The notes beneath the pieces are model-generated. The model saw only the letters and a list, made by a program, of their open reading frames with translations. It had not been told where the DNA came from and ran no database searches. The translations under genes were made by a program, and so were the position numbers. From Thiorhodovibrio litoralis (GTDB lineage Bacteria; Pseudomonadota; Gammaproteobacteria; Chromatiales; Chromatiaceae), in the NCBI RefSeq assembly GCF_033954455.1, contig NZ_CP121473.1, positions 3,210,501 to 3,274,500 of the forward strand: a stretch of DNA of 64,000 bases, written 5' to 3'. Below are positions 1 through 64,000 of the stretch, piece by piece. Positions within the stretch are counted from its first letter, which is position 1. Every line of letters starts with the position of its first letter.

Positions 1-1282
1 GGCGGAATGCGGGATCTTGCTCGCGCTCACGCTCGGCGGCGTTGCACTTGCCTTTCTTGGGCAGCACGGGGAAGTCGATCACCTCGGCGAGTTGCTTTTG
101 GTTGCTGGGGCTGTGAAAGCCTTTGTCGAAACTGAGGCTTTTGATGCGTGGGTAGCAGGCTTTGAGGTGGGTGGCGATGGGCACGGCAACTTGGTCATCG
201 GTTTCACCGAACATCACCCGATGCTGGAGGATGAAACCAAACTGATCCTCGCTGATGGCCACGCGCACGCCAAGCTCGACCGGGGTGCCGGCCTTGCCTT
301 TGCTGACCCACTCGGTATGGGGCTCGAAGATGGAGAAGACCTTCTCGGCATGCGGGATGCGCTCGCCTTGCAAGACACGGCGATCGATCTGTTCGATGAA
401 CAGTTCGGCATAGTCGATGTAATCATTGAGCGCGGTGAACTGTTCGGCTGGGACATGATGGAACACCACGAGCTTGTAGCGGGTGTCCCGGGCGCGAGTG
501 AGGAACTGCTCGGCAATGTCGAGGTAAGCGCCGTAAGCGGCATCGATCTCCTCTTCGCGTGCCGCACGCTTGGCTTCATCCTTGGAGGTGGAGCGCTTGA
601 GTTGCTGCACGCGCCGATAGGCTCGTTTCAAGCAACGGATGTTGTAGGCGCTCTGGCGCCAGTCGCTCAGGCCATGGTCGCTGCAGAAAGCCGCCGAGGT
701 CTCGATGGTCTTGCGCACGGCGTCCTGGAGCAGATTGATGTCGGTGGGGAAGTGCACATCGGTTTCAACGACGAAGGAATCGCAGCGCGCTTCCAGCGGG
801 GAGTCCGGATGCGGTTTCACCAAGTCATGTCCAGCCTTGACCACCACGGCATTGATGCGCGCGAGCAGCTCCGGAGTGAACAGGCGCAGGTTGTCTTTGA
901 GAGTTTGCAGGCTGTAGCGATGCTCGTCGGCCCAGTCGCTGTGGCCGAGCATCTGGCGCACCAGGCGATGCTGGTTGGCGAGTTCTTGCACCCGGTCGTA
1001 GTCGGCATTCAACCCCAAGCGCAAGGTGCCCAAGACCAGAATGCGCCATTGCGACATGCCCGGACGCCCGGTCTGGGCACTGACGAACTCCTCGCCGTCG
1101 GCGCGCACCGGCAGTACATCGGCGAGGATGGCGAAGACCTCATTGCGCAGCGCCTCGGTGGTGTAGATGTGCTGCAAGCCCCGTAGCAGGCGCGGGATGT
1201 CATCGCGGGAGAAGCAGTCGAACTCGATGGCAGCGATGTCGCATTCGCCAAGTTGCATCTGGGCACGAAGGATGTCACGCAT
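1..1282 (-). CDS. ISNCY-type transposase, C-terminus beyond window
   Basis: Cut-and-paste type DNA transposase. The frame opens with MRDILRAQMQLGECDIAAIE at 1282 and stays open to the first base of the window, so at least 427 residues are present and the C-terminus is missing. Visible landmarks are the N-terminal SRDDIPRLLRGLQ helix region, the ETDVHFPTD stretch (probable first catalytic Asp) and SFDKGFHSP (probable second Asp). These fit the ISNCY/ISDol1-like group as I recall it. The gene is intact as far as it can be seen. A truncated, frameshifted relative lies at 34629-35013, and its upstream flank is shared. The family assignment rests on memory of the motifs rather than on a search. 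Confidence 0.75.
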   Translation of the reverse strand, partial: MRDILRAQMQLGECDIAAIEFDCFSRDDIPRLLRGLQHIYTTEALRNEVFAILADVLPVRADGEEFVSAQTGRPGMSQWRILVLGTLRLGLNADYDRVQELANQHRLVRQMLGHSDWADEHRYSLQTLKDNLRLFTPELLARINAVVVKAGHDLVKPHPDSPLEARCDSFVVETDVHFPTDINLLQDAVRKTIETSAAFCSDHGLSDWRQSAYNIRCLKRAYRRVQQLKRSTSKDEAKRAAREEEIDAAYGAYLDIAEQFLTRARDTRYKLVVFHHVPAEQFTALNDYIDYAELFIEQIDRRVLQGERIPHAEKVFSIFEPHTEWVSKGKAGTPVELGVRVAISEDQFGFILQHRVMFGETDDQVAVPIATHLKACYPRIKSLSFDKGFHSPSNQKQLAEVIDFPVLPKKGKCNAAEREREQDPAFR

Positions 1283-1515
1283 GGGAGAAGCTGGTATGAA
1301 CGAAGTTTGGGTTGTTGGGACAGTGCAGCGCGGCTCGATTGCCCGCCGGCCAAGCCAGTATTCTTAATACATTCAATTGCTTGCGCTTCTTCCTGCCATC
1401 GCCACAGGATACGCCGGGGTTAAGGGAGCAAGAAATTGACTAAACTTCACCAATCGCTTCGCATTCTAACGCATTGTCTTTTCTTGTGAAAATCACTTTT
1501 CGGCCAGGCACTAGG
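1..1515 (-). mobile_element. ISNCY-like insertion sequence, one end in window
   Basis: The element's outer end is placed near 1515. About 70 bp here (1447-1515, with CTTTTCGGCCAGGCAC at the edge) recur at 35177-35245 beside the second, truncated copy, and similarity stops at the same point in both. The element interrupts a DUF3592 gene whose N-terminal part continues on the other side (1527-1707). The other end lies outside the window, so no target duplication can be read. Confidence 0.6.
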
Positions 1516-1526
1516 TAGAGTAGGTT

Positions 1527-1707
1527 CTGCCTCCGGAACCTTTGGAGCCTGTTGTCTCATATGACTCCACCACGACAGCCGGGACTGGTACCCAATGGTC
1601 CTGGCCTGAAGCAAGAAAGATGTTCTTGCCAACGTAAAAGAGGCCTGCAAGAGAAAGCAACAAACCCACCAAGCCGTACAACCGGTTGCTCGTGGTTTTC
1701 TCTATTT
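1527..1707 (-). pseudogene. DUF3592-type membrane protein, N-terminal fragment
   Basis: Read on the minus strand, this frame gives KIEKTTSNRLYGLVGLLLSL and then AGLFYVGKNIFLASGQDHWV, PVPAVVVESYETTGSKGSGG and RTYST. That is one transmembrane helix followed by the W-x-P-V-x-A-V-V-V-E-S start of a DUF3592 domain. The domain is cut at the ISNCY-like end. A 19-bp tandem duplication just upstream (1708-1745) shifts the frame, so no clear start codon can be chosen. It is one of three DUF3592-like genes within 11 kb on the same strand, which suggests a tandem family later damaged by insertions. Confidence 0.55.
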
Positions 1708-1745
1708 TTATCCAGCCAAACCAGGGTTATCCAGCCAAACCAGGG
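1708..1745. repeat. 19-bp direct tandem duplication
   Basis: The unit TTATCCAGCCAAACCAGGG occurs twice back to back (1708-1726 and 1727-1745). Because 19 is not a multiple of 3, it breaks the frame at the start of the DUF3592 fragment. Removing one unit joins the frame of an upstream open stretch to the fragment. Confidence 0.8.
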
Positions 1746-1771
1746 GCCACGTTCGCCTCTGAAGCGCTTTC

Positions 1772-1990
1772 TTAGGTCATTCTGAAGGCTGCGCGGAGAC
1801 ACTGGGGCGCCGAAAGTCGTGTTGGAAAGCTCCCTGTCTCCAATGACGTGTCCCGACTGCATGCGCTTTTTCCGATGATGACGAACTGCTCCGAGGTGGC
1901 CGCCGAGTACTGACAGTCCCACATACAAACCGTCGCGGTGAGCGCCACGGTGAAAAAAAGGCCGAACGGTACAGAAGGGTTTGAAAGCAT
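1772..1990 (-). CDS. Possible small membrane protein, unrecognised
   Basis: A 72-codon frame starting MLSNPSVPFGLFFTVALTAT contains one hydrophobic stretch followed by a Cys-containing tail. I do not recognise it. It lies between the 3' end of the interrupted DUF3592 gene (6122) and the DUF3592 fragment at 1527, with copy 1 of the 4076-bp transposon immediately upstream. No strong ribosome-binding site is visible. It could be a real small gene that lost its promoter or chance coding; the call is weak. Confidence 0.25.
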   Translation of the reverse strand: MLSNPSVPFGLFFTVALTATVCMWDCQYSAATSEQFVIIGKSACSRDTSLETGSFPTRLSAPQCLRAAFRMT

Positions 1991-2122
1991 CGTGCTTGCC
2001 AGCTGAGCGTAATCACGATAATTGCGGGACCCATTTCCAAGCCATTTGAAGGACATGGAATGCGTGTGGGATCACGGGGGCCGTTACTGGCCGACAGCGG
2101 GAAGCCGGAATCGTGAACCACG

Positions 2123-2142
2123 CTCCCCCCCTGAGGGGGGAG
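2123..2142. other. Perfect hairpin downstream of primase gene
   Basis: CTCCCCCC, a CTGA loop and GGGGGGAG form an 8-bp stem 13 bases after the primase stop codon. There is no T-tract, so it is not a canonical intrinsic terminator. It may block read-through from inside the element or stabilise the transcript. The same hairpin is present in all four copies (near 6426, 42020 and 51503). Confidence 0.5.
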
Positions 2143-2155
2143 AGACGCAGCGGGT

Positions 2156-2965
2156 TCAGTTGCCTCTAGCGCTCTGGCGAATGGCGCGAGCGAGGGTGTA
2201 GCGGGCATAGCGCTCGGCATCGGCTCCGCGACGCGGGGACGCGCGCTCGAGCAAGCGTTGGTAGACCGTGGTCGGTGCAAGGCCGGCCTCAAGAGCGCCG
2301 CAGACCCAGCCCCATTCGCGGGCAGATTCGGACGGATCACCGGTGGATAAGCGCGCCCGTGGAGCGCAGTTGACGACCGGCGGCGGAGCCGGAGCCATCG
2401 TTGGCAAGGCCGGAGTTGGATCCCAGACGCGCTCCTGCGGGCTTGGTCGCCGAAGGACATTGACCCACTCCCCGCCACGCTTGGCATTCTTCATCCCGGC
2501 GAGCCGACCGAGGTGCTCACCGGAGACCGAGCCCGGATCGGCGCCAACGCGCGGGATCAGCCAACGCTGCACATCACAGCGCTGCGCCTCATCGAGCGCG
2601 CGGGTCAGCCGTAGCCACAGGTGGCAGCCCCCGAGCGTCGAAGTCTGCACCACCAGGGCCGCATAGTGCCGAGCGATGCGCTGCGCCATCGGCCGTGCGA
2701 CATCATCGAGAAACACCATTGGCCAGGGATAGCCGCGGGCTGGACGGATATAAATATCGGCCTGTTGGACATTGCGCGCTCTGGCCAGCCCCAACGGAAG
2801 CTGATCCAAAGAGCGATCATGGAACCACAGCATCGTCGCCTTGGCGGTGCGCACCGCCAAATCGGCACGCACGATGCCAGCGTCGTGCCATGCCTCAAGC
2901 ATCACGGCGGTGTGTCTTGCCGCTGTCATGGCCTGGTGCGGGCGCTCAGCGCTCAAGCGGCTCAT
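2156..2965 (-). CDS. Archaeo-eukaryotic-type primase (PrimPol), copy 1
   Basis: A 269-aa protein that should make primers and/or copy DNA. Motifs of the RepB-like archaeo-eukaryotic primase fold can be read in order: VFLDD at residues 84-88 (metal-binding Asp pair, motif I), SxxGGCHLWLR at about 109-119 (His115, motif II), Asp143 in GADPGS (motif III), and RLAGMKNAK at 154-162, which matches the R-L-x-G-x-x-N-x-K signature of this group. The C-terminal 70 residues are probably a small helical domain. The ATG overlaps the ATPase stop as TGATG, so translation is coupled. A primase is not a usual partner of a DDE transposase. In all nucleotide differences I found among the four copies this protein sequence is unchanged. 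Confidence 0.8.
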   Translation of the reverse strand: MSRLSAERPHQAMTAARHTAVMLEAWHDAGIVRADLAVRTAKATMLWFHDRSLDQLPLGLARARNVQQADIYIRPARGYPWPMVFLDDVARPMAQRIARHYAALVVQTSTLGGCHLWLRLTRALDEAQRCDVQRWLIPRVGADPGSVSGEHLGRLAGMKNAKRGGEWVNVLRRPSPQERVWDPTPALPTMAPAPPPVVNCAPRARLSTGDPSESAREWGWVCGALEAGLAPTTVYQRLLERASPRRGADAERYARYTLARAIRQSARGN

Positions 2966-3816
2966 CAGGCGCCCGCCCTGGCACTCGGGCGTTGGCGGGC
3001 GTTGCCCGCCGCTGAACCAAACACCTCAAGGTAGAGTTGTTCATCGAGCTGCGCGCGTTCGAGCCGAGCAGCCTGCGCCAGCAATTCTGCCGCCATGGTC
3101 GTGAGCACGCGATAATTGCCCAACGCATGCTCAGCGAGCGTCTTCATCAGCCCTGCGCTCATCAGACTCGCATTGCCGGCACTGTGTTGTAAATGCTCCA
3201 GGCAGGCGACCAGCGCCTCGCGACTGGCATACTCCATACTCAGGCGCGTACGGATACGACTGCCCAGCGGCAGCAACTCCTCACGGCGCAGCTTGGTCGC
3301 CAGGCGGCCATCGCCGGCCAGGATCACGCTCAACAACGTGCGCGAATCGAACTGCATGGAGGTCAGCAGACGCAGCTCATTGAGCACCGTCGGATGCATC
3401 TCCTGCGCCTCGTCGATGAGCAACACCGGGCGCAACAGCGTCGTCTCCAGATGCGCCAGCCAGCGCTCGCGCAGGATCTTGAAGCCACCCCAGCGGTTAT
3501 GGGGCTTGAGGTCAACGGCGAACAGATCGCCCATCTCGCGGTAGAAGTCCGCCACCTTCGAGCTGGGATGCGTGAGCGCCCCAACGCTGATATCGGGCAG
3601 CTGGCGCAGACGCTCATCGAGCAGGCGCAGTACCGCACTCTTGCCGGTACCCGGATCACCTTGAATGAGCGCAAAACCGCCTTCGCGGATCAGGCTCTGC
3701 TCGATGCGCCAGCAAAACTGCTCCACCGGCGCGCTGCGATGCAGTGCCGCCGTCGGCAGCTCCGGGGAGAACGGATTGAACTTCAGTCCATAGAGGGCCA
3801 GCAGGGTCTTGTTCAT
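2965..3816 (-). CDS. ExeA/TnsC-like AAA ATPase, copy 1
   Basis: A 283-aa ATPase of the AAA_22/ExeA type found as the regulator partner of DDE transposases (TnsC, TniB, MuB and IstB play this role in their systems). Walker A is GDPGTGKS at residues 53-60 and Walker B is LLIDEAQE at 132-139. The LYGLKFNPFSPE start is typical of ExeA-like proteins. It probably binds target DNA and activates the transposase; this is inferred from family and position. The start overlaps the transposase stop by 4 bases (ATGA), and the stop overlaps the primase start. The protein appears identical in all four copies. Confidence 0.85.
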   Translation of the reverse strand: MNKTLLALYGLKFNPFSPELPTAALHRSAPVEQFCWRIEQSLIREGGFALIQGDPGTGKSAVLRLLDERLRQLPDISVGALTHPSSKVADFYREMGDLFAVDLKPHNRWGGFKILRERWLAHLETTLLRPVLLIDEAQEMHPTVLNELRLLTSMQFDSRTLLSVILAGDGRLATKLRREELLPLGSRIRTRLSMEYASREALVACLEHLQHSAGNASLMSAGLMKTLAEHALGNYRVLTTMAAELLAQAARLERAQLDEQLYLEVFGSAAGNARQRPSARAGA

Positions 3817-5270
3817 CGACTGGATTCCAGGTCATCGTGTTTTGGCAGATAGGCCGGCGGCAGACCGGTGGCGGCATACTCGGCGAGCAAGTCGCGCAGC
3901 AACGGTGGCAGCGTCGTGGCGCGTTGTGATGGCGGTGGCGGTGCGCCGGCGGGCTCAAGGCGCCGACGCTGCCCGGAGGCATTGGCGGCTTTATCGAGGG
4001 GATAGAGGCGGCAGAGGATGGCGCCCGAGTGGGGATCAACCACGTCCACAGCACTCAGATCCCAGCGGGCATAAGCGATATGCAGTTGCTCAAGGTGACG
4101 CAAGCGCGCCGGCACCTCGAAGCGCTTGCCCGCCAGGCTGAGCGTCCCATCGCTGCGGCGCTGACGGCGTTGGACGCGACAACGAAAAGCGCCGCGGACC
4201 TGCTCGCTGTCCGGACAGGGGCGCCCCACGTTGGGCGCATCGAGAAGACGCGCAAGCGGCGTGGCGGCAGTCTCGCTGTGGACCTTGCGGTGGTACTCCT
4301 GCTCCACCCACGCCTGAGTGAGGGTGTTGAGCTGAGGCAGACTCAGCTCCGCGATGTCCTTGAGCATCGCCATCAGGCGGCCTTCCAGCGTGGCCCAGAA
4401 GCGCTCCTGCTTGGCGTTCTGATACGGGCTGTACGGCAGGGTCGGCTCATGGAGGATGCCCAGGGCGTGCAATCCGGCGGTGAACTCCTCGGCCTGCATT
4501 GCCGCGCCGTTATCGCTCATCAAGGCGCGCGGCAGCCCGCGCTTGTGCAACGCCTGCCCCAGGCCATGGACCAAGGTCTCGGTGGTCTCATCGAGGTACC
4601 ACTGCAGATGGCAGATCAGGCGGGAGTGATCGTCAATGACCGCCAGCAGCAGGGGCTTGACCCAGACGCCACCCCGGGTGAGGACTTTGCGCGAGCCATG
4701 ATGAAAGTCCAGATGCCACAAGGCATGGACATACTGGGCTTCATAGCTGCGCACCTCGCAGGCCTCCAGGCGCCGCGCGGCCTGTTCAGCGCCCGGCGTC
4801 TTGCGCGCCGGGACACGCCGGCGGTGCAAGCCCGCGCGCTTCATGAAGCGGCGCACGGTGGCATAGGAGGGCAGCGGCCCCAGGGTCTGATCGCCCGCGC
4901 ACAAGGCGGCGAGGTTGTCGTAATGCAGCTGCACCGTCCAACCGGGGTAGTCGCGGTACTGGGCTTGCACCGCATCCATCAGGCGCGGACTCAGCGCGCG
5001 CTGCTCCCCGGCATCGCTGCGCCGGCGCGGGCGCAGTGCCGCCACCGGGTCTTGGGCATCGCGTGCGAGGTAATACCAACGCTCCAAGGTGCCAAAGCTA
5101 AAACTGACCGCCCGCCCAGTCACCGGATGGCGCCATGACTTGGCCGCTAGCGCCTTCAGCCGCGCGCCCAGCGCGTTCGCCGGCGCAGGATCAGCCAATA
5201 AAGGACCAATAATGGCAAAGCGCAACCGCGCCCAACCATCGGGATCACCGAGGCCGTTGTCATCGGACAT
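3813..5270 (-). CDS. DDE transposase, rve integrase core, copy 1
   Basis: A 485-aa transposase. The N-terminal 170 residues are basic and helical (DNA binding). The RNase-H-like core follows: Asp188 in HLDFHHGS, Asp253 in MSDNGAA and Glu289 in NAKQERFW, giving a D-x35-E spacing between the last two. The C-terminal part resembles the Mu-type beta-barrel region (RHLEQLHIAYARWD, DPHSGAILCRLYPLD). This is the catalytic protein that cuts and joins the element ends. Copy 1 differs from the others at K195 (Asn elsewhere) and in QVRGAF (QVRAAF elsewhere). It is separated from the upstream Cys-rich/HTH gene by 93 bp. Confidence 0.9.
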   Translation of the reverse strand: MSDDNGLGDPDGWARLRFAIIGPLLADPAPANALGARLKALAAKSWRHPVTGRAVSFSFGTLERWYYLARDAQDPVAALRPRRRSDAGEQRALSPRLMDAVQAQYRDYPGWTVQLHYDNLAALCAGDQTLGPLPSYATVRRFMKRAGLHRRRVPARKTPGAEQAARRLEACEVRSYEAQYVHALWHLDFHHGSRKVLTRGGVWVKPLLLAVIDDHSRLICHLQWYLDETTETLVHGLGQALHKRGLPRALMSDNGAAMQAEEFTAGLHALGILHEPTLPYSPYQNAKQERFWATLEGRLMAMLKDIAELSLPQLNTLTQAWVEQEYHRKVHSETAATPLARLLDAPNVGRPCPDSEQVRGAFRCRVQRRQRRSDGTLSLAGKRFEVPARLRHLEQLHIAYARWDLSAVDVVDPHSGAILCRLYPLDKAANASGQRRRLEPAGAPPPPSQRATTLPPLLRDLLAEYAATGLPPAYLPKHDDLESSR

Positions 5271-5363
5271 TCGTCTTCACCTCCCAGTTGTTTCACACAT
5301 CACCGGGAGTCTAGAAGGCGCCGCCCAGCGGCGCGATGAGGTCTTCTGCGGGTTGGCGTTGCC

Positions 5364-5933
5364 CTACAGCGAGCCTGTCGCTGTCGTGCTCGGGGCGATC
5401 AATATCAGCAGTTGCACGACGCGCTCGGACAACGCTTTTGCGCTCAATTTTTCCAGCAGGGATCCTGGCAGGTGCTCGGTGGCGATCGGCGGCATCAACA
5501 GACCAGCCAAGGATCGAAAGCAGCGGGTTTGCACAAACTGCTCACGCCACCAGTGCTGCCACCGCCGCAGGGTTTGGACGGTGACACCGAGCGTCTTGAT
5601 CAAGCGCTGGCGACGCGATGCGCTCAGCCCGCAATGCAGGGCGGAAATCAGCACGACGATGACCCCGAGATAGACCTTGCGGCCCAGAAACCGAACGGAA
5701 GGCGGGGTGCTGCGCCGCCGGCACCCGTCCGCGGCACAGCAGAAACTCAGACGGCTCTGGTAGCTCTCATCCAAGACGCCACGCACAACACCTCGGGGCT
5801 TACGCGGATAACGGGCGCTGTGCAACGCACCACCGCAGTCACAGCCGCCCGCGCGGACTTCCTCGGCAATCGACTCGTCGATCCGGGTGAGCAGGTGGTA
5901 AAAGTTCGTGTCGGCAAGAAAGGCGTGACACAC
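5364..5933 (-). CDS. Cys-rich/HTH protein, first gene of transposon, copy 1
   Basis: A 189-aa protein of unknown function. Cys31, Cys33, Cys65, Cys66 and Cys71 could form a zinc ribbon. Residues about 105-135 (RRQRLIKTLGVTVQTLRRWQ) read as a helix-turn-helix of transposase type. There is no catalytic motif, so it is more likely a DNA-binding accessory factor: target or end recognition, comparable in place though not in sequence to TniQ/TnsD. I infer that role from position and the two DNA-binding features. The start is GTG, preceded by AGGAG at 9 bases. The protein is identical in all four copies. Confidence 0.6.
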   Translation of the reverse strand: MCHAFLADTNFYHLLTRIDESIAEEVRAGGCDCGGALHSARYPRKPRGVVRGVLDESYQSRLSFCCAADGCRRRSTPPSVRFLGRKVYLGVIVVLISALHCGLSASRRQRLIKTLGVTVQTLRRWQHWWREQFVQTRCFRSLAGLLMPPIATEHLPGSLLEKLSAKALSERVVQLLILIAPSTTATGSL

Positions 5934-6079
5934 TGGGACTGTCTCCTGGTTTTTGGCGAAATTCGGAGACAGCCCTCTCGGGCAACTTGCGTCAAGTTGT
6001 TTGAGGGGGTTTTTTGTTTTCCCTCACTGAATTTGCTCAGAATCGCGGCCGATTCCCGCAAATAGTCTGCTCAGGCTCA
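5934..6079 (-). promoter_or_regulatory. Leader of transposon operon with hairpin covering the RBS
   Basis: In the minus-strand transcript, CTGTCTCC (complement of 5965-5972) can pair with GGAGACAG (complement of 5939-5946). The second arm overlaps the AGGAG ribosome-binding site of the first gene, so the site may be hidden in an 8-bp stem. A second palindrome, AACTTGCGTCAAGTT (5984-5998), lies upstream and could be an operator. The arrangement is the same in all four copies. No clear -10/-35 pair was identified. Confidence 0.5.
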
Positions 6080-6121
6080 GCCAGCCAAGCCAAAGCGCAG
6101 CGCAAGCCGGGACGCTGACCA

Positions 6122-6306
6122 TTATCCCCCAAAGACGAGCATGCCTCGGCCAGGACGTAAACCGAAAGCGATGCTTCCAAAACCAACACCGGCAACCCCA
6201 GCACCCAGCACGTCGGATAGAAACCCTGCTCCCACATAGGACAACAATTCAATCAAACGACCTGGAAGCCAGATAAGTGTCACGCCGATGACGAAGACCG
6301 CCAGAT
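6122..6306 (-). pseudogene. DUF3592-type protein, C-terminal part (split by transposon)
   Basis: This is the 3' end of the gene whose earlier parts lie at 10383-10970 and 11134-11384. Removing transposon copy 2 and one GCCAGAT repeat joins HETVPWYSY to LAVFVIGVTLIWLPGRLIEL in frame. The tail then runs through two hydrophobic stretches to GRGMLVFGG and a stop at 6122. This proves the insertion point and the 7-bp duplication independently of the element comparison. The C-terminal membrane segments are missing from the protein now made. Confidence 0.75.
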
Positions 6307-6458
6307 TGAGCGTAATCACGATAATTGCGGGACCCATTTCCAAGCCATTTGAAGGACATGGAATGCGTGTGGGATCACGGGGGCCGTTACTGGCCGACAG
6401 CGGGAAGCCGGAATCGTGAACCACGCTCCCCCCCTGAGGGGGGAGAGACGCAGCGGGT

Positions 6459-7268
6459 TCAGTTGCCTCTAGCGCTCTGGCGAATGGCGCGAGCGAGGGT
6501 GTAGCGGGCATAGCGCTCGGCATCGGCTCCGCGACGCGGGGACGCGCGCTCGAGCAAGCGCTGGTAGACCGTGGTCGGTGCAAGGCCCGCCTCAAGAGCG
6601 CCGCAGACCCAGCCCCATTCGCGGGCGGATTCGGACGGATCCCCGGTGGATAAGCGCGCCCGTGGAGCGCAGTTGACGACCGGCGGCGGAGCCGGAGCCA
6701 TCGTTGGCAAGGCCGGAGTTGGATCCCAGACGCGCTCCTGCGGGCTTGGTCGCCGAAGGACATTGACCCACTCCCCGCCACGCTTGGCATTCTTCATCCC
6801 GGCGAGCCGACCGAGGTGCTCACCGGAGACCGAGCCCGGATCGGCGCCAACGCGCGGGATCAGCCAACGCTGCACATCACAGCGCTGCGCCTCATCGAGC
6901 GCGCGGGTCAGCCGTAGCCACAGGTGGCAGCCCCCGAGCGTCGAAGTCTGCACCACCAGGGCCGCATAGTGCCGAGCGATGCGCTGCGCCATCGGCCGTG
7001 CGACATCATCGAGAAACACCATTGGCCAGGGATAGCCGCGGGCTGGACGGATATAAATATCGGCCTGTTGGACATTGCGCGCTCTGGCCAGCCCCAACGG
7101 AAGCTGATCCAAAGAGCGATCATGGAACCACAGCATCGTCGCCTTGGCGGTGCGCACCGCCAAATCGGCACGCACGATGCCAGCGTCGTGCCATGCCTCA
7201 AGCATCACGGCGGTGTGTCTTGCCGCTGTCATGGCCTGGTGCGGGCGCTCAGCGCTCAAGCGGCTCAT
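6459..7268 (-). CDS. Archaeo-eukaryotic-type primase (PrimPol), copy 2
   Basis: Protein identical by eye to copy 1 (269 aa, all motifs intact). The DNA differs at several silent sites near the 3' end (for example around 6560, 6588 and 6627-6641). These variants are shared with copy 4 but not with copies 1 and 3. Confidence 0.8.
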   Translation of the reverse strand: MSRLSAERPHQAMTAARHTAVMLEAWHDAGIVRADLAVRTAKATMLWFHDRSLDQLPLGLARARNVQQADIYIRPARGYPWPMVFLDDVARPMAQRIARHYAALVVQTSTLGGCHLWLRLTRALDEAQRCDVQRWLIPRVGADPGSVSGEHLGRLAGMKNAKRGGEWVNVLRRPSPQERVWDPTPALPTMAPAPPPVVNCAPRARLSTGDPSESAREWGWVCGALEAGLAPTTVYQRLLERASPRRGADAERYARYTLARAIRQSARGN

Positions 7269-8119
7269 CAGGCGCCCGCCCTGGCACTCGGGCGTTGGCG
7301 GGCGTTGCCCGCCGCTGAACCAAACACCTCAAGGTAGAGTTGTTCATCGAGCTGCGCGCGTTCGAGCCGAGCAGCCTGCGCCAGCAATTCTGCCGCCATG
7401 GTCGTGAGCACGCGATAATTGCCCAACGCATGCTCAGCGAGCGTCTTCATCAGCCCTGCGCTCATCAGACTCGCATTGCCGGCACTGTGTTGTAAATGCT
7501 CCAGGCAGGCGACCAGCGCCTCGCGACTGGCATACTCCATACTCAGGCGCGTACGGATACGACTGCCCAGCGGCAGCAACTCCTCACGGCGCAGCTTGGT
7601 CGCCAGGCGGCCATCGCCGGCCAGGATCACGCTCAACAACGTGCGCGAATCGAACTGCATGGAGGTCAGCAGACGCAGCTCATTGAGCACCGTCGGATGC
7701 ATCTCCTGCGCCTCGTCGATGAGCAACACCGGGCGCAACAGCGTCGTCTCCAGATGCGCCAGCCAGCGCTCGCGCAGGATCTTGAAGCCACCCCAGCGGT
7801 TATGGGGCTTGAGGTCAACGGCGAACAGATCGCCCATCTCGCGGTAGAAGTCCGCCACCTTCGAGCTGGGATGCGTGAGCGCCCCAACGCTGATATCGGG
7901 CAGCTGGCGCAGACGCTCATCGAGCAGGCGCAGTACCGCACTCTTGCCGGTACCCGGATCACCTTGAATGAGCGCAAAACCGCCTTCGCGGATCAGGCTC
8001 TGCTCGATGCGCCAGCAAAACTGCTCCACCGGCGCGCTGCGATGCAGTGCCGCCGTCGGCAGCTCCGGGGAGAACGGATTGAACTTCAGTCCATAGAGGG
8101 CCAGCAGGGTCTTGTTCAT
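7268..8119 (-). CDS. ExeA/TnsC-like AAA ATPase, copy 2
   Basis: Same 283-aa ATPase as in copy 1, with Walker A and B intact. It overlaps the transposase gene by 4 bases and the primase gene by 1. Confidence 0.85.
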   Translation of the reverse strand: MNKTLLALYGLKFNPFSPELPTAALHRSAPVEQFCWRIEQSLIREGGFALIQGDPGTGKSAVLRLLDERLRQLPDISVGALTHPSSKVADFYREMGDLFAVDLKPHNRWGGFKILRERWLAHLETTLLRPVLLIDEAQEMHPTVLNELRLLTSMQFDSRTLLSVILAGDGRLATKLRREELLPLGSRIRTRLSMEYASREALVACLEHLQHSAGNASLMSAGLMKTLAEHALGNYRVLTTMAAELLAQAARLERAQLDEQLYLEVFGSAAGNARQRPSARAGA

Positions 8120-9573
8120 CGACTGGATTCCAGGTCATCGTGTTTTGGCAGATAGGCCGGCGGCAGACCGGTGGCGGCATACTCGGCGAGCAAGTCGCGC
8201 AGCAACGGTGGCAGCGTCGTGGCGCGTTGTGATGGCGGTGGCGGTGCGCCGGCGGGCTCAAGGCGCCGACGCTGCCCGGAGGCATTGGCGGCTTTATCGA
8301 GGGGATAGAGGCGGCAGAGGATGGCGCCCGAGTGGGGATCAACCACGTCCACAGCACTCAGATCCCAGCGGGCATAAGCGATATGCAGTTGCTCAAGGTG
8401 ACGCAAGCGCGCCGGCACCTCGAAGCGCTTGCCCGCCAGGCTGAGCGTCCCATCGCTGCGGCGCTGACGGCGTTGGACGCGACAACGAAAAGCGGCGCGG
8501 ACCTGCTCGCTGTCCGGACAGGGGCGCCCCACGTTGGGCGCATCGAGAAGACGCGCAAGCGGCGTGGCGGCGGTCTCACTGTGGACCTTGCGGTGGTACT
8601 CCTGCTCCACCCACGCCTGAGTGAGGGTGTTGAGCCGCTGCAGGCTCAGCTCCTCCAGCCCCTTAAGCATCGCCATCAGGCGGCCTTCCAGCGTGGCCCA
8701 GAAGCGCTCCTGCTTGGCGTTCTGATACGGGCTGTACGGCAGGGTCGGCTCGTGGAGGATGCCCAGCGCATGCAATCCGGCGGTGAATTCCTCGGCCTGC
8801 ATTGCCGCGCCGTTATCGCTCATCAGGGCGCGCGGCAGCCCGCGCTTGTGCAACGCCTGTCCCAGACCATGCACCAAGGTCTCGGTGGTCTCATCGAGGT
8901 ACCACTGCAGATGGCAGATCAGGCGCGAGTGATCGTCGATGACCGCCAGCAGCAGGGGCTTGACCCAGACGCCACCCCGGGTGAGGACGTTGCGCGAGCC
9001 ATGATGAAAGTCCAGATGCCACAAGGCATGGACATACTGGGCTTCATAGCTGCGCACCTCGCAGGCCTCCAGGCGCCGCGCGGCCTGCTCGGCCCCGGGT
9101 GTCTTGCGCGCCGGGACACGCCGGCGGTGCAGGCCCGCGCGCTTCATGAAGCGGCGCACGGTGGCATAGGAGGGCAGCGGCCCCAGGGTTTCATCGCCCG
9201 CGCACAAGGCGGCGAGGTTGTCGTAATGCAGCTGCACCGTCCAACCGGGGTAGTCGCGGTATTGCGCCTGTACGGCCTCCATCAGGCGCGGGCTCAGCGC
9301 GCGCTGCTCCCCGGCATCGCTGCGCCGGCGCGGGCGCAGTGCGGTCACCGGGTCTTGGGCATCGCGTGCGAGGTAATACCAGCGCTCCAAGGTCCCAAAG
9401 CTAAAACTGACCGCCCGCCCAGTCACCGGATGACGCCATGACTTGGCCGCTAGCGCCTTCAGCCGCGCGCCCAGCGCGTTCGCCGGCGCAGGATCAGCCA
9501 ATAAAGGACCAATAATGGCAAAGCGCAACCGCGCCCAACCATCGGGATCACCGAGGCCGTTGTCATCGGACAT
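8116..9573 (-). CDS. DDE transposase, copy 2 (divergent allele)
   Basis: 485 aa with the DDE residues intact (Asp188, Asp253, Glu289). Differences from the other copies include VTALRPR (VAALRPR), LMEAVQ (LMDAVQ), GDETLG (GDQTLG) and KGLEELSLQRLN (KDIAELSLPQLN) at about residues 306-317. The dense changes in that last stretch look like a segment from another lineage of the element rather than random drift. Confidence 0.9.
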   Translation of the reverse strand: MSDDNGLGDPDGWARLRFAIIGPLLADPAPANALGARLKALAAKSWRHPVTGRAVSFSFGTLERWYYLARDAQDPVTALRPRRRSDAGEQRALSPRLMEAVQAQYRDYPGWTVQLHYDNLAALCAGDETLGPLPSYATVRRFMKRAGLHRRRVPARKTPGAEQAARRLEACEVRSYEAQYVHALWHLDFHHGSRNVLTRGGVWVKPLLLAVIDDHSRLICHLQWYLDETTETLVHGLGQALHKRGLPRALMSDNGAAMQAEEFTAGLHALGILHEPTLPYSPYQNAKQERFWATLEGRLMAMLKGLEELSLQRLNTLTQAWVEQEYHRKVHSETAATPLARLLDAPNVGRPCPDSEQVRAAFRCRVQRRQRRSDGTLSLAGKRFEVPARLRHLEQLHIAYARWDLSAVDVVDPHSGAILCRLYPLDKAANASGQRRRLEPAGAPPPPSQRATTLPPLLRDLLAEYAATGLPPAYLPKHDDLESSR

Positions 9574-9666
9574 TCGTCTTCACCTCCCAGTTGTTTCACA
9601 CATCACCGGGAGTCTAGAAGGCGCCGCCCAGCGGCGCGATGAGGTCTTCTGCGGGTTGGCGTTGCC

Positions 9667-10236
9667 CTACAGCGAGCCTGTCGCTGTCGTGCTCGGGGCG
9701 ATCAATATCAGCAGTTGCACGACGCGCTCGGACAACGCTTTTGCGCTCAATTTTTCCAGCAGGGATCCTGGCAGGTGCTCGGTGGCGATCGGCGGCATCA
9801 ACAGACCAGCCAAGGATCGAAAGCAGCGGGTTTGCACAAACTGCTCACGCCACCAGTGCTGCCACCGCCGCAGGGTTTGGACGGTGACACCGAGCGTCTT
9901 GATCAAGCGCTGGCGACGCGATGCGCTCAGCCCGCAATGCAGGGCGGAAATCAGCACGACGATGACCCCGAGATAGACCTTGCGGCCCAGAAACCGAACG
10001 GAAGGCGGGGTGCTGCGCCGCCGGCACCCGTCCGCGGCACAGCAGAAACTCAGACGGCTCTGGTAGCTCTCATCCAAGACGCCACGCACAACACCTCGGG
10101 GCTTACGCGGATAACGGGCGCTGTGCAACGCACCACCGCAGTCACAGCCGCCCGCGCGGACTTCCTCGGCAATCGACTCGTCGATCCGGGTGAGCAGGTG
10201 GTAAAAGTTCGTGTCGGCAAGAAAGGCGTGACACAC
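9667..10236 (-). CDS. Cys-rich/HTH protein, copy 2
   Basis: Same 189-aa protein as in copy 1, with the GTG start, RBS-covering hairpin and all cysteines conserved. Confidence 0.6.
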   Translation of the reverse strand: MCHAFLADTNFYHLLTRIDESIAEEVRAGGCDCGGALHSARYPRKPRGVVRGVLDESYQSRLSFCCAADGCRRRSTPPSVRFLGRKVYLGVIVVLISALHCGLSASRRQRLIKTLGVTVQTLRRWQHWWREQFVQTRCFRSLAGLLMPPIATEHLPGSLLEKLSAKALSERVVQLLILIAPSTTATGSL

Positions 10237-10382
10237 TGGGACTGTCTCCTGGTTTTTGGCGAAATTCGGAGACAGCCCTCTCGGGCAACTTGCGTCAAGT
10301 TGTTTGAGGGGGTTTTTTGTTTTCCCTCACTGAATTTGCTCAGAATCGCGGCCGATTCCCGCAAATAGTCTGCTCAGGCTCA

Positions 10383-10970
10383 GCCAGATAGGAATACCAA
10401 GGGACAGTTTCATGATTCGGCCGATCATGCTTGCTATTGCCGCGAGAGAGCGGATTCATTCTCGAGAGTGGCGACGCGCCATGCGCGTTAGGGCTCTTTC
10501 TGGCGAAAGACTCATCAACCGCAAGTTTTGCCGGCTGCTCGCGACGAGAAGCGAGCTGTCTCCAGACCTTTCCCCTACCCCCCCACCTTAACAACGCCAT
10601 GGAATCCCTGGCCAGCAAGCTACCGATGGATGCCAATAAGAACGCAATCCCGAAGACCAGAACGACGACAACGAAAAAGCCGGGGTTCTTCTTCTCGAGA
10701 ACGGCAGTCGACGGCTTCTCAGGATTGTAATAAACGGTGACGCGATCACCGGGGTCATAGCGCTGGATCCCAACGCTTCTGTCTCCGCCGACGTTTTCGA
10801 AGGAGTAGCGATCCGCCGAATAGGTCTTGCCGTCGACCTGGTATTCGTAGGCGAAGATCTCTCGCCATGGTTTCCCGGGTGTGGAGGGTGGAGCCATGAG
10901 GGCCTGGGTGATGGTGCCCGGGACCTCAGCCCATGAGTCCTGGATAGAGCCCTGAAGCAGGGTGTAGGCC
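10383..10970 (-). pseudogene. DUF3592-type protein, central part (split by two insertions)
   Basis: Contains the core of the DUF3592 domain: WREIFAYEYQVDGKTYSADR, then a YDPGDRVTVYYNPEKPSTAV segment, then a membrane helix (NPGFFVVVVLVFGIAFLLAS). The usual gene would start upstream in 11134-11384 and end at 6122. Here the 5' side is cut by a 163-bp MITE and the 3' side by transposon copy 2. Both cuts are bordered by short direct repeats, and the three parts are in one frame after their removal. A shortened protein starting near 10897 is possible but would lack the first membrane helix. Confidence 0.8.
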
Positions 10971-11133
10971 TAGGGAGTTCAATTTGAGCTGTTTCACGCA
11001 CATTGTAAGCTGGCAACTACCGTGCGGGCCTATGTTCTCAAGCTGCTGTTTTAGATGATTTAATTTTGTCTTCTAGGTGAAGGGAAGTTGCGTGAGCCAG
11101 AACATGGGAAATCTGGCCAAATTGAACTACCTA
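10971..11133. mobile_element. 163-bp MITE, family B, copy 1
   Basis: Imperfect terminal inverted repeats TAGGGAGTTCAATTTGAGC and TAGGTAGTTCAATTTGGCC bound a 163-bp segment with no gene. It is flanked by the 9-bp duplication GTGTAGGCC (10962-10970 and 11134-11142). It splits a DUF3592 gene between AAAYT and LLQGS, and the frame is restored on removal. An inverted second copy is at 12124-14656. No transposase with these ends is in the window. Confidence 0.85.
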
Positions 11134-11384
11134 GTGTAGGCCGCTGCACCGATACAGATGACCGAAAGGACCAGCATCAGGGCGCCGCCGCGCGTGATAA
11201 AACCCTCCCAATCGATCCGAAAGGGGGTCTTCGGGTTGTTTTCGGGAGCGCGCGGCAAGGATTCGCGCTTAGCCACCGGAGATTGGCGCCTTGGCGGCCG
11301 TTGTGGAAATGGGTGTTGCGTATCGGTACCCTGACAAACCTCTTGCGCGGATGGGTCCCTGCAACAACAGGTCAACAATCTCAT
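11134..11384 (-). pseudogene. DUF3592-type protein, N-terminal part
   Basis: Supplies the first membrane helix (GGALMLVLSVICIGAAAYT) of the gene continued at 10383-10970. The first ATG in frame is at 11384, but no good ribosome-binding site precedes it, and a GTG further in (VAKRESLPRA) is also possible. The gene lies 143 bp downstream of another DUF3592 gene (11528-12094) on the same strand. Confidence 0.6.
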
Positions 11385-11527
11385 CGCGCGCCTGTCGCGC
11401 TTGAGGTGACAGGTGATTATCTTCCAAAGTTGCAGGCTCTTTTAGCGCGTTTCCACGATGTTGCAGCTCTATACCGCGTGGGAATCCCGGTTAAACCGGT
11501 TCGGGAAGTATTGTGAGCGGAGCGACG

Positions 11528-12094
11528 TCACGCTTTCGATTCTGACGGTACCTTTGCTGATTTTCCAACTGCATAGAACAGCCACCCGGTGCCGCCCAGA
11601 AAGAGCCCCATCAAGACTGGGACAAAGGTTCCCCAATTCCAGCCGGTCTTGAGGACGGCGTCGGTTGGGTTTTTCGGATCGAAATACACAGTGACTGCGG
11701 CGCCTTGTGGAAAGCGTGATGCCGCTTCTGCTTCCGCCTCGGCGCGCGCTCCGTAGAGGCGACTCGCACGTTCGCCTTGTCCAAGCGAATAGCGAGAAGA
11801 TGTGTAGGAATCACCCTCAACATCGTAGGTGTATTGAACAGACACGTAATACTCGACGTAAGTGTTTCGTGCAGCTCCGGCAGGGTTTTTCGTTAAGGAC
11901 ACGTGAGTGCTCACCTCAGCGTTGAGGACCGAGCCTTCTGCAGACGACCAGGAGAGGGTCTCATTCGCGATAAAGAGAAAATAGATCCCGAAGACAATCA
12001 GTAGCGCCCCTAAGGCACCGACTCCTAGACCGAACAGCCGGAGTGTCTTATGGGCCTTGAGATCTTGCTGCTTTGTATCATTCTCATCCGACAC
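11528..12094 (-). CDS. DUF3592-type membrane protein
   Basis: A 188-aa protein with two membrane helices (LFGLGVGALGALLIVFGIYF and WGTFVPVLMGLFLGGTGWLF) flanking a DUF3592 domain. The domain's marks are WSSAEGSVLNAEV, YVSVQYTYDVEGDSYTSSRY and GAAVTVYFDPKNPTDAVLKT. The function of the family is unknown to me. The GTG start at 12094 was chosen because GGAGG lies 8 bases upstream. The frame stays open further upstream. When the MITE at 12124 is removed, it continues in frame into a short stretch starting at 14762, so the original protein may have been longer. This is the only unbroken member of the local DUF3592 set. Confidence 0.7.
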   Translation of the reverse strand: MSDENDTKQQDLKAHKTLRLFGLGVGALGALLIVFGIYFLFIANETLSWSSAEGSVLNAEVSTHVSLTKNPAGAARNTYVEYYVSVQYTYDVEGDSYTSSRYSLGQGERASRLYGARAEAEAEAASRFPQGAAVTVYFDPKNPTDAVLKTGWNWGTFVPVLMGLFLGGTGWLFYAVGKSAKVPSESKA

Positions 12095-12273
12095 TGAGCA
12101 ATCCTCCACAAGTACGCTGTGCCTAGGTAGTTCAATTTGGCCAGATTTCCCATGTTCTGGCTCACGCAACTTCCCTTCACCTAGAAGACAAAATTAAATC
12201 ATCTAAAACAGCAGCTTGAGAACATAGGCCCGCACGGTAGTTGCCAGCTTACAATGTGCGTGAAACCATACCA

Positions 12274-13644
12274 TTACCCATAACTATCCCTGACGCTGCG
12301 GTAAGCCTCCAGCGCCATGACAAAATCGGGGATGCGCTGCAACCCAATCCAGAGCGTCTTCGGTCCCGGGAACCCATCGGATTTGCGGTTGAGAAAGCCG
12401 CCCAGGGAGGCGACCATGCGCACCATGGTATCGAGCGAGGGCGGCTGCTCGGGTGGCGCTTGTTTCTGGGTGACCAGATAGACCGCCTTCCATTCCTCCT
12501 CGGCAAAGACCGCATCGCAAGGCAACTCCGGGCACTCGCGCCCGAGCATGGTCAGGTACAGCACCCGCCACGCGATGATCATGTACAAAGCGAGCGCCGG
12601 CTCCAGGCGCTCGCGCGTCTCGAGCTGCAGCTCCTCGATGCGGCAGCCACTTTTTAAGATCCGGAAAAAAATTTCCACTTGCCACCTGCAAAGATACCAG
12701 GAGAGCGTCTCGATGGCCTCTTGGGCGCTCTGCACCGCCAGATTGGTCAGCAACAGCCAGTTGAGTGGCTCCTCGCCGGCGGGCGGATTGACCTCGGTGG
12801 CCAGCAAAGCCGTGACCGTGACATCGGGCAAGGTGCGATCCGGGCGCCAGGGTGCCTTCAGGGTCACGCGCACCACCTTGATCTCCTGCGTGACCTGGCG
12901 TGCTTTGGCCCCCTTGGTGGCGGGACGCTCGAAGGTGATCTCGGTGAGCACCGGGGCGGCGTCCAGGGCCTCATTGAGCTTTCTGCCATCGGCCAAGCAG
13001 CGGTCGCGATGCTGCACCCGTACCAGCCAATCGGCGCTGTTCTCGGGGATGGGCGCTTCAACAAACAGGTCGTAGATGTCGCCCTCGCGATCGGCAACAT
13101 AGGTCAAGCGCGTGTCGCTCAGTTCCTCGGCCAGCGCATTGACGCGCGCGTAGCCATCGACCCAGCGCACGCTTTCTTTCTCCTCCAGTGGGCGGCGCGA
13201 GTCTTTGTCCTGGCCCAGGCTACCGGGCTCGCGCACAAAAGTGTGCAAATCCAGCAGCCCCAGCGCGAGGCGCTCGGGCGTGACCGCCAAGGTGGGATGG
13301 ATGTACATCCCATAGCGGCTCTCAAAGTTCAGTGGCCCAAGACCGACAATGCCTTTTTTGGTTGTATAGTCCAGCTCGCTGGTATCTTGGATACACAGCA
13401 CCCGCGGATGCTCGCGCAGACGTTCTTCGGTACAAGCAAAATGGGGTGCGAGGATCTGCTCGGCGGTGACCGTGGGATGATCGAAAAAGCGATAGGCGGC
13501 CCGGGTCTCATACCAACCGTTGCAAGCCCCGGGAATACTTTGTGTCGGCTTGGCGCCGAGGGTTTCAAGCACCTGTTGGGCGCGATGATTCAGGCGCTTG
13601 TCGCCCAGAGAGATGTCCTGCAGTTCAGAGGCCAGCGCGATCAT
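12274..13644 (-). CDS. IS4-family transposase (IS50/Tn5-like)
   Basis: 456 aa from the ATG at 13644, which overlaps the upstream DUF4338 stop by 4 bases (ATGA). The N-terminus (SLGDKRLNHRAQQVLETLGA) matches the Tn5-type N-terminal domain. The catalytic set is Asp in CIQDTSELDY, Asp in YVADREGDIYDLF (DREGD) and Glu in RWQVEIFFRILKSG, the Y/R-E-K signature of the IS4 family. The stop lies 7 bases inside the element end. The gene looks intact, so it could still act, including on non-autonomous elements with the same ends. Confidence 0.9.
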   Translation of the reverse strand: MIALASELQDISLGDKRLNHRAQQVLETLGAKPTQSIPGACNGWYETRAAYRFFDHPTVTAEQILAPHFACTEERLREHPRVLCIQDTSELDYTTKKGIVGLGPLNFESRYGMYIHPTLAVTPERLALGLLDLHTFVREPGSLGQDKDSRRPLEEKESVRWVDGYARVNALAEELSDTRLTYVADREGDIYDLFVEAPIPENSADWLVRVQHRDRCLADGRKLNEALDAAPVLTEITFERPATKGAKARQVTQEIKVVRVTLKAPWRPDRTLPDVTVTALLATEVNPPAGEEPLNWLLLTNLAVQSAQEAIETLSWYLCRWQVEIFFRILKSGCRIEELQLETRERLEPALALYMIIAWRVLYLTMLGRECPELPCDAVFAEEEWKAVYLVTQKQAPPEQPPSLDTMVRMVASLGGFLNRKSDGFPGPKTLWIGLQRIPDFVMALEAYRSVRDSYG

Positions 13645-14522
13645 GCCACCACCCCCAGGGCGGCGCGGAAGTCCGCCGCCAGCGGGTAGACATAGATCGC
13701 CTTGCGCGGCAGCGCGGCCCGATGGGTGCGGTCGCACTTGCCGCGCCCGGTGGTTTCGCCCAAGTCGTGCCAGTTGGCGGCACGGTAACAGGTCCCGGCA
13801 AAGCGTGGGGTCTCGACAAAGGTCTCCAGCAGCACCAGACGCTCGCCATAGCGGGCGGGAAAGTCGACACTGACTTGCCGCGCGGCCAAGGACAGCACCT
13901 TGGAGGCGAGGTGTTTGACCTGCACCCAGGGCAGGATGAGGAAGCGGGCGTTGTTGAGCACCCGTCCCAGGTGTGCTTGGCGCTGCGCGGGCGTCCAGCC
14001 AATCCAGCGGTCGCGGGCAGCGACTTTCCAGGCCGCCGCGCCAAAGCCGATGGCGCCGAGCAGACCGCCATCCCACTGGATCAGGTAGCGCAGCTGCGCA
14101 CCAGGCAGGGGACTGTAGCCGAGGTAGTGGTAGCGCTCGATCAGGCCGTTCCATAATTGCGAGGCCCTTCGATCATCAACGCGCGCCAGGCGCAAGCCGC
14201 TGAGCGCGCGCAGCGGGACGGACACTGGGATCGGTTCGGGCCGGGACTCGGGGCGCGGGACGAAGCGCCGCCCATTGCCATTGCCGCAGGTCGGTGGCGG
14301 CAGCACAATGAGCCCGGCACGATGCAACCGCAGCAGTCCCACCCGGGCACTCATGAGCTTGGGGCGGCCTTGGATATCGGTCCACTCCAGCGCGCGGCAC
14401 ACCCGCCGAGCGATCTCCGCGCGCAGCGGCGGCTGCGCCAGCGCGATCTCCTGGCGAATGCGCGCTAAGTCGGTCTCGTTGAAAGGGCGCCCACATAAAC
14501 GGCTTGGAATCGCTTGGTCCAT
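13641..14522 (-). CDS. DUF4338 (DruA-like) protein carried by the IS
   Basis: 293 aa. The C-terminal half carries the DUF4338 pattern: WNGLIERYHYLGYSPLPGAQ, GWTPAQRQAHLGRVLNNARF, LVLLETFVETPRFAGTCYRA and ANWHDLGETTGRGK. DUF4338 is also the domain of DruA in Druantia defence systems, but none of the other Druantia genes is here. This copy lies wholly inside an IS and is translationally coupled to its transposase, so I read it as part of the transposition module. A short DUF4338 remnant lies at 26157-26263. The biochemical role is not known to me. Confidence 0.7.
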   Translation of the reverse strand: MDQAIPSRLCGRPFNETDLARIRQEIALAQPPLRAEIARRVCRALEWTDIQGRPKLMSARVGLLRLHRAGLIVLPPPTCGNGNGRRFVPRPESRPEPIPVSVPLRALSGLRLARVDDRRASQLWNGLIERYHYLGYSPLPGAQLRYLIQWDGGLLGAIGFGAAAWKVAARDRWIGWTPAQRQAHLGRVLNNARFLILPWVQVKHLASKVLSLAARQVSVDFPARYGERLVLLETFVETPRFAGTCYRAANWHDLGETTGRGKCDRTHRAALPRKAIYVYPLAADFRAALGVVA

Positions 14523-14656
14523 GGTCTCCCGTCCCCTTGCTGAAGATGAAAGGGCATCTCAGCAGAACTCGGGAGCTGTGTCCAGCCCCGGACGACGCTG
14601 GGGCGGGGAGATATGGGTAATGGTATGGCGTGAAACAGCTCAAATTGAACTCCCTA

Positions 14657-14762
14657 CGCTGTGCCCAAGCCAACATAGCACGAACAGGATAAACCACCCA
14701 ACCTGCTCATCCCGGACGAAACGTAAGCCTAATGTCGGCTTCGGATCGGGGCCGTTGATCAT
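14657..14762 (-). pseudogene. 5' part of a frame split by MITE copy 2
   Basis: The ATG at 14762 overlaps the stop of the preceding DUF6134-like frame (ATGA). It reads MINGPDPKPTLGLRFVRDEQ followed by a hydrophobic stretch. On removal of the MITE and one duplication it joins GHSVLVEDCSVSDENDTK, that is, the N-terminal extension of the DUF3592 gene at 11528. Either the DUF3592 gene once began here or this is a small separate gene whose frame happens to run on. Confidence 0.4.
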
Positions 14763-14995
14763 ATCCTCCGGTAAATGAGGGTAGCGCCCTTGCCAGTTTC
14801 GCTGACGAGCTGCACCCAGCCGAGCTCGTCGTGATACCAGAGGTCGATTGCAACCTCGTCGGTGTCGATGGTATAGCGCTTCACGGGAATGTCACGGCCG
14901 TAGACATTAATCTTATCGACACCCCGCTTGCGCACAGCGACGCGTTCCAACTCGCCTGTTTGCGGGTTGAGAAGGCGCTTCTGCTCAAAAACTTG
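14759..14995 (-). pseudogene. DUF6134-like C-terminal fragment
   Basis: The frame reads FEQKRLLNPQTGELERVAVR, then VKRYTIDTDEVAIDLWYHDE and LGWVQLVSETGKGATLIYRR. The R-Y-x-I...W-Y-D-x2-G-W-V pattern fits the end of DUF6134 proteins. The N-terminus is absent: at about 14990 the sequence switches to the start of another gene in a different frame. Confidence 0.45.
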
Positions 14996-15093
14996 GCCGC
15001 AAGCGCAATGCGCGCATCGCGCTCAAACTCCAGCGGCGATAGATTCAACACCGCTGGAAGCGATTCAGGATAGTCGATGCTTAAGGTGTTCAT
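14989..15093 (-). pseudogene. UPF0175-like antitoxin, 5' fragment
   Basis: Starts MNTLSIDYPESLPAVLNLSP after a good RBS (GAGAGGA, 5 bases before the ATG) and continues EFERDARIALAAKF, the usual start of UPF0175 small regulatory/antitoxin proteins. It is then cut. The following DNA belongs to a DUF6134-like gene in another frame, which points to a deletion that fused two genes. Confidence 0.45.
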
Positions 15094-15154
15094 ATTTCCT
15101 CTCTTTCCCATTATGCTCCAGCGTCACTTCTGAGACCGTTTCGCCAACGTGCGC

Positions 15155-15427
15155 TCATCGGGCAGTGATCCAAATCTGAAAAATCGGAAAAATCGAATCT
15201 GGTTCGTTTTTTGTTTTGCCGCTCTCCTCGCCCTTGTGCCAGAGCTTTTGTCGTGACCGGCTCCAGTAGACCGCCTCGCCGAGTTCCATGCTCTTGGCCA
15301 GCGACTCCTCGTTCATGTTGGCGACCATGAGTATCTCGCCACTGGTGGCGTCCTGGGCAATGGCCGTGATGAGCCCGCTGCCTTTGGAGAAATCTACGGC
15401 GTTTTTGATTGCGTCGGGAAATGTCAT
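15155..15427 (-). pseudogene. hisI: Truncated phosphoribosyl-AMP cyclohydrolase
   Basis: The first 70 residues match His[41 protein letters not shown] and [14 protein letters not shown]. HisI opens the ring of PR-AMP in histidine synthesis. The zinc-binding Cys region (DCD...CHTG) that should follow is missing, and the frame ends in unrelated sequence after 90 aa, so the enzyme cannot work. It is probably a remnant of a second copy; a functional hisI is expected elsewhere. Confidence 0.7.
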
Positions 15428-15488
15428 AAGGGTCCTAAAATTATCGGAAAAGTTGACAGGTGAAGAACGCGACCTGGTTCAGCTTGAG

Positions 15489-16163
15489 TCAGCGCACCGG
15501 CTGTGCATCTACAATCAGCGGAACACTGTCATAGTCGGTGCATTCCGGGTCACCCTGACAAGACGCGGCTGCAACCCGGGTTTGCTGATAGGAGAAGCGC
15601 ACCTGCTGACCCACAAGCGGGCGGGCGCAGAGCGAGAAATCGGCCATTCCTTCTTGGCGAATCTGTTGCTCGTCAACAAAGGTGATGTAACAGGCGATGT
15701 CGCCCGCCTCCATGGCTTCAATCCGATAAACCGGTCCAGCTCCGGTCCCTGCCCCTGCCCTGCCCTGGCTATTTGACTGCACCCGGTAGCGAACGGACTC
15801 GTCCGGGAAAGTGTTCCAGCCGGTCCAGACCTCATTGAGGGTAACCAAACCTTCCCCCAGTGCCTCGATACGAAAAACCCAGGTCTGCGGCGGACACCCC
15901 TGAGGACCATCCGGACCCGCCTCCTCCACCGCCAAGAGCGTATTCTCCGACAGAGAGCGGACTCGCGCGGAGACTGTCGGCTCGCCATTGCGCGAACAGG
16001 TGAGTTCATCGTAACGCTTCATCCGATCCTCGCCGATGAATTCAAACCCGGCACAGCTTGCCCCCTCCATCACCAAGCGCGTATTGGCCAAAGGATGTGC
16101 CTGCAATGCGGCCGCACAAGTACAAAGGGCAATGGGGAAAAGTGATTTCTTGAATTTATTCAT
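15489..16163 (-). CDS. Secreted hypothetical protein
   Basis: 224 aa with a signal peptide (MNKFKKSLFPIALCTCAAAL, then QAHP). The mature part has Cys pairs (GASCAGF, LTCSRNG, QGCPPQT, DIACYIT, SLCARPL, ASCQGDPECTD) that could form disulphides in the periplasm. I do not recognise the family. It lies 168 bp downstream of jetD and is not overlapped with it, so it is probably not part of the Wadjet operon. Confidence 0.6.
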   Translation of the reverse strand: MNKFKKSLFPIALCTCAAALQAHPLANTRLVMEGASCAGFEFIGEDRMKRYDELTCSRNGEPTVSARVRSLSENTLLAVEEAGPDGPQGCPPQTWVFRIEALGEGLVTLNEVWTGWNTFPDESVRYRVQSNSQGRAGAGTGAGPVYRIEAMEAGDIACYITFVDEQQIRQEGMADFSLCARPLVGQQVRFSYQQTRVAAASCQGDPECTDYDSVPLIVDAQPVR

Positions 16164-16331
16164 TCAGGTATTGCCGATTGATCGCAGTTTTGGAAGCATA
16201 CAAGGAAGGTTCGAAGCTGATGTCAATTCATGTTGTGCGGGATTATCGCAATGAACCCCGGCATCTTAATCGAAACTAGCGCGGCCCCGTCCGTGCCGAA
16301 GCGGGCTGCCGTCATGCGTTGCTCACTCCGA

Positions 16332-17159
16332 TCAATACCGCGCAACCTGTCGCAAACGCGCTCCAAGCGCAAGCATGTGCTGCTGTTTGATGCTGACTTG
16401 CGCGGCTTTCATCCTATCCCAAACCGCGCCCCACTCGCCCAGCTCAGCATTGTCGAGATACTGAACGGCCTGATGCTGCCGGGTGAAGTGCACTCGGCTG
16501 CCCTTGGCGAGCAGGTGTTCGTTGAGATCGGGCAGCAGCAGGGCATCAGCGCGCGGAAGGGTGTGGGCGATCCGCAGCCCGGCCGGGTCCCAGTCGGAGA
16601 ATACCGTGACGGGGATCTGTTCAGGCAGGATGCTGAGCAGCTGGCGAGTGCCACGCGCGAGTCCGCCGTGGCCGCGATAGAGCACCAGGCTGGCAGCGAG
16701 TTCGGCGGGTGCGGCGAAGGCGTGCCAGTCGTCGAAGCTGTCCAGGTTTTCGACGACAACTAACTGGCTGACCGCGTCGAGATTTAGCGCTGCCAGGGGG
16801 ACACGCAGGCTCAGCTCGGGCGTCAACCTTGGCAGAGGTGCCGACAACTCGCCTTTCACCAGCACATGCTGATCGTCCGGTCGCTCGCGGGCGATCTTCT
16901 CGTCGATCACGCTGGCGGCGACCTGTCGGCGGTTGCCCTCGGGCACGCCGGCGCGCGGGTCGAAACCCCATGCCTGATGAGCCAGCGCGCGCAGTTCGCG
17001 GCGTTGCTCGGCATTGAAGTGCAGTCGCCGGCCGCGGGTCTCGCCCATCTCAAAGGCCTGCTGAATCTCGTTCCAGGTCGACGAGCACTTCACGCTGTCC
17101 AGTTCATCGCGCAGCAGGCGGTGGACGAGCTGCATGTGCCGCTTGCTCAGGCCAGCCAT
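16332..17159 (-). CDS. jetD: Wadjet JetD, Toprim-type nuclease subunit
   Basis: JetD is the nuclease that cuts circular plasmid DNA once the JetABC motor has extruded it. The ATG at 17159 lies 13 bases inside the end of jetA, and this overlap decides the start; it gives 275 aa. The Toprim fold is visible as Glu137 in VVVENLDSF and the Asp pair in FSDWDPAG (Asp189, Asp191). The N-terminal part (WNEIQQAFEMGETRGRRLHF) is the arm domain. The protein is shorter than the roughly 380-400 aa typical of type I JetD. It is the last gene of the jetC-jetB-jetA-jetD operon. Confidence 0.8.
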   Translation of the reverse strand: MAGLSKRHMQLVHRLLRDELDSVKCSSTWNEIQQAFEMGETRGRRLHFNAEQRRELRALAHQAWGFDPRAGVPEGNRRQVAASVIDEKIARERPDDQHVLVKGELSAPLPRLTPELSLRVPLAALNLDAVSQLVVVENLDSFDDWHAFAAPAELAASLVLYRGHGGLARGTRQLLSILPEQIPVTVFSDWDPAGLRIAHTLPRADALLLPDLNEHLLAKGSRVHFTRQHQAVQYLDNAELGEWGAVWDRMKAAQVSIKQQHMLALGARLRQVARY

Positions 17160-18367
17160 AGCCGCAGGTCGCGAATGATGAAGTTGCCGCTGTAGAGCGG
17201 ATGCGACTCGCCGAGCATGTCCAGCTCGAAGTGATGCTTCTGTTCCTCGGGCAGGCCATCGTAGCCGCCGATCACCTGATACAGCCAGCTTTCGGCATCC
17301 CAGGGCAGAGTCTCCTGGCAATGGTAGTCGAGCGCCGAGATCGCCTGGCCGCTGTCGATGACCTGGCAGAAATAGGCGTCCACCGCTGCGCGGATCGGGC
17401 TGGATGTTACCTCGAAGGCGTCCGGTGTGTGCAGCGTCAGATCGGGCGCGTCGCCAAGGGACTGGACTGGTCGGTCTTGGGTCTGCTTGGCGCGGATTGG
17501 GGCTAGCAGGGCCAGCAGCTCGAATTCCAGGGTTGAATCGTGGATGTCCAGGCTCGCTGGAGCCAGCACCGGTGCGGCCTGATTGAACAACTGTGGTACT
17601 AACCGAGCGGCGGCATGGGGTCCGACCTCATAGTCCGGATGCTGCTCCATGTGCAGCAGCCAGCCCTTGAGCAGCCGGGTACGCCCGCGAATCTCGCGGA
17701 AGCGGCCTAGCTGTTCGAGCAGCCGCCCTTGCACGATGCTCAGCTCCTGGGTGCAGGCGCTCAGCGTGCGTTGCAGGTTGGTCACCAGCAGATGGCGCAG
17801 TTCGCGGAGATCGCCGGCGGACTCGGCCAGCGCCTGGAAACTGACCAGTTCCAGCCCGCTGAGCAGCTCGCTGACCTGAGTCTGCGCCAGCTCGTTTTCG
17901 CGGATCTTGGCGTTGAGCGTGCCGACGTAGCCGAACTCGTTGTTGATGCGACTCCAGAGCACGCGGATGCTGTGCTGTAGGGTCTCGCCGAAGGCGTAGA
18001 CGTGTTCTCTCAGGTCGGCCAGATAGACCTCGGCGGCGGCGTAGTCGCCCTGATGGTGGGCCTCTTTGTAGTGGTCGGCCAAGGTCTTGAAGCTGGCCAA
18101 GGCCGAGCCGGTGTTGGCGTCAATCTGACGATTGCGCTCATCGCGCAGGGCCTCTTCCAGCAGCGCCCGAACGACGCGGCGCAGGTGCAGGTCCGCGCCG
18201 GGCTCAGGGCGATAGAGGATGCCGTGCTTGACCAGGCGCCCCTGCACGCCTGGCTCCAGCACGTCATCCGCCACTGAGCCTGCCAGGTAGGCGTCCATGA
18301 TGGGCTCGGCCTGGGCTCCGAGCTGGCGCAAAAAGCGCACTCCCGATTGTCGCAGCGTGCTGCTCAC
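17147..18367 (-). CDS. jetA: Wadjet JetA, kleisin-like subunit
   Basis: 406 aa, largely helical with long coiled-coil stretches, as in the kleisin (MukF/MksF-like) subunit that bridges the SMC heads. It starts MSSTLRQSGVRFLRQLGAQA and begins with an ATGA overlap on the jetB stop. The identification leans on operon position and helical character more than on a sequence signature. Confidence 0.7.
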   Translation of the reverse strand: MSSTLRQSGVRFLRQLGAQAEPIMDAYLAGSVADDVLEPGVQGRLVKHGILYRPEPGADLHLRRVVRALLEEALRDERNRQIDANTGSALASFKTLADHYKEAHHQGDYAAAEVYLADLREHVYAFGETLQHSIRVLWSRINNEFGYVGTLNAKIRENELAQTQVSELLSGLELVSFQALAESAGDLRELRHLLVTNLQRTLSACTQELSIVQGRLLEQLGRFREIRGRTRLLKGWLLHMEQHPDYEVGPHAAARLVPQLFNQAAPVLAPASLDIHDSTLEFELLALLAPIRAKQTQDRPVQSLGDAPDLTLHTPDAFEVTSSPIRAAVDAYFCQVIDSGQAISALDYHCQETLPWDAESWLYQVIGGYDGLPEEQKHHFELDMLGESHPLYSGNFIIRDLRLWLA

Positions 18368-19005
18368 AGCAACTGGCCCTGGCTGGCGAGTTCGGCCTGA
18401 GCCTCCAGGCCGAGTCCTTCGGCCTCATCGATAAAGCGGATGACCTCGTAGAGATAATCCAGCTTGCCCGTGGCCAGATAGATCTGTTTGTCCGGGTTGG
18501 GACGGGTCAGATAGCCTAGATCGCACAATCGCTTGAAGACCAGCTTGACCTGGGTATCAGTCGCCAGGCTGGTGGAGCCGAACAGCCGATAGTGGCTGAT
18601 GCGGGCCAGTTGCTCGCGCAGCGCCGGGGTGTCCTCAATAACGGTCTGCAGCTCATTCAGACGCAAGGGCGCGCCCTCGGTCAGCGGCGCGTCCTGGGCC
18701 GCTGCCTCCTGCACCAGCACCAGCCATTCGGCGATCGGCGTTAGCGCCTGGCAGATGTCGCGGAACTGCTGGCTGATCACCTTGCGCTCGTCGTCGTCAA
18801 ACTGGCGATAGCCGCAGAAAAACACTTCGCTGTCGGCGCCGGTCCCGACCGTGGCGATCTGCCGGTTGAGCTGGCTTAAGTAGGCGTCCACTTCCTCGCG
18901 ATTGCCGGGGGTCGTCAGAAAGCGCCATCCGTCCTCGTCGGTTGTGCGACAGATGAAGGCCCCCTGAAGCAGACGCTCGATGACATGGCCTTTGATCGAT
19001 AGCAT
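18364..19005 (-). CDS. jetB: Wadjet JetB, DUF4194 (KITE-like) subunit
   Basis: 213 aa. Winged-helix type subunit of the condensin-like complex, matching DUF4194: IKGHVIERLLQGAFICRTTD, RREVDAYLSQLNRQIATVG-like stretch, and the C-terminal NPDKQIYLATGKLDYLYEVI segment. The ATG follows the jetC stop directly, without a spacer, and the end overlaps jetA. Confidence 0.8.
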   Translation of the reverse strand: MLSIKGHVIERLLQGAFICRTTDEDGWRFLTTPGNREEVDAYLSQLNRQIATVGTGADSEVFFCGYRQFDDDERKVISQQFRDICQALTPIAEWLVLVQEAAAQDAPLTEGAPLRLNELQTVIEDTPALREQLARISHYRLFGSTSLATDTQVKLVFKRLCDLGYLTRPNPDKQIYLATGKLDYLYEVIRFIDEAEGLGLEAQAELASQGQLL

Positions 19006-22000
19006 CTACAGGCCCTCCTCTGGATAAGCGCCCGCTGCATGGTCCGGCTTGGAGGCCACCTCTCCCCGGTCGCCAGCCCCGCGTTGGCGCAGCTTGGCGG
19101 CGATGGCGTCGATGCGAGGCTTGACGATCTGCAGTTGGCGGGTCTGTTTGTCGACGATATAGCGGTTGGCGAAGAGCCCGAGGATCTCCGAGTCGGGGTT
19201 GGGAAAGGCACCGAGCACGCGAATATCGTTGGCGGCGCAGGCATCGAATATCTTTTTCACATTGTGATTGTGCAGGGTGCCCAGTTCATCGATGGGCCAG
19301 TGGATGGTCACCGGCGCCCGGCCGCGCAGCAGCCGGGTGAAGGCGAGCAGGAACTTGCACAGGATCATATAGGCCATGCCGTGACTGGATGATTCGTTGA
19401 GCTGGCGGTCGGTGCGGATCACCAGATCGCTCTGTCCCTCGCGCAGCCGCAGTTCGATCTCCAGCAGTCCGGCGACGCCGCCGCTCTGCGCCGAGCGGCC
19501 GATAATGTCCAGCGCCCGGCGCATGCTGCTGACATAGTCCTCGTCGGGGAGGCCGCTGAAGTCCTCATCGCGCCATTCGCGGAAAGCATGGATGAATGCC
19601 TTCAGCTCGGGCCAGAACTCAAGCTCGGTGATGCGTGAGCGGATACGCACCGCCGAGTCCGACACCCCGTCGAGGGAGAGGTCTTCCGCCACCTCGCGAG
19701 TGATACGCGCGCTCTGCGTGGCGATGCGTTGGTCGATATCGGCCAGCACGTCGTAATAGCTGTTGAGGTCGATTCCGAACAGCCGGCCCTGCTCGCGCAG
19801 CGCGGTCAGGCTTTGGGGCAGCAGAACCTTGAGCAATTGCTCCAGGTGCGGCACCAGCTTGCGGTGGTCCAGCGCGGGGATCTCGCGCTCACCAACCAGC
19901 ATGCAGTCGGCGCGGCTGCGCTCCCAGAATTCCGCAAGGCTGGAGCCGGCGTTGCTGGCGATCAGTGTGTCGAAATGTTCCACCAAGACCTTGACCGCAT
20001 CGAGCGCCTGTTCGCGCACATAAAGCTGCTTCTCGCCCTGGCGCAGACGCTCGTCCAGCGCGCCATCGGGCGGGGCCCCGTCACCGGACAATCTCAGCTC
20101 GCCCATGCGGCGCAGCAGGATCTTGAGCCGATTGAGCTGCTCCTGCGCCTCGTCCTTGCGCAGCTTAGCCTGGGCGCGCTCGGCTTCCAGTCGGCCGCGC
20201 TCGGTCTTGAAGGCGCTGGTGGCCGCATTGAGTTCCTGGTCCAGTTCGGCGGCGCGCCGACGGCTGTCTTCGAGTGCTTGTTGGAGGGCCGGTTTGCGCT
20301 TGAGCCAGCTGCGCTGATACCAGTCGTCATAGCGCAGCACCTCGGGGCGGCGCCGCTCGGTGCGCTCGATGCGCTCATCGAGTTGGCTGATCTGCTGCTT
20401 CAAGGTCATGATGGCCTGCTCATCGACACCACGGGATTTCAATTCACCCTGGTACCATTGCTCGCAGGCGTCGAGCTCGGTCTGGGCCTGTTGCTTGCGT
20501 TCGTCAATCGCAGTGCGCAGGCGTTGGATCTCGCTGTCGATCCGCCCGATCACTTGCTGCCAGTGGGCCTTGAGCTCCATTGCGACTTCAGTGTGTCTGG
20601 ACTGGATGTCCTCGCGCCACTGCTCGCGCTCGCTCGCCAGCTGCTGGATGCGCGTCATCAGATCTGTCAGCGCCTTACGATCCTTGCGCTTGCGCTCGCT
20701 CAATGCCTCATTGATCCGGCTCTGTTCAGTAGAATGCTCCTCGCGGATGCGGCGCAAGTCGTCTCGACGGTTGTCTCGCTCGGTGCGCGCGACCGTCAGC
20801 TCAGGCTGCAAGGTCTCCAATGCCTCGGAGTGCTCGCCAAGCTGGCGCTCGGCGGCCTGCTGCTGATTGTCGGCATCCTTCTTGGCATCCTCGGCCAGTT
20901 GGAGGCGTTGGCGCAGGGTCTGCTCGGAGGCCGCATGCTCCGGGGTGTCGATGGCCGCCAGGTCCAATCGCAGGCCAAAGGCAGCGTCCTGCGCCGGCTC
21001 GGCCAGTGCGGGCTTTAGATCGCTGCGTTGCAGCAACGCGGGGTCGATCAGCTTGCCCAGGCGCGTCTCCCAATCGGGCTGCTCGCGACGCAGGAACTCA
21101 AGCAGGCTGTGCTGGCCGGGAAAAAGCAGACGCTGCACGGCATCCAGCTCGCGCTGGCGCCCGTCGACCTGGCGCCTCGCGGCTCGCAGAGCGGCGTCGG
21201 CTTCATTGCGCTGGCGCAGTTGCTGCTGCTCCCTGCCCTCCAGTCTGCGTACCTCGGCATCGGCTGAGTCGGAATCGGCCTCCGCCTGCTCGCGGCGCCG
21301 ATCAAAAATGGCGAGAGACTGGCGCTCGTCCTCGGTGTAGCTGGCACTCTCGATCTGGGTCTCCAGGCGCTGGCGATCCAGGCCAAGCTGGACGTCCCGC
21401 TCGCGGAAGTCTTCCTGGCCGGTCTCCATTTCCGCCTGCTGGCGTTGTTGCAAGGCGCTGAGCTCGGCAGTTTGCCGTTCTAGCTGGTCCGTCCTTTGGT
21501 CCTGCAAGACCGTCTGTTGCTCGCGTAGCTCGTCGAGCTGGCGCTCGCGCTGATCCTTGATCCGCTGACCTCGCTCCAGATAATCGCGCTCCACATCCTG
21601 ATGCTGATCAGTGAGCAGGCGGTACCGTCCGCGCAGGTTCTCCAGGTCCTCACGCCAGGTGCCGACCGCCTCCAGATCGATCCTGGCCTGCTCGATGTCG
21701 GCCTCCAGGAAGCTCTGGTACTGCTGCTCGATTTGCTCAAGCTCGCCCTCGTCGCGGGTGATCTCGCCCTTGCTGGCTGATCGCTGCTGGTTGAGATCAT
21801 CGCGCTGCTGCGTCCAGCGCTCCTCCAGCTGATTCAGCGCTGACTCCATTTGCGCGATAGCCGCGTCGGCTTCTTCAATCAGGCGTTGCTGGCGCGGCTC
21901 ATCGCTGCGATAGCCGAGCCGCAACCCACTCAGGCGCCGCTCACAAGCCAGCAGGTCCTGGTACTCGCGCTCCAGTTGCTCGAACTCCGGGCGCATGGCG

Positions 22001-22734
22001 TCGAATCCCTGGATCAGCCGGCTTTCGCGCATCCAGTCATCCACCCGCTGGAGCTTGAGGCCAGACGTCGGTGGGCTGACCCCGTCCTCTTCCAAAATGG
22101 CGGCAATCATGGAGCGCACGGTCTCCATCTTGCCCTCGCGCGAGTGCACCGCCTGGGCCAGTTTCTCGATATGGCGCAGCGCATGACCGGGCTCGCAAAG
22201 AGAAAACTCTCGGGCGAAGGCGCGCAGCTCACCACTGCTGGCGCCTGCGGCCAGTTGGACACGGTCGTTTTGCAGGATCGCGCGGTATTCGCGCGTATTG
22301 AGCAATCGGGTCGCGCTCACCTCCGCCTGCTTCAGTCGCCGACCCAGCTCGGCCATGCCGAAACAGCTCAGCGTGTCGCCGTGACGGCTGCGGGTGTAGT
22401 CCGCCAGGTCGAATGCCTTCTGCACCAGTCGGTAGGCGACGCCCTTGCCGTCTGCGGAGGCGGCCAGCACGGCCTGACAGGCCTGTCCATCCATGCGCTG
22501 ATATTCATAGATGATAAAGCTCTGCTCGGTCGGCAGGTACCAGCGCTCGAAACTGTCTCGGGTCGATGGCACGACCCGGCTGGGATATTCGCCATAGAAC
22601 ACGGGCACCAGACGCTGCAGGGTTGTCTTGCCGGAGGCGTTGGTGCCGCAGATGTTGGTGTGGGCATCGACGACGAGCTCCACGACACCTTGGAGATGGG
22701 TGTTGATCAGGATGATACGGTTCAGGCTGGGCAT
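19006..22734 (-). CDS. jetC: Wadjet JetC, SMC-like ATPase
   Basis: 1242 aa. The motor of the anti-plasmid complex, a MukB/MksB-like SMC protein. Walker A is GTNASGKT at residues 30-37, just after INTHLQGVVELVVDAHTNIC. A very long coiled coil fills about residues 280-900, rich in E/Q/R. The C-terminal head has SSSHGMAYMILCKFLLAF in the ABC-signature position and HWPIDELGTLHNHNVKKIFD as Walker B/D-loop. The ATG at 22734 is preceded by AAGGA at 6 bases. It heads the four-gene operon; a promoter should lie in 22735-22975. Confidence 0.9.
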   Translation of the reverse strand: MPSLNRIILINTHLQGVVELVVDAHTNICGTNASGKTTLQRLVPVFYGEYPSRVVPSTRDSFERWYLPTEQSFIIYEYQRMDGQACQAVLAASADGKGVAYRLVQKAFDLADYTRSRHGDTLSCFGMAELGRRLKQAEVSATRLLNTREYRAILQNDRVQLAAGASSGELRAFAREFSLCEPGHALRHIEKLAQAVHSREGKMETVRSMIAAILEEDGVSPPTSGLKLQRVDDWMRESRLIQGFDAMRPEFEQLEREYQDLLACERRLSGLRLGYRSDEPRQQRLIEEADAAIAQMESALNQLEERWTQQRDDLNQQRSASKGEITRDEGELEQIEQQYQSFLEADIEQARIDLEAVGTWREDLENLRGRYRLLTDQHQDVERDYLERGQRIKDQRERQLDELREQQTVLQDQRTDQLERQTAELSALQQRQQAEMETGQEDFRERDVQLGLDRQRLETQIESASYTEDERQSLAIFDRRREQAEADSDSADAEVRRLEGREQQQLRQRNEADAALRAARRQVDGRQRELDAVQRLLFPGQHSLLEFLRREQPDWETRLGKLIDPALLQRSDLKPALAEPAQDAAFGLRLDLAAIDTPEHAASEQTLRQRLQLAEDAKKDADNQQQAAERQLGEHSEALETLQPELTVARTERDNRRDDLRRIREEHSTEQSRINEALSERKRKDRKALTDLMTRIQQLASEREQWREDIQSRHTEVAMELKAHWQQVIGRIDSEIQRLRTAIDERKQQAQTELDACEQWYQGELKSRGVDEQAIMTLKQQISQLDERIERTERRRPEVLRYDDWYQRSWLKRKPALQQALEDSRRRAAELDQELNAATSAFKTERGRLEAERAQAKLRKDEAQEQLNRLKILLRRMGELRLSGDGAPPDGALDERLRQGEKQLYVREQALDAVKVLVEHFDTLIASNAGSSLAEFWERSRADCMLVGEREIPALDHRKLVPHLEQLLKVLLPQSLTALREQGRLFGIDLNSYYDVLADIDQRIATQSARITREVAEDLSLDGVSDSAVRIRSRITELEFWPELKAFIHAFREWRDEDFSGLPDEDYVSSMRRALDIIGRSAQSGGVAGLLEIELRLREGQSDLVIRTDRQLNESSSHGMAYMILCKFLLAFTRLLRGRAPVTIHWPIDELGTLHNHNVKKIFDACAANDIRVLGAFPNPDSEILGLFANRYIVDKQTRQLQIVKPRIDAIAAKLRQRGAGDRGEVASKPDHAAGAYPEEGL

Positions 22735-22975
22735 GCGAATCCTTGCGTAACAGGGAGACCGGCGGTTGATAAAGCGGGAGTTCCGATGACAGCATCAGTC
22801 ACCCGTAAACAGGGTGAGCGCTGACTGCCCATACAGTTACAGGCTCTGATCGCCGAAGCCTCGCCGTGGTCCGAACTGGGACAGACTAGCTGGTTTTCCC
22901 AATCCCCGCCCAGCATCTGCACGAGCTCCTATGCCATTCATTCGCCTGTCGACGAGCAACCGTGCAGGCAGTTTC

Positions 22976-23170
22976 TCAGCGCCGCAGAAGTCGTCCGTCG
23001 ATCTCTGCATTCAACCTGTCTTGCTGGCGAAAGGAATCGGTCACCATATCCAACAGAAGAAGTCCGGTCGCAGTGGCATCCGAGAGATCCTTGAGCTCGG
23101 CATAGCCGTCGCCACCGGCGGCCAGGAAATCCGGCATCACCAGTCGATAGGTGACCGTCGCTCGGATCAT
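22976..23170 (-). pseudogene. 5'-nucleotidase C-terminal domain fragment
   Basis: TVTYRLVMPDFLAAGGDGYA followed by ATATGLLLLDMVTDSF matches the end of the UshA-type 5'-nucleotidase C-terminal domain (Y-x-V-x-x-x-D-F-L-A-x-G-G-D-G-Y). Only about 60 residues remain, and the metallophosphatase domain is absent. It is a leftover from whatever occupied this site before the defence genes. Confidence 0.6.
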
Positions 23171-23215
23171 TAGTGCGTGACATCGCGACCTTACTCGGCA
23201 TCCTAACCGGGATAT

Positions 23216-26089
23216 TCAGGCGATCGAGCGCAGCCCCGCGGCCATGGCATCCGCGTCGGTTTGCTGCAAAATCACTCGCAACTCCCCGACTTGCCGCTCC
23301 AAGAAGCGGTTTGGATCCTCAATGCCATGGAGGGCGTACCAGTCCGGCACGTCCATCAGCTCAGCCGCCAGGCGTTCGGGCGCGAGGAGCTGGTAAATGG
23401 GTTGCCAACGACCCTCGACGCGCAGGGAGAGATGGGGGTTGAGCAGGTAGTGGCCGCGGCGCACGCGCAGGAACAGCTTGCGGTTGCCCGGACCTTCGCG
23501 CGCCACTTCGTTTTTGGACAGGATGGATGACAGGTACTGTCGCTTCTTGCGTCGGGCGGGGATGATGGTGTCCGGGAAGTGCGCTAGGATCTGCTCGAAA
23601 TCCGTGGCCGCCAGAAATGCTTTGCCGCCGCGCGCATAATTCTGGCCCAGGCGCTGATAGAACAGCACCATGGCGACGCAGAGCATCAGATATTCCATGA
23701 TCTTGCGGTCGAGCTTGATCAGGCGCCCGTCGACCTGAATGTCCTGGCTGGGCGGCGCCAGGCGCTCAAATACCGCCGGTAATTTCTGGCGTGCATAACG
23801 CTGATCGACACAGGCGCGCTCCAGGCTGATCTGAAACGCATTCAGTCCATTGGCATCCACCAGACTGGTGTCGGCATCGCGCGTGAGCAGTTCTTCGATC
23901 AGCTCCGCGTGCCCTTGGCGGCTGGCAATCATCAGCGGGGTTTGGTTGAAGACGTTGCGGAAATCCACGCCATAGCGCTCGACCTCCCGCACGACGCCGC
24001 TGGTGTGCTTGAGCCCATAGGCCAGGTAGTGCTTTTTTTCAAGCATGCCCATGGCCTTGCCGGGGTGCTGGGCGGCGCTGAAGCCGGCGTCGATCAGCGC
24101 ATTCAGCCAGCGCTGGTCGCGATAGACCAGGGCGTATTCCATCAGCGCGACGCGGGCTTTCTTTTCGCCCTGTGCGAGCGCCTTTTGCTCGAGCTCCGAC
24201 AACGCCTCGCCGTGCAGAACCGTCCAGGGTACCTCGCGTTGCTTGAGGATCTGCTCGCGGATTTCGGCGGCCTGATCCTCCTTACCTTGCATTTCGAGCC
24301 GGTGGGCCTCGCGGCGCCAGTCATCAAGGCTGGAGCGTTGTTCCTCGACATCATTGACGTCCTGATGCACCTCGGTCAGGCCGAGCAGTTCGAGCAACCC
24401 CTGCTTGGGCTTGGCCTCCAAGACATAGAGGTTGCGCACGGCCCGGGTCACGGCGACATAGAGCGCATTGATGTAGAACTTATAAATCTCGAGCGACTTG
24501 TCGCTCTTGTCGCGTCCGCGCGCGTAGCGCAGTTCGCCCTGTAAGTCCTCGGGCGCCAGATCGCCGGCGATGTCGCGGTAGCGTTTTTCCTCCGCCGACA
24601 AGAAGTTGTAGAGCAGGACGTTGTCGTATTCGAGCCCCTTGGCCTCATGAATGGAAAACACCAGCGGGGTGCGGAAATGCTTGCGCACCTCCGCCTTCTG
24701 ATCCGGATGCAGCACCAGGATGGCGAAGCGCGCCGAGGCGGCGGTGCGGCGATCGAGATCGCTTTTGACGGCATCGCTGTCGGCGAGCAGTCCCACCGTG
24801 CCAATCTTGGGACCACGGCTTTGGACCAGATAATTGCTCTCGCGGTCGACCGAACCAAAGCGCGCCTGCTTGATGTGCAGCAGGCGGTTGGCCATCTCGG
24901 TGATCTGCGGCGAGTTGCGGAAGTTGGCGTTGAGGATGCGTATCAGCTCGGTGGAGCCGCTCCCTGCCTCGTTGCGCTCATGCCAGAACAGCGTCTTGAC
25001 CTTGGCCCAGGAGAAAAAATTCGGGTGGACGATTTGGTTGGAGTCGCCGCACAGGAGGAAGCCGGTCGGGTCATTCAAGGCGCGCAGAATGAGCAGCAGC
25101 TGGACCGCTGTGAGGTCCTGCACCTCATCGATGACGATGAAGTCATAGCGCGGCGTGATCAGCTCCAGCCAGGCATGGCTGACCAGGTTGGCGTCGAACC
25201 AGCCCTCCTCTTTCAGTAGACGCAGATAGCGCTCGAACAGGTCGTAGACGGCATCGCGCAGCTCAGGCGCATAGATCGACTGGCGCACGCCGAGGCCGCG
25301 ATAGCTCTCGCGATCCAGATAGGGCCGCTCCTCGTCGGTGCCGGTGAGAGCGCCCTGGAATTCCTCGAACAAGCGATGGGTATCGCGCAACTCGCGCGGG
25401 AGCTTCTGGCGCCCAGCCCAGGCGGCGAAGGCGCGCGGGGTCATCTCACGGCCCTCGGGCACGCGGATGGTCTCGAGATACTCGCGAAAGGATAGGAAGT
25501 CGACCTCCTGGTCCTCGTTCTCGTAGCCGTTGGCGTAGTAGAGATCGCGGGCGTTCTGCACCAGGAAGGGGGAGCGGGTCACATAAAGCACCGTCCCGAC
25601 GGCGTCCTTCATCTTCTCGAGCGTCAGCGCCGTCTTGCCGCTGCCGGCCGAGCCGATCACGATCAGCGGCGGCGGTTGCTGGTAGATGGCTTCCTGGTCG
25701 TTGTCGAAGCTCAGTACCTTGTCGAGCAGATGGAAACGCGGCAGCTCGGGATTCAAATACCGCAGCTCAGGTGCGTCCGCCAGAGCAATCGGGTCGGCAT
25801 CCGGGATTTTCGCCTCGTCGATCACGGCTCCGCGGCTGAGGAAGCGTGATTTTTCATAGGCATGGGCGGCGATGTATTCAAGAACCAGGATGCAGCCTTC
25901 ATCCCCGTGCCGATGCAGGGCGAACAGCAGACGATTGGCTTTGTCGAGCCGGGCGCGGAAGAGATTCTCGCCCACCTTCTTGACCTCGGCGGAGCGGAAA
26001 TCCCCGTCGCGCAGGTAGCCGGCGAGTTTCTCGTAGCCGGGTATCTTGCGCGTGTCGAGGCCGCGGTAAGTGAGCAGGCGAAATGACAT
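23216..26089 (-). CDS. UvrD-like helicase with RelE-like N-terminus and ankyrin repeats
   Basis: 957 aa from the ATG at 26089; the frame is open further upstream but runs antisense to transposase remnants, so I reject that extension. Residues 1-85 (RLDKANRLLFALHRHGDEGC, ILVLEYIAAHAYEKSRFLSR) resemble the RelE/ParE fold. The SF1 helicase core follows: Walker A GSAGSGKT 146-153, Walker B VIDEVQD 319-325, later IHEAKGLEYDNVLLYN and NALYVAVTRAVRNLYVLE. About 740-790 hold one or two ankyrin repeats (NQTPLMIASRQGHAELIEEL). The rest is unassigned. It lies between Wadjet and the STAND operon, so a defence role is likely but inferred. It is a single gene with no coupled partner. Confidence 0.75.
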   Translation of the reverse strand: MSFRLLTYRGLDTRKIPGYEKLAGYLRDGDFRSAEVKKVGENLFRARLDKANRLLFALHRHGDEGCILVLEYIAAHAYEKSRFLSRGAVIDEAKIPDADPIALADAPELRYLNPELPRFHLLDKVLSFDNDQEAIYQQPPPLIVIGSAGSGKTALTLEKMKDAVGTVLYVTRSPFLVQNARDLYYANGYENEDQEVDFLSFREYLETIRVPEGREMTPRAFAAWAGRQKLPRELRDTHRLFEEFQGALTGTDEERPYLDRESYRGLGVRQSIYAPELRDAVYDLFERYLRLLKEEGWFDANLVSHAWLELITPRYDFIVIDEVQDLTAVQLLLILRALNDPTGFLLCGDSNQIVHPNFFSWAKVKTLFWHERNEAGSGSTELIRILNANFRNSPQITEMANRLLHIKQARFGSVDRESNYLVQSRGPKIGTVGLLADSDAVKSDLDRRTAASARFAILVLHPDQKAEVRKHFRTPLVFSIHEAKGLEYDNVLLYNFLSAEEKRYRDIAGDLAPEDLQGELRYARGRDKSDKSLEIYKFYINALYVAVTRAVRNLYVLEAKPKQGLLELLGLTEVHQDVNDVEEQRSSLDDWRREAHRLEMQGKEDQAAEIREQILKQREVPWTVLHGEALSELEQKALAQGEKKARVALMEYALVYRDQRWLNALIDAGFSAAQHPGKAMGMLEKKHYLAYGLKHTSGVVREVERYGVDFRNVFNQTPLMIASRQGHAELIEELLTRDADTSLVDANGLNAFQISLERACVDQRYARQKLPAVFERLAPPSQDIQVDGRLIKLDRKIMEYLMLCVAMVLFYQRLGQNYARGGKAFLAATDFEQILAHFPDTIIPARRKKRQYLSSILSKNEVAREGPGNRKLFLRVRRGHYLLNPHLSLRVEGRWQPIYQLLAPERLAAELMDVPDWYALHGIEDPNRFLERQVGELRVILQQTDADAMAAGLRSIA

Positions 26090-26156
26090 GGTGCTGGCTG
26101 TTTGGCGGGCTGTTGTAAAACCCGACATGCTAGCGGACCCCTCTGCTAAGTCAAAG

Positions 26157-26263
26157 TGGATACAGGCCAGTGCGAGCGCCGGGTCAGTGCGGATTGGCAG
26201 GCGCGCTTTCGCTATCCGCTGTGGCTGCTGGAGACCTTCGTCGATCCACCCCGGCCACGGTCC
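26157..26263 (+). pseudogene. DUF4338 gene remnant
   Basis: One frame reads ADWQARFRYPLWLLETFVDP, the conserved F-x-Y-P-L-W-L-L-E-T-F-V-D-P block of DUF4338, and then breaks. Compare ERLVLLETFVETPRF in the intact gene at 13641-14522. It marks an older IS of the same general kind. Confidence 0.5.
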
Positions 26264-26439
26264 AGAAAAACATCTCCCGCCTGCGCCGGTTCGCGACCGG
26301 TTTGATCCAGGCAAAATCCAATGATTCCGTCTCGGCAACCATTGATAAGCTTGCCCGCAAGGTCCGCCGTGTCTTCGACTACTTGCGTATGACAGCTAAC
26401 TCCAACCCCCGCGTTGGCCAAACAGCTCCCGTCGGCTAG
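26264..26439 (+). pseudogene. Transposase C-terminal remnant
   Basis: TVQKNISRLRRFATGLIQAK and KLARKVRRVFDYLRMTANS resemble the C-terminal end of a DDE transposase as I remember such tails. The family is not certain. It follows directly on the DUF4338 remnant in another frame. Confidence 0.35.
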
Positions 26440-26719
26440 AACGGATTTGCCGAGCGCTGGCGAGATCAGCCGGCATTTGCACCTTTCGCTTGTCCGCTTC
26501 CGACCCAGAGCTGTCAGTGGCCGTTCTATGCCCAGAGGCCGCTTCGTCCTGGTGAGCGGTCACTGAGTTCTGCCGGCTATCCGGCTGAACTCGGCAGTAA
26601 GCGGTTCCCCCTTGACCTCACAAAGTGAGACTCTTAAGTCGTGGCAAGCGGTCGCTGAAGTTCAGAAATTCTGGCGGATTAGGCAGCGACTTTGAACGCC
26701 TGTGCAATCAAATAGACAG
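26440..26719. other. No gene seen; imperfect palindrome
   Basis: GAGTTCTGCCGGCTATCCGGCTGAACTC-like inverted repeat near 26563-26600. This may help end transcription of the STAND gene. No coding signal was seen. Confidence 0.4.
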
Positions 26720-29700
26720 CTATGCTTCGCGTAAGGCATCAATGACAACAGATGCAGACAGGGTGTCGAACACATCGTGGCGTGCGTGCACGGCATTCAC
26801 CCAGTCTCGGCAGGTTTCGATTGAGAGCTCCGTTCCCCCTTCTTCTCCGAGCCCAGGCGGTAGGAGCTGATGGTAGTGATCGCGCAGTGCCGTGACGGCA
26901 TAGGCCAAGTGCTCTCGTCGCTCACGAGCATCATCAGGCAAGGTATTGAAAGACGAAACGACCCAGACACAGCCGTCGATAAATGCTTGAACGGCGCTGG
27001 ACCATTGGGGTTGAATTCGCTCGACATAGCTTTGCAGCACCCTGCCGTCAACCCCCTCGATTTCGGTCAATTGTAGCCAGTCGGATAGATGATCGATCAT
27101 GGCCTTGAAGGCGCTGATGGCCTCTGTGAATCGTTTGACAGCAGCGATTTCGACCGTATCCCAGCATGAAATTCCAGTGGCGCCCCACTCCTTTTCGGAC
27201 ACGGGACGCCAGACCTGATCCAGCCATCGAAGCTCGGAGCTTGATCCATCCAGGGTCAGACGGTACATCGGCATCGTCCGGACCTGGCGATCCAGACTGC
27301 GCCCTTTGAACGTCGACAGGATGACGATGTGCTCCCATTGGTGTTCCAATGTTCTGGTTTGAGGCTCGCTGAGCCCAGCCTCTTGGACCCCTTGTCGCAA
27401 CAGCGGATGCGCAAGGGATATCGCCGTCAGCATGTGCTCGGGCGTTGCACTGTCCATCCGGATCCAAAGCGCTGGAGCCTCGTTCCAGCTTGCTGGCTTC
27501 GCCATGAGAGAACATTGGACGCCTTGGGTTTCCAGGGCTCGCAGCTCACGCTCGATGCGCGTCGGTATCGCGAGCACCGAGGCTATGAAGCGTGCCGTTG
27601 CCCGGTGCTTCGGGTTGTCCCAGTGTGTCGTCGGTTGTTCGAGATAGGCGCTCCAAAGGGCTGTGACCTCGCGAAAAGACTGGCTTTCGAGCCGATCTTG
27701 ATGATCGAGTGTTTCCGCTGGCATCCTCGCGGAGAAGAGTCGGCGGAACTCTCGTTGAAACCCCATTAAGGCGGAGTCCGCATCGGTCAGATTCAGCTGC
27801 GTCAAGTGTGGTGGTGCGAGATTCCCACCCAACTCGCCGAGTTTGGCCTCGATCAGTGCGCGGAATAACTGCGCGTCTGACTCCCCTTCCGCGCACTGGA
27901 TGCAGAAGTAGGGCTGAGACTGCCCCAGGAAATTCCCAAGTCCTCTGAACAGCTCCGACCGATAGCGGAGGAAGCGACGATAAGGACTGATTGCGAATCC
28001 TAGCTGCAAATTCGACGGGCTCTTCTGTCGGCTGTCTCCTTGTCGCATCTCGCTCACAAACCCCCATTCATCGACAGCTTGCCGAGGCAGCGAGGGAGCC
28101 TGGCTTAGAGACTGCTGAAGGCTTGTCCAATTGGCAAAATTCAGTCTATCCGCCAGGTGTTTACGTTTGTGCTTGTCCTTGAAATGGGCGACCAAGGCCC
28201 GTCGCAGCTCCCGCATCGTCGAAGCGATCGCTTCTCGAATAGCCCAGAGCTCGGACAGGTACTGCTGCCAGTCATCGGGGCGCAAGCGCTGCTCGATCAA
28301 GGCGCCGCAGATACTGTTGAGGCGCACGGCCCAATGCGGCGGGATGCGGGATGGTTTGATGGAGGTCGTGGTGCTGTCGTGATCCAGGGAGAAAAGGATC
28401 CGATGTCCATAGCCCTGACTGCCATAACCCGCATGATCGGGGTAGATCCCACGCAAGAGTTCGACCCGTTTGATCGCTTCGGTATGCAGTCGGTCCTTGT
28501 GCTCCTCGTCGCCATCGGAGCTTGGCTCGACGTCCTCAGTGCCGTCCGACCATGACACCAGAAAATGCGCGCGGACGATTCCGCTTCGATCCTCGATCCA
28601 AGGGGTATCCGTCTCTCGGCGAAAGCGTTCGACGATGTCCTCCCGGTATCGCTCGAGCCAAAGTGTCATCCGACGGCTGTCGAGCTCCCAGCATCCGCGT
28701 AGCAGATCGGCAATCGTTCGAAGCTCCAGGTCTTGCGGCACCAGATTCAGATCGACTGCGGCGAGCCAGTCGCGGAGATGGTCATGGATCTCCCAACGTC
28801 CAACCCAGTCGCTCACCTCCGCGATCGCGGCCCAATCCGGGTGCGTGGTCGGCGGTCTTGGAGAATCCCTCCGTTTGCTCAACCATTCCCGAGCCGGTGC
28901 CGTGGCCAACGACTTGGGTGGCTGCCGATCGAGCACCGACTGCATCTGAGCCTTGCGCTCGGCGGGAATCGCACCGAGGTCTTTCCAGACCGCCGTTCCA
29001 TGGGGAGGATTGAGGTCGGCGAGATCCAGATCGAGCATCATGTTCCACGCCGAGCCGTGCTGGCGCCGAATTTCCTCGACCATGCCTGCGATCTGCTCGA
29101 CATACTGTTGGACACCCCACCAGAGCAAGACGCGCAGCACGGCGCCGAAGACCTGCCAGGTTGGCGGTTGCCAGCCCTCAACGTACAGGGTCATTCCTGG
29201 CATCGCTTGGGCCCGGCGAGAGGCCAGATGCAGCAGGAAGACCTCGACATCGGTATCGGGGATCAACTCAAGACAATCTTGAGCGAGTTCGAGCACATCG
29301 AAGCTCATCCCCTCACAGAGGAGGATGTCCGTGAGCAGTCGGGAGCGAACAGGATGCAAACCATCCAGCAAAAGCCCCTGCTCCAGGGAGCGGATCAGGT
29401 ATTCACGCTCCAATCGCTCGACGAGGAAGCCGAGATCCGCATCTGGGAAGCGCTTCCGCAAGGCGAGCACCTCAAGTCGTCCTCCGAGTGCCGACGCGAA
29501 AGCGACGAGTGCCAGTAGGCGAAGCTCCACGCGAGAGCCGTCTCCGCGATGAATATCCGTCCGGATTCGCTTGACCTGAGCCAATAGCTTCTCGCGGAGG
29601 GACTCGGATCGATTGACCAGATAGACGAATTCCAACAGAGGTCCTTCGCCATCATTACCACCGAGGAATCGAGCCCAGGCTTCATCGAAGGAGAGAAACT

Positions 29701-30922
29701 GCCCTGGCGTCTCCGGTCGAGAGAGTTGGCCATAGATGGCCTGAGCTTCAGCTCGATCCAAGCTCAGTGAGATGTCCTCGAATCCAACATCCGCCCGGGA
29801 ATGGGTCGCCCGGCGCCAATCCTCTTCCCGAACCGTGACCAACACGCGGATCTGGGGAATACGCGCCAGCTCTTCGACGAGCAGCGTCCAGCCTTGGTCG
29901 TGGGGGCGAACGTCGACATAGATGACGATGGGTGCGCCAACCGCTTGAGCATGCGCGGACAGGGTCGCGGCGATCTGCAATGCCTCCCGCCGGTTCTCGA
30001 TGAGCTTGATGTGCAGGCGCCACGAGGATGGCGTTTCCATGTGCAGCCAGCGATAAGCGAGTGCCGACTTGCCCTGACCGGATGCGCCATGGACGATGAC
30101 GACGCTCTCTTTCGCGAACCCCGTGCTGATGTTTTTGAGCCAACGATCGCGTGGGATGTCGCAGTTCGCTAAGATGTGCTCGTAATGCGCCGACATTCCT
30201 TGCTGGAACTGGTCATGCAGCCGTTCCGTCGGCATCTTCGGTGCCCCATCTGGATCCAACGGCTCGATGACGCTGACCCAATCGCGCCAATATCCGGCGC
30301 GAGCATTCAAATAGCGCCCGACGTGAGCGAGTCGTTTGATCAGGTCCGCATGGGTGATCCGCTCACGGTGCTCGGCTGCTTCATAAAGCCACTGACAGAG
30401 AATGGCGCTGGCGTGCGTGGCCTCTCCGCCAAGAGGAGGGTAGAATCCGAGGAATCGTTCGACTTTCTCAGTGACTTTTTGCTCTTGGTCCTCGCACAGC
30501 GTCACCCGGGAGAAGAGAAGGTCGATATCCGACGGGCCAAGGCCCATGCGCTTGAGCTTGGTCGCAACCTTGTTTCGCGCGGAGCCTTCACCTGCCCAGG
30601 CCGCCGCAAGCTCCGGACCGAAGGGACCGAAACTTAGGATGCGAATCGTGCAATCGGGATGGTCCTGCGCGATCCTCACCGCCCGTTTGAGGGTCGCTTT
30701 CAGGTCGGTCAGGGTGAGGTTTGCTCCATACCCTTTGACCTGAACTGCTTCACGAGTCTTTCCATCCGCGTCGAGGATCGCAAGATCTTCGATTCCTTCC
30801 GGCCAGATGTGTCGTCCCGAGAGGGCTGTCTGCGGCTCGATCAGTCGAGATAGGGTATAGAGAATCTGCAACCGAAAACCGCGTAGCGCTGGACCGGCAG
30901 AATCGATTGGATCGCGTTCCAT
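26720..30922 (-). CDS. Nuclease-STAND NTPase, candidate antiviral effector
   Basis: 1400 aa. N-terminus: GFRLQILYTLSRLIEPQ, then GIEDLAILDADGKTREAVQV and KGY, which reads as a PD-(D/E)XK nuclease with Asp46 and Q61-V-K63 (Cap4/DUF4297-like). P-loop GASGQGKS at 279-286 after VVIVH, followed by a STAND-like region (PIVIYVDVRPHDQGWTLLVE, IRVLVTVREEDWRRA). The remaining roughly 800 residues are helical with no known domain, in the position where Avs-type proteins carry their sensor. It starts 11 bases after the hepT stop, hence one operon with mntA-hepT. Substrate and trigger are unknown. The reading of nuclease plus NTPase plus sensor is inference from layout. Confidence 0.7.
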   Translation of the reverse strand: MERDPIDSAGPALRGFRLQILYTLSRLIEPQTALSGRHIWPEGIEDLAILDADGKTREAVQVKGYGANLTLTDLKATLKRAVRIAQDHPDCTIRILSFGPFGPELAAAWAGEGSARNKVATKLKRMGLGPSDIDLLFSRVTLCEDQEQKVTEKVERFLGFYPPLGGEATHASAILCQWLYEAAEHRERITHADLIKRLAHVGRYLNARAGYWRDWVSVIEPLDPDGAPKMPTERLHDQFQQGMSAHYEHILANCDIPRDRWLKNISTGFAKESVVIVHGASGQGKSALAYRWLHMETPSSWRLHIKLIENRREALQIAATLSAHAQAVGAPIVIYVDVRPHDQGWTLLVEELARIPQIRVLVTVREEDWRRATHSRADVGFEDISLSLDRAEAQAIYGQLSRPETPGQFLSFDEAWARFLGGNDGEGPLLEFVYLVNRSESLREKLLAQVKRIRTDIHRGDGSRVELRLLALVAFASALGGRLEVLALRKRFPDADLGFLVERLEREYLIRSLEQGLLLDGLHPVRSRLLTDILLCEGMSFDVLELAQDCLELIPDTDVEVFLLHLASRRAQAMPGMTLYVEGWQPPTWQVFGAVLRVLLWWGVQQYVEQIAGMVEEIRRQHGSAWNMMLDLDLADLNPPHGTAVWKDLGAIPAERKAQMQSVLDRQPPKSLATAPAREWLSKRRDSPRPPTTHPDWAAIAEVSDWVGRWEIHDHLRDWLAAVDLNLVPQDLELRTIADLLRGCWELDSRRMTLWLERYREDIVERFRRETDTPWIEDRSGIVRAHFLVSWSDGTEDVEPSSDGDEEHKDRLHTEAIKRVELLRGIYPDHAGYGSQGYGHRILFSLDHDSTTTSIKPSRIPPHWAVRLNSICGALIEQRLRPDDWQQYLSELWAIREAIASTMRELRRALVAHFKDKHKRKHLADRLNFANWTSLQQSLSQAPSLPRQAVDEWGFVSEMRQGDSRQKSPSNLQLGFAISPYRRFLRYRSELFRGLGNFLGQSQPYFCIQCAEGESDAQLFRALIEAKLGELGGNLAPPHLTQLNLTDADSALMGFQREFRRLFSARMPAETLDHQDRLESQSFREVTALWSAYLEQPTTHWDNPKHRATARFIASVLAIPTRIERELRALETQGVQCSLMAKPASWNEAPALWIRMDSATPEHMLTAISLAHPLLRQGVQEAGLSEPQTRTLEHQWEHIVILSTFKGRSLDRQVRTMPMYRLTLDGSSSELRWLDQVWRPVSEKEWGATGISCWDTVEIAAVKRFTEAISAFKAMIDHLSDWLQLTEIEGVDGRVLQSYVERIQPQWSSAVQAFIDGCVWVVSSFNTLPDDARERREHLAYAVTALRDHYHQLLPPGLGEEGGTELSIETCRDWVNAVHARHDVFDTLSASVVIDALREA

Positions 30923-30933
30923 GCGCCGAGGGA

Positions 30934-31305
30934 TCAGGGACGCGGCGAGGGTAGATTCTCGCGCATGCCGCGCAAGGACTTTAGTAGCGACGGCAGATCA
31001 TCCCGGATGATGCTCCAGACGGTGTCGTCATCGATTCCCAAATAGCCATGGATCAAACGATTCCTTGTCGCAATGATGAGACGCCAAGGGATTTGAGGGT
31101 TGGCCAAACGCACATCATCGGGAATACGCGTCGCGGCCTCGCCAATCAGCTCAAGGTTTCGTATCGTGGCGTCGTAGACGATTGAGTTGCCGACGAATGT
31201 CTGTTGGTCCAGCCCTTGTGAATAGGCCGATACCTTCTCTCCAAATGCGACCATGTCGTCGAGGTAGAAGGTCCACTCTCGCTTGCGGTCGGATGGCTCA
31301 GACAT
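30934..31305 (-). CDS. hepT: HepT-like HEPN toxin
   Basis: 123 aa from the ATG at 31305, which overlaps the mntA stop by 8 bases. HEPN ribonuclease motif R-x4-H is present as RNRLIH in ATRNRLIHGYLGIDDDTVWS; the preceding RNLELIGEAATRIPDDVR is typical of the family. HepT cleaves RNA and is kept inactive by its MNT partner, which adds AMP to a Tyr near the motif (Tyr in HGY). In this locus it lies between mntA and the STAND gene. Confidence 0.85.
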   Translation of the reverse strand: MSEPSDRKREWTFYLDDMVAFGEKVSAYSQGLDQQTFVGNSIVYDATIRNLELIGEAATRIPDDVRLANPQIPWRLIIATRNRLIHGYLGIDDDTVWSIIRDDLPSLLKSLRGMRENLPSPRP

Positions 31306-31588
31306 GAATCGCCTCGCGTTCGACATAAGGCGCTAGCTCTCGACGCAGTGCCTTGCGAGTGACTAGATCAACCGGGCGACCGAGGAGGTCTTCGAGATAG
31401 AACTGCACGCCGAAGTAGCGCTGCGAGGTCGAGGACCCATCGAAGGACACGAGGATGTCGATGTCGCTGTCCACTCGCTCATCGCCACGAACGGTTGACC
31501 CAAAGAGCGCCAGTTCGGAAACACCAAATAATCGAGAAAGATCCTTCTTGTGCTCGGTTAGAATCTTCAGCGTTTGGTCACGGTTCAC
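31298..31588 (-). CDS. mntA: MntA-like nucleotidyltransferase antitoxin
   Basis: 96 aa from a GTG at 31588 (VNRDQTLKILTEHKKDLSRL), preceded by AGGGTG. The nucleotidyltransferase signature GSTVRGDERVDSDIDILV (G-S-x10-D-x-D) is complete. It modifies and silences the HEPN toxin encoded just downstream. It is the first gene of the mntA-hepT-STAND operon. Confidence 0.85.
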   Translation of the reverse strand: MNRDQTLKILTEHKKDLSRLFGVSELALFGSTVRGDERVDSDIDILVSFDGSSTSQRYFGVQFYLEDLLGRPVDLVTRKALRRELAPYVEREAIHV

Positions 31589-31688
31589 GTTTGCACCCTG
31601 CAGTAAGATTAAAAGCCCGATTCCGCGCTTCAAGAACGGTGATTGGATCGAAATGTGCTGCAGCAAGCCTAGCATGGGATGCTATGCG

Positions 31689-31871
31689 TCACGATGAGCT
31701 GAGATGAACCCGATCTGGATTGCAGGAATCCGAAACCATTTCGCTTGACCGGCTGGTCGAAGGGGCTAGAGTGCACTTTCGCAGGCGGTATGCATCGATC
31801 AGGAGACTCGCTATGACGAACACGTCGCCATCCTCGGTGCTGCCAGACTCGTCGGTATAGGTGAACTCCAT
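31689..31871 (-). pseudogene. DUF3800 N-terminal remnant
   Basis: MEFTYTDESGSTEDGDVFVI, then ASLLIDAYRLRK, matches the Y-x-D-E-S-G start of DUF3800 proteins, which have an RNase-H-like fold and are often found in defence islands. The frame degenerates after about 45 residues and stops at 60; normal length is over 200. It starts 15 bases after the sduA stop. Confidence 0.5.
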
Positions 31872-31885
31872 GATCAGAAATGCCC

Positions 31886-33289
31886 TTAGGTTGCGCGCAG
31901 GAAGGCTCTGAGCTGTTTAAGTTTTTCCAGTAGCTCATCGAAGGTCACGATCTCGACGTCCTTGGAATTGCGCCGGAACAGCTCGAAAGACTTCTTCTGA
32001 TCATCACCATCAGGCGTCGTGCCAATCACGAGGCAGCAATGTACCGCGTAGGACTCGATGTCGTAGACCCGCGTGTTATCCTTGATCTGAGCAATCTGCT
32101 TTTGAAACTGGTACTTCTGATCCAGCGCCTGATTGATCGACCCCGACAGCTCGGCCGACGGCGTGAAGACTCCACTGCGGAACGGTGTCTTGTTGAGAAT
32201 CGGCGTCTGTCGTGTCTTGATCTCAAAGATTGCCGTATTGTTGGTCAGGCTGTTCTTCACCAGAAAATCAGTGATCTTCTCCCCGTCGCCTGAGAGCTTC
32301 CGTCCACCGACCGAGGCCTGGTCCCGAACCTTGATCACGGGGTAGCCGAAAGCCATGTTCAGGATGAACGGGTTCTCGTTGAAGAATTCCTGCCAGCGTT
32401 CCTCGACCAGTTTCTCGCCAAGCATCCCCTCATAGCGTTTGATCAAGGCTTCCAGCGTTACAAGCTCGATGTCGCCGCGTAATCTCGCCAACTTCTCCGG
32501 CTGATCTGCGGCGATATCGGCGGCATGGCTGGTCAAGGCGCCGATGACAGCGTTCTGGTCTTCCTCGGACAACTCCTCCTTGCCCGCTGCTGCGGCGGTG
32601 AAGAGCTTGCGATACGGGTGCCGACCCGTTTTCGGTGCCCGCTTCGGCGCTCCGAGCCGTTCTGCCAGGATGTTGAGAGCAGCAGTCCCTTTCACGGCGC
32701 GGACGGCAGATTGCGCGTGTCGGTCGATCTTGTTCAGTTCGAGGCGCGCCTGCTCGAAATCCTTCTCAGCAATGTAGAAGATTCGATTGCCGTCCGGGTC
32801 GGGACTTGTGGCGTGTTTGCTTGTGATGACAATTTCAGTGCAATCGGTCAGTTCTTCCACCGCATCAATGATGAATCGGTACGACTTCGCAAGGCCAAGC
32901 CCGTAGGCGTAGTCCTTTGTGAACGCCGAGGGCAGATGCTCCAGGACTTGGTGCAAGTCCTCGGGTGTCGTCGGTACGGCGCCGTCAAACTGCGGAAAGA
33001 TGATGTCCGTGTCATCGAGCGTGATACGCTCGATCTGGCCATACTTCGGTTTGAGAAAATCGGATCGGTTGCCGAATGTGATGATCGGATGCATGGTTAG
33101 AAATTTGTGCTGGCCGTTGATGGCCAGCAGCTTGGTTCTGTAGCTATCCGCTTGCGCTAGGTCGAGCCTTGCCTCCAACAGACTCCGTTCCGGAGGTATG
33201 AAGTAGACCTCGACGAAATTGGGATGGACTTCCTCGACCTCGAGGGTGCCATCGCGTTCTGGGTCATGCTGCCGGAAGCCGAGCGCCAT
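31886..33289 (-). CDS. sduA: Shedu nuclease SduA (DUF4263)
   Basis: 467 aa. The C-terminal DUF4263 nuclease domain begins at about residue 285 with EERWQEFFNENPFIL. Catalytic PD-(D/E)XK residues are Asp341 in KITDFLVKN and E356-x-K358 in AIFEIKTRQTP, followed by the SGSINQALDQKYQFQKQIAQ helix. The N-terminal 280 residues are the variable regulatory part. Shedu is a single-gene antiphage system acting as an oligomeric nuclease. No partner is needed, and the flanks are only broken genes. Confidence 0.85.
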   Translation of the reverse strand: MALGFRQHDPERDGTLEVEEVHPNFVEVYFIPPERSLLEARLDLAQADSYRTKLLAINGQHKFLTMHPIITFGNRSDFLKPKYGQIERITLDDTDIIFPQFDGAVPTTPEDLHQVLEHLPSAFTKDYAYGLGLAKSYRFIIDAVEELTDCTEIVITSKHATSPDPDGNRIFYIAEKDFEQARLELNKIDRHAQSAVRAVKGTAALNILAERLGAPKRAPKTGRHPYRKLFTAAAAGKEELSEEDQNAVIGALTSHAADIAADQPEKLARLRGDIELVTLEALIKRYEGMLGEKLVEERWQEFFNENPFILNMAFGYPVIKVRDQASVGGRKLSGDGEKITDFLVKNSLTNNTAIFEIKTRQTPILNKTPFRSGVFTPSAELSGSINQALDQKYQFQKQIAQIKDNTRVYDIESYAVHCCLVIGTTPDGDDQKKSFELFRRNSKDVEIVTFDELLEKLKQLRAFLRAT

Positions 33290-33303
33290 CAGCTAGTATC
33301 CTC

Positions 33304-33686
33304 CTAAGTGGGCAGCCGCCGCCGACCGGTGAGCAGCTTCTGCGTCAGCGCTCGCTTCTGGGTCTTCAGCGCCGCGACGGACTGGCCGAGCGGGTCGATT
33401 TCCTGGTGCAAGGTATTGAGGTAACGGGCTGTGGCGGTCTGGGTGTTGGTATCCCGGAACGGAATCGTGATCGCGGCGAACTTGGAGAAGGATACCGTCT
33501 CGCGGACGCTGCCCAATGCGCTGTTCTTGATGCGCTGACGGGCTTCATGGGAGTTCAGCCAGTACAAAAGTAGTCCGAGTTTGGCTTTGTCCTTGTCGCG
33601 CTGAACACGATGTACATCGAGCTTAGCACGCCATCGTCCCAGCCATCGAGTCGGGCGAGCAAGCCGACGTTGATGCGCGACGGGTT
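33304..33686 (-). pseudogene. Type I restriction specificity subunit, C-terminal remnant
   Basis: NPSRINVGLLARLDGWDDGV and LSSMYIVFSATR match the HsdS lead-in to the last half-domain. After a frameshift near 33565, YWLNSHEARQRIKNSALGSV and the end LKTQKRALTQKLLTGRRRL follow. The tail Q-K-x-x-L-x-Q-x-L-L-T-G is diagnostic. No hsdM or hsdR is in the window, so a type I system has been lost from this island. Confidence 0.75.
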
Positions 33687-33989
33687 TTAGGCGCGTAGCA
33701 GAATTATAAACATCCTATCTCTGCGAGAGCACCCTTTCCTAGCGCCCCTCTGAACCTGCTGTCGCCCCCCGCTCTGGCCTTTGACCGCCTACGAGACCAG
33801 ATTTGGCTGCCTCAATCTAACCTGGTAAACCGCACGGAGACAGGCTTTTCTCGTTGTGGCGACCCTCTGGCCAGCCACCACCGTGGTCGCGCCGCAGGCG
33901 TCGCAGACAAAAAATGATTGGGGTGGGCTCATCCGAGTATATCGAGCAGTATACTTATCGAATTATAGCAACACGGAATACATGTCGCG
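33687..33989. other. No convincing gene
   Basis: A 47-codon minus-strand frame (33789-33932) with one C-x2-C (FFVCDACGATTVV) is the only coding hint and is too short to call. The remainder shows nothing. Confidence 0.4.
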
Positions 33990-34290
33990 ATTTCAAGCGC
34001 TGATGCGCACGGGTCCATCACAGGCCGGACAGGTCTCGATATCGATGCCGAAGACCCATTTCAGATGTAGCCCCCAGGTCATTGATGCGCGCCCTTCGGC
34101 GGGTGTCGGCTCCTGTGAACCCTCCTTCGTATCAGGCTGGCCAACCCTGCCTTGCTTGACCGGTGTCAACCGCGCACGGTCGTCGCTATTCGGCAAAAAG
34201 ACCCCGCCAAAACGGGTCTGATTCACTCCCCGCTTCGGCACCAGGGCCGCCAGTTGCGCGATGAAGTTGGGGGCTTGAAGCCAAGATTCG
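33990..34290 (-). pseudogene. IS91-type transposase C-terminal remnant
   Basis: The frame reads NFIAQLAALVPKRGVNQTRF, GVFLPNSDDRARLTP and, after a variable stretch, MTWGLHLKWVFGIDIETCPA and CDGPVRIS. The last two blocks are the well-known end of IS91-family Y2 transposases (zinc-binding C-P-A-C). The N-terminal catalytic part is missing. Confidence 0.65.
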
Positions 34291-34628
34291 CGGCGCTGTT
34301 AGCTAACAGTCATGACGCGTATTGTGCAGAACGCTTGGAGGCGACGCCAATGACCGCTTCATGGTCTACAAGCGACCGCGCCGGTCAAGGTCCCTAGGTC
34401 CGGTCTTGGCCGGTAAGCGCCCTGCGTAGTAGGCGCCGGTAATCTGGAAAAATCCAGAGCGCTGTCTCTTGCCTCAAGGGACGGGGGCCGACCCAGAGCT
34501 GACTTCAGCTCCGCAGCTGACTGCGGCGGCAATGAAACCCGTGGCCGACGCTGCGAAAGTCGTAACTCTCGTTGCCGAGGCCACCAAGGCCTATTGCACC
34601 CGCGTGCGAACCAGCCACTCGGGACCAT
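34291..34628. other. No gene seen; possible dispersed repeat
   Basis: Bases 34404-34501 resemble 41206-41305 by eye (shared TGGCCGG-AAGCGCCCTG and AGGGACGG--GCCGACCC). No protein is supported here. Confidence 0.3.
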
Positions 34629-35013
34629 GCGCAGTTGTCTTTGAGGGTTTGCAGGCTGTAGCGATGATCATTGGCCCAGTCGCTGTGACGGCGCATCTGG
34701 AGCACCAGGCGGTGCTGGTTGGCCAGCTCTTGCACCCGGTCGTAGTCGGCATTCAGGCCCAGGCGCAAGGTCCCAAGGACCAGAATGCGCCATTGCGACA
34801 TGCCCGGAGCCCGGTCTGGTCGCTGACGCACTCCTCGCCGTCGGCGCGCACCGGAAGCACATCGGCGAGGATGGCGAAGACCTCATTGCGCAGAGCGTCG
34901 TTGGTGTAGATGTGCTGCAAGCGCGGGATATCGTCGCGGGAGGAGCAGTCGAACTCAATCGCGGCGATGTCACTTTCGCCAAGCTGCATCTGGGCACGGA
35001 GGATGTCACGCAT
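34629..35013 (-). pseudogene. Truncated ISNCY-type transposase
   Basis: The first 86 codons repeat the transposase at 1-1282 (MRDILRAQMQLGESDIAAIE) with small in-frame losses. The frame then shifts, and similarity ends at about 34629, corresponding to about codon 130 of the intact copy. The matching upstream IS flank runs to about 35245. It is a dead copy cut by a deletion on its left side. Confidence 0.75.
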
Positions 35014-35245
35014 GGGAGAAGCTGCTATGAACGAAGTTTGGTGGAAGAAAACCGGTGGTGAGGCTTGACTGATTCAAAGTCAGGCCAGATTTTCTCAATC
35101 GATCAATAGCTTACCTCTTTGCACCTGGGCCTTGCCAGGACTTTTCCTAGTGGGAGGAGCAGGAAAACCATCAAACTTCACCAATGAGCGCGTATGCTAA
35201 CGCATTGTCTTTCCTTGTGAAAATCACTTTTCGGTCAGGCACTAC
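35014..35245. mobile_element. Non-coding end of the truncated ISNCY-like copy
   Basis: Aligns with 1283-1515. The outermost shared bases are CTTTTCGGTCAGGCACTA. Confidence 0.55.
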
Positions 35246-35395
35246 TTAGAGCCCTCTATCCGGACAGCACAAAGCATTTTCCAACCTTTTGTTTATCCAT
35301 TTTTCGCAGTATTATTGCGGATTGATGCACTCGTCAGACACTCTTACTTGGCAGCAAGACCTGCTGGAGTTGGTCAAGGTCTCCCAGGCGCTTCC

Positions 35396-35543
35396 CATCC
35401 CATTCCCTATAAGTCCTGCGGTCATGGTTGCGACACGGTCCAAGTGGCTGTTTCAGCACGGCCCACCATGATTACACGCCCAGCGCAGCAGCTTGGTAAC
35501 CCTCTGAGCGGTCGGACACGAAGGACTTATGGGGAATGACATG
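35396..35543. mobile_element. 148-bp MITE, family A, copy 1
   Basis: Ends CATCCCATTCCCTATAAGTC and CATGTCATTCCCCATAAGTC form imperfect inverted repeats. They are flanked by the perfect 9-bp duplication GGCGCTTCC (35387-35395 and 35544-35552). The internal sequence resembles, in inverse orientation, the equally long element at 40393-40540. The outer bases match the IS4-like ends (CATACCATTACCCATA). It lies before the HDOD gene. Confidence 0.8.
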
Positions 35544-35652
35544 GGCGCTTCCTGATCGAGACAGGAGGGCTTTCGGGATCATACATCCAGCTCAGTCGCG
35601 GCAAGAAACAGCCAAAACACTAGGCCCGCATCGAGAAAATCGCTTTTTGAGC

Positions 35653-37206
35653 ATGGCACCATTAGATCGCTCGAGCAGTTCCGGGCGCGCACTTCCGGCA
35701 ACGCTTAACGCCTGGACGAATTTCCTCACCGACACCGAGCTGCCGGCGTTCGCGCGCACGGTCAGCGAAGTCACGCGGATAGCCGGCGACCCGGAAGCCA
35801 GCGCCTACAAGCTGGCCAGCGCCATCACCAAGGATGCCGCCATGGCTGCCCGGCTTGTCAAGCTGGCCAACAGTCCGCTGTTTCCGAGCAGCCACGGCAA
35901 TATACAGACCGTCGACCGCGGTGTTGTGCTGCTCGGCTTCGATGCGGTGCGCGATCTTGCAGTATCACTCAGCGTCATCGAGCAGGTGATTCGTGGACAG
36001 AGCCGCGATGCCCTGCTTGAGGAAATGGCGCTGGCGTTTCATACCGCCACACAATCCCAGACCCTTGCCCGTTTGGCGCAGGACAAGGAATCCGCAGAGA
36101 TCTTCGTGGCCGGTCTTCTCTACAGGATCGGCGTTCTCGCGGTGCTTTCCAGCCCGGACCCGAGAGTCGAGGACTACCTGGCTGAAAAAGCCGATTTTGA
36201 TCCCAACGAAGCGGTCCAAATCGCGCGCATGGAGAAGCGCGTCTTTGGCTGTGATATGACCCAACTCTCGCGCCGCCTGGCGCAGCACTGGTCGCTCGGT
36301 CAGGTTCTGCAAGAAGCACTGGCGCCCGACCCAAGCCAGGCTGGCGAGCGCATAGCCGCGGGTCGGCGCATCGCCGAAGTAGCCATGCGCCGCGGCTGGG
36401 AGTCGAAGGAAGCCAATGAGCTGCTGTCGCGAGTCGCGCGCAAAATCGGACTCAAGCTCAGCGACATTCGCGAGAAAGTACACGAGAGTTCCGAGGTCGC
36501 ACGCGAAATGGCAGCGCAGTTCGGCGCAACCAAAGTCGCCCCACTAATTCCGCAAACCGCGCAGGGGATAGCCAAGAGCAAACAGGCTGAGTCCGCTGCC
36601 CGCGATGGCAGGGGAACCGCAGGTAGTGCTAACACCGATGCTGCGGAGACGGAAGGGGATGCGGGGACTGACGGCCGATTCCTGCGCCCTGACCCGTTGC
36701 TGCAACTGCAGATGCTCGGGCGTATGGCGGAGCTCCTTAACGGAAAGCCGGATCTGAACCGCCTAGTCCATACCGCAGTCGAGGGCGTTCATCGCGGCAT
36801 TGGCATGGACCGGACCGTCTTTGCGCTCCTAACCGGCAAGCAGGATGCGGTTGCCGCCAAGTTTGTACTCACGGAAATTGAGGAGCGTCTTCAGGCAAGC
36901 TTTCGCTTCAGTCTGCGACCCGAGGTCAACCCCTTGCTGGCCGCTGTGATCGGGCAGCGCAAGGCGTTCTGGGTGCGCAAGGACTCGCCGCCCGATGAGC
37001 GCAAACTGGTTCGCGGCCCTTTTGCTCAATTCGTCGCCAAAGAAGATTTTGTGATCCATCCCGTCTTGTTCGGCGACAAATGCATTGGCTTTCTGTATGC
37101 CGATCGTGCTAACTCGCATCGCCCGATCGAATCATCGGACGAAGCCAGCTTTCGGCAGTTCATCCAGCAACTGACTCTCGGTCTGCGCTTGCTTGGAGTG
37201 CGTTGA
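35653..37206 (+). CDS. HDOD-domain signalling protein with GAF-like C-terminus
   Basis: 517 aa. Residues about 15-230 are an HDOD domain (LPAFARTVSEVTRIAGDPEA, AAMAARLVKLANSPLFPSSH, TVDRGVVLLGFDAVRDLAVS, FVAGLLYRIGVLAVL), an HD-like fold without the full metal-binding set. A low-complexity linker follows at about 310-345. The last 170 residues look like a GAF sensor domain (LNRLVHTAVEGVHRGIGMDR, FVIHPVLFGDKCIGFLYADR). Such proteins relay signals to cyclic-di-GMP or chemotaxis circuits; the partner here is unknown. The ATG at 35653 has a weak RBS. The frame is open upstream, and on removing the MITE it would extend to about 35323, so the N-terminus may have been shortened by the insertion. Confidence 0.75.
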   Translation: MAPLDRSSSSGRALPATLNAWTNFLTDTELPAFARTVSEVTRIAGDPEASAYKLASAITKDAAMAARLVKLANSPLFPSSHGNIQTVDRGVVLLGFDAVRDLAVSLSVIEQVIRGQSRDALLEEMALAFHTATQSQTLARLAQDKESAEIFVAGLLYRIGVLAVLSSPDPRVEDYLAEKADFDPNEAVQIARMEKRVFGCDMTQLSRRLAQHWSLGQVLQEALAPDPSQAGERIAAGRRIAEVAMRRGWESKEANELLSRVARKIGLKLSDIREKVHESSEVAREMAAQFGATKVAPLIPQTAQGIAKSKQAESAARDGRGTAGSANTDAAETEGDAGTDGRFLRPDPLLQLQMLGRMAELLNGKPDLNRLVHTAVEGVHRGIGMDRTVFALLTGKQDAVAAKFVLTEIEERLQASFRFSLRPEVNPLLAAVIGQRKAFWVRKDSPPDERKLVRGPFAQFVAKEDFVIHPVLFGDKCIGFLYADRANSHRPIESSDEASFRQFIQQLTLGLRLLGVR

Positions 37207-37766
37207 GGTTTCCCGTATCGCGAAGGCACTGCAGGACGAAATTTTTCAACGACTCCTCATGGGTTCCGGCTGATTGGCGCAGAACAGAGCCAACGCGATG
37301 GCATCCTGTTCGTGCGCGAGTGCATGTCACTCCGAGCTTGAACAGCGGATGACCCGAGCGTAATAGACCCGAGTTGATCCTGTTCTCTGAGGTAACGATG
37401 GTCGGTGCGACGTCATGTCGAAGTCTGTCAGTGCAATCTGAAGGTGATGTCCTTTTAGACCCGATTGGAGGTCGCAACACCGAACACACTAAGGATTGAC
37501 CTGCCGGTCGCGGGCTTCCCAAACGCTGCCGAGTTGTCGGCCAATTTTGATAAGGAGGTGCGTTTCCTGCTTATCATCGAACTGTGTTAGTAGTAGTGCC
37601 GCATTTCTGCGGATAATGGGCGATTAGGCTTTCATCGCTGCCGGTGGGAGCCGAAGGGGCAAGGTCTGTTCATGGCCGGAAAGCGCCCGAGAAAAGGGCG
37701 ACACCAGACCGGTAACTCCGCCCACTAGCTCGGCCGGAGAGCGGTCAATGCTCCCGGCCGAGACGC
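37207..37766. other. No gene seen
   Basis: 560 bp between the HDOD gene and the integrase remnant. No frame with family resemblance and no RNA gene was recognised. GC-rich inverted stretches near 37660-37760 may be remnants of a mobile-element end. Confidence 0.4.
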
Positions 37767-38402
37767 TCAGGCTTCGATATGCTCAGCGATCTCCAGAGCA
37801 TCGTCGACCTCAATGCCAAGATAGCGAACCGTGCTTTCCAACTTCGTGTGCCCAAGCAAGAGCTAAACGGCGCGGAGGTTCTTGGTGCGGCGATAGATCA
37901 GCGTCGCCTTGGTTCGGCGCAAGGAATGGGTGCCGTAGTAGGCGGGCTCGAGTCCGATGAGCGCAACCCAGCGTTGCACAATCCGAGCATACTGGCGTGT
38001 CGAGAGATGTTGGGATTTGCGACTTCGACTCGGGAACAAGAAGCTCCCGGCAGCAAGGTGCTTCGCGTCGATCCAGGCGCGCACTGCCTCGCGAGTCTGC
38101 TCGGTCAACTCGAACCGCACTGGCCGGCCGGTCTTTTGTTGGATAACACTCGCGCGCGGCAGGATTTGGTTTCCATGCGCGATATCTTGAACGCGCAGGC
38201 TGACTAGGTCGCACCCGCGCAGCTTGCTGTCAATGGCCAAGTCGAATAAGGCAAGGTCGCGCAACCGCTTGGCCAACTGCAGGCGAATGCGGATCGCCCA
38301 GATTTCCTGGAGCTTCAGTGGCGGTTTTTGACCGATCAGTTTGCCTTTGTTCCAAGGCACGTGGCCAGCAGGATGCGTGCTTTCATTTTTGGTTGTCGAC
38401 AT
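37767..38402 (-). pseudogene. Tyrosine recombinase broken by one amber codon
   Basis: About 211 codons. The catalytic Arg lies in SKLRGCDLVSLRVQDI, H-x-x-R is HSLRRTKATLIYR, and the last motifs are LLLGHTKLESTVRYLGIEVD, which hold the second His and the nucleophilic Tyr. A TAG at 37863-37865 falls in NLRAV*LLLGH, where relatives of this type usually have Gln, so a CAG-to-TAG change is likely. The frame is otherwise clean to the natural stop. The protein made would lack the nucleophile. Confidence 0.8.
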
Positions 38403-38877
38403 CGACTGTTCCCTCCTGGGGGTTGAGGAAACAGCAGTATCTTAACTTTCCTGGCTGGGTGCGCTTATCGACCCATAGCAGACCGTCACAGAGGGACGCG
38501 CCTGGTTGGCGAGTTGTTTCGGCGCTTTGTGCAGACGAACCAGCGCCTGCAATTGGTGAACCTCTCGATCGGTGATGTAGAGTGGCTCTAGTGTTCGGAG
38601 TATCATCCTCGGTGATTTGCTTCATCATGCAAGAAATACCAGATGATAATGTATCGTTGACAGTTCACAAGATGCATCAGGGCTTTCATACGAGATCACT
38701 AGTCCGAGCCAGCGAAAAATTGACACTAAAGCGCCATTTCTTAATGCTGTTTTCAGAATCAGGAAACCTTTCTAGCCAGAGATATCAACAATCACAGTCT
38801 TGAACATCAATAGGTCGAAAACCCTCGATTTAGATCTGCATCAGAGTATTTAGACCCTGAATTTCCATATCCAAGGT
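38403..38877. other. No gene seen
   Basis: 475 bp between the integrase and the IS200-like element. AT-richer than the surroundings from about 38600. No supported coding frame. Confidence 0.4.
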
Positions 38878-39475
38878 TTAAACCCCCGCCTTTCAGGCGG
38901 GCAGATTTCATCTCAAGCCCTCTGGCTGGTAGGTTGGCAGGGAGTCAGCCGCAGAGGGAGGGACGATGGATTACCGTCATGGCAGTCACACGGTTTACAA
39001 GATTGAGTACCATTTTGTTTGGGTGACGAAATATCGTTACAAGGTGCTGCGTGGAGACGTTGGGCATCGTGTCCGCGAGCTTGTTCGTCAAACCTGCGAG
39101 GCGTTTGAGATTCGGATCATGAAAGGTGTGGTGAGTCAGGATCATGTCCATATTTTGGTCTCAGCGCCACCGGAATTAGCGCCTAGCGAAATCATGCGTC
39201 GGATCAAGGGCAGGTCGTCGAACAAATTGTTTGAGGAATTTCCGGCATTGAAGAAGCGCTATTGGGGCCGTCACTTTTGGGCGCATGGATACTTTTGTGC
39301 CACGGTTGGAGAGATGACCGAGGAGATGATTAAGGAGTATCTTGAGCACCATTTTGAGCCAAAGCCAGCACCGGATTTTCGGGTTGAGCCCTAACGACGC
39401 GTCGTTCAGTCGACGCGTATCCGGACTTTCAGTCCGTTATTTTAACCCACCGGCTTTCAGCCGGTGGTTGTTAAG
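38878..39475 (+). mobile_element. IS200/IS605-type element, tnpA only
   Basis: Single tnpA gene bordered by hairpins instead of inverted repeats, as in this family: CCCGCCTTTCAGGCGGG near 38888 on the left and CCACCGGCTTTCAGCCGGTGG near 39450 on the right. Both have the loop TTTCA. A second pair of palindromes (ACGCGTCG...CGACGCGT, GGACTTTCAGTCC) follows the gene. Exact ends are not fixed because such elements make no duplication. Confidence 0.75.
38966..39394 (+). CDS. tnpA: IS200/IS605 transposase TnpA (Y1 HUH)
   Basis: 142 aa, full length for the family. The start MDYRHGSHTVYKIEYHFVWV is typical. HUH metal-binding motif HVHILV is in SQDHVHILVSAPPELA, and the catalytic Tyr is in MIKEYLEHHF. 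It moves single-stranded DNA by a nick-and-join mechanism with hairpin recognition. No tnpB accompanies it. It looks intact. Confidence 0.9.
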   Translation: MDYRHGSHTVYKIEYHFVWVTKYRYKVLRGDVGHRVRELVRQTCEAFEIRIMKGVVSQDHVHILVSAPPELAPSEIMRRIKGRSSNKLFEEFPALKKRYWGRHFWAHGYFCATVGEMTEEMIKEYLEHHFEPKPAPDFRVEP

Positions 39476-39537
39476 TTCAATAGCTTCATGAAACCAATTA
39501 ATTTGAGCTAGAACGATCATCTCCACGATGATCAAGG

Positions 39538-40392
39538 TCATTTTGTCACAGCTTTCAATCCATCTGGGCCGAAGGTGTAACATTTTTCACTAGAGAACAC
39601 GTCTTCAGCTGCCTTAATATGCGAAAAAGGATTAATTTCCATATACTGAAAATCCTGCCACTGTTTTTTGAAATAAATATCTGCATTTATGCAGATTTTC
39701 GGCCTATCGCATAGATCTTGTTCGCATTTTGGAACCCATGCGGTCATCGTCGGCTCCCATAAAAAGACTGATTTTACAGCTTCGGCAAACTTTGGGTAAA
39801 TAGTCCAGAAGAAATTCGGTTTTATAAACTCGGCAACCCATTCCATATGACTTTTGATATCATTCGTTTTACTGAGATCATACGCTACATCCTCGTATTT
39901 ATAAGTCTTCGAGTATGAGGCTTCGCCCCCCCCAGGTTTAATCCGATCGTAAAGGTTGCGGTATGTTCTTGGTTCTTGACCCTAGGCAGCCATTCGTCCA
40001 ATGTTGCACCGGAAAGTTGAGCCGCAAAGTCATAACGGTCGGTCCACCACCCACAATGATATTCACTGCCTTTGCTTTTGCACCCTATATATTTCGGCGT
40101 GGATGTCAAGCGAAAATCAAAGCGATACCAGTCTTTTTTAACTTGTGTTTCAGAGGTGAGCTTATAAAGCTCAATACTCCAGCGACCTCCATTGTCTTCA
40201 ACGGTTGGGAAGCGGGTGTCGTCTTGATCGAGTTGTTGCCATCCGCTTCCACTTGCCGCGCGGCCAATTACAACAGCACCCATCTCTTTTACATCGACGT
40301 CAATCTCATCCGCCCAATCAATCGTCGCCTGCAGGATCTGTTCAAGGGGTCGGCCATTTACCGGTAGAAGTAGCTCCTCCCCACGATATAGG
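39538..40392 (-). pseudogene. Secreted hypothetical protein, C-terminal part
   Basis: Continues the gene of 40541-41038. Removing the MITE and one duplication joins MYYLLYR to GEELLLPVNGRPLEQILQAT in frame. It runs to TFTIGLNLGG, then breaks at a run of eight G on the coding strand (about 39928-39935). In the next frame it goes on as EASYSKTYKYEDVAYDLSKT and FIKPNFFWTIYPKFAEAVKS to a stop at 39538. One more G would restore a single frame. I do not recognise the protein. Confidence 0.7.
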
Positions 40393-40540
40393 CATACGAT
40401 TACCCATAAGTCGATGATGTCTTCAAGATCAAAGGTTTACGAGGGCGCGTTTCAGGCCGTGTCGCTAAGATGCGCTAAGCTGGAACAAGCACTTACGCCG
40501 CATTGCAACCTTAGCTGCCGGACTTATGGGTAATGGTATG
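40393..40540. mobile_element. 148-bp MITE, family A, copy 2
   Basis: Ends CATACGATTACCCATAAGTC and CATACCATTACCCATAAGTC are near-perfect inverted repeats. The 10-bp duplication is ACGATATAGG (40383-40392 and 40541-40550). Same length as the element at 35396. The right end shares its first 16 bases with the IS4-like element at 12267. It splits the secreted-protein gene. Confidence 0.9.
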
Positions 40541-41038
40541 ACGATATAGGAGGTAGTACATCGGGCCTTCATACTCATAAGCATTGAATACAATAATGCT
40601 TTCATCCATGCCAAGAACATCGCGGAGTACTGTACCATCGGTGGTTTTGACACTAACTAAGGCGCCGGCATTGAAAAGAGTTTCTAATGCAAGTAAGTCC
40701 ACGCTGCCAAGCTCGCTAATTACTCTGTTACTCGTGAAATGCAGAGTTAACTTTGCGTTGCCAGTTCTGAGGTCTTCCAAGGAATCATGATAGGCGGTTT
40801 CTACTTTGGCAAGAGTGGTATACGTTTCACTTGAATCCCACCACTGCCCATCAGAAAAGAGTTTGATTAGCTTCGCGTCATTATAACGCCTTAATAAGCT
40901 AGGGGATACGATAATAAGGTCGTAAGGCTTTGCATCTGAATCTACTTCCTCGTAGGAAACCTCAGCGCATACGTTGAGCGGTGCCGCGATTAGAAGGACT
41001 GCCATCACTACAAATAGCATGCGAATTAAAGCTTTCAC
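40541..41038 (-). pseudogene. Secreted hypothetical protein, N-terminal part
   Basis: Starts MKALIRMLFVVMAVLLIAAP, a signal peptide ending near NVCAE, followed by KPYDLIIVSPSLLRRYNDAK and TLFNAGALVSVKTTDGTVLR. The normal protein would continue past the MITE at 40393-40540. With the MITE present, the frame reads through its end and stops after HTITHKSGS. The function is unknown; export to the periplasm or beyond is expected. Confidence 0.7.
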
Positions 41039-41677
41039 TAGCGGGTCTCCTCAAAATTTTTTCTGATCCCATCATGTGACTATTCACAAGCAGTATCGAC
41101 ATTTATGGGGCGCAATGTGCTAGGCATCGGCTTGTCACATTGAGCAGGTGTCATTCTTCTTGAGTATAGCAGTCAGCAACGACATTTTCTGTGACTTAAA
41201 GTCCGCACCTGGCCGGCAAGCGCCCTGGGAAGGAGTCGCCGCGCATCCAGAAAAAGCGCAAGCGCCGCCTTTTGCCGCTAGGGACGGTTGCCGACCCGAA
41301 CCGGTCATTGGCTCTGTGAAAGCAGACGGTGGCAGGATATCCCAAAGCAGACATAACGCCAGCTGCGATGTCGGGCTGCCAATGTGGTCGGTAATTACGA
41401 AAACTGGCATCGGGGCGAACGCAGGCCCCTCGGTGGCAGAAGCCCCTTGCATGGATCAGCGCAAAGGCAAGCCCGTCTTACCAGGACTACCTGATCCCAT
41501 TCCATTCCATCCCGCCCCAGGCCCTAGCCATTTCGCGCAAACCCGCACCAAAATGGCGGTTTTAAACAGTTCGAGCTCGGCTGGGACTGCGGGAGCCTCG
41601 GCAGTCTTGGCTCTTGGCGCAGGTTTATCCAATTGGGCGCATGCAGGCACAGCCACCCGTCGCACTCGGGCACGACA
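41039..41677. other. No gene seen
   Basis: About 640 bp with no frame I can support. The part 41206-41305 resembles 34404-34501. Confidence 0.35.
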
Positions 41678-41710
41678 CAAAAAAGCCCCCGAGGGCGAAC
41701 CCCGGGGGCT
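41678..41710 (-). terminator. Rho-independent terminator (second)
   Basis: On the minus strand, AGCCCCCGGGG, a short loop and CTCGGGGGCT form a strong stem followed by TTTTTT. It lies 70 bases past the first terminator of the repeat-protein gene and acts as a backup or ends a small transcript. Confidence 0.7.
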
Positions 41711-41779
41711 GGAAAGTGAAAGCCGGCGGTCTGGTAGGATCGGGAGAGCAATTCAGTAAGCTCTCCTCGGAACTCCAAA

Positions 41780-41812
41780 GAAAAACCCCGCCTCCTTGTG
41801 AGAGGCGGGGTT
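41780..41812 (-). terminator. Rho-independent terminator of the repeat-protein gene
   Basis: On the minus strand, AACCCCGCCTC, a loop and GAGGCGGGGTT are followed by TTT. It stands 25 bases after the TAA at 41837, the natural stop of the interrupted gene, which supports the placement of that gene's end here. Confidence 0.85.
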
Positions 41813-41836
41813 CGATGGGGTTACCTCTTGTGGAGG

Positions 41837-41900
41837 TTAGGGCTTGGACTGGAAATTAATTCGAGCCGGAGAGTAAGCCGGGAACTTGTCCGCGTTTAGC
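41837..41900 (-). pseudogene. Repeat-rich exported protein, last 20 codons
   Basis: Reads LNADKFPAYSPARINFQSKP and TAA. It joins GHAQGDIAVRLVG (end of 45977-47558) in frame when transposon copy 3 is removed. The tail of the gene is therefore here, ahead of its terminator, about 12 kb from its start. Confidence 0.75.
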
Positions 41901-42052
41901 TGAGCGTAATCACGATAATTGCGGGACCCATTTCCAAGCCATTTGAAGGACATGGAATGCGTGTGGGATCACGGGGGCCGTTACTGGCCGACAGCGGGAA
42001 GCCGGAATCGTGAACCACGCTCCCCCCCTGAGGGGGGAGAGACGCAGCGGGT

Positions 42053-42862
42053 TCAGTTGCCTCTAGCGCTCTGGCGAATGGCGCGAGCGAGGGTGTAGCG
42101 GGCATAGCGCTCGGCATCGGCTCCGCGACGCGGGGACGCGCGCTCGAGCAAGCGTTGGTAGACCGTGGTCGGTGCAAGGCCGGCCTCAAGAGCGCCGCAG
42201 ACCCAGCCCCATTCGCGGGCAGATTCGGACGGATCACCGGTGGATAAGCGCGCCCGTGGAGCGCAGTTGACGACCGGCGGCGGAGCCGGAGCCATCGTTG
42301 GCAAGGCCGGAGTTGGATCCCAGACGCGCTCCTGCGGGCTTGGTCGCCGAAGGACATTGACCCACTCCCCGCCACGCTTGGCATTCTTCATCCCGGCGAG
42401 CCGACCGAGGTGCTCACCGGAGACCGAGCCCGGATCGGCGCCAACGCGCGGGATCAGCCAACGCTGCACATCACAGCGCTGCGCCTCATCGAGCGCGCGG
42501 GTCAGCCGTAGCCACAGGTGGCAGCCCCCGAGCGTCGAAGTCTGCACCACCAGGGCCGCATAGTGCCGAGCGATGCGCTGCGCCATCGGCCGTGCGACAT
42601 CATCGAGAAACACCATTGGCCAGGGATAGCCGCGGGCTGGACGGATATAAATATCGGCCTGTTGGACATTGCGCGCTCTGGCCAGCCCCAACGGAAGCTG
42701 ATCCAAAGAGCGATCATGGAACCACAGCATCGTCGCCTTGGCGGTGCGCACCGCCAAATCGGCACGCACGATGCCAGCGTCGTGCCATGCCTCAAGCATC
42801 ACGGCGGTGTGTCTTGCCGCTGTCATGGCCTGGTGCGGGCGCTCAGCGCTCAAGCGGCTCAT
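42053..42862 (-). CDS. Archaeo-eukaryotic-type primase (PrimPol), copy 3
   Basis: Same 269-aa protein. The silent-site pattern at the 3' end follows copy 1. Confidence 0.8.
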   Translation of the reverse strand: MSRLSAERPHQAMTAARHTAVMLEAWHDAGIVRADLAVRTAKATMLWFHDRSLDQLPLGLARARNVQQADIYIRPARGYPWPMVFLDDVARPMAQRIARHYAALVVQTSTLGGCHLWLRLTRALDEAQRCDVQRWLIPRVGADPGSVSGEHLGRLAGMKNAKRGGEWVNVLRRPSPQERVWDPTPALPTMAPAPPPVVNCAPRARLSTGDPSESAREWGWVCGALEAGLAPTTVYQRLLERASPRRGADAERYARYTLARAIRQSARGN

Positions 42863-43713
42863 CAGGCGCCCGCCCTGGCACTCGGGCGTTGGCGGGCGTT
42901 GCCCGCCGCTGAACCAAACACCTCAAGGTAGAGTTGTTCATCGAGCTGCGCGCGTTCGAGCCGAGCAGCCTGCGCCAGCAATTCTGCCGCCATGGTCGTG
43001 AGCACGCGATAATTGCCCAACGCATGCTCAGCGAGCGTCTTCATCAGCCCTGCGCTCATCAGACTCGCATTGCCGGCACTGTGTTGTAAATGCTCCAGGC
43101 AGGCGACCAGCGCCTCGCGACTGGCATACTCCATACTCAGGCGCGTACGGATACGACTGCCCAGCGGCAGCAACTCCTCACGGCGCAGCTTGGTCGCCAG
43201 GCGGCCATCGCCGGCCAGGATCACGCTCAACAACGTGCGCGAATCGAACTGCATGGAGGTCAGCAGACGCAGCTCATTGAGCACCGTCGGATGCATCTCC
43301 TGCGCCTCGTCGATGAGCAACACCGGGCGCAACAGCGTCGTCTCCAGATGCGCCAGCCAGCGCTCGCGCAGGATCTTGAAGCCACCCCAGCGGTTATGGG
43401 GCTTGAGGTCAACGGCGAACAGATCGCCCATCTCGCGGTAGAAGTCCGCCACCTTCGAGCTGGGATGCGTGAGCGCCCCAACGCTGATATCGGGCAGCTG
43501 GCGCAGACGCTCATCGAGCAGGCGCAGTACCGCACTCTTGCCGGTACCCGGATCACCTTGAATGAGCGCAAAACCGCCTTCGCGGATCAGGCTCTGCTCG
43601 ATGCGCCAGCAAAACTGCTCCACCGGCGCGCTGCGATGCAGTGCCGCCGTCGGCAGCTCCGGGGAGAACGGATTGAACTTCAGTCCATAGAGGGCCAGCA
43701 GGGTCTTGTTCAT
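42862..43713 (-). CDS. ExeA/TnsC-like AAA ATPase, copy 3
   Basis: Same 283-aa ATPase, intact, with overlapping gene ends as in copy 1. Confidence 0.85.
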   Translation of the reverse strand: MNKTLLALYGLKFNPFSPELPTAALHRSAPVEQFCWRIEQSLIREGGFALIQGDPGTGKSAVLRLLDERLRQLPDISVGALTHPSSKVADFYREMGDLFAVDLKPHNRWGGFKILRERWLAHLETTLLRPVLLIDEAQEMHPTVLNELRLLTSMQFDSRTLLSVILAGDGRLATKLRREELLPLGSRIRTRLSMEYASREALVACLEHLQHSAGNASLMSAGLMKTLAEHALGNYRVLTTMAAELLAQAARLERAQLDEQLYLEVFGSAAGNARQRPSARAGA

Positions 43714-45167
43714 CGACTGGATTCCAGGTCATCGTGTTTTGGCAGATAGGCCGGCGGCAGACCGGTGGCGGCATACTCGGCGAGCAAGTCGCGCAGCAAC
43801 GGTGGCAGCGTCGTGGCGCGTTGTGATGGCGGTGGCGGTGCGCCGGCGGGCTCAAGGCGCCGACGCTGCCCGGAGGCATTGGCGGCTTTATCGAGGGGAT
43901 AGAGGCGGCAGAGGATGGCGCCCGAGTGGGGATCAACCACGTCCACAGCACTCAGATCCCAGCGGGCATAAGCGATATGCAGTTGCTCAAGGTGACGCAA
44001 GCGCGCCGGCACCTCGAAGCGCTTGCCCGCCAGGCTGAGCGTCCCATCGCTGCGGCGCTGACGGCGTTGGACGCGACAACGAAAAGCGGCGCGGACCTGC
44101 TCGCTGTCCGGACAGGGGCGCCCCACGTTGGGCGCATCGAGAAGACGCGCAAGCGGCGTGGCGGCGGTCTCACTGTGGACCTTGCGGTGGTACTCCTGCT
44201 CCACCCACGCCTGAGTGAGGGTGTTGAGCTGAGGCAGACTCAGCTCCGCGATGTCCTTGAGCATCGCCATCAGGCGGCCTTCCAGCGTGGCCCAGAAGCG
44301 CTCCTGCTTGGCGTTCTGATACGGGCTGTACGGCAGGGTCGGCTCATGGAGGATGCCCAGGGCGTGCAATCCGGCGGTGAACTCCTCGGCCTGCATTGCC
44401 GCGCCGTTATCGCTCATCAAGGCGCGCGGCAGCCCGCGCTTGTGCAACGCCTGCCCCAGGCCATGGACCAAGGTCTCGGTGGTCTCATCGAGGTACCACT
44501 GCAGATGGCAGATCAGGCGGGAGTGATCGTCAATGACCGCCAGCAGCAGGGGCTTGACCCAGACGCCACCCCGGGTGAGGACGTTGCGCGAGCCATGATG
44601 AAAGTCCAGATGCCACAAGGCATGGACATACTGGGCTTCATAGCTGCGCACCTCGCAGGCCTCCAGGCGCCGCGCGGCCTGTTCAGCGCCCGGCGTCTTG
44701 CGCGCCGGGACACGCCGGCGGTGCAAGCCCGCGCGCTTCATGAAGCGGCGCACGGTGGCATAGGAGGGCAGCGGCCCCAGGGTCTGATCGCCCGCGCACA
44801 AGGCGGCGAGGTTGTCGTAATGCAGCTGCACCGTCCAACCGGGGTAGTCGCGGTACTGGGCTTGCACCGCATCCATCAGGCGCGGACTCAGCGCGCGCTG
44901 CTCCCCGGCATCGCTGCGCCGGCGCGGGCGCAGTGCCGCCACCGGGTCTTGGGCATCGCGTGCGAGGTAATACCAACGCTCCAAGGTGCCAAAGCTAAAA
45001 CTGACCGCCCGCCCAGTCACCGGATGGCGCCATGACTTGGCCGCTAGCGCCTTCAGCCGCGCGCCCAGCGCGTTCGCCGGCGCAGGATCAGCCAATAAAG
45101 GACCAATAATGGCAAAGCGCAACCGCGCCCAACCATCGGGATCACCGAGGCCGTTGTCATCGGACAT
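43710..45167 (-). CDS. DDE transposase, copy 3
   Basis: 485 aa, identical to copy 4. Compared with copy 1 it has Asn195 and QVRAAF. Asp188, Asp253 and Glu289 are intact. Confidence 0.9.
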   Translation of the reverse strand: MSDDNGLGDPDGWARLRFAIIGPLLADPAPANALGARLKALAAKSWRHPVTGRAVSFSFGTLERWYYLARDAQDPVAALRPRRRSDAGEQRALSPRLMDAVQAQYRDYPGWTVQLHYDNLAALCAGDQTLGPLPSYATVRRFMKRAGLHRRRVPARKTPGAEQAARRLEACEVRSYEAQYVHALWHLDFHHGSRNVLTRGGVWVKPLLLAVIDDHSRLICHLQWYLDETTETLVHGLGQALHKRGLPRALMSDNGAAMQAEEFTAGLHALGILHEPTLPYSPYQNAKQERFWATLEGRLMAMLKDIAELSLPQLNTLTQAWVEQEYHRKVHSETAATPLARLLDAPNVGRPCPDSEQVRAAFRCRVQRRQRRSDGTLSLAGKRFEVPARLRHLEQLHIAYARWDLSAVDVVDPHSGAILCRLYPLDKAANASGQRRRLEPAGAPPPPSQRATTLPPLLRDLLAEYAATGLPPAYLPKHDDLESSR

Positions 45168-45260
45168 TCGTCTTCACCTCCCAGTTGTTTCACACATCAC
45201 CGGGAGTCTAGAAGGCGCCGCCCAGCGGCGCGATGAGGTCTTCTGCGGGTTGGCGTTGCC

Positions 45261-45830
45261 CTACAGCGAGCCTGTCGCTGTCGTGCTCGGGGCGATCAAT
45301 ATCAGCAGTTGCACGACGCGCTCGGACAACGCTTTTGCGCTCAATTTTTCCAGCAGGGATCCTGGCAGGTGCTCGGTGGCGATCGGCGGCATCAACAGAC
45401 CAGCCAAGGATCGAAAGCAGCGGGTTTGCACAAACTGCTCACGCCACCAGTGCTGCCACCGCCGCAGGGTTTGGACGGTGACACCGAGCGTCTTGATCAA
45501 GCGCTGGCGACGCGATGCGCTCAGCCCGCAATGCAGGGCGGAAATCAGCACGACGATGACCCCGAGATAGACCTTGCGGCCCAGAAACCGAACGGAAGGC
45601 GGGGTGCTGCGCCGCCGGCACCCGTCCGCGGCACAGCAGAAACTCAGACGGCTCTGGTAGCTCTCATCCAAGACGCCACGCACAACACCTCGGGGCTTAC
45701 GCGGATAACGGGCGCTGTGCAACGCACCACCGCAGTCACAGCCGCCCGCGCGGACTTCCTCGGCAATCGACTCGTCGATCCGGGTGAGCAGGTGGTAAAA
45801 GTTCGTGTCGGCAAGAAAGGCGTGACACAC
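45261..45830 (-). CDS. Cys-rich/HTH protein, copy 3
   Basis: Same 189-aa protein with GTG start and RBS hairpin. Confidence 0.6.
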   Translation of the reverse strand: MCHAFLADTNFYHLLTRIDESIAEEVRAGGCDCGGALHSARYPRKPRGVVRGVLDESYQSRLSFCCAADGCRRRSTPPSVRFLGRKVYLGVIVVLISALHCGLSASRRQRLIKTLGVTVQTLRRWQHWWREQFVQTRCFRSLAGLLMPPIATEHLPGSLLEKLSAKALSERVVQLLILIAPSTTATGSL

Positions 45831-45976
45831 TGGGACTGTCTCCTGGTTTTTGGCGAAATTCGGAGACAGCCCTCTCGGGCAACTTGCGTCAAGTTGTTTG
45901 AGGGGGTTTTTTGTTTTCCCTCACTGAATTTGCTCAGAATCGCGGCCGATTCCCGCAAATAGTCTGCTCAGGCTCA

Positions 45977-47558
45977 CCCACCAGTCTGACGGCGATGTCG
46001 CCCTGTGCATGCCCCTGGAACACCCAAGTTCCAGTTTCATCATCGATATCGTAGTTAAAGGCAACCGTATCACCTTCAGCGAGCTCGTTCCCTAGGTACG
46101 CCAACGCAGCCGTCAAAGCATCTAGGCTATTGATTGGTGCAAGGGCACCAGTCTCATTATCAAACGTCACAACACCGTCTGTGATGGTCATCTCTCCAAT
46201 TGTGACAGAGCCATGAGTCACGTCTTCTGCGGGACTGACGTTGCCGCTATCACTGACATTAGAGGCTACGGTCGCAGTCGGCAGGTCCAGCTTATCCGTA
46301 CCCGCCTGGAAGTTGATGATGGTGTCAGCATCTCCAACGTTGGCTGGAGAGTCGGCGGCGACGCCAGTAGCTCCAGGGGTAGTATCGGCCTTCGTTGCCC
46401 CTTGGTCGTCCGTACCCCCGGTGATATTCGCCGCAGCAGCCGTCACCGCGAGCGGTGTGCCCTCGGCTGCGCCGGTGAGCACCACCGTGTCCGCGTTGGC
46501 TTCAACTGTAGCAGCAGCCTTTACCGCCACAGCCGCAGTATTCTGGGGATCGGCATTGTCAGCAGCCGCTGCGTCCAACGCGGCGACGATGGCCGTCGCA
46601 AGGTCGGTCGCATTGGCCGGCGCGGGATCCGGCACCGTGTAGGTGAAGGTTTCACCACCAACCGTCAGGGTGTAGGTGTCACCAATCTCAATCGTGCCCC
46701 CAAGCGTGTAGGTGTCAATTTCGGGCTGGGCAGCAGCCGCTTGACGATTTCCCGCAGCAGCCGTCACCGTGAGCGGTGTGCCATCGGCTGCGCCGGTGAG
46801 CACCACCGTGCCTGCGGTGGCTTCAACTGTAGCAGCAGCCTTTACCGCCACAGCCGCAGTATTCTGGGGATCGGCATTGTCAGCAGCCGCTGCGTCCGAC
46901 GCGGCGACGATGGCCGTCGCAAGGTCGGTCGCATTGGCCGGCGCGGAATCAGGCACCGTGTAGGTGAAGGTGTTACCACCAACCGTCAGGGTGTAGGTGT
47001 CACCTGCCTCAATGGTGCCCCCAAGCGTGTAGGTGTCAACCTCAGCCTGCGCAGCCTTATTCCCGGCGTCCATGGTCACGGCAAGAGCTGTGCCCTCGGC
47101 TGCGCCGGTGAGCTCCACCGTGCCCGCGTTGGCTTCAACTGTAGCAGCAGCCTTTACCGCCACAGCCGCAGTATTCTGGGGATCGGCATTGTCAGCAGCC
47201 GCTGCGTCCAACGCGGCGACGATGGCCGTCGCAAGGTCGGTCGCATTGGCCGGCGCGGGATCCGGCACCGTGTAGGTGAAGGTTTCACCACCAACCGTCA
47301 GGGTGTAGGTGTCACCAATCTCAATCGTGCCCCCAAGCGTGTAGGTGTCAATTTCGGGCTGGGCAGCAGCCGCTTGACGATTTCCCGCAGCAGCCGTCAC
47401 CGTGAGCGGTGTGCCATCGGCTGCGCCGGTGAGCACCACCGTGCCCGGATCCGTGGAGTTGGCTGCAACTGTAGCAGCAGCCTTTACCGCCACAGCCGCA
47501 GCATTCTGGGGATCGGTTCCATCGTCAGCCGCTGCATTCAACTCGGCGACGATGTCCG
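45977..47558 (-). pseudogene. Repeat-rich exported protein, central and C-terminal part
   Basis: Continues the gene of 51635-54095 after copy 4. It completes the third DTYTLGG repeat (IVAELNAAADDGTDPQNAAA) and adds three more. It ends with a domain like the serralysin/RTX C-terminal region: DADTIINFQAGTDKLDLPTA, LDALTAALAYLGNELAEGDT, VAFNYDIDDETGTWVFQGHA. Such C-terminal regions usually carry type I secretion signals. It is flanked by copies 3 and 4 of the transposon in opposite orientation, so recombination between them could flip it. Confidence 0.75.
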
Positions 47559-47704
47559 TGAGCCTGAGCAGACTATTTGCGGGAATCGGCCGCGATTCTG
47601 AGCAAATTCAGTGAGGGAAAACAAAAAACCCCCTCAAACAACTTGACGCAAGTTGCCCGAGAGGGCTGTCTCCGAATTTCGCCAAAAACCAGGAGACAGT
47701 CCCA

Positions 47705-48274
47705 GTGTGTCACGCCTTTCTTGCCGACACGAACTTTTACCACCTGCTCACCCGGATCGACGAGTCGATTGCCGAGGAAGTCCGCGCGGGCGGCTGTGAC
47801 TGCGGTGGTGCGTTGCACAGCGCCCGTTATCCGCGTAAGCCCCGAGGTGTTGTGCGTGGCGTCTTGGATGAGAGCTACCAGAGCCGTCTGAGTTTCTGCT
47901 GTGCCGCGGACGGGTGCCGGCGGCGCAGCACCCCGCCTTCCGTTCGGTTTCTGGGCCGCAAGGTCTATCTCGGGGTCATCGTCGTGCTGATTTCCGCCCT
48001 GCATTGCGGGCTGAGCGCATCGCGTCGCCAGCGCTTGATCAAGACGCTCGGTGTCACCGTCCAAACCCTGCGGCGGTGGCAGCACTGGTGGCGTGAGCAG
48101 TTTGTGCAAACCCGCTGCTTTCGATCCTTGGCTGGTCTGTTGATGCCGCCGATCGCCACCGAGCACCTGCCAGGATCCCTGCTGGAAAAATTGAGCGCAA
48201 AAGCGTTGTCCGAGCGCGTCGTGCAACTGCTGATATTGATCGCCCCGAGCACGACAGCGACAGGCTCGCTGTAG
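47705..48274 (+). CDS. Cys-rich/HTH protein, copy 4
   Basis: Same 189-aa protein. The GTG start at 47705 and leader hairpin are intact. Confidence 0.6.
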   Translation: MCHAFLADTNFYHLLTRIDESIAEEVRAGGCDCGGALHSARYPRKPRGVVRGVLDESYQSRLSFCCAADGCRRRSTPPSVRFLGRKVYLGVIVVLISALHCGLSASRRQRLIKTLGVTVQTLRRWQHWWREQFVQTRCFRSLAGLLMPPIATEHLPGSLLEKLSAKALSERVVQLLILIAPSTTATGSL

Positions 48275-48367
48275 GGCAACGCCAACCCGCAGAAGACCTC
48301 ATCGCGCCGCTGGGCGGCGCCTTCTAGACTCCCGGTGATGTGTGAAACAACTGGGAGGTGAAGACGA

Positions 48368-49825
48368 ATGTCCGATGACAACGGCCTCGGTGATCCCGAT
48401 GGTTGGGCGCGGTTGCGCTTTGCCATTATTGGTCCTTTATTGGCTGATCCTGCGCCGGCGAACGCGCTGGGCGCGCGGCTGAAGGCGCTAGCGGCCAAGT
48501 CATGGCGCCATCCGGTGACTGGGCGGGCGGTCAGTTTTAGCTTTGGCACCTTGGAGCGTTGGTATTACCTCGCACGCGATGCCCAAGACCCGGTGGCGGC
48601 ACTGCGCCCGCGCCGGCGCAGCGATGCCGGGGAGCAGCGCGCGCTGAGTCCGCGCCTGATGGATGCGGTGCAAGCCCAGTACCGCGACTACCCCGGTTGG
48701 ACGGTGCAGCTGCATTACGACAACCTCGCCGCCTTGTGCGCGGGCGATCAGACCCTGGGGCCGCTGCCCTCCTATGCCACCGTGCGCCGCTTCATGAAGC
48801 GCGCGGGCTTGCACCGCCGGCGTGTCCCGGCGCGCAAGACGCCGGGCGCTGAACAGGCCGCGCGGCGCCTGGAGGCCTGCGAGGTGCGCAGCTATGAAGC
48901 CCAGTATGTCCATGCCTTGTGGCATCTGGACTTTCATCATGGCTCGCGCAACGTCCTCACCCGGGGTGGCGTCTGGGTCAAGCCCCTGCTGCTGGCGGTC
49001 ATTGACGATCACTCCCGCCTGATCTGCCATCTGCAGTGGTACCTCGATGAGACCACCGAGACCTTGGTCCATGGCCTGGGGCAGGCGTTGCACAAGCGCG
49101 GGCTGCCGCGCGCCTTGATGAGCGATAACGGCGCGGCAATGCAGGCCGAGGAGTTCACCGCCGGATTGCACGCCCTGGGCATCCTCCATGAGCCGACCCT
49201 GCCGTACAGCCCGTATCAGAACGCCAAGCAGGAGCGCTTCTGGGCCACGCTGGAAGGCCGCCTGATGGCGATGCTCAAGGACATCGCGGAGCTGAGTCTG
49301 CCTCAGCTCAACACCCTCACTCAGGCGTGGGTGGAGCAGGAGTACCACCGCAAGGTCCACAGTGAGACCGCCGCCACGCCGCTTGCGCGTCTTCTCGATG
49401 CGCCCAACGTGGGGCGCCCCTGTCCGGACAGCGAGCAGGTCCGCGCCGCTTTTCGTTGTCGCGTCCAACGCCGTCAGCGCCGCAGCGATGGGACGCTCAG
49501 CCTGGCGGGCAAGCGCTTCGAGGTGCCGGCGCGCTTGCGTCACCTTGAGCAACTGCATATCGCTTATGCCCGCTGGGATCTGAGTGCTGTGGACGTGGTT
49601 GATCCCCACTCGGGCGCCATCCTCTGCCGCCTCTATCCCCTCGATAAAGCCGCCAATGCCTCCGGGCAGCGTCGGCGCCTTGAGCCCGCCGGCGCACCGC
49701 CACCGCCATCACAACGCGCCACGACGCTGCCACCGTTGCTGCGCGACTTGCTCGCCGAGTATGCCGCCACCGGTCTGCCGCCGGCCTATCTGCCAAAACA
49801 CGATGACCTGGAATCCAGTCGATGA
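48368..49825 (+). CDS. DDE transposase, copy 4
   Basis: 485 aa, same as copy 3; DDE residues intact. Confidence 0.9.
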   Translation: MSDDNGLGDPDGWARLRFAIIGPLLADPAPANALGARLKALAAKSWRHPVTGRAVSFSFGTLERWYYLARDAQDPVAALRPRRRSDAGEQRALSPRLMDAVQAQYRDYPGWTVQLHYDNLAALCAGDQTLGPLPSYATVRRFMKRAGLHRRRVPARKTPGAEQAARRLEACEVRSYEAQYVHALWHLDFHHGSRNVLTRGGVWVKPLLLAVIDDHSRLICHLQWYLDETTETLVHGLGQALHKRGLPRALMSDNGAAMQAEEFTAGLHALGILHEPTLPYSPYQNAKQERFWATLEGRLMAMLKDIAELSLPQLNTLTQAWVEQEYHRKVHSETAATPLARLLDAPNVGRPCPDSEQVRAAFRCRVQRRQRRSDGTLSLAGKRFEVPARLRHLEQLHIAYARWDLSAVDVVDPHSGAILCRLYPLDKAANASGQRRRLEPAGAPPPPSQRATTLPPLLRDLLAEYAATGLPPAYLPKHDDLESSR

Positions 49826-50673
49826 ACAAGACCCTGCTGGCCCTCTATGGACTGAAGTTCAATCCGTTCTCCCCGGAGCTGCCGACGGCGGCACTGCATC
49901 GCAGCGCGCCGGTGGAGCAGTTTTGCTGGCGCATCGAGCAGAGCCTGATCCGCGAAGGCGGTTTTGCGCTCATTCAAGGTGATCCGGGTACCGGCAAGAG
50001 TGCGGTACTGCGCCTGCTCGATGAGCGTCTGCGCCAGCTGCCCGATATCAGCGTTGGGGCGCTCACGCATCCCAGCTCGAAGGTGGCGGACTTCTACCGC
50101 GAGATGGGCGATCTGTTCGCCGTTGACCTCAAGCCCCATAACCGCTGGGGTGGCTTCAAGATCCTGCGCGAGCGCTGGCTGGCGCATCTGGAGACGACGC
50201 TGTTGCGCCCGGTGTTGCTCATCGACGAGGCGCAGGAGATGCATCCGACGGTGCTCAATGAGCTGCGTCTGCTGACCTCCATGCAGTTCGATTCGCGCAC
50301 GTTGTTGAGCGTGATCCTGGCCGGCGATGGCCGCCTGGCGACCAAGCTGCGCCGTGAGGAGTTGCTGCCGCTGGGCAGTCGTATCCGTACGCGCCTGAGT
50401 ATGGAGTATGCCAGTCGCGAGGCGCTGGTCGCCTGCCTGGAGCATTTACAACACAGTGCCGGCAATGCGAGTCTGATGAGCGCAGGGCTGATGAAGACGC
50501 TCGCTGAGCATGCGTTGGGCAATTATCGCGTGCTCACGACCATGGCGGCAGAATTGCTGGCGCAGGCTGCTCGGCTCGAACGCGCGCAGCTCGATGAACA
50601 ACTCTACCTTGAGGTGTTTGGTTCAGCGGCGGGCAACGCCCGCCAACGCCCGAGTGCCAGGGCGGGCGCCTGA
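49822..50673 (+). CDS. ExeA/TnsC-like AAA ATPase, copy 4
   Basis: Same 283-aa ATPase. ATGA overlap with the transposase and TGATG overlap with the primase. Confidence 0.85.
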   Translation: MNKTLLALYGLKFNPFSPELPTAALHRSAPVEQFCWRIEQSLIREGGFALIQGDPGTGKSAVLRLLDERLRQLPDISVGALTHPSSKVADFYREMGDLFAVDLKPHNRWGGFKILRERWLAHLETTLLRPVLLIDEAQEMHPTVLNELRLLTSMQFDSRTLLSVILAGDGRLATKLRREELLPLGSRIRTRLSMEYASREALVACLEHLQHSAGNASLMSAGLMKTLAEHALGNYRVLTTMAAELLAQAARLERAQLDEQLYLEVFGSAAGNARQRPSARAGA

Positions 50674-51482
50674 TGAGCCGCTTGAGCGCTGAGCGCCCGC
50701 ACCAGGCCATGACAGCGGCAAGACACACCGCCGTGATGCTTGAGGCATGGCACGACGCTGGCATCGTGCGTGCCGATTTGGCGGTGCGCACCGCCAAGGC
50801 GACGATGCTGTGGTTCCATGATCGCTCTTTGGATCAGCTTCCGTTGGGGCTGGCCAGAGCGCGCAATGTCCAACAGGCCGATATTTATATCCGTCCAGCC
50901 CGCGGCTATCCCTGGCCAATGGTGTTTCTCGATGATGTCGCACGGCCGATGGCGCAGCGCATCGCTCGGCACTATGCGGCCCTGGTGGTGCAGACTTCGA
51001 CGCTCGGGGGCTGCCACCTGTGGCTACGGCTGACCCGCGCGCTCGATGAGGCGCAGCGCTGTGATGTGCAGCGTTGGCTGATCCCGCGCGTTGGCGCCGA
51101 TCCGGGCTCGGTCTCCGGTGAGCACCTCGGTCGGCTCGCCGGGATGAAGAATGCCAAGCGTGGCGGGGAGTGGGTCAATGTCCTTCGGCGACCAAGCCCG
51201 CAGGAGCGCGTCTGGGATCCAACTCCGGCCTTGCCAACGATGGCTCCGGCTCCGCCGCCAGTCGTCAACTGCGCTCCACGGGCGCGCTTATCCACCGGGG
51301 ATCCGTCCGAATCCGCCCGCGAATGGGGCTGGGTCTGCGGCGCTCTTGAGGCGGGCCTTGCACCGACCACGGTCTACCAGCGCTTGCTCGAGCGCGCGTC
51401 CCCGCGTCGCGGAGCCGATGCCGAGCGCTATGCCCGCTACACCCTCGCTCGCGCCATTCGCCAGAGCGCTAGAGGCAACTGA
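50673..51482 (+). CDS. Archaeo-eukaryotic-type primase (PrimPol), copy 4
   Basis: Same 269-aa protein. Silent variants at about 51300-51385 are those of copy 2, and one extra silent change (CCA for CCG, near 51260) is unique to this copy. Confidence 0.8.
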   Translation: MSRLSAERPHQAMTAARHTAVMLEAWHDAGIVRADLAVRTAKATMLWFHDRSLDQLPLGLARARNVQQADIYIRPARGYPWPMVFLDDVARPMAQRIARHYAALVVQTSTLGGCHLWLRLTRALDEAQRCDVQRWLIPRVGADPGSVSGEHLGRLAGMKNAKRGGEWVNVLRRPSPQERVWDPTPALPTMAPAPPPVVNCAPRARLSTGDPSESAREWGWVCGALEAGLAPTTVYQRLLERASPRRGADAERYARYTLARAIRQSARGN

Positions 51483-51634
51483 ACCCGCTGCGTCTCTCCC
51501 CCCTCAGGGGGGGAGCGTGGTTCACGATTCCGGCTTCCCGCTGTCGGCCAGTAACGGCCCCCGTGATCCCACACGCATTCCATGTCCTTCAAATGGCTTG
51601 GAAATGGGTCCCGCAATTATCGTGATTACGCTCA

Positions 51635-54095
51635 CCGTCGCAAGCGCGCTCGCATCGCCCGGCACCGGCTCAGGCACCGTGTAGGTGAAGGTGTTACCGC
51701 CAACCGTCAGGGTGTAGGTGTCACCTGCCTCAATGGTGCCCCCAAGCGTGTAGGTGTCAACCTCAGCCTGCGCAGCCTTATTCCCGGCGTCCATGGTCAC
51801 GGCAAGAGGTGTGTCAGCGTATGCGCCGGCGAGCACCAACGTGCCCGGACCCGCTGCAACTGTAGCAGCAGCCTTTACCGCCGCAGCCGCAGCATTCTGG
51901 GGATCGGTTCCATCGACAGCCGCTGCATTCAACTCGTTGACGATGGCCGTCGCAAGGTCGGTCGCATTGGCCGGCACGGGATCCGGCACCGTGTAGGTGA
52001 AGGTTTCACCACCAACCGTAAGGGTGTAGGTGTCACCTGCCTCAATCGTGCCCCCAAGCGTGTAGGTGTCAATTTCGTTCCAGACAGGATCTGGATCTTG
52101 AGTATCGGCTTTGGTGGCTGCTTGGTCATCAGTTCCCGCAGTGACTGGCGCGGTCGTATCAACCTTGACGGCTGCTTGGTCATCAATTCCTACGGTTACT
52201 TCGGTTTGACCCGCTTGAGTATCGGCTTTGTTGGCTTCTTGGTCATCAGTTCCCGCAGTGACTGGCGCGGTCGTATCAACCTTGACGGCTGCTTGGTCAT
52301 CAGTTCCTACGGTTACTTCGGTTTGACCCGCCTGAGTATCGGCTTTGGTGGCTGATTGGTCATCAGTTCCCGCAGTGACTGGCGCGGTCGTATCAGCCTT
52401 GACGGCTGTTTGGTCATCAGCTCCTTCGGTTACTTCGGTTTGACCCGCCTGAGTATCGGCTTTGGTGGCTGTTTGGTCATCAGTTCCAAGCACCAAATTT
52501 GCTGCCGATACTGTAACTTCAAGCGGTGTGCCATCGGCTGCGCCGGTGAGCACCACCGTGCCCGGATCCGTGGAGTTGGCTGCAACTGTAGCAGCAGCCT
52601 TTACCGCCACAGCCTCAGCATTCTGGGGATCGGTTCCATCGTCAGCCGCTGCGTCCAACGCAGCGACGATGGCCGTCGCAAGCGCGCTGGCATCGCCCGG
52701 CGCGGGATCCGGCACCGTGTAGGTGAAGGTGTCACCACCAACCGTCAGCGTGTAAGTGTCACCAATCTCAATCGTGCCCCCGAGCGTGTAGGTGTCAACC
52801 TCAGCCACCGCAGCCGACCCCGCCGCCACAACAATCGTATCCGTGCCATCGCCTACCATGACTGAATCCTGGCCCTTGCCACCGGCGATCGAGTTGGTGC
52901 CCGTTGTTTGAACCACAACATCTTGCGATCCATCGGAACCCGTTATGATCGTATTGCCAGCGCCGGTAATATCCCTCCCGTCCGCCACCGTAGCTGGGGC
53001 AGTCAAGGTCGTACCAGACGGAACCTGAATTTCGTGGTTGGTATTAGCGGAACTTGCCTCATCGGTATCTGACCCGCTGGTAAAGGTGATGACGCCATCG
53101 CCAAGAGTGGCGGTGACAGCGGCCCCTGGATTGTTAAATGAGATGACTCCGTCGCTTTCAGTGACCGTGAAGGTCGTGGTATCACCACCACCAGTAGTCC
53201 CAGTATCAGTAGTCGGATTCAAAATCTCGTCAATATCCCTACCCAGCCCTGCGGTACTGCCAGTATCAGCCGCATCATTGAAGACTGTGACCAGCTCGGT
53301 GATCTCTGTATCAGAGTCAATCGCATCAAAGAATGCCCCCAGATCATCATCGAAGTCGGCTAGGGCTGCCTTGAAGCTGCCAGGGGTTGCCACCTCTGCT
53401 TCGGCCATCGCCACAAGCAGCTCGCCGACCTGCTCGGCCGAGAGGTTAGCGTTAGCCAGCGCGCCGGCAAATCCCGCCCCTCCATCCGCGAGCATGGCTT
53501 GGATGGCCGTAGGATTGGTGTTACCGATCTCGACCAGCCGGATGCAAGAGTCGAGTAGACCTTGGATATCAGCCGCGTTGAATTGAGACGCCATCTGCGC
53601 GGAGAGGACTGCTTCGGCGGTATCGATCGCCGTTATGCTGGCGAGGAAGAAGCGCGCGGCTTCCTTGGACTCGGGCGTGTCGAAGGACAATCCATCTTCG
53701 GCCATGGCGTCATTAAAAATAGTTGATGCCTCACGCTTGGCGTCGAGCGCAGCGGTGTCTGCGGCGCTGGCATTGTAGGCGATGGTGTAGGCCATCTCGG
53801 CGACGGAGATTACGTTATTGCTGACCAAGTCAGCCCAGTAGGCTTCCCCGTCGGGTGGGGCCTCGCGGCCAAAAACGTTTTGAAACACCTGGTCGACTTG
53901 ATCCTCTGGACTGAGGCCGTCGTAGTAGGCCTTGCCCTCGTCGGATTTGTAGAAATCGTCAACAAGGATCAAGTAGTTACCGCCTGATTCATCGAGCTTC
54001 TGTGCGTAGTATTCGAGCCCGCTTGGTGAAGCTGGACGGCCCATATACGCAATAAACATTGTGTCAACCTGGACAAGATAATCAGAAGCGGCCAT
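51635..54095 (-). pseudogene. Repeat-rich DUF4214-type exported protein, N-terminal part
   Basis: Start at 54095 (MAASDYLVQVDTMFIAYMGR). Residues 1-130 are DUF4214-like (GRPASPSGLEYYAQKLDESG, VFQNVFGREAPPDGEAYWAD), as in S-layer-like and adhesin proteins of gammaproteobacteria. A helical region follows, then beta-rich sequence with an RTX-like TGTNSIAGGKGQDSVMVGDG block. About 100-residue repeats follow (DTYTLGGTIEIGDTYTLTVG) with a block of GTDDQ repeats. There is no N-terminal signal peptide, which fits type I secretion. The full gene (54095 to 41837 without the two transposons) would encode roughly 1370 aa. It is now broken by copy 4 after the third repeat. Confidence 0.75.
52101..52490 (-). 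repeat. 117-bp coding tandem repeat, about 3.3 units
   Basis: AGTATCGGCTTTG recurs at 52101, 52218, 52335 and 52452, a period of exactly 117 bp. Each unit encodes 39 residues made of two halves (GTDDQ-A-KADTQAGQTEVT and GTDDQAAVK-DTTAPVTA). A related GTDDQGATKADTT stretch lies near 46390-46420. The repeats may serve as a variable-length spacer in the exported protein. Confidence 0.85.
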
Positions 54096-54112
54096 GGTGG
54101 AATCCTCTTGGG

Positions 54113-54600
54113 TTAACCGCAGCACGGGCATATTAATGGCTGAGGCGAGTATGGGGTTGGTCTTGGAAAGACGTGCTGCGCAGAAACGTGAAGTCGTTCG
54201 TGATAGATGTCCTCCAGGGTATACATAGCACTGTCGGAGTTGCTCGGCGCGGCGGGGGCGTCGAGCGGATCGACCGCCTGGGTGCCAAGGGCAGGCAGCA
54301 GCAGGGTCAGGGCCGCCAGGGTCGGCGCACGCGGGCGGGTGGTGATCGTCCCCACGGTGGCTTCCAGGCGCCAGTCGCCGCCCTGGCCGGTGCGGTTGAT
54401 GGAGGCGGCGACATCCGCGTCGGTGATCTCGGCAAGGCGCTGAATGAAACGCTGCCCGACCGGGCCGGCGGCCAGCTCGCAGCCATAGAGCAACAGATCG
54501 CCATCGACCGACAAGGCCTGACCGAGTTGCTTGAGCTTGGTCTGGACATCGGCCTCGTTTAGCGTCGCTTCGACCAGCTTGTCCGACCCAAGATGCAGCC
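54113..54600 (-). pseudogene. DUF4347 protein, part after frameshift
   Basis: LGSDKLVEATLNEADVQTKL, LSVDGDLLLYGCELAAGPVG and FIQRLAEITDADVAASINRT continue the DUF4347 domain begun at 54807. The tail (LAALTLLLPALGTQAVDPLD, MYTLEDIYHE) leads to a stop at 54113, just before the repeat-protein gene. DUF4347 usually heads very large exported repeat proteins, so this gene is probably truncated at its 3' side as well. Confidence 0.65.
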
Positions 54601-54807
54601 GCCTGGCGTGCCATGACTCAACAGATGCATCGCATCGTAGCCGCAGTGTCTCGCGGCCCAGGCAGCCATGCGCGCCAGCCCGCCGTGACTGGCCTCGATC
54701 AATACCACCTCGACCCCGTCCCGAACCCCATCCGCCAGGGTCGGCCAATCGGCGAGGGTGGTATCAAGAAAGACCACTTCCTTACGGGGTGCCATGGTGT
54801 TGTTCAT
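54580..54807 (-). pseudogene. DUF4347 protein, N-terminal part
   Basis: MNNTMAPRKEVVFLDTTLAD followed by GVEVVLIEASHGGLARMAAW and HLLSHGTPGG, the classical start of DUF4347 (S-H-G-x-x-G). A one-base indel in the GGCGGCTG stretch near 54600 moves the continuation LHLGSDKL into another frame. Confidence 0.7.
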
Positions 54808-55054
54808 GGTTGATCACCGGGGCCAGCATTGGGGCAGACATTGCGCATTGTAGGGACGGCTTTAGACGCATCGAGTCTGTGCGACTGAAGCCGCACCTAC
54901 ATGACGGCGTCGGTCATGACAGTGACTCCCGAAATTTAACCCGCCCCGACGGCGATTTCTTGTACCAGCGTCCCAGAGTTGTTTGACTCAGCGTCCCAGT
55001 CAGAGCGGAAAAAACGGGAAGTGGTCGATCGCCGGCGCAAAGCGCGCCGGTGGC

Positions 55055-56149
55055 TCACACAGAGAGCAGCCAGTCGCGAAAGCGGGGCAGATCGGAGGGG
55101 CGCACGGAGGGGGCGGACCCGGCGGCTAGGCGCTGGCGCGCATCGCTCGGGCTGAGTGCAAAGGTGGCGCGAAAGGCGCGGCAGAAGTGGCTTTGATCGG
55201 AGAAGCCGCAGCGCATGGCGATCTCGGCGATGCTCAGATGGCGCAGCGCCGGATTGCCCAAGAGACGATAGGCGCGGGCGAGACGACGCTGCATGATGAC
55301 GGCGCCCACCCCGCCCTCGGGAGCCAGCAACCGATAGAGCACGCTGCGCGAGCAGCCAAAGACCCGGCACAGATGGGCCGCGTCGAGCGGCTGTTGCAGG
55401 TGACGGTCGATGTAGGCGAGCAAGGCGACCTGGCTGAACGGCAGCGCCGGTGGTCGCCGAGGGTCTGTCTGGGTCTGGAAGGCGATGGCTTCGGTCAGGG
55501 TATGCAGCAGCCCGTTCACCACGGCGGGCGTCTCACTTGCGGTCAGGTCGGGAAGACTGTCCCAGACGCTGAACAGGTGGGCGGTGAGAATGCGCGTGAG
55601 CGGTCGCTCGGGTGGTAGCACCAGTCCGCCAGGACGGCCGGCGCCCGCCCGCTCGCCCAGACGGGCGCGGGGCATGATCAGGGTCAGGCAGCGAAAATCA
55701 TGATCCTCGGCCAGGTAGGGATAGGCGAGGTCGATGATGCTAAGCGCACCGGGCATGATCGGCATCGGGCGTCCGCCATTGGTGGCCTGTCCCTCGCCCT
55801 GGGTATGAAGCTGCACCAACAGCAGGTCGCTACTGGCGGCGCCGCGCCAGATGAAGTGGCCGCGGGAGGCGCTGTCGCTGAGCATCAGATCGCCGAGGCT
55901 GAAGGCGCGGACCTGGGCGGCGAAGTTTTGGGGGCGCTTTCCGGCGGCCGGCTCCAGGTCGAACAGCGGGTGGAGGCTTTCGCGCCAGATCTCGAAGCCC
56001 TCATCGGCAAGGAACTGGCGGGCGTCAAGCTCGACAGGGCCGGCGGTCTGATCGGTGCGGCCGGCTGGACCGAGGTTGTCGCAAGGTTCAGGGGTCAAGC
56101 CAGGTGGTGATTCAGTTATGCTCAAGTCTGTAACACTACCCTTTGTCAT
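55055..56149 (-). CDS. AraC-family transcription regulator
   Basis: 364 aa from the ATG at 56149 (MTKGSVTDLSITESPPG); the longer frame to 56215 would overlap the upstream gene's end. N-terminal 200 residues: cupin-like ligand domain of the AraC_binding_2 type (GHFIWRGAASSDLLLVQLHT, PGALSIIDLAYPYLAEDHDF). C-terminal 100: two helix-turn-helix motifs (LDAAHLCRVFGCSRSVLYRL, LSIAEIAMRCGFSDQSHFCR). The stop of the AAA gene lies 10 bases upstream, so both may be co-transcribed. The ligand and target genes are unknown. Confidence 0.85.
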   Translation of the reverse strand: MTKGSVTDLSITESPPGLTPEPCDNLGPAGRTDQTAGPVELDARQFLADEGFEIWRESLHPLFDLEPAAGKRPQNFAAQVRAFSLGDLMLSDSASRGHFIWRGAASSDLLLVQLHTQGEGQATNGGRPMPIMPGALSIIDLAYPYLAEDHDFRCLTLIMPRARLGERAGAGRPGGLVLPPERPLTRILTAHLFSVWDSLPDLTASETPAVVNGLLHTLTEAIAFQTQTDPRRPPALPFSQVALLAYIDRHLQQPLDAAHLCRVFGCSRSVLYRLLAPEGGVGAVIMQRRLARAYRLLGNPALRHLSIAEIAMRCGFSDQSHFCRAFRATFALSPSDARQRLAAGSAPSVRPSDLPRFRDWLLSV

Positions 56150-56159
56150 CGCCAGCGTC

Positions 56160-57938
56160 CTACCCGCCAGCCACGCGCCACACCAGCCGTTCCACTCCCA
56201 AAGCGACCACGGCAAAGGCGCGCAGGTCGGTCAAGCCATGTCGCCGGGTCAGGGTGGCACCATAATCGCTTGCTTGGGCTTCGGCTTCGTCGAGTTTCGC
56301 TGCCACCGCCGGCCGTTTGACCAATGCCTCGCGCGATTCGCCCCGCACCTGCTCGCCGCTCAGGCCCAGTTCCTTCAGACGCAGATATTTGAATTCCAGC
56401 AGCAGATCAAGTGCCTGAAAGCGACGCATGTCCGGGCGGACGATCAGGGCCAGATCGGCATAGCCGCGCTCTGTCTCCAGCTCGGAGACGGCCATGTAGA
56501 GACGGTCGTCGAACAAGAGCGTCAGGAAGGCGAATTTCACCAGCAGCTCGTTGGTCCAGCGGTAGTCGCGGTTGGACAGCACGGCGAAGTAGCTTTGTTC
56601 GATCAGCGCGCACAGAGGTGCGAGATCGCCTTGCTGACCGAGGGCGCGCACCGCATCGGGCAGCTCGCGTGCGCGTCCGCTCGGCGGCAGCCAGCGTTCG
56701 CGCAAACGCTCCACATAGAGCCCACGCGCCACCAGATTGGGAATGCGCATCTGGCACTCGTTGAAGGAGTTCAAGCCCGCTAGGGTGAGAATGCCAAAGA
56801 AATACAGCAAGGACACCATGAAGGGCTGATCCTTCACCGCCGCCAGCACATCGGCCACGCCAAAGCGTTGCACCAGTTCCGGCACCAGCACTCGGTCATC
56901 GCCGCTTAGCGCTTCGATCAATAGCTCCTCGCCATGGGGTTGCGAGGCGATATAAATCAGCTTATTGCGATCCATAGCCAGGTTTTCATCGAGCATCTGC
57001 CGGGGGTATTTGCCTTGGGTGAACAGCGCGTCGAAAAAGTACAGGCTCAGAGTGGGGTTGTAGAGACTTTCCTCGGCCTCCTCGCTGAAACGATAGCCGT
57101 TGTAGAAGGTGCGCATGGTCGCCAGCGCCTTATCCGCTGACCAGTCGCCGCCTTCTTGGGCCAGTTGATTGAGGACGGCGGCCACCTCGCGCTCGGCAAA
57201 GCCGCACAGGTCGTTGAATTGGGGCAGCAGAAACAGATCCTTGCCGACGTTGTAGCCGCTGGTCATGTCGCTCAAGACCACCGGCGAGACGCCGGTGATG
57301 AACACCCGATCCAGCCCCATACCGCCAGCGGCGGCCTTAACCGACTTGAACACGGTTTTCATCAAGCCCTCGCCTTGGAGCAGGGTCTGGTAGCGATCCT
57401 GCCCGCCCGGATGCGCGGCCATCAGCACTTCATTGGCGAAGTTGTCGTATTCGTCGATCAGCAGATAGAGTTTGTGGGGAGTTTGGGAAAGGACACTCAA
57501 GAGTGTCTCCCAAGAGGTGAGGGAATCCTCGGGATGGATCTGAATCGGTTCTGGCAATCGCTCGCGATAACGCCGGGCGAAGGCACGAATGCGCCCGTTG
57601 ATATGCCGATGCAGCGCCGCCTCGATGTCGCCAATCTCCCCATGCGCAGCGACCAGCGAGAAATCCCATTTGAGCACGAAAAACTGATTGCGCAGAGGCG
57701 TCGGGTTCTGCCCCACCGCCAGGGTGGCGAACAACGCCTCGAACTGCTCAGCACGGTTGAGATCGTAATAGTGCTCCAGCATGGACAGCAGCAGGCTTTT
57801 GCCGAAGCGGCGCGGGCGCAGGAAGATGAGCTGCCGCCCAGTGTTCTCTAGTGCGTCCAGACGGTCGGTGCGGTCGAGATACCAGTACCCCTCCTGCCTC
57901 AGGGTGCCAAAATCGCTCAGACCATAGGGAAAGTGCAT
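56160..57938 (-). CDS. AAA-ATPase-like/PDDEXK_9 protein
   Basis: 592 aa. MHFPYGLSDFGTLRQEGYWY, then DALENTGRQLIFLRPRRFGK, the start of the AAA_ATPase-like family with Walker A RPRRFGKS at 41-48. Walker B-like KLYLLIDEYDNFANEV follows, then RVFITGVSPVVLSDMTSGYN. The C-terminal part (LETERGYADLALIVRPDMRR, ALDLLLEFKYLRLKELGLSG) is a PD-(D/E)XK fold of the PDDEXK_9 group (D...E-x-K). These proteins are widespread, often in multiple copies; their function is not settled, and a mobile or defence role has been proposed. Intact. Confidence 0.85.
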   Translation of the reverse strand: MHFPYGLSDFGTLRQEGYWYLDRTDRLDALENTGRQLIFLRPRRFGKSLLLSMLEHYYDLNRAEQFEALFATLAVGQNPTPLRNQFFVLKWDFSLVAAHGEIGDIEAALHRHINGRIRAFARRYRERLPEPIQIHPEDSLTSWETLLSVLSQTPHKLYLLIDEYDNFANEVLMAAHPGGQDRYQTLLQGEGLMKTVFKSVKAAAGGMGLDRVFITGVSPVVLSDMTSGYNVGKDLFLLPQFNDLCGFAEREVAAVLNQLAQEGGDWSADKALATMRTFYNGYRFSEEAEESLYNPTLSLYFFDALFTQGKYPRQMLDENLAMDRNKLIYIASQPHGEELLIEALSGDDRVLVPELVQRFGVADVLAAVKDQPFMVSLLYFFGILTLAGLNSFNECQMRIPNLVARGLYVERLRERWLPPSGRARELPDAVRALGQQGDLAPLCALIEQSYFAVLSNRDYRWTNELLVKFAFLTLLFDDRLYMAVSELETERGYADLALIVRPDMRRFQALDLLLEFKYLRLKELGLSGEQVRGESREALVKRPAVAAKLDEAEAQASDYGATLTRRHGLTDLRAFAVVALGVERLVWRVAGG

Positions 57939-58302
57939 GGGCGCTCTGCTCCTCGGGCGCTTTCTATAGGTATTGGGGATGATGGGGGACCTTGATCATT
58001 AGATCGGCCAAGACCGACTGGATCAGTCAGGCTTAAGCAACAGAGGATTTGGCAGAGCCCTCGATTTCTCATGCCCTTGGAGGTCGATACTAACCTTGGG
58101 TCAAGAAACATGGTTGAGAACTCAGTCAAATTTGATCGTAGTGCAAATTTTGCTGATGTGCCAGGGGTAGACAGCTGTCTTGCCTGCCAAGAGCCGATCA
58201 TGCCCCTCGACGCCGCGCCCGTTAAGGTCTGCTCCTGGCCGACGGCGGTGTATCGCAGACCCGAAGAGCCCCATGTCACCCGAGCTTTTGTTCGCATCAG
58301 CG
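57939..58302. other. No convincing gene
   Basis: 365 bp. An 88-codon plus-strand frame (58071-58337) overlaps the end of the next gene in antisense and shows no family resemblance. Confidence 0.4.
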
Positions 58303-58845
58303 CTAGTCAGTGCTCAAACGCTGAATGTGGCCTTTGACTTCGTTGAGCGCGACGCCGCTGCCGACCAGAAGGACGTTTTTGCGTGGCGCCCCCGCGCCTT
58401 CGACGTAAAGTGCTGTCGTGCCGCCGAACTTTGCGGTCCACGAGTTCTGGGCTTCTGAACCGAGGTAGACGTTCTCAATTGCGCGGACCTGCATGCAGTT
58501 GAGCACTTTACGGCCCTTCGGCGTGTCGTGCCCCGAGATCAATAGACCCTGTTCCCGGTCGAGTTCGACGAATTCAAAGGATGTCTTGTCTCCGAAAGCG
58601 CCCCAGCCCAGGACCAGGCCAATTGCGGCGAGGCCGCCACAGAGGATCACGCGGAGCCAAAAGACCTCATCGGCGTTTGCCACCGGCATGATCCAGAAAA
58701 ATCCACCGGCGGCGAAGAACACAGCCGCAAAGGTCAGTCCCGCGATCCGGTCGAACGCAGGCTTTGGATCCCGGGTTTCTTGGGCGCACAGAAACACGTC
58801 ATCTGCGACCAGCTCTATCGTTCCCGCTTTGAATCGATGTGTCAT
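58303..58845 (-). CDS. Hypothetical membrane protein
   Basis: 180 aa. Two adjacent hydrophobic helices (IAGLTFAAVFFAAGGFFWIM and WLRVILCGGLAAIGLVLGWG) follow an N-terminal soluble part and precede a C-terminal beta-rich domain (FEFVELDREQGLLISGHDTP). The layout resembles small PH-like or DUF-type inner-membrane proteins. Not recognised further. It is downstream of nothing coupled; the esterase gene starts beyond its own 5' end. Confidence 0.6.
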   Translation of the reverse strand: MTHRFKAGTIELVADDVFLCAQETRDPKPAFDRIAGLTFAAVFFAAGGFFWIMPVANADEVFWLRVILCGGLAAIGLVLGWGAFGDKTSFEFVELDREQGLLISGHDTPKGRKVLNCMQVRAIENVYLGSEAQNSWTAKFGGTTALYVEGAGAPRKNVLLVGSGVALNEVKGHIQRLSTD

Positions 58846-58865
58846 ATTGGTCGCTGTGGCGATCG

Positions 58866-60452
58866 TTAGGGAAAATCGCGCATCACCGCGGGCGCGATCG
58901 CCTCGAAGAAGTCACATTGCTCATTGGCGAGTCCATCGATGAGCTGAAAATCAGAGGGACCATTGATTTCCAAGATGGATTCCTGCGCAACGGAATACTC
59001 AGGCCAGTACGGGGCTGACTGCGCCTGGGGAAAACCTGTCGCAGCAAATGAGGTCCAAAGATCCATCATTTGCGCTGATAGCTCGAAATCCTCTGGACCG
59101 TAACCCTCCTGCGTATCAAGGTTACCAAACACGTAGGCCAGTTCCGCACCGTGGTAGCTGCCAAGATATTTACCGCTGATCGTCGGGGGCACGCGGGTAA
59201 AAAAATAGCGATACACTGGCACAGACAAAGAGGCCGCCCGAGCCGTGTGCCGAACCGGCTCCTGAACGCCGGCCAAACCAAGGACTGCGCTAGCTTGCCG
59301 TTGCGCCTCATCGTCAGTCGTGGCAGGCCAGTCACTCCACACCGCATCCGCGTTCTGGCCAAACCATTGTTCCAAGGCCAACTGATAATCGGCCAGCGTC
59401 TCTATACCGTATTCCCAGACGAACAAGCTCCCTTCGTCCCTGCTGGAGCCGATCATCATGGGTGCGTGATAGGTCTCCAGGGCTGCCAGTCTTGGGTCCT
59501 GATCCAGGAAGGCACCATCCATGACCGGCCCAAAGAAAAGCTGGATCGATGCAGCGGCTTGGATAATGTCCTCGGCGTCGAGCCGCCGCATCTCCTCAAT
59601 GTCCGCAGCCCCCAGATCCGCTTGCAGCGCGAGCCCGTTGGCCTCTGCCTCCAGCCAGGACCCGCTGAGGTTCAAAACATACCAGTTTGACGACCCTGTG
59701 CCGCTTTGGGCGATGGCCCGATGAAAAAGCCCCCGGGTCGCGGCGGCGGTTTGGAACAGCGTCACGCTGCAGGCACCGGCGGAATTACCAAAAATAGTCA
59801 CATTGCCCGGATCGCCGCCAAAGGCCGAAATATTCTCCTGCACCCATTCCAGCGCGGCTTTCTGGTCGTAGAGACCATAGTTTCCAGCCTGGCCCTGCTC
59901 GGAGTAGAGTTCCGGATGCACCAGAAAGCCCAAAGGCCCCAGTCGGTAGTTGGCCGTCACCACAACGACGCCTTGTCGCGCCAGAGCTGCTCCGTTGTAG
60001 GATGCCTCACTGGCAGAACCGCCGATGTATTGACCGCCGTGCATGAAAAACATCACTGGCAAGGGGTCGGCCCCTGCGTTCTGCGGTATCCAGACATTCA
60101 GATAAAGACAGTCTTCAGAAACCGACGTCAAACCGTAGATATTGGTGACACCCAGATCCTGAGGGCAAGCCGGCGCCAGACTCTCCGCCTGGTAAAGGCC
60201 CTCCCAAGCGGACTCGCGTTCGGGCAGCCGCCAGCGCAAATCTCCCACTGGGGGTGCGGCGTAGGGGATACCCAAGTAAGCATCGACATCACCGTCAAAG
60301 ATGCCGGACACACTTCCGGACCGAGTTTCGACGACCTTCAATTCAGGATTATTTCCCCAACCCTCGTCCCTGCAACCAGGCAAAGCCGACACCAGGCCGA
60401 AGAGGAAAGCCGCAATCAGAAAAATCCTACTTCGAGTTGACAGACTAAACAT
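58866..60452 (-). CDS. Type B carboxylesterase/lipase, lipoprotein
   Basis: 528 aa. The N-terminus IFLIAAFLFGLVSALPGC is a lipoprotein signal with the lipobox L-P-G-C, so the enzyme is probably membrane-anchored in the periplasm or outer membrane. Carboxylesterase family marks: YLGIPYAAPPVGDLRWRLPE, EDCLYLNVWIP, the oxyanion loop FFMHGGQYIGGSA, the nucleophile elbow GNSAGACSV and SYHGAELAYVFGN (catalytic His). It hydrolyses ester bonds; the substrate is unknown. It is divergent from the beta-helix gene at 60661, with about 210 bp between them. Confidence 0.9.
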   Translation of the reverse strand: MFSLSTRSRIFLIAAFLFGLVSALPGCRDEGWGNNPELKVVETRSGSVSGIFDGDVDAYLGIPYAAPPVGDLRWRLPERESAWEGLYQAESLAPACPQDLGVTNIYGLTSVSEDCLYLNVWIPQNAGADPLPVMFFMHGGQYIGGSASEASYNGAALARQGVVVVTANYRLGPLGFLVHPELYSEQGQAGNYGLYDQKAALEWVQENISAFGGDPGNVTIFGNSAGACSVTLFQTAAATRGLFHRAIAQSGTGSSNWYVLNLSGSWLEAEANGLALQADLGAADIEEMRRLDAEDIIQAAASIQLFFGPVMDGAFLDQDPRLAALETYHAPMMIGSSRDEGSLFVWEYGIETLADYQLALEQWFGQNADAVWSDWPATTDDEAQRQASAVLGLAGVQEPVRHTARAASLSVPVYRYFFTRVPPTISGKYLGSYHGAELAYVFGNLDTQEGYGPEDFELSAQMMDLWTSFAATGFPQAQSAPYWPEYSVAQESILEINGPSDFQLIDGLANEQCDFFEAIAPAVMRDFP

Positions 60453-60660
60453 CAGATTCGTAAGTATACTTAAGCATAGAGCGGTCTACGCGGGAGCGCT
60501 ATCCGAAACATCATTGGCCCGAAGACCCCGCTACCGATCAGCAGGTCCCACTCGGGCGCAAGCCAACAGATTACAACAATCCACCGGAAGATGAGTCGAT
60601 GTCCGTCATTTCTGCCGACAGCGCTTTTTCTTGCCAGCCAATTCTTTGGAGCCTTATTTA

Positions 60661-62868
60661 ATGCTCAACGGTTTTCGACGCCTTCCACGTTTCTTGCTGC
60701 TAGCGATTGTCGCTGTCGCCGGATTTTCGTTCGCGACCTCGGCGTTTGCCGCGCGGCAGTTTTGGGTCTCCCCGGATGGGGATGATCTTGCACCCGGAAC
60801 GCCCGATCAGCCCTTTCGCACCTTGGAACGGGCGCGCGATGCGGTGCGCGCGTTGCCTCGCCCACTGACGGGTCCAGTGGCGGTGAATCTTGCCGACGGT
60901 GTGTATCGGCTAGAACAGCCGCTGATCTTGGACGCGCGGGATTCAGGCGAAGCATCGGCGCCGATCATCTATCGTGCCGTGACTGGCGATACCCCTGAGA
61001 TTCGGGGGTCGATCCCTATTCAGGGTTGGGAGCTCGTGCCCGGAACCCTGGATCTCTATGTCGCACCGACACCGCAGGTGCGGTCGCGGCAGTTTTTTGT
61101 GAACGGCAAACGCGCCCAGCGCGCCCGCACCTCGGACGATCCCGCCAGCTTCGTTCCGTTTTTTATTCCCGATGATTTGCCAATCCCGCAGAATCGCGAA
61201 GACCCCTGTAACCCGCCCACCACCCAGGTTCCGGTCACCGGCAGTGGTGGTATCGAATATGTCGTTGATCCGCTCAATCCGTCCGCCTGGCGTGACCCCA
61301 GCAGTTGGACCAACCAGTCCGAGATAGAGGCCGTGATCCTGGCGCAATGGAAATCCATGCGCGTGCGGGTTGATCGGGTAACCGATGACCCCGGCCTACT
61401 GGATCCCGAGAGTCGGCTCATCATGATGCAAACGCCGGGCTGGTGGAACGCCAACATGTTCCGCAGCGCGCCGGTGTCGATTCCGGGCATCAGCGACGAT
61501 GTCTTTCCGACGGCCGACGGAGAACCCGCGCTCTGGAGCTTCTGGAAGGTCAGCTACTTCGAAAATGCGCTCGAGTTCCTGGACGAACCCGGCGAGTGGT
61601 ATCTCGATGAGGCGAAGCAGCTGCTGTATTACATCCCGCGACCGGGTGAGGATCTGACCACGGCAGAGGCCGAACTGCCCGTGCTTGAGGCCCTGATCGA
61701 CGTGCGCGGCGCAGCCGATGCGCCGGTGCGGTATCTGCGCTTTGAGAACCTGACCTTTGCCTACGCCACCTGGCTTGACCCCAGCAGCGCCGATGGCTAT
61801 GTCAGCGACCAGAGCGGCTTTCATGTCGTTGGTGAAGACCATCTGACCAACTTCAGCGGCCATGTCGAGAATGTCCAGCGCACGCCGGGAAACCTGCGCT
61901 TTCTCTACGCACAGGATATCGGTTTCAGCGGAAATACAGTGTGGCACATGGGCGGTGTTGGCCTGGATGCGGGCGCCGGCAGTCAGCGGCTGCGCATCGT
62001 CAACAACCGTTTTGAAGACATCTCCTCCGCCGCCATTCAGCTCGGCGGCGTGCAGAAGGCCAACGCCCGCCCGGACAGCGATACCCGCACGGTGCGCAAC
62101 AACCGCATCACCGACAATCAGATTCTCTATACCGGGCAGGACTATTTCGACGCCGCAGGCATTTTCGTGGGCTTTTCGACAGAGACCCTGATCGCCCACA
62201 ACAGTATCAGTCATGTGCCATGGTCCGGCATCGCGCTCGGATGGGGCTGGGGGTTACTCGATCCAGGGTCCTATCCTGGCGTGTCCAATGCCTGTTCGGG
62301 TGACTGGGGCCAATACGACACTCCGACCATCAACAGCCGCAACCGGATTATCTTCAATCGCATCGAAAACTTTCTCGAAAAGCTCTGGGATGGCGGAGCG
62401 ATATACACCCTTGGCCAGCAAGGCACCAGCCTCGACAACGGCCTGATGCTGGTTGGCAATGTCGCTAGCAACAAGCGACCTGAGGCCGGCTCCAACATCT
62501 TCTACACCGATGGCGGCAGTCGCTATGTCCAATTGCTGTTCAACGCGGAATTCGACAACTCAACAGGCTCTGTCGATTTTGGTTCGGGCGGTGCGCTGAC
62601 CCAGCTCCTGCCCAACGCCACTCAGGAAATTCTCGGACTAATCAGTCTCGCTGACTTTCCCTATGGGGGGTCCATCGGCGGCTGCCGCACCTATGGCGAC
62701 AACCTTTACCGGCAGAATTACCTCGCCAGTCTCTCGTTTTTCGACATCTGCCCCTTCACTGAGGCCGGAATCACTTATCCGACCAATCTCCAATTTGAGG
62801 ACAACACGATCATCGAATTCCGCGAACAGGTGCCGCGGCGGATTCTCGACAAAGCCGGGCCGAGGTGA
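60661..62868 (+). CDS. Right-handed parallel beta-helix protein (pectate-lyase-like fold)
   Basis: 735 aa. The ATG at 60661 (MLNGFRRLPRFLLLAIVAVA) gives a clean signal peptide cut near AFAARQF; the earlier in-frame ATG at 60631 would add ten non-signal residues. The mature start RQFWVSPDGDDLAPGTPDQP followed by FRTLERARDAVRAL is typical of secreted beta-helix carbohydrate-active proteins. Repeats such as RLRIVNNRFEDISSAAIQLG and TDNQILYTG form the helix rungs. It may be a glycoside hydrolase or lyase on extracellular polysaccharide; no catalytic set can be assigned by eye. Confidence 0.8.
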   Translation: MLNGFRRLPRFLLLAIVAVAGFSFATSAFAARQFWVSPDGDDLAPGTPDQPFRTLERARDAVRALPRPLTGPVAVNLADGVYRLEQPLILDARDSGEASAPIIYRAVTGDTPEIRGSIPIQGWELVPGTLDLYVAPTPQVRSRQFFVNGKRAQRARTSDDPASFVPFFIPDDLPIPQNREDPCNPPTTQVPVTGSGGIEYVVDPLNPSAWRDPSSWTNQSEIEAVILAQWKSMRVRVDRVTDDPGLLDPESRLIMMQTPGWWNANMFRSAPVSIPGISDDVFPTADGEPALWSFWKVSYFENALEFLDEPGEWYLDEAKQLLYYIPRPGEDLTTAEAELPVLEALIDVRGAADAPVRYLRFENLTFAYATWLDPSSADGYVSDQSGFHVVGEDHLTNFSGHVENVQRTPGNLRFLYAQDIGFSGNTVWHMGGVGLDAGAGSQRLRIVNNRFEDISSAAIQLGGVQKANARPDSDTRTVRNNRITDNQILYTGQDYFDAAGIFVGFSTETLIAHNSISHVPWSGIALGWGWGLLDPGSYPGVSNACSGDWGQYDTPTINSRNRIIFNRIENFLEKLWDGGAIYTLGQQGTSLDNGLMLVGNVASNKRPEAGSNIFYTDGGSRYVQLLFNAEFDNSTGSVDFGSGGALTQLLPNATQEILGLISLADFPYGGSIGGCRTYGDNLYRQNYLASLSFFDICPFTEAGITYPTNLQFEDNTIIEFREQVPRRILDKAGPR

Positions 62869-62993
62869 TTCAGCCGCGTTATATCGCGGCGGAAAACACC
62901 GAAACATGCGGTACACATCAAAATCGGATCACCCGAGGACAACCCCATGCATCCTGCTCTTGAGCTAATGAGGCGCCCATGAGCGTCAGCAAT

Positions 62994-64000
62994 TTAAGCC
63001 GGCTTGCCCTCATCCATGGACCTTCCGCCAAAGCGCTGCAGCCAGTGCGCCATTCGCCCAGCAATCTGCTCGCCCAGCACCAGCAGACATGGCGTCAAAA
63101 TGAGCGTGAGCAGTGTCGCGATGCTCAGCCCGCCCACGATGGCGCTGGCCAACTGCGTCCACCATTGCGTTGATGGAGCGCCGAAACGGATGCTGCGGCC
63201 GATCAGGTCGATGTTCATTGCCAGCACCATGGGCATCAGCCCAAGCACCGTGGTGAGCGCGGTCAGGAATACCGGTCGCAAGCGACGGCGGCCGGTTTCC
63301 AGTGCAGTCGCGACCGGGTCCGGATACTCCCGGCGCAGGCGATTGTAGGTATCGATGAGTACGATATTGTTGTTGACCACAATACCGGCGAGCGAGATCA
63401 AGCCGAGGCCAACCATCACGATGCCGAAGGGCTGGCCGGTGACCAGCAATCCCAGCAGCACGCCGGCAGTCGAGAACACAATGGCCGAGAGCACCAGCAG
63501 CGCCTGATACAGGCTGTTGAACTGGGTGACCAGGATCAGCGCCATCAAGAAAATGGCGCTGATAAATGCCTGGCTCAGGAAGGTCGCGGCCTCGCGCTGA
63601 TCGGCATCCTCGCCCTTGAAGCGAATCTCCACCCCAGCAGGCAACTCGGCCGCATCCAACGCATCGCGCAGCCGCTTGAGCTCGCTGTCGGCCAAGCGAT
63701 CAGCGGCGACGTCGGCCTGAATGGTGACGGCGCGGCGCCCGCCGACCCGGTGTAGAGTGCCGACCTTGGGCGCCGGTGTCAGGGTAACGAAATTGCCGAT
63801 GGGCACCATGCCGCCCGCGGTCGGGACTGTTAGCGTCTTGAGCTGATCGAGATGGCGGTCAGCTGCCGGAAAGCGCACCCGAATGTCGACCTCGTCGTCA
63901 CTGTCATCCGGGCGATACTCTGACAGCAGAATGCCCTGAGTGAGCATCTGCACCGCATTGCCGAGCAGGGCGACATTGGCGCCATAGCGGGCGGCGCGCT
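62994..64000 (-). CDS. RND-family efflux pump inner-membrane subunit, N-terminus outside window
   Basis: At least 335 residues of the C-terminal half; the frame is open to the window edge. QMLTQGILLSEYRPDDSDDE and VDIRVRFPAADRHL are from the second porter loop. The last six membrane helices follow: FISAIFLMALILVTQFNSLY, then GIVMVGLGLISLAGIVVNNN and IVLIDTYNRLRREYPDPVAT, TALTTVLGLMPMVLAMNID, and the tail near SIATLLTLILTPCLLVLGEQ. It pumps drugs or other solutes out by proton exchange with a periplasmic adaptor and an outer-membrane channel, which should lie beyond the window edge. Confidence 0.9.
   Translation of the reverse strand, partial: RAARYGANVALLGNAVQMLTQGILLSEYRPDDSDDEVDIRVRFPAADRHLDQLKTLTVPTAGGMVPIGNFVTLTPAPKVGTLHRVGGRRAVTIQADVAADRLADSELKRLRDALDAAELPAGVEIRFKGEDADQREAATFLSQAFISAIFLMALILVTQFNSLYQALLVLSAIVFSTAGVLLGLLVTGQPFGIVMVGLGLISLAGIVVNNNIVLIDTYNRLRREYPDPVATALETGRRRLRPVFLTALTTVLGLMPMVLAMNIDLIGRSIRFGAPSTQWWTQLASAIVGGLSIATLLTLILTPCLLVLGEQIAGRMAHWLQRFGGRSMDEGKPA

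Follow-up and report, generated by a model that had tools for sequence, protein, structure and literature searches.

The window, that is, the whole 64,000-nucleotide stretch of DNA from Thiorhodovibrio litoralis that was analysed, contains four copies of a 4076-bp element, each of which carries four packed genes and, behind the last of them, a site resembling the ssi sites of IncQ plasmids. The original prediction had described four blocks of this exact length with this gene content, and both points were confirmed in all four copies. The features are as follows.

2004-6079, minus strand: copy 1 of the element, with the 6-bp target repeat GCCAGC at both flanks and its genes on the minus strand
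6307-10382, minus strand: copy 2, with a 7-bp target repeat
41901-45976, minus strand: copy 3, without a target repeat
47559-51634, plus strand: copy 4, inverted, target repeat not clear
6054-6079, no strand assigned: left terminal repeat of copy 1, on the side of gene 1; read in gene orientation, TGAGCCTGAGCAGACTATTTGCGGGA
5364-5933, minus strand: gene 1 of copy 1, Cys-rich/HTH protein, 189 aa (copies 2-4: 9667-10236 minus, 45261-45830 minus, 47705-48274 plus)
3813-5270, minus strand: gene 2 of copy 1, DDE transposase with D188/D253/E289, 485 aa (copies 2-4: 8116-9573 minus, 43710-45167 minus, 48368-49825 plus)
2965-3816, minus strand: gene 3 of copy 1, AAA_22 ATPase, 283 aa (copies 2-4: 7268-8119 minus, 42862-43713 minus, 49822-50673 plus)
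2156-2965, minus strand: gene 4 of copy 1, predicted RepB'-type primase, 269 aa (copies 2-4: 6459-7268 minus, 42053-42862 minus, 50673-51482 plus)
2115-2146, minus strand: ssi-like site of copy 1, comprising a GTCTCT tail, a C6/G6 hairpin, AGC, GTG (2121-2119) and GTTC
6418-6449 minus, 42012-42043 minus and 51492-51523 plus: ssi-like sites of copies 2-4, with the same parts
2004-2029, no strand assigned: right terminal repeat of copy 1, on the side of the primase gene, TGAGCGTAATCACGATAATTGCGGGA

Copies 1-3 lie in one orientation (pairwise mismatches 48, 4 and 44), and copy 4 is inverted, its ends being the reverse complement and the match extending over the full length; comparison by eye of the target repeats of copies 3 and 4 revealed no match indicative of an inversion. 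In total, the genome contains 27 copies, 26 of them full (six of the genome copies measure 4073 bp) and one interrupted by a nested copy, and the four reading frames are open in all 26 uninterrupted copies. The inverted ends begin with TGAGC, and exact target repeats of 4-7 bp flank 24 of the 27 copies, mostly of 6 bp (n = 16; 7 bp, n = 3; 5 bp, n = 2; 4 bp, n = 3), the remaining three having 3 bp or less. The nested copy offers a natural empty site, bases 973-978 of its host copy being duplicated at its flanks. The number of copies, the target repeats and the nested insertion demonstrate that the element is mobile. Variable sites were counted in 20 copies, with the six 4073-bp copies left out; the split copy was left out of copy comparisons.

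The Cys-rich/HTH protein has 22 invariant columns across 12 family members, and the predicted transposase residues D188, D253 and E289 are invariant among nine aligned transposases. AAA ATPases of this kind assist Mu, Tn7 and IS21. The transposase reached 135.7 of the 224 bits required for IS481 in NCBIfam, and that assignment was rejected, the element having four genes rather than a single one; IS21 was rejected as well (44.6 of 160 bits, no IstA or IstB homologues). The earlier statement that no named element had this gene set did not survive, since Tn6049 of Cupriavidus metallidurans (strain CH34; also found in Pseudomonas aeruginosa pHS87a) has homologues of genes 1-3 in identical order, with the transposase and ATPase approximately 60% identical. 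Both have short inverted ends (TGTGC in Tn6049 versus TGAGC here) and short target repeats, which are given as 4 bp for Tn6049 (PMC4739549). The difference lies behind the ATPase, where Tn6049 has a small protein of 71-90 aa and no ssi-like site. A small fourth gene (approximately 60-115 aa) is characteristic of Tn6049-type elements and occupies this slot in Tn6049 and in all ten other related loci that were read, whereas here the slot holds the primase gene. Judged by its gene content, the 4076-bp element is thus best classed as a variant of Tn6049-type transposons and not as a plain member. The possibility that the small fourth proteins are remnants of a primase was rejected, as three of them had no Pfam match and tblastn with the primase found nothing in the ten loci at E 0.01.

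The fourth protein carries the motifs VFLDD, GGCH and RLAGMKNAK, as quoted in the original prediction, which had taken it for a RepB-like archaeo-eukaryotic primase and called for a structural model. In phmmer searches against PDB, it matched 3H25 (E 2e-9) and 3H20 (E 5e-9), and the AlphaFold model (mean pLDDT 76.4) was closest in Foldseek to RepB' of RSF1010 (3H25; E 7.6e-10, TM 0.71 by target and 0.52 by query). The catalytic residues D77, D78 and D134 of RepB' align with D87, D88 and D143, which are invariant across seven aligned primases. Motif II (GGCH) carries His115 and lacks the Gln of RepB'; according to PMC5862659, Gln is found at this position in the RepB' family and His in other related primase families. 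On its predicted fold and catalytic residues, the protein is therefore assigned as a RepB'-type primase. Its gene is under purifying selection, with a dN/dS of 0.22 relative to the copy in a sister species (in this comparison, the transposase was limited to its first 371 codons). No primase relative was detected among 50,697 phage records, nor in a scan of IMG/VR, which returned 60 pattern stretches.

Approximately 11 bp past the primase gene and 115 bp from its right tip, the element has a C-rich/G-rich hairpin with GTG after it, the layout of the RSF1010 ssi sites, which is kept in all 27 genome copies. When an RSF1010-type plasmid (8688 bp) was searched for hairpin plus GTG, the only two matches fell in the oriV region, and one of them has the published ssiA layout (6-nt tail, 21-nt hairpin, 3 nt, GTG). 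The site is present behind the primase in both sister-species copies and was found behind the ATPase in none of 12 primase-less Tn6049-type loci. An extended pattern, designed after the sites had been seen, gave 34 sites in the window genome and five single matches elsewhere among 340 genomes of the class; seven of the 34 fall outside the 27 copies, and the two of these that were read both belong to an IS110-family element, where the stretch covered shows no primase. A loose pattern with GTGG found 13 places in the window genome beyond the 27 copies (28 rows in the reversed control), and the extended pattern matched at least 120 IMG/VR stretches, which are taken as chance from the pattern matches alone. 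Fold energy was dropped as proof of the site: DNA folding z-scores fail to separate the sites, including those of RSF1010, the window site (-3.4) being the only outlier among five. By its layout and position, the GTG hairpin looks like an ssi site at which the adjacent primase would start.

A search for transposase-ATPase-primase neighborhoods across genomes, as had been proposed, extended the finding to other elements, although the surveys scored the best few candidates per genome and may have missed some. In Holophagaceae, four IS21-type loci (L021-L024) have a transposase-ATPase operon followed by a primase 50-55% identical to that of the window and by a site with the corresponding layout (four of four by the loose search, three of four by the extended one). 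These elements differ in that IstA and IstB of L021 have no significant similarity to the window transposase and ATPase, their inverted ends are imperfect and 45-50 bp long, a ParB-HTH gene is added in the two of four tested, and the strand of the site is opposite to that in Tn6049-type elements. In an Acidobacteriota genome (G726), a primase and a weaker site, found by the extended search only (one of one), lie near a divergent Tn6049-type element; the site is 448 bp behind the primase, and the right end of the element is not fixed. More than one lineage of elements thus combines primase and site. In the transposase tree, built without L143 (a broken transposase piece) and the near-copies L068 and L093, slot 4 changed twice, and 0% of 200 bootstrap trees had one change; given the separation of the window lineage from G726, a single primase origin inside the Tn6049 family was rejected. 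The primase tree, built without L136 (a relaxase fusion) and L140 (no match), gives the G726 primase no firm position among long-branched plasmid primases. Taken together, these data are best read as repeated gain of an IncQ-type priming module by DDE/ATPase transposons.

The resemblance to the RSF1010/IncQ module comprises the primase fold, the catalytic triad and the hairpin-then-GTG site. The element differs in having no RepA helicase or RepC initiator among its four genes, His instead of the Gln of the RepB' family in motif II, and one site compared to two (ssiA and ssiB) in RSF1010. Replicative transposition is thought to pass its intermediates to host replication (PMC7780238). We propose, with confidence evenly divided, that the element is a Tn6049-type transposon whose fourth slot holds an IncQ-type priming module that primes its own transposition intermediate. 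The primase would recognize the hairpin once it is single-stranded and start a primer at or near GTG, and a host polymerase would extend it toward the left end, such that nearly the whole element is copied. The module probably starts a new strand on an intermediate of replicative transposition, either single-stranded or circular (a figure-eight or circle, or the strand-transfer product), which in other elements is left to the replication proteins of the host. Of these, a circle would fit best, because the IS21-type site is on the opposite strand and only a circle lets both orientations copy the element. The suggested link between replication and transposition gained the ssi-like site in its favor. 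Against it, Tn6049 is described as reaching 12 copies without a primase (PMC2864759), so the core reaction can proceed in the absence of this enzyme.

That mobility, together with the small protein in slot 4 of the ten other loci, also speaks for another explanation, which we consider rather unlikely, namely that primase and site are cargo that does not serve transposition. Such cargo could possibly support complementary-strand synthesis when a plasmid carrying the element enters as single-stranded DNA, or interfere with IncQ-type plasmids or integrative elements. Slot 4 may indeed be variable, because the small protein of Tn6049 has no tblastn match in the ten other loci at E 0.01, and distant primase homologues sit in plasmid-like replication or mobilization contexts. 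However, the primase start codon overlaps the ATPase stop codon (TGATG) and a primase likewise follows the ATPase in the unrelated IS21-type element, both of which point to a connection with the transposition operon, and every full-length relative found with an identity of at least 50% (sister species, L021-L024) is carried by a transposon.

A true episomal stage, in which the excised circle persists over a number of generations as a mini-replicon that uses primase and ssi, appears improbable. IncQ plasmids do prime at ssi sites (PMC4538821, PMC6925257) and the two IS21-type relatives tested have the ParB HTH gene, but the window element has no partition gene and lacks both repA and repC, which the IncQ minimal replicon requires (PMC6925257). 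It is also very doubtful that the protein acts as a DNA-binding factor after loss of priming, with the hairpin serving as a terminator or structural repeat: the homology to RepB' is remote and the Pfam RepB_primase score (22.6 bits) is just below the cut-off of 24.3, but relatives in L021, L022 and L139 pass it, the aspartates are invariant, motif II has His115, neither strand has a T run after the hairpin, and hairpin plus GTG match the RSF1010 sites.

Returning to self-priming of the intermediate, we tentatively envisage a class of ATPase-assisted DDE transposons, with at least two transposase types in two phyla, that use a self-contained IncQ-type primase and cognate ssi to prime their own intermediate instead of relying on the host. 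What is new here is the ssi-like site beside the primase, the kin Tn6049 being already known; its module, called uncategorised in the literature, gains a wider family. The findings suggest movement of a plasmid replication module among transposons that are unrelated, and also that certain transposons are equipped to start their own copying. If true, this would be a bacterial case of an element itself controlling the replication start of its intermediate, and the two small parts, one gene and one 40-nt site, are amenable to deletion and testing.

Casposons and Polintons, which encode a DNA polymerase along with another type of integrase, are also transposons with a DNA-synthesis enzyme, whereas the 4076-bp element has a primase only and is approximately 4 kb long. 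Both are described as self-synthesizing transposons (PMC4046053). Mu, Tn7 and Tn5053/Tn402 share with the element a DDE transposase with a dedicated ATPase. The element differs in that no TnsA, TniQ or resolvase match was found among its four genes; Tn5053-type elements have 5-bp repeats. The element proteins match the PHROG families 'transposase' and 'DNA transposition protein', which we take to be Mu-like.

Sequence comparison recovered the four 4076-bp blocks of the original prediction exactly where they had been placed, with the genes of copies 1-3 on the minus strand and copy 4 inverted:

2004-6079, minus strand, copy 1 of the element
6307-10382, minus strand, copy 2
41901-45976, minus strand, copy 3
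47559-51634, plus strand, copy 4

The 5,466,623-bp genome holds 27 copies, of which 26 are full (4076 or 4073 bp) and one is interrupted by a nested copy; in each of the 26 uninterrupted copies, all four reading frames are open. Both ends of the element read TGAGC..., and exact target repeats measure 6 bp in 16 of the 27 copies, 7 bp in three, 5 bp in two, 4 bp in three, and 3 bp or less in three, two of which lie in the window. The empty site suggested as a check in the original prediction is available, since the nested insertion duplicates bases 973-978 of its host copy and intact copies thus serve as the empty site. Copies 41901-45976 and 47559-51634, together with one elsewhere in the genome, are without target repeats, suggesting that copies have recombined with one another and that the DNA around them has been rearranged. 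Among 20 copies of 4076 bp, variation is concentrated in the transposase, with 55 sites (37.8 per kb), and the ATPase (23.5 per kb), whereas the primase (8.6 per kb) and the right end vary little; the changes occur in clusters, a pattern resembling conversion with a divergent relative.

In a tblastn search against plasmids, Tn6049 of Cupriavidus metallidurans matched the transposase and ATPase at approximately 60% identity in the same gene order; judged by sequence, the first three genes of the element are those of Tn6049. Strain CH34 has been described as holding 12 copies of this 3.5-kb transposon (PMC2864759); the ends of Tn6049 and its 4-bp repeats have also been reported (PMC4739549), as has the statement that its "transposition module could not be categorized" (PMC6210171). 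The predicted DDE residues (D188, D253, and E289) proved invariant in nine aligned transposases, and the Cys and HTH positions of the gene 1 protein are conserved across 12 members. Slot 1 of more distant plasmid relatives is occupied by a protein matching Pfam DUF6431, and a direct search gave no link between the gene 1 protein and DUF6431-type proteins.

The product of gene 4 matched RSF1010 RepB′ in phmmer (3H25, E 2e-9; 3H20, E 5e-9), and structure prediction bore out the proposed primase fold: the AlphaFold model (mean pLDDT 76.4, 7 rows) matches 3H25 with E 7.6e-10 and a TM score of 0.71 by target and 0.52 by query. D87, D88, and D143, invariant in seven aligned primases, align to D77, D78, and D134, which are named as the catalytic residues of RepB′ (PMC4434180). 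However, the RepB′ family is described as having Gln in motif II (PMC5862659), where the window primase retains His115 instead. The window protein falls slightly below the cut-off of Pfam RepB_primase; its relatives in loci L021, L022, and L139 lie above it. Compared with the sister species, dN/dS is 0.22 for the primase and 0.18, 0.11, and 0.08 for genes 1, 2, and 3, respectively, and 24 of the 26 copies encode one identical primase protein.

A Tn6049-type transposase was detected at E 1e-60 in 7 of 369 genomes of the class, including that of the window. In all 10 loci fetched from the other six genomes, the gene behind the ATPase (slot 4) encodes a protein of 62-113 aa; these proteins resemble one another by eye, none gave a primase match, and the small protein of Tn6049 itself had no match in those loci at E 0.01. 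Slot 4 holds the primase in the window genome. Of two sister species, one also has it there, in two full copies whose primase is approximately 80% identical to that of the window; no copies of the element were found in the second. The transposase frame is cut at 396 aa identically in both sister copies (L063 3101-4291 and L064 3355-4545), a truncation that either predates their separation or spread by conversion. Outside these copies, a 62-residue fragment similar to the C-terminal part of the primase was observed in the sister species (L065 5307-5492).

Outside the genus, the closest primases (50-55% identical) are located in four Holophagaceae contigs (L021-L024), behind an IS21-type transposase and ATPase and a ParB-HTH gene, the gene families having been tested in L021 and L023. 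IstA and IstB of L021 showed no significant similarity to the window transposase and ATPase, and on the evidence of these comparisons this element is a second, unrelated transposon with the same primase. Imperfect inverted ends of 45-50 bp enclose the primase, with own-end scores of 58 vs a shuffle maximum of 37 in L021 and 49 vs 40 in L024; for L022 and L023 the comparison covers the right end only. In addition, all four genes are present in a divergent Tn6049-type element of an Acidobacteriota genome of the same class as L021 (G726), at 38, 53, 49, and 42% identity for genes 1-4. Next to this element stand three integrase-like reading frames in a row, which by eye are of the tyrosine-recombinase type (L139 851-4097). 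More distant primases occur in plasmid-like replication or mobilisation contexts, some annotated and others named by eye. In the primase tree, the primases of the window genus cluster with those of the IS21-type elements (99/99) and the G726 primase is unplaced, and the transposase tree requires two changes of slot 4; thus, the primase either entered the Tn6049-type family twice or was lost often. Primase-bearing transposons occur in two phyla, given the assignment of L021-L024 and of the class neighbours of the window genome.

RSF1010 replication uses a single-strand initiation site, ssiA, in which a 6-nt tail is described as preceding a hairpin (nt 7-27), with the proposed primer start, GTG, at nt 31-33 (PMC4434180). 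An RSF1010-type plasmid (L144) has exactly this layout between mobC and the next annotated gene, cctttc-[CCCCTACCCGAAGGGTGGGGG]-cgc-GTG, which we take to be ssiA from its layout, as the passage of the paper prints no sequence. A loose pattern (C run, 2-14 nt, G run, 1-4 nt, GTG) gave two matches in this plasmid (8688 bp), both in the stretch after mobC, and one in each copy of the window element:

11 bp past the primase stop, GTG 115 bp from the right tip: ssi-like site, gtctct-CCCCCC-TCAG-GGGGGG-AGC-GTG-GTTC

The site is present in 27 of 27 genome copies; the loose search found none in the 47,696 bp of the window outside copies and approximately 2 per 100 kb in simulated DNA. The sister copies also have the site, 12 bp past the primase, and so do all four IS21-type loci, where it is on the other strand and approximately 100 bp past the primase.

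An extended pattern with a CTCT tail and a GTGGTTC-like end, drawn after the sites had been seen, matched the window copies, the two sister copies, and three of four IS21-type loci; G726 has a single match, which fails the loose search and lies 448 bp past the primase of an element whose right end is not fixed. In Tn6049-type loci without a primase, none of 12 regions (371-800 bp) following the ATPase had the extended pattern, and 2 Mb of simulated DNA had no match either. Across 340 genomes of the class, the GTGGTTC form occurs 34 times in the window genome and once each in five others, and its reversed control 0 times and once each in five others, respectively. Several stray matches count against exclusiveness of the site: 7 of these 34 sites belong to none of the 27 copies, the GTGG form of the loose pattern matches 13 further places in the window genome (reversed control, 28 rows), a DUF6431-type relative without primase (L142) has a loose match after its last gene, and in both L098 and L141 one such match falls within the transposase. 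Folding energies fail to set the sites apart, that of RSF1010 included. Two stray extended sites that were read (L182, ~1469025; L190, ~2405879) carry CTCTCCCCGAAGGGGCGGGCGTGGTTC in the noncoding part of an IS110-family element; the primase may be used there in trans, or a chance match may simply recur within a single repeated family. The primase genes of two integrated plasmid-like elements (L130 6432-6449; L138 5169-5151) themselves contain a loose site, which codes for a PP.G.VV-type segment lying between the two domains.

The Tn6049 kind of transposon is already known; no report of a transposon with a primase and an ssi site was found in the literature searched, most subscription papers, ISfinder, and TnCentral lying outside the search, and within it the combination is apparently new. 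In replicative pathways, the transposase is described as limited to nicking and joining, the intermediate being completed by host replication, and a figure-eight becomes a double-stranded circle via DNA replication (PMC7780238). Beyond the presence of a primase plus its site, we infer each step of the mechanism. In the window element, the site is oriented such that synthesis would set out close to the right tip and proceed to the left end, and the site of the IS21-type elements points outward; with one site inward and the other outward, the whole element would be copied in both only on a circular substrate. Because only such a substrate serves both orientations, priming by the primase on a single-stranded or circular transposition intermediate is favoured.
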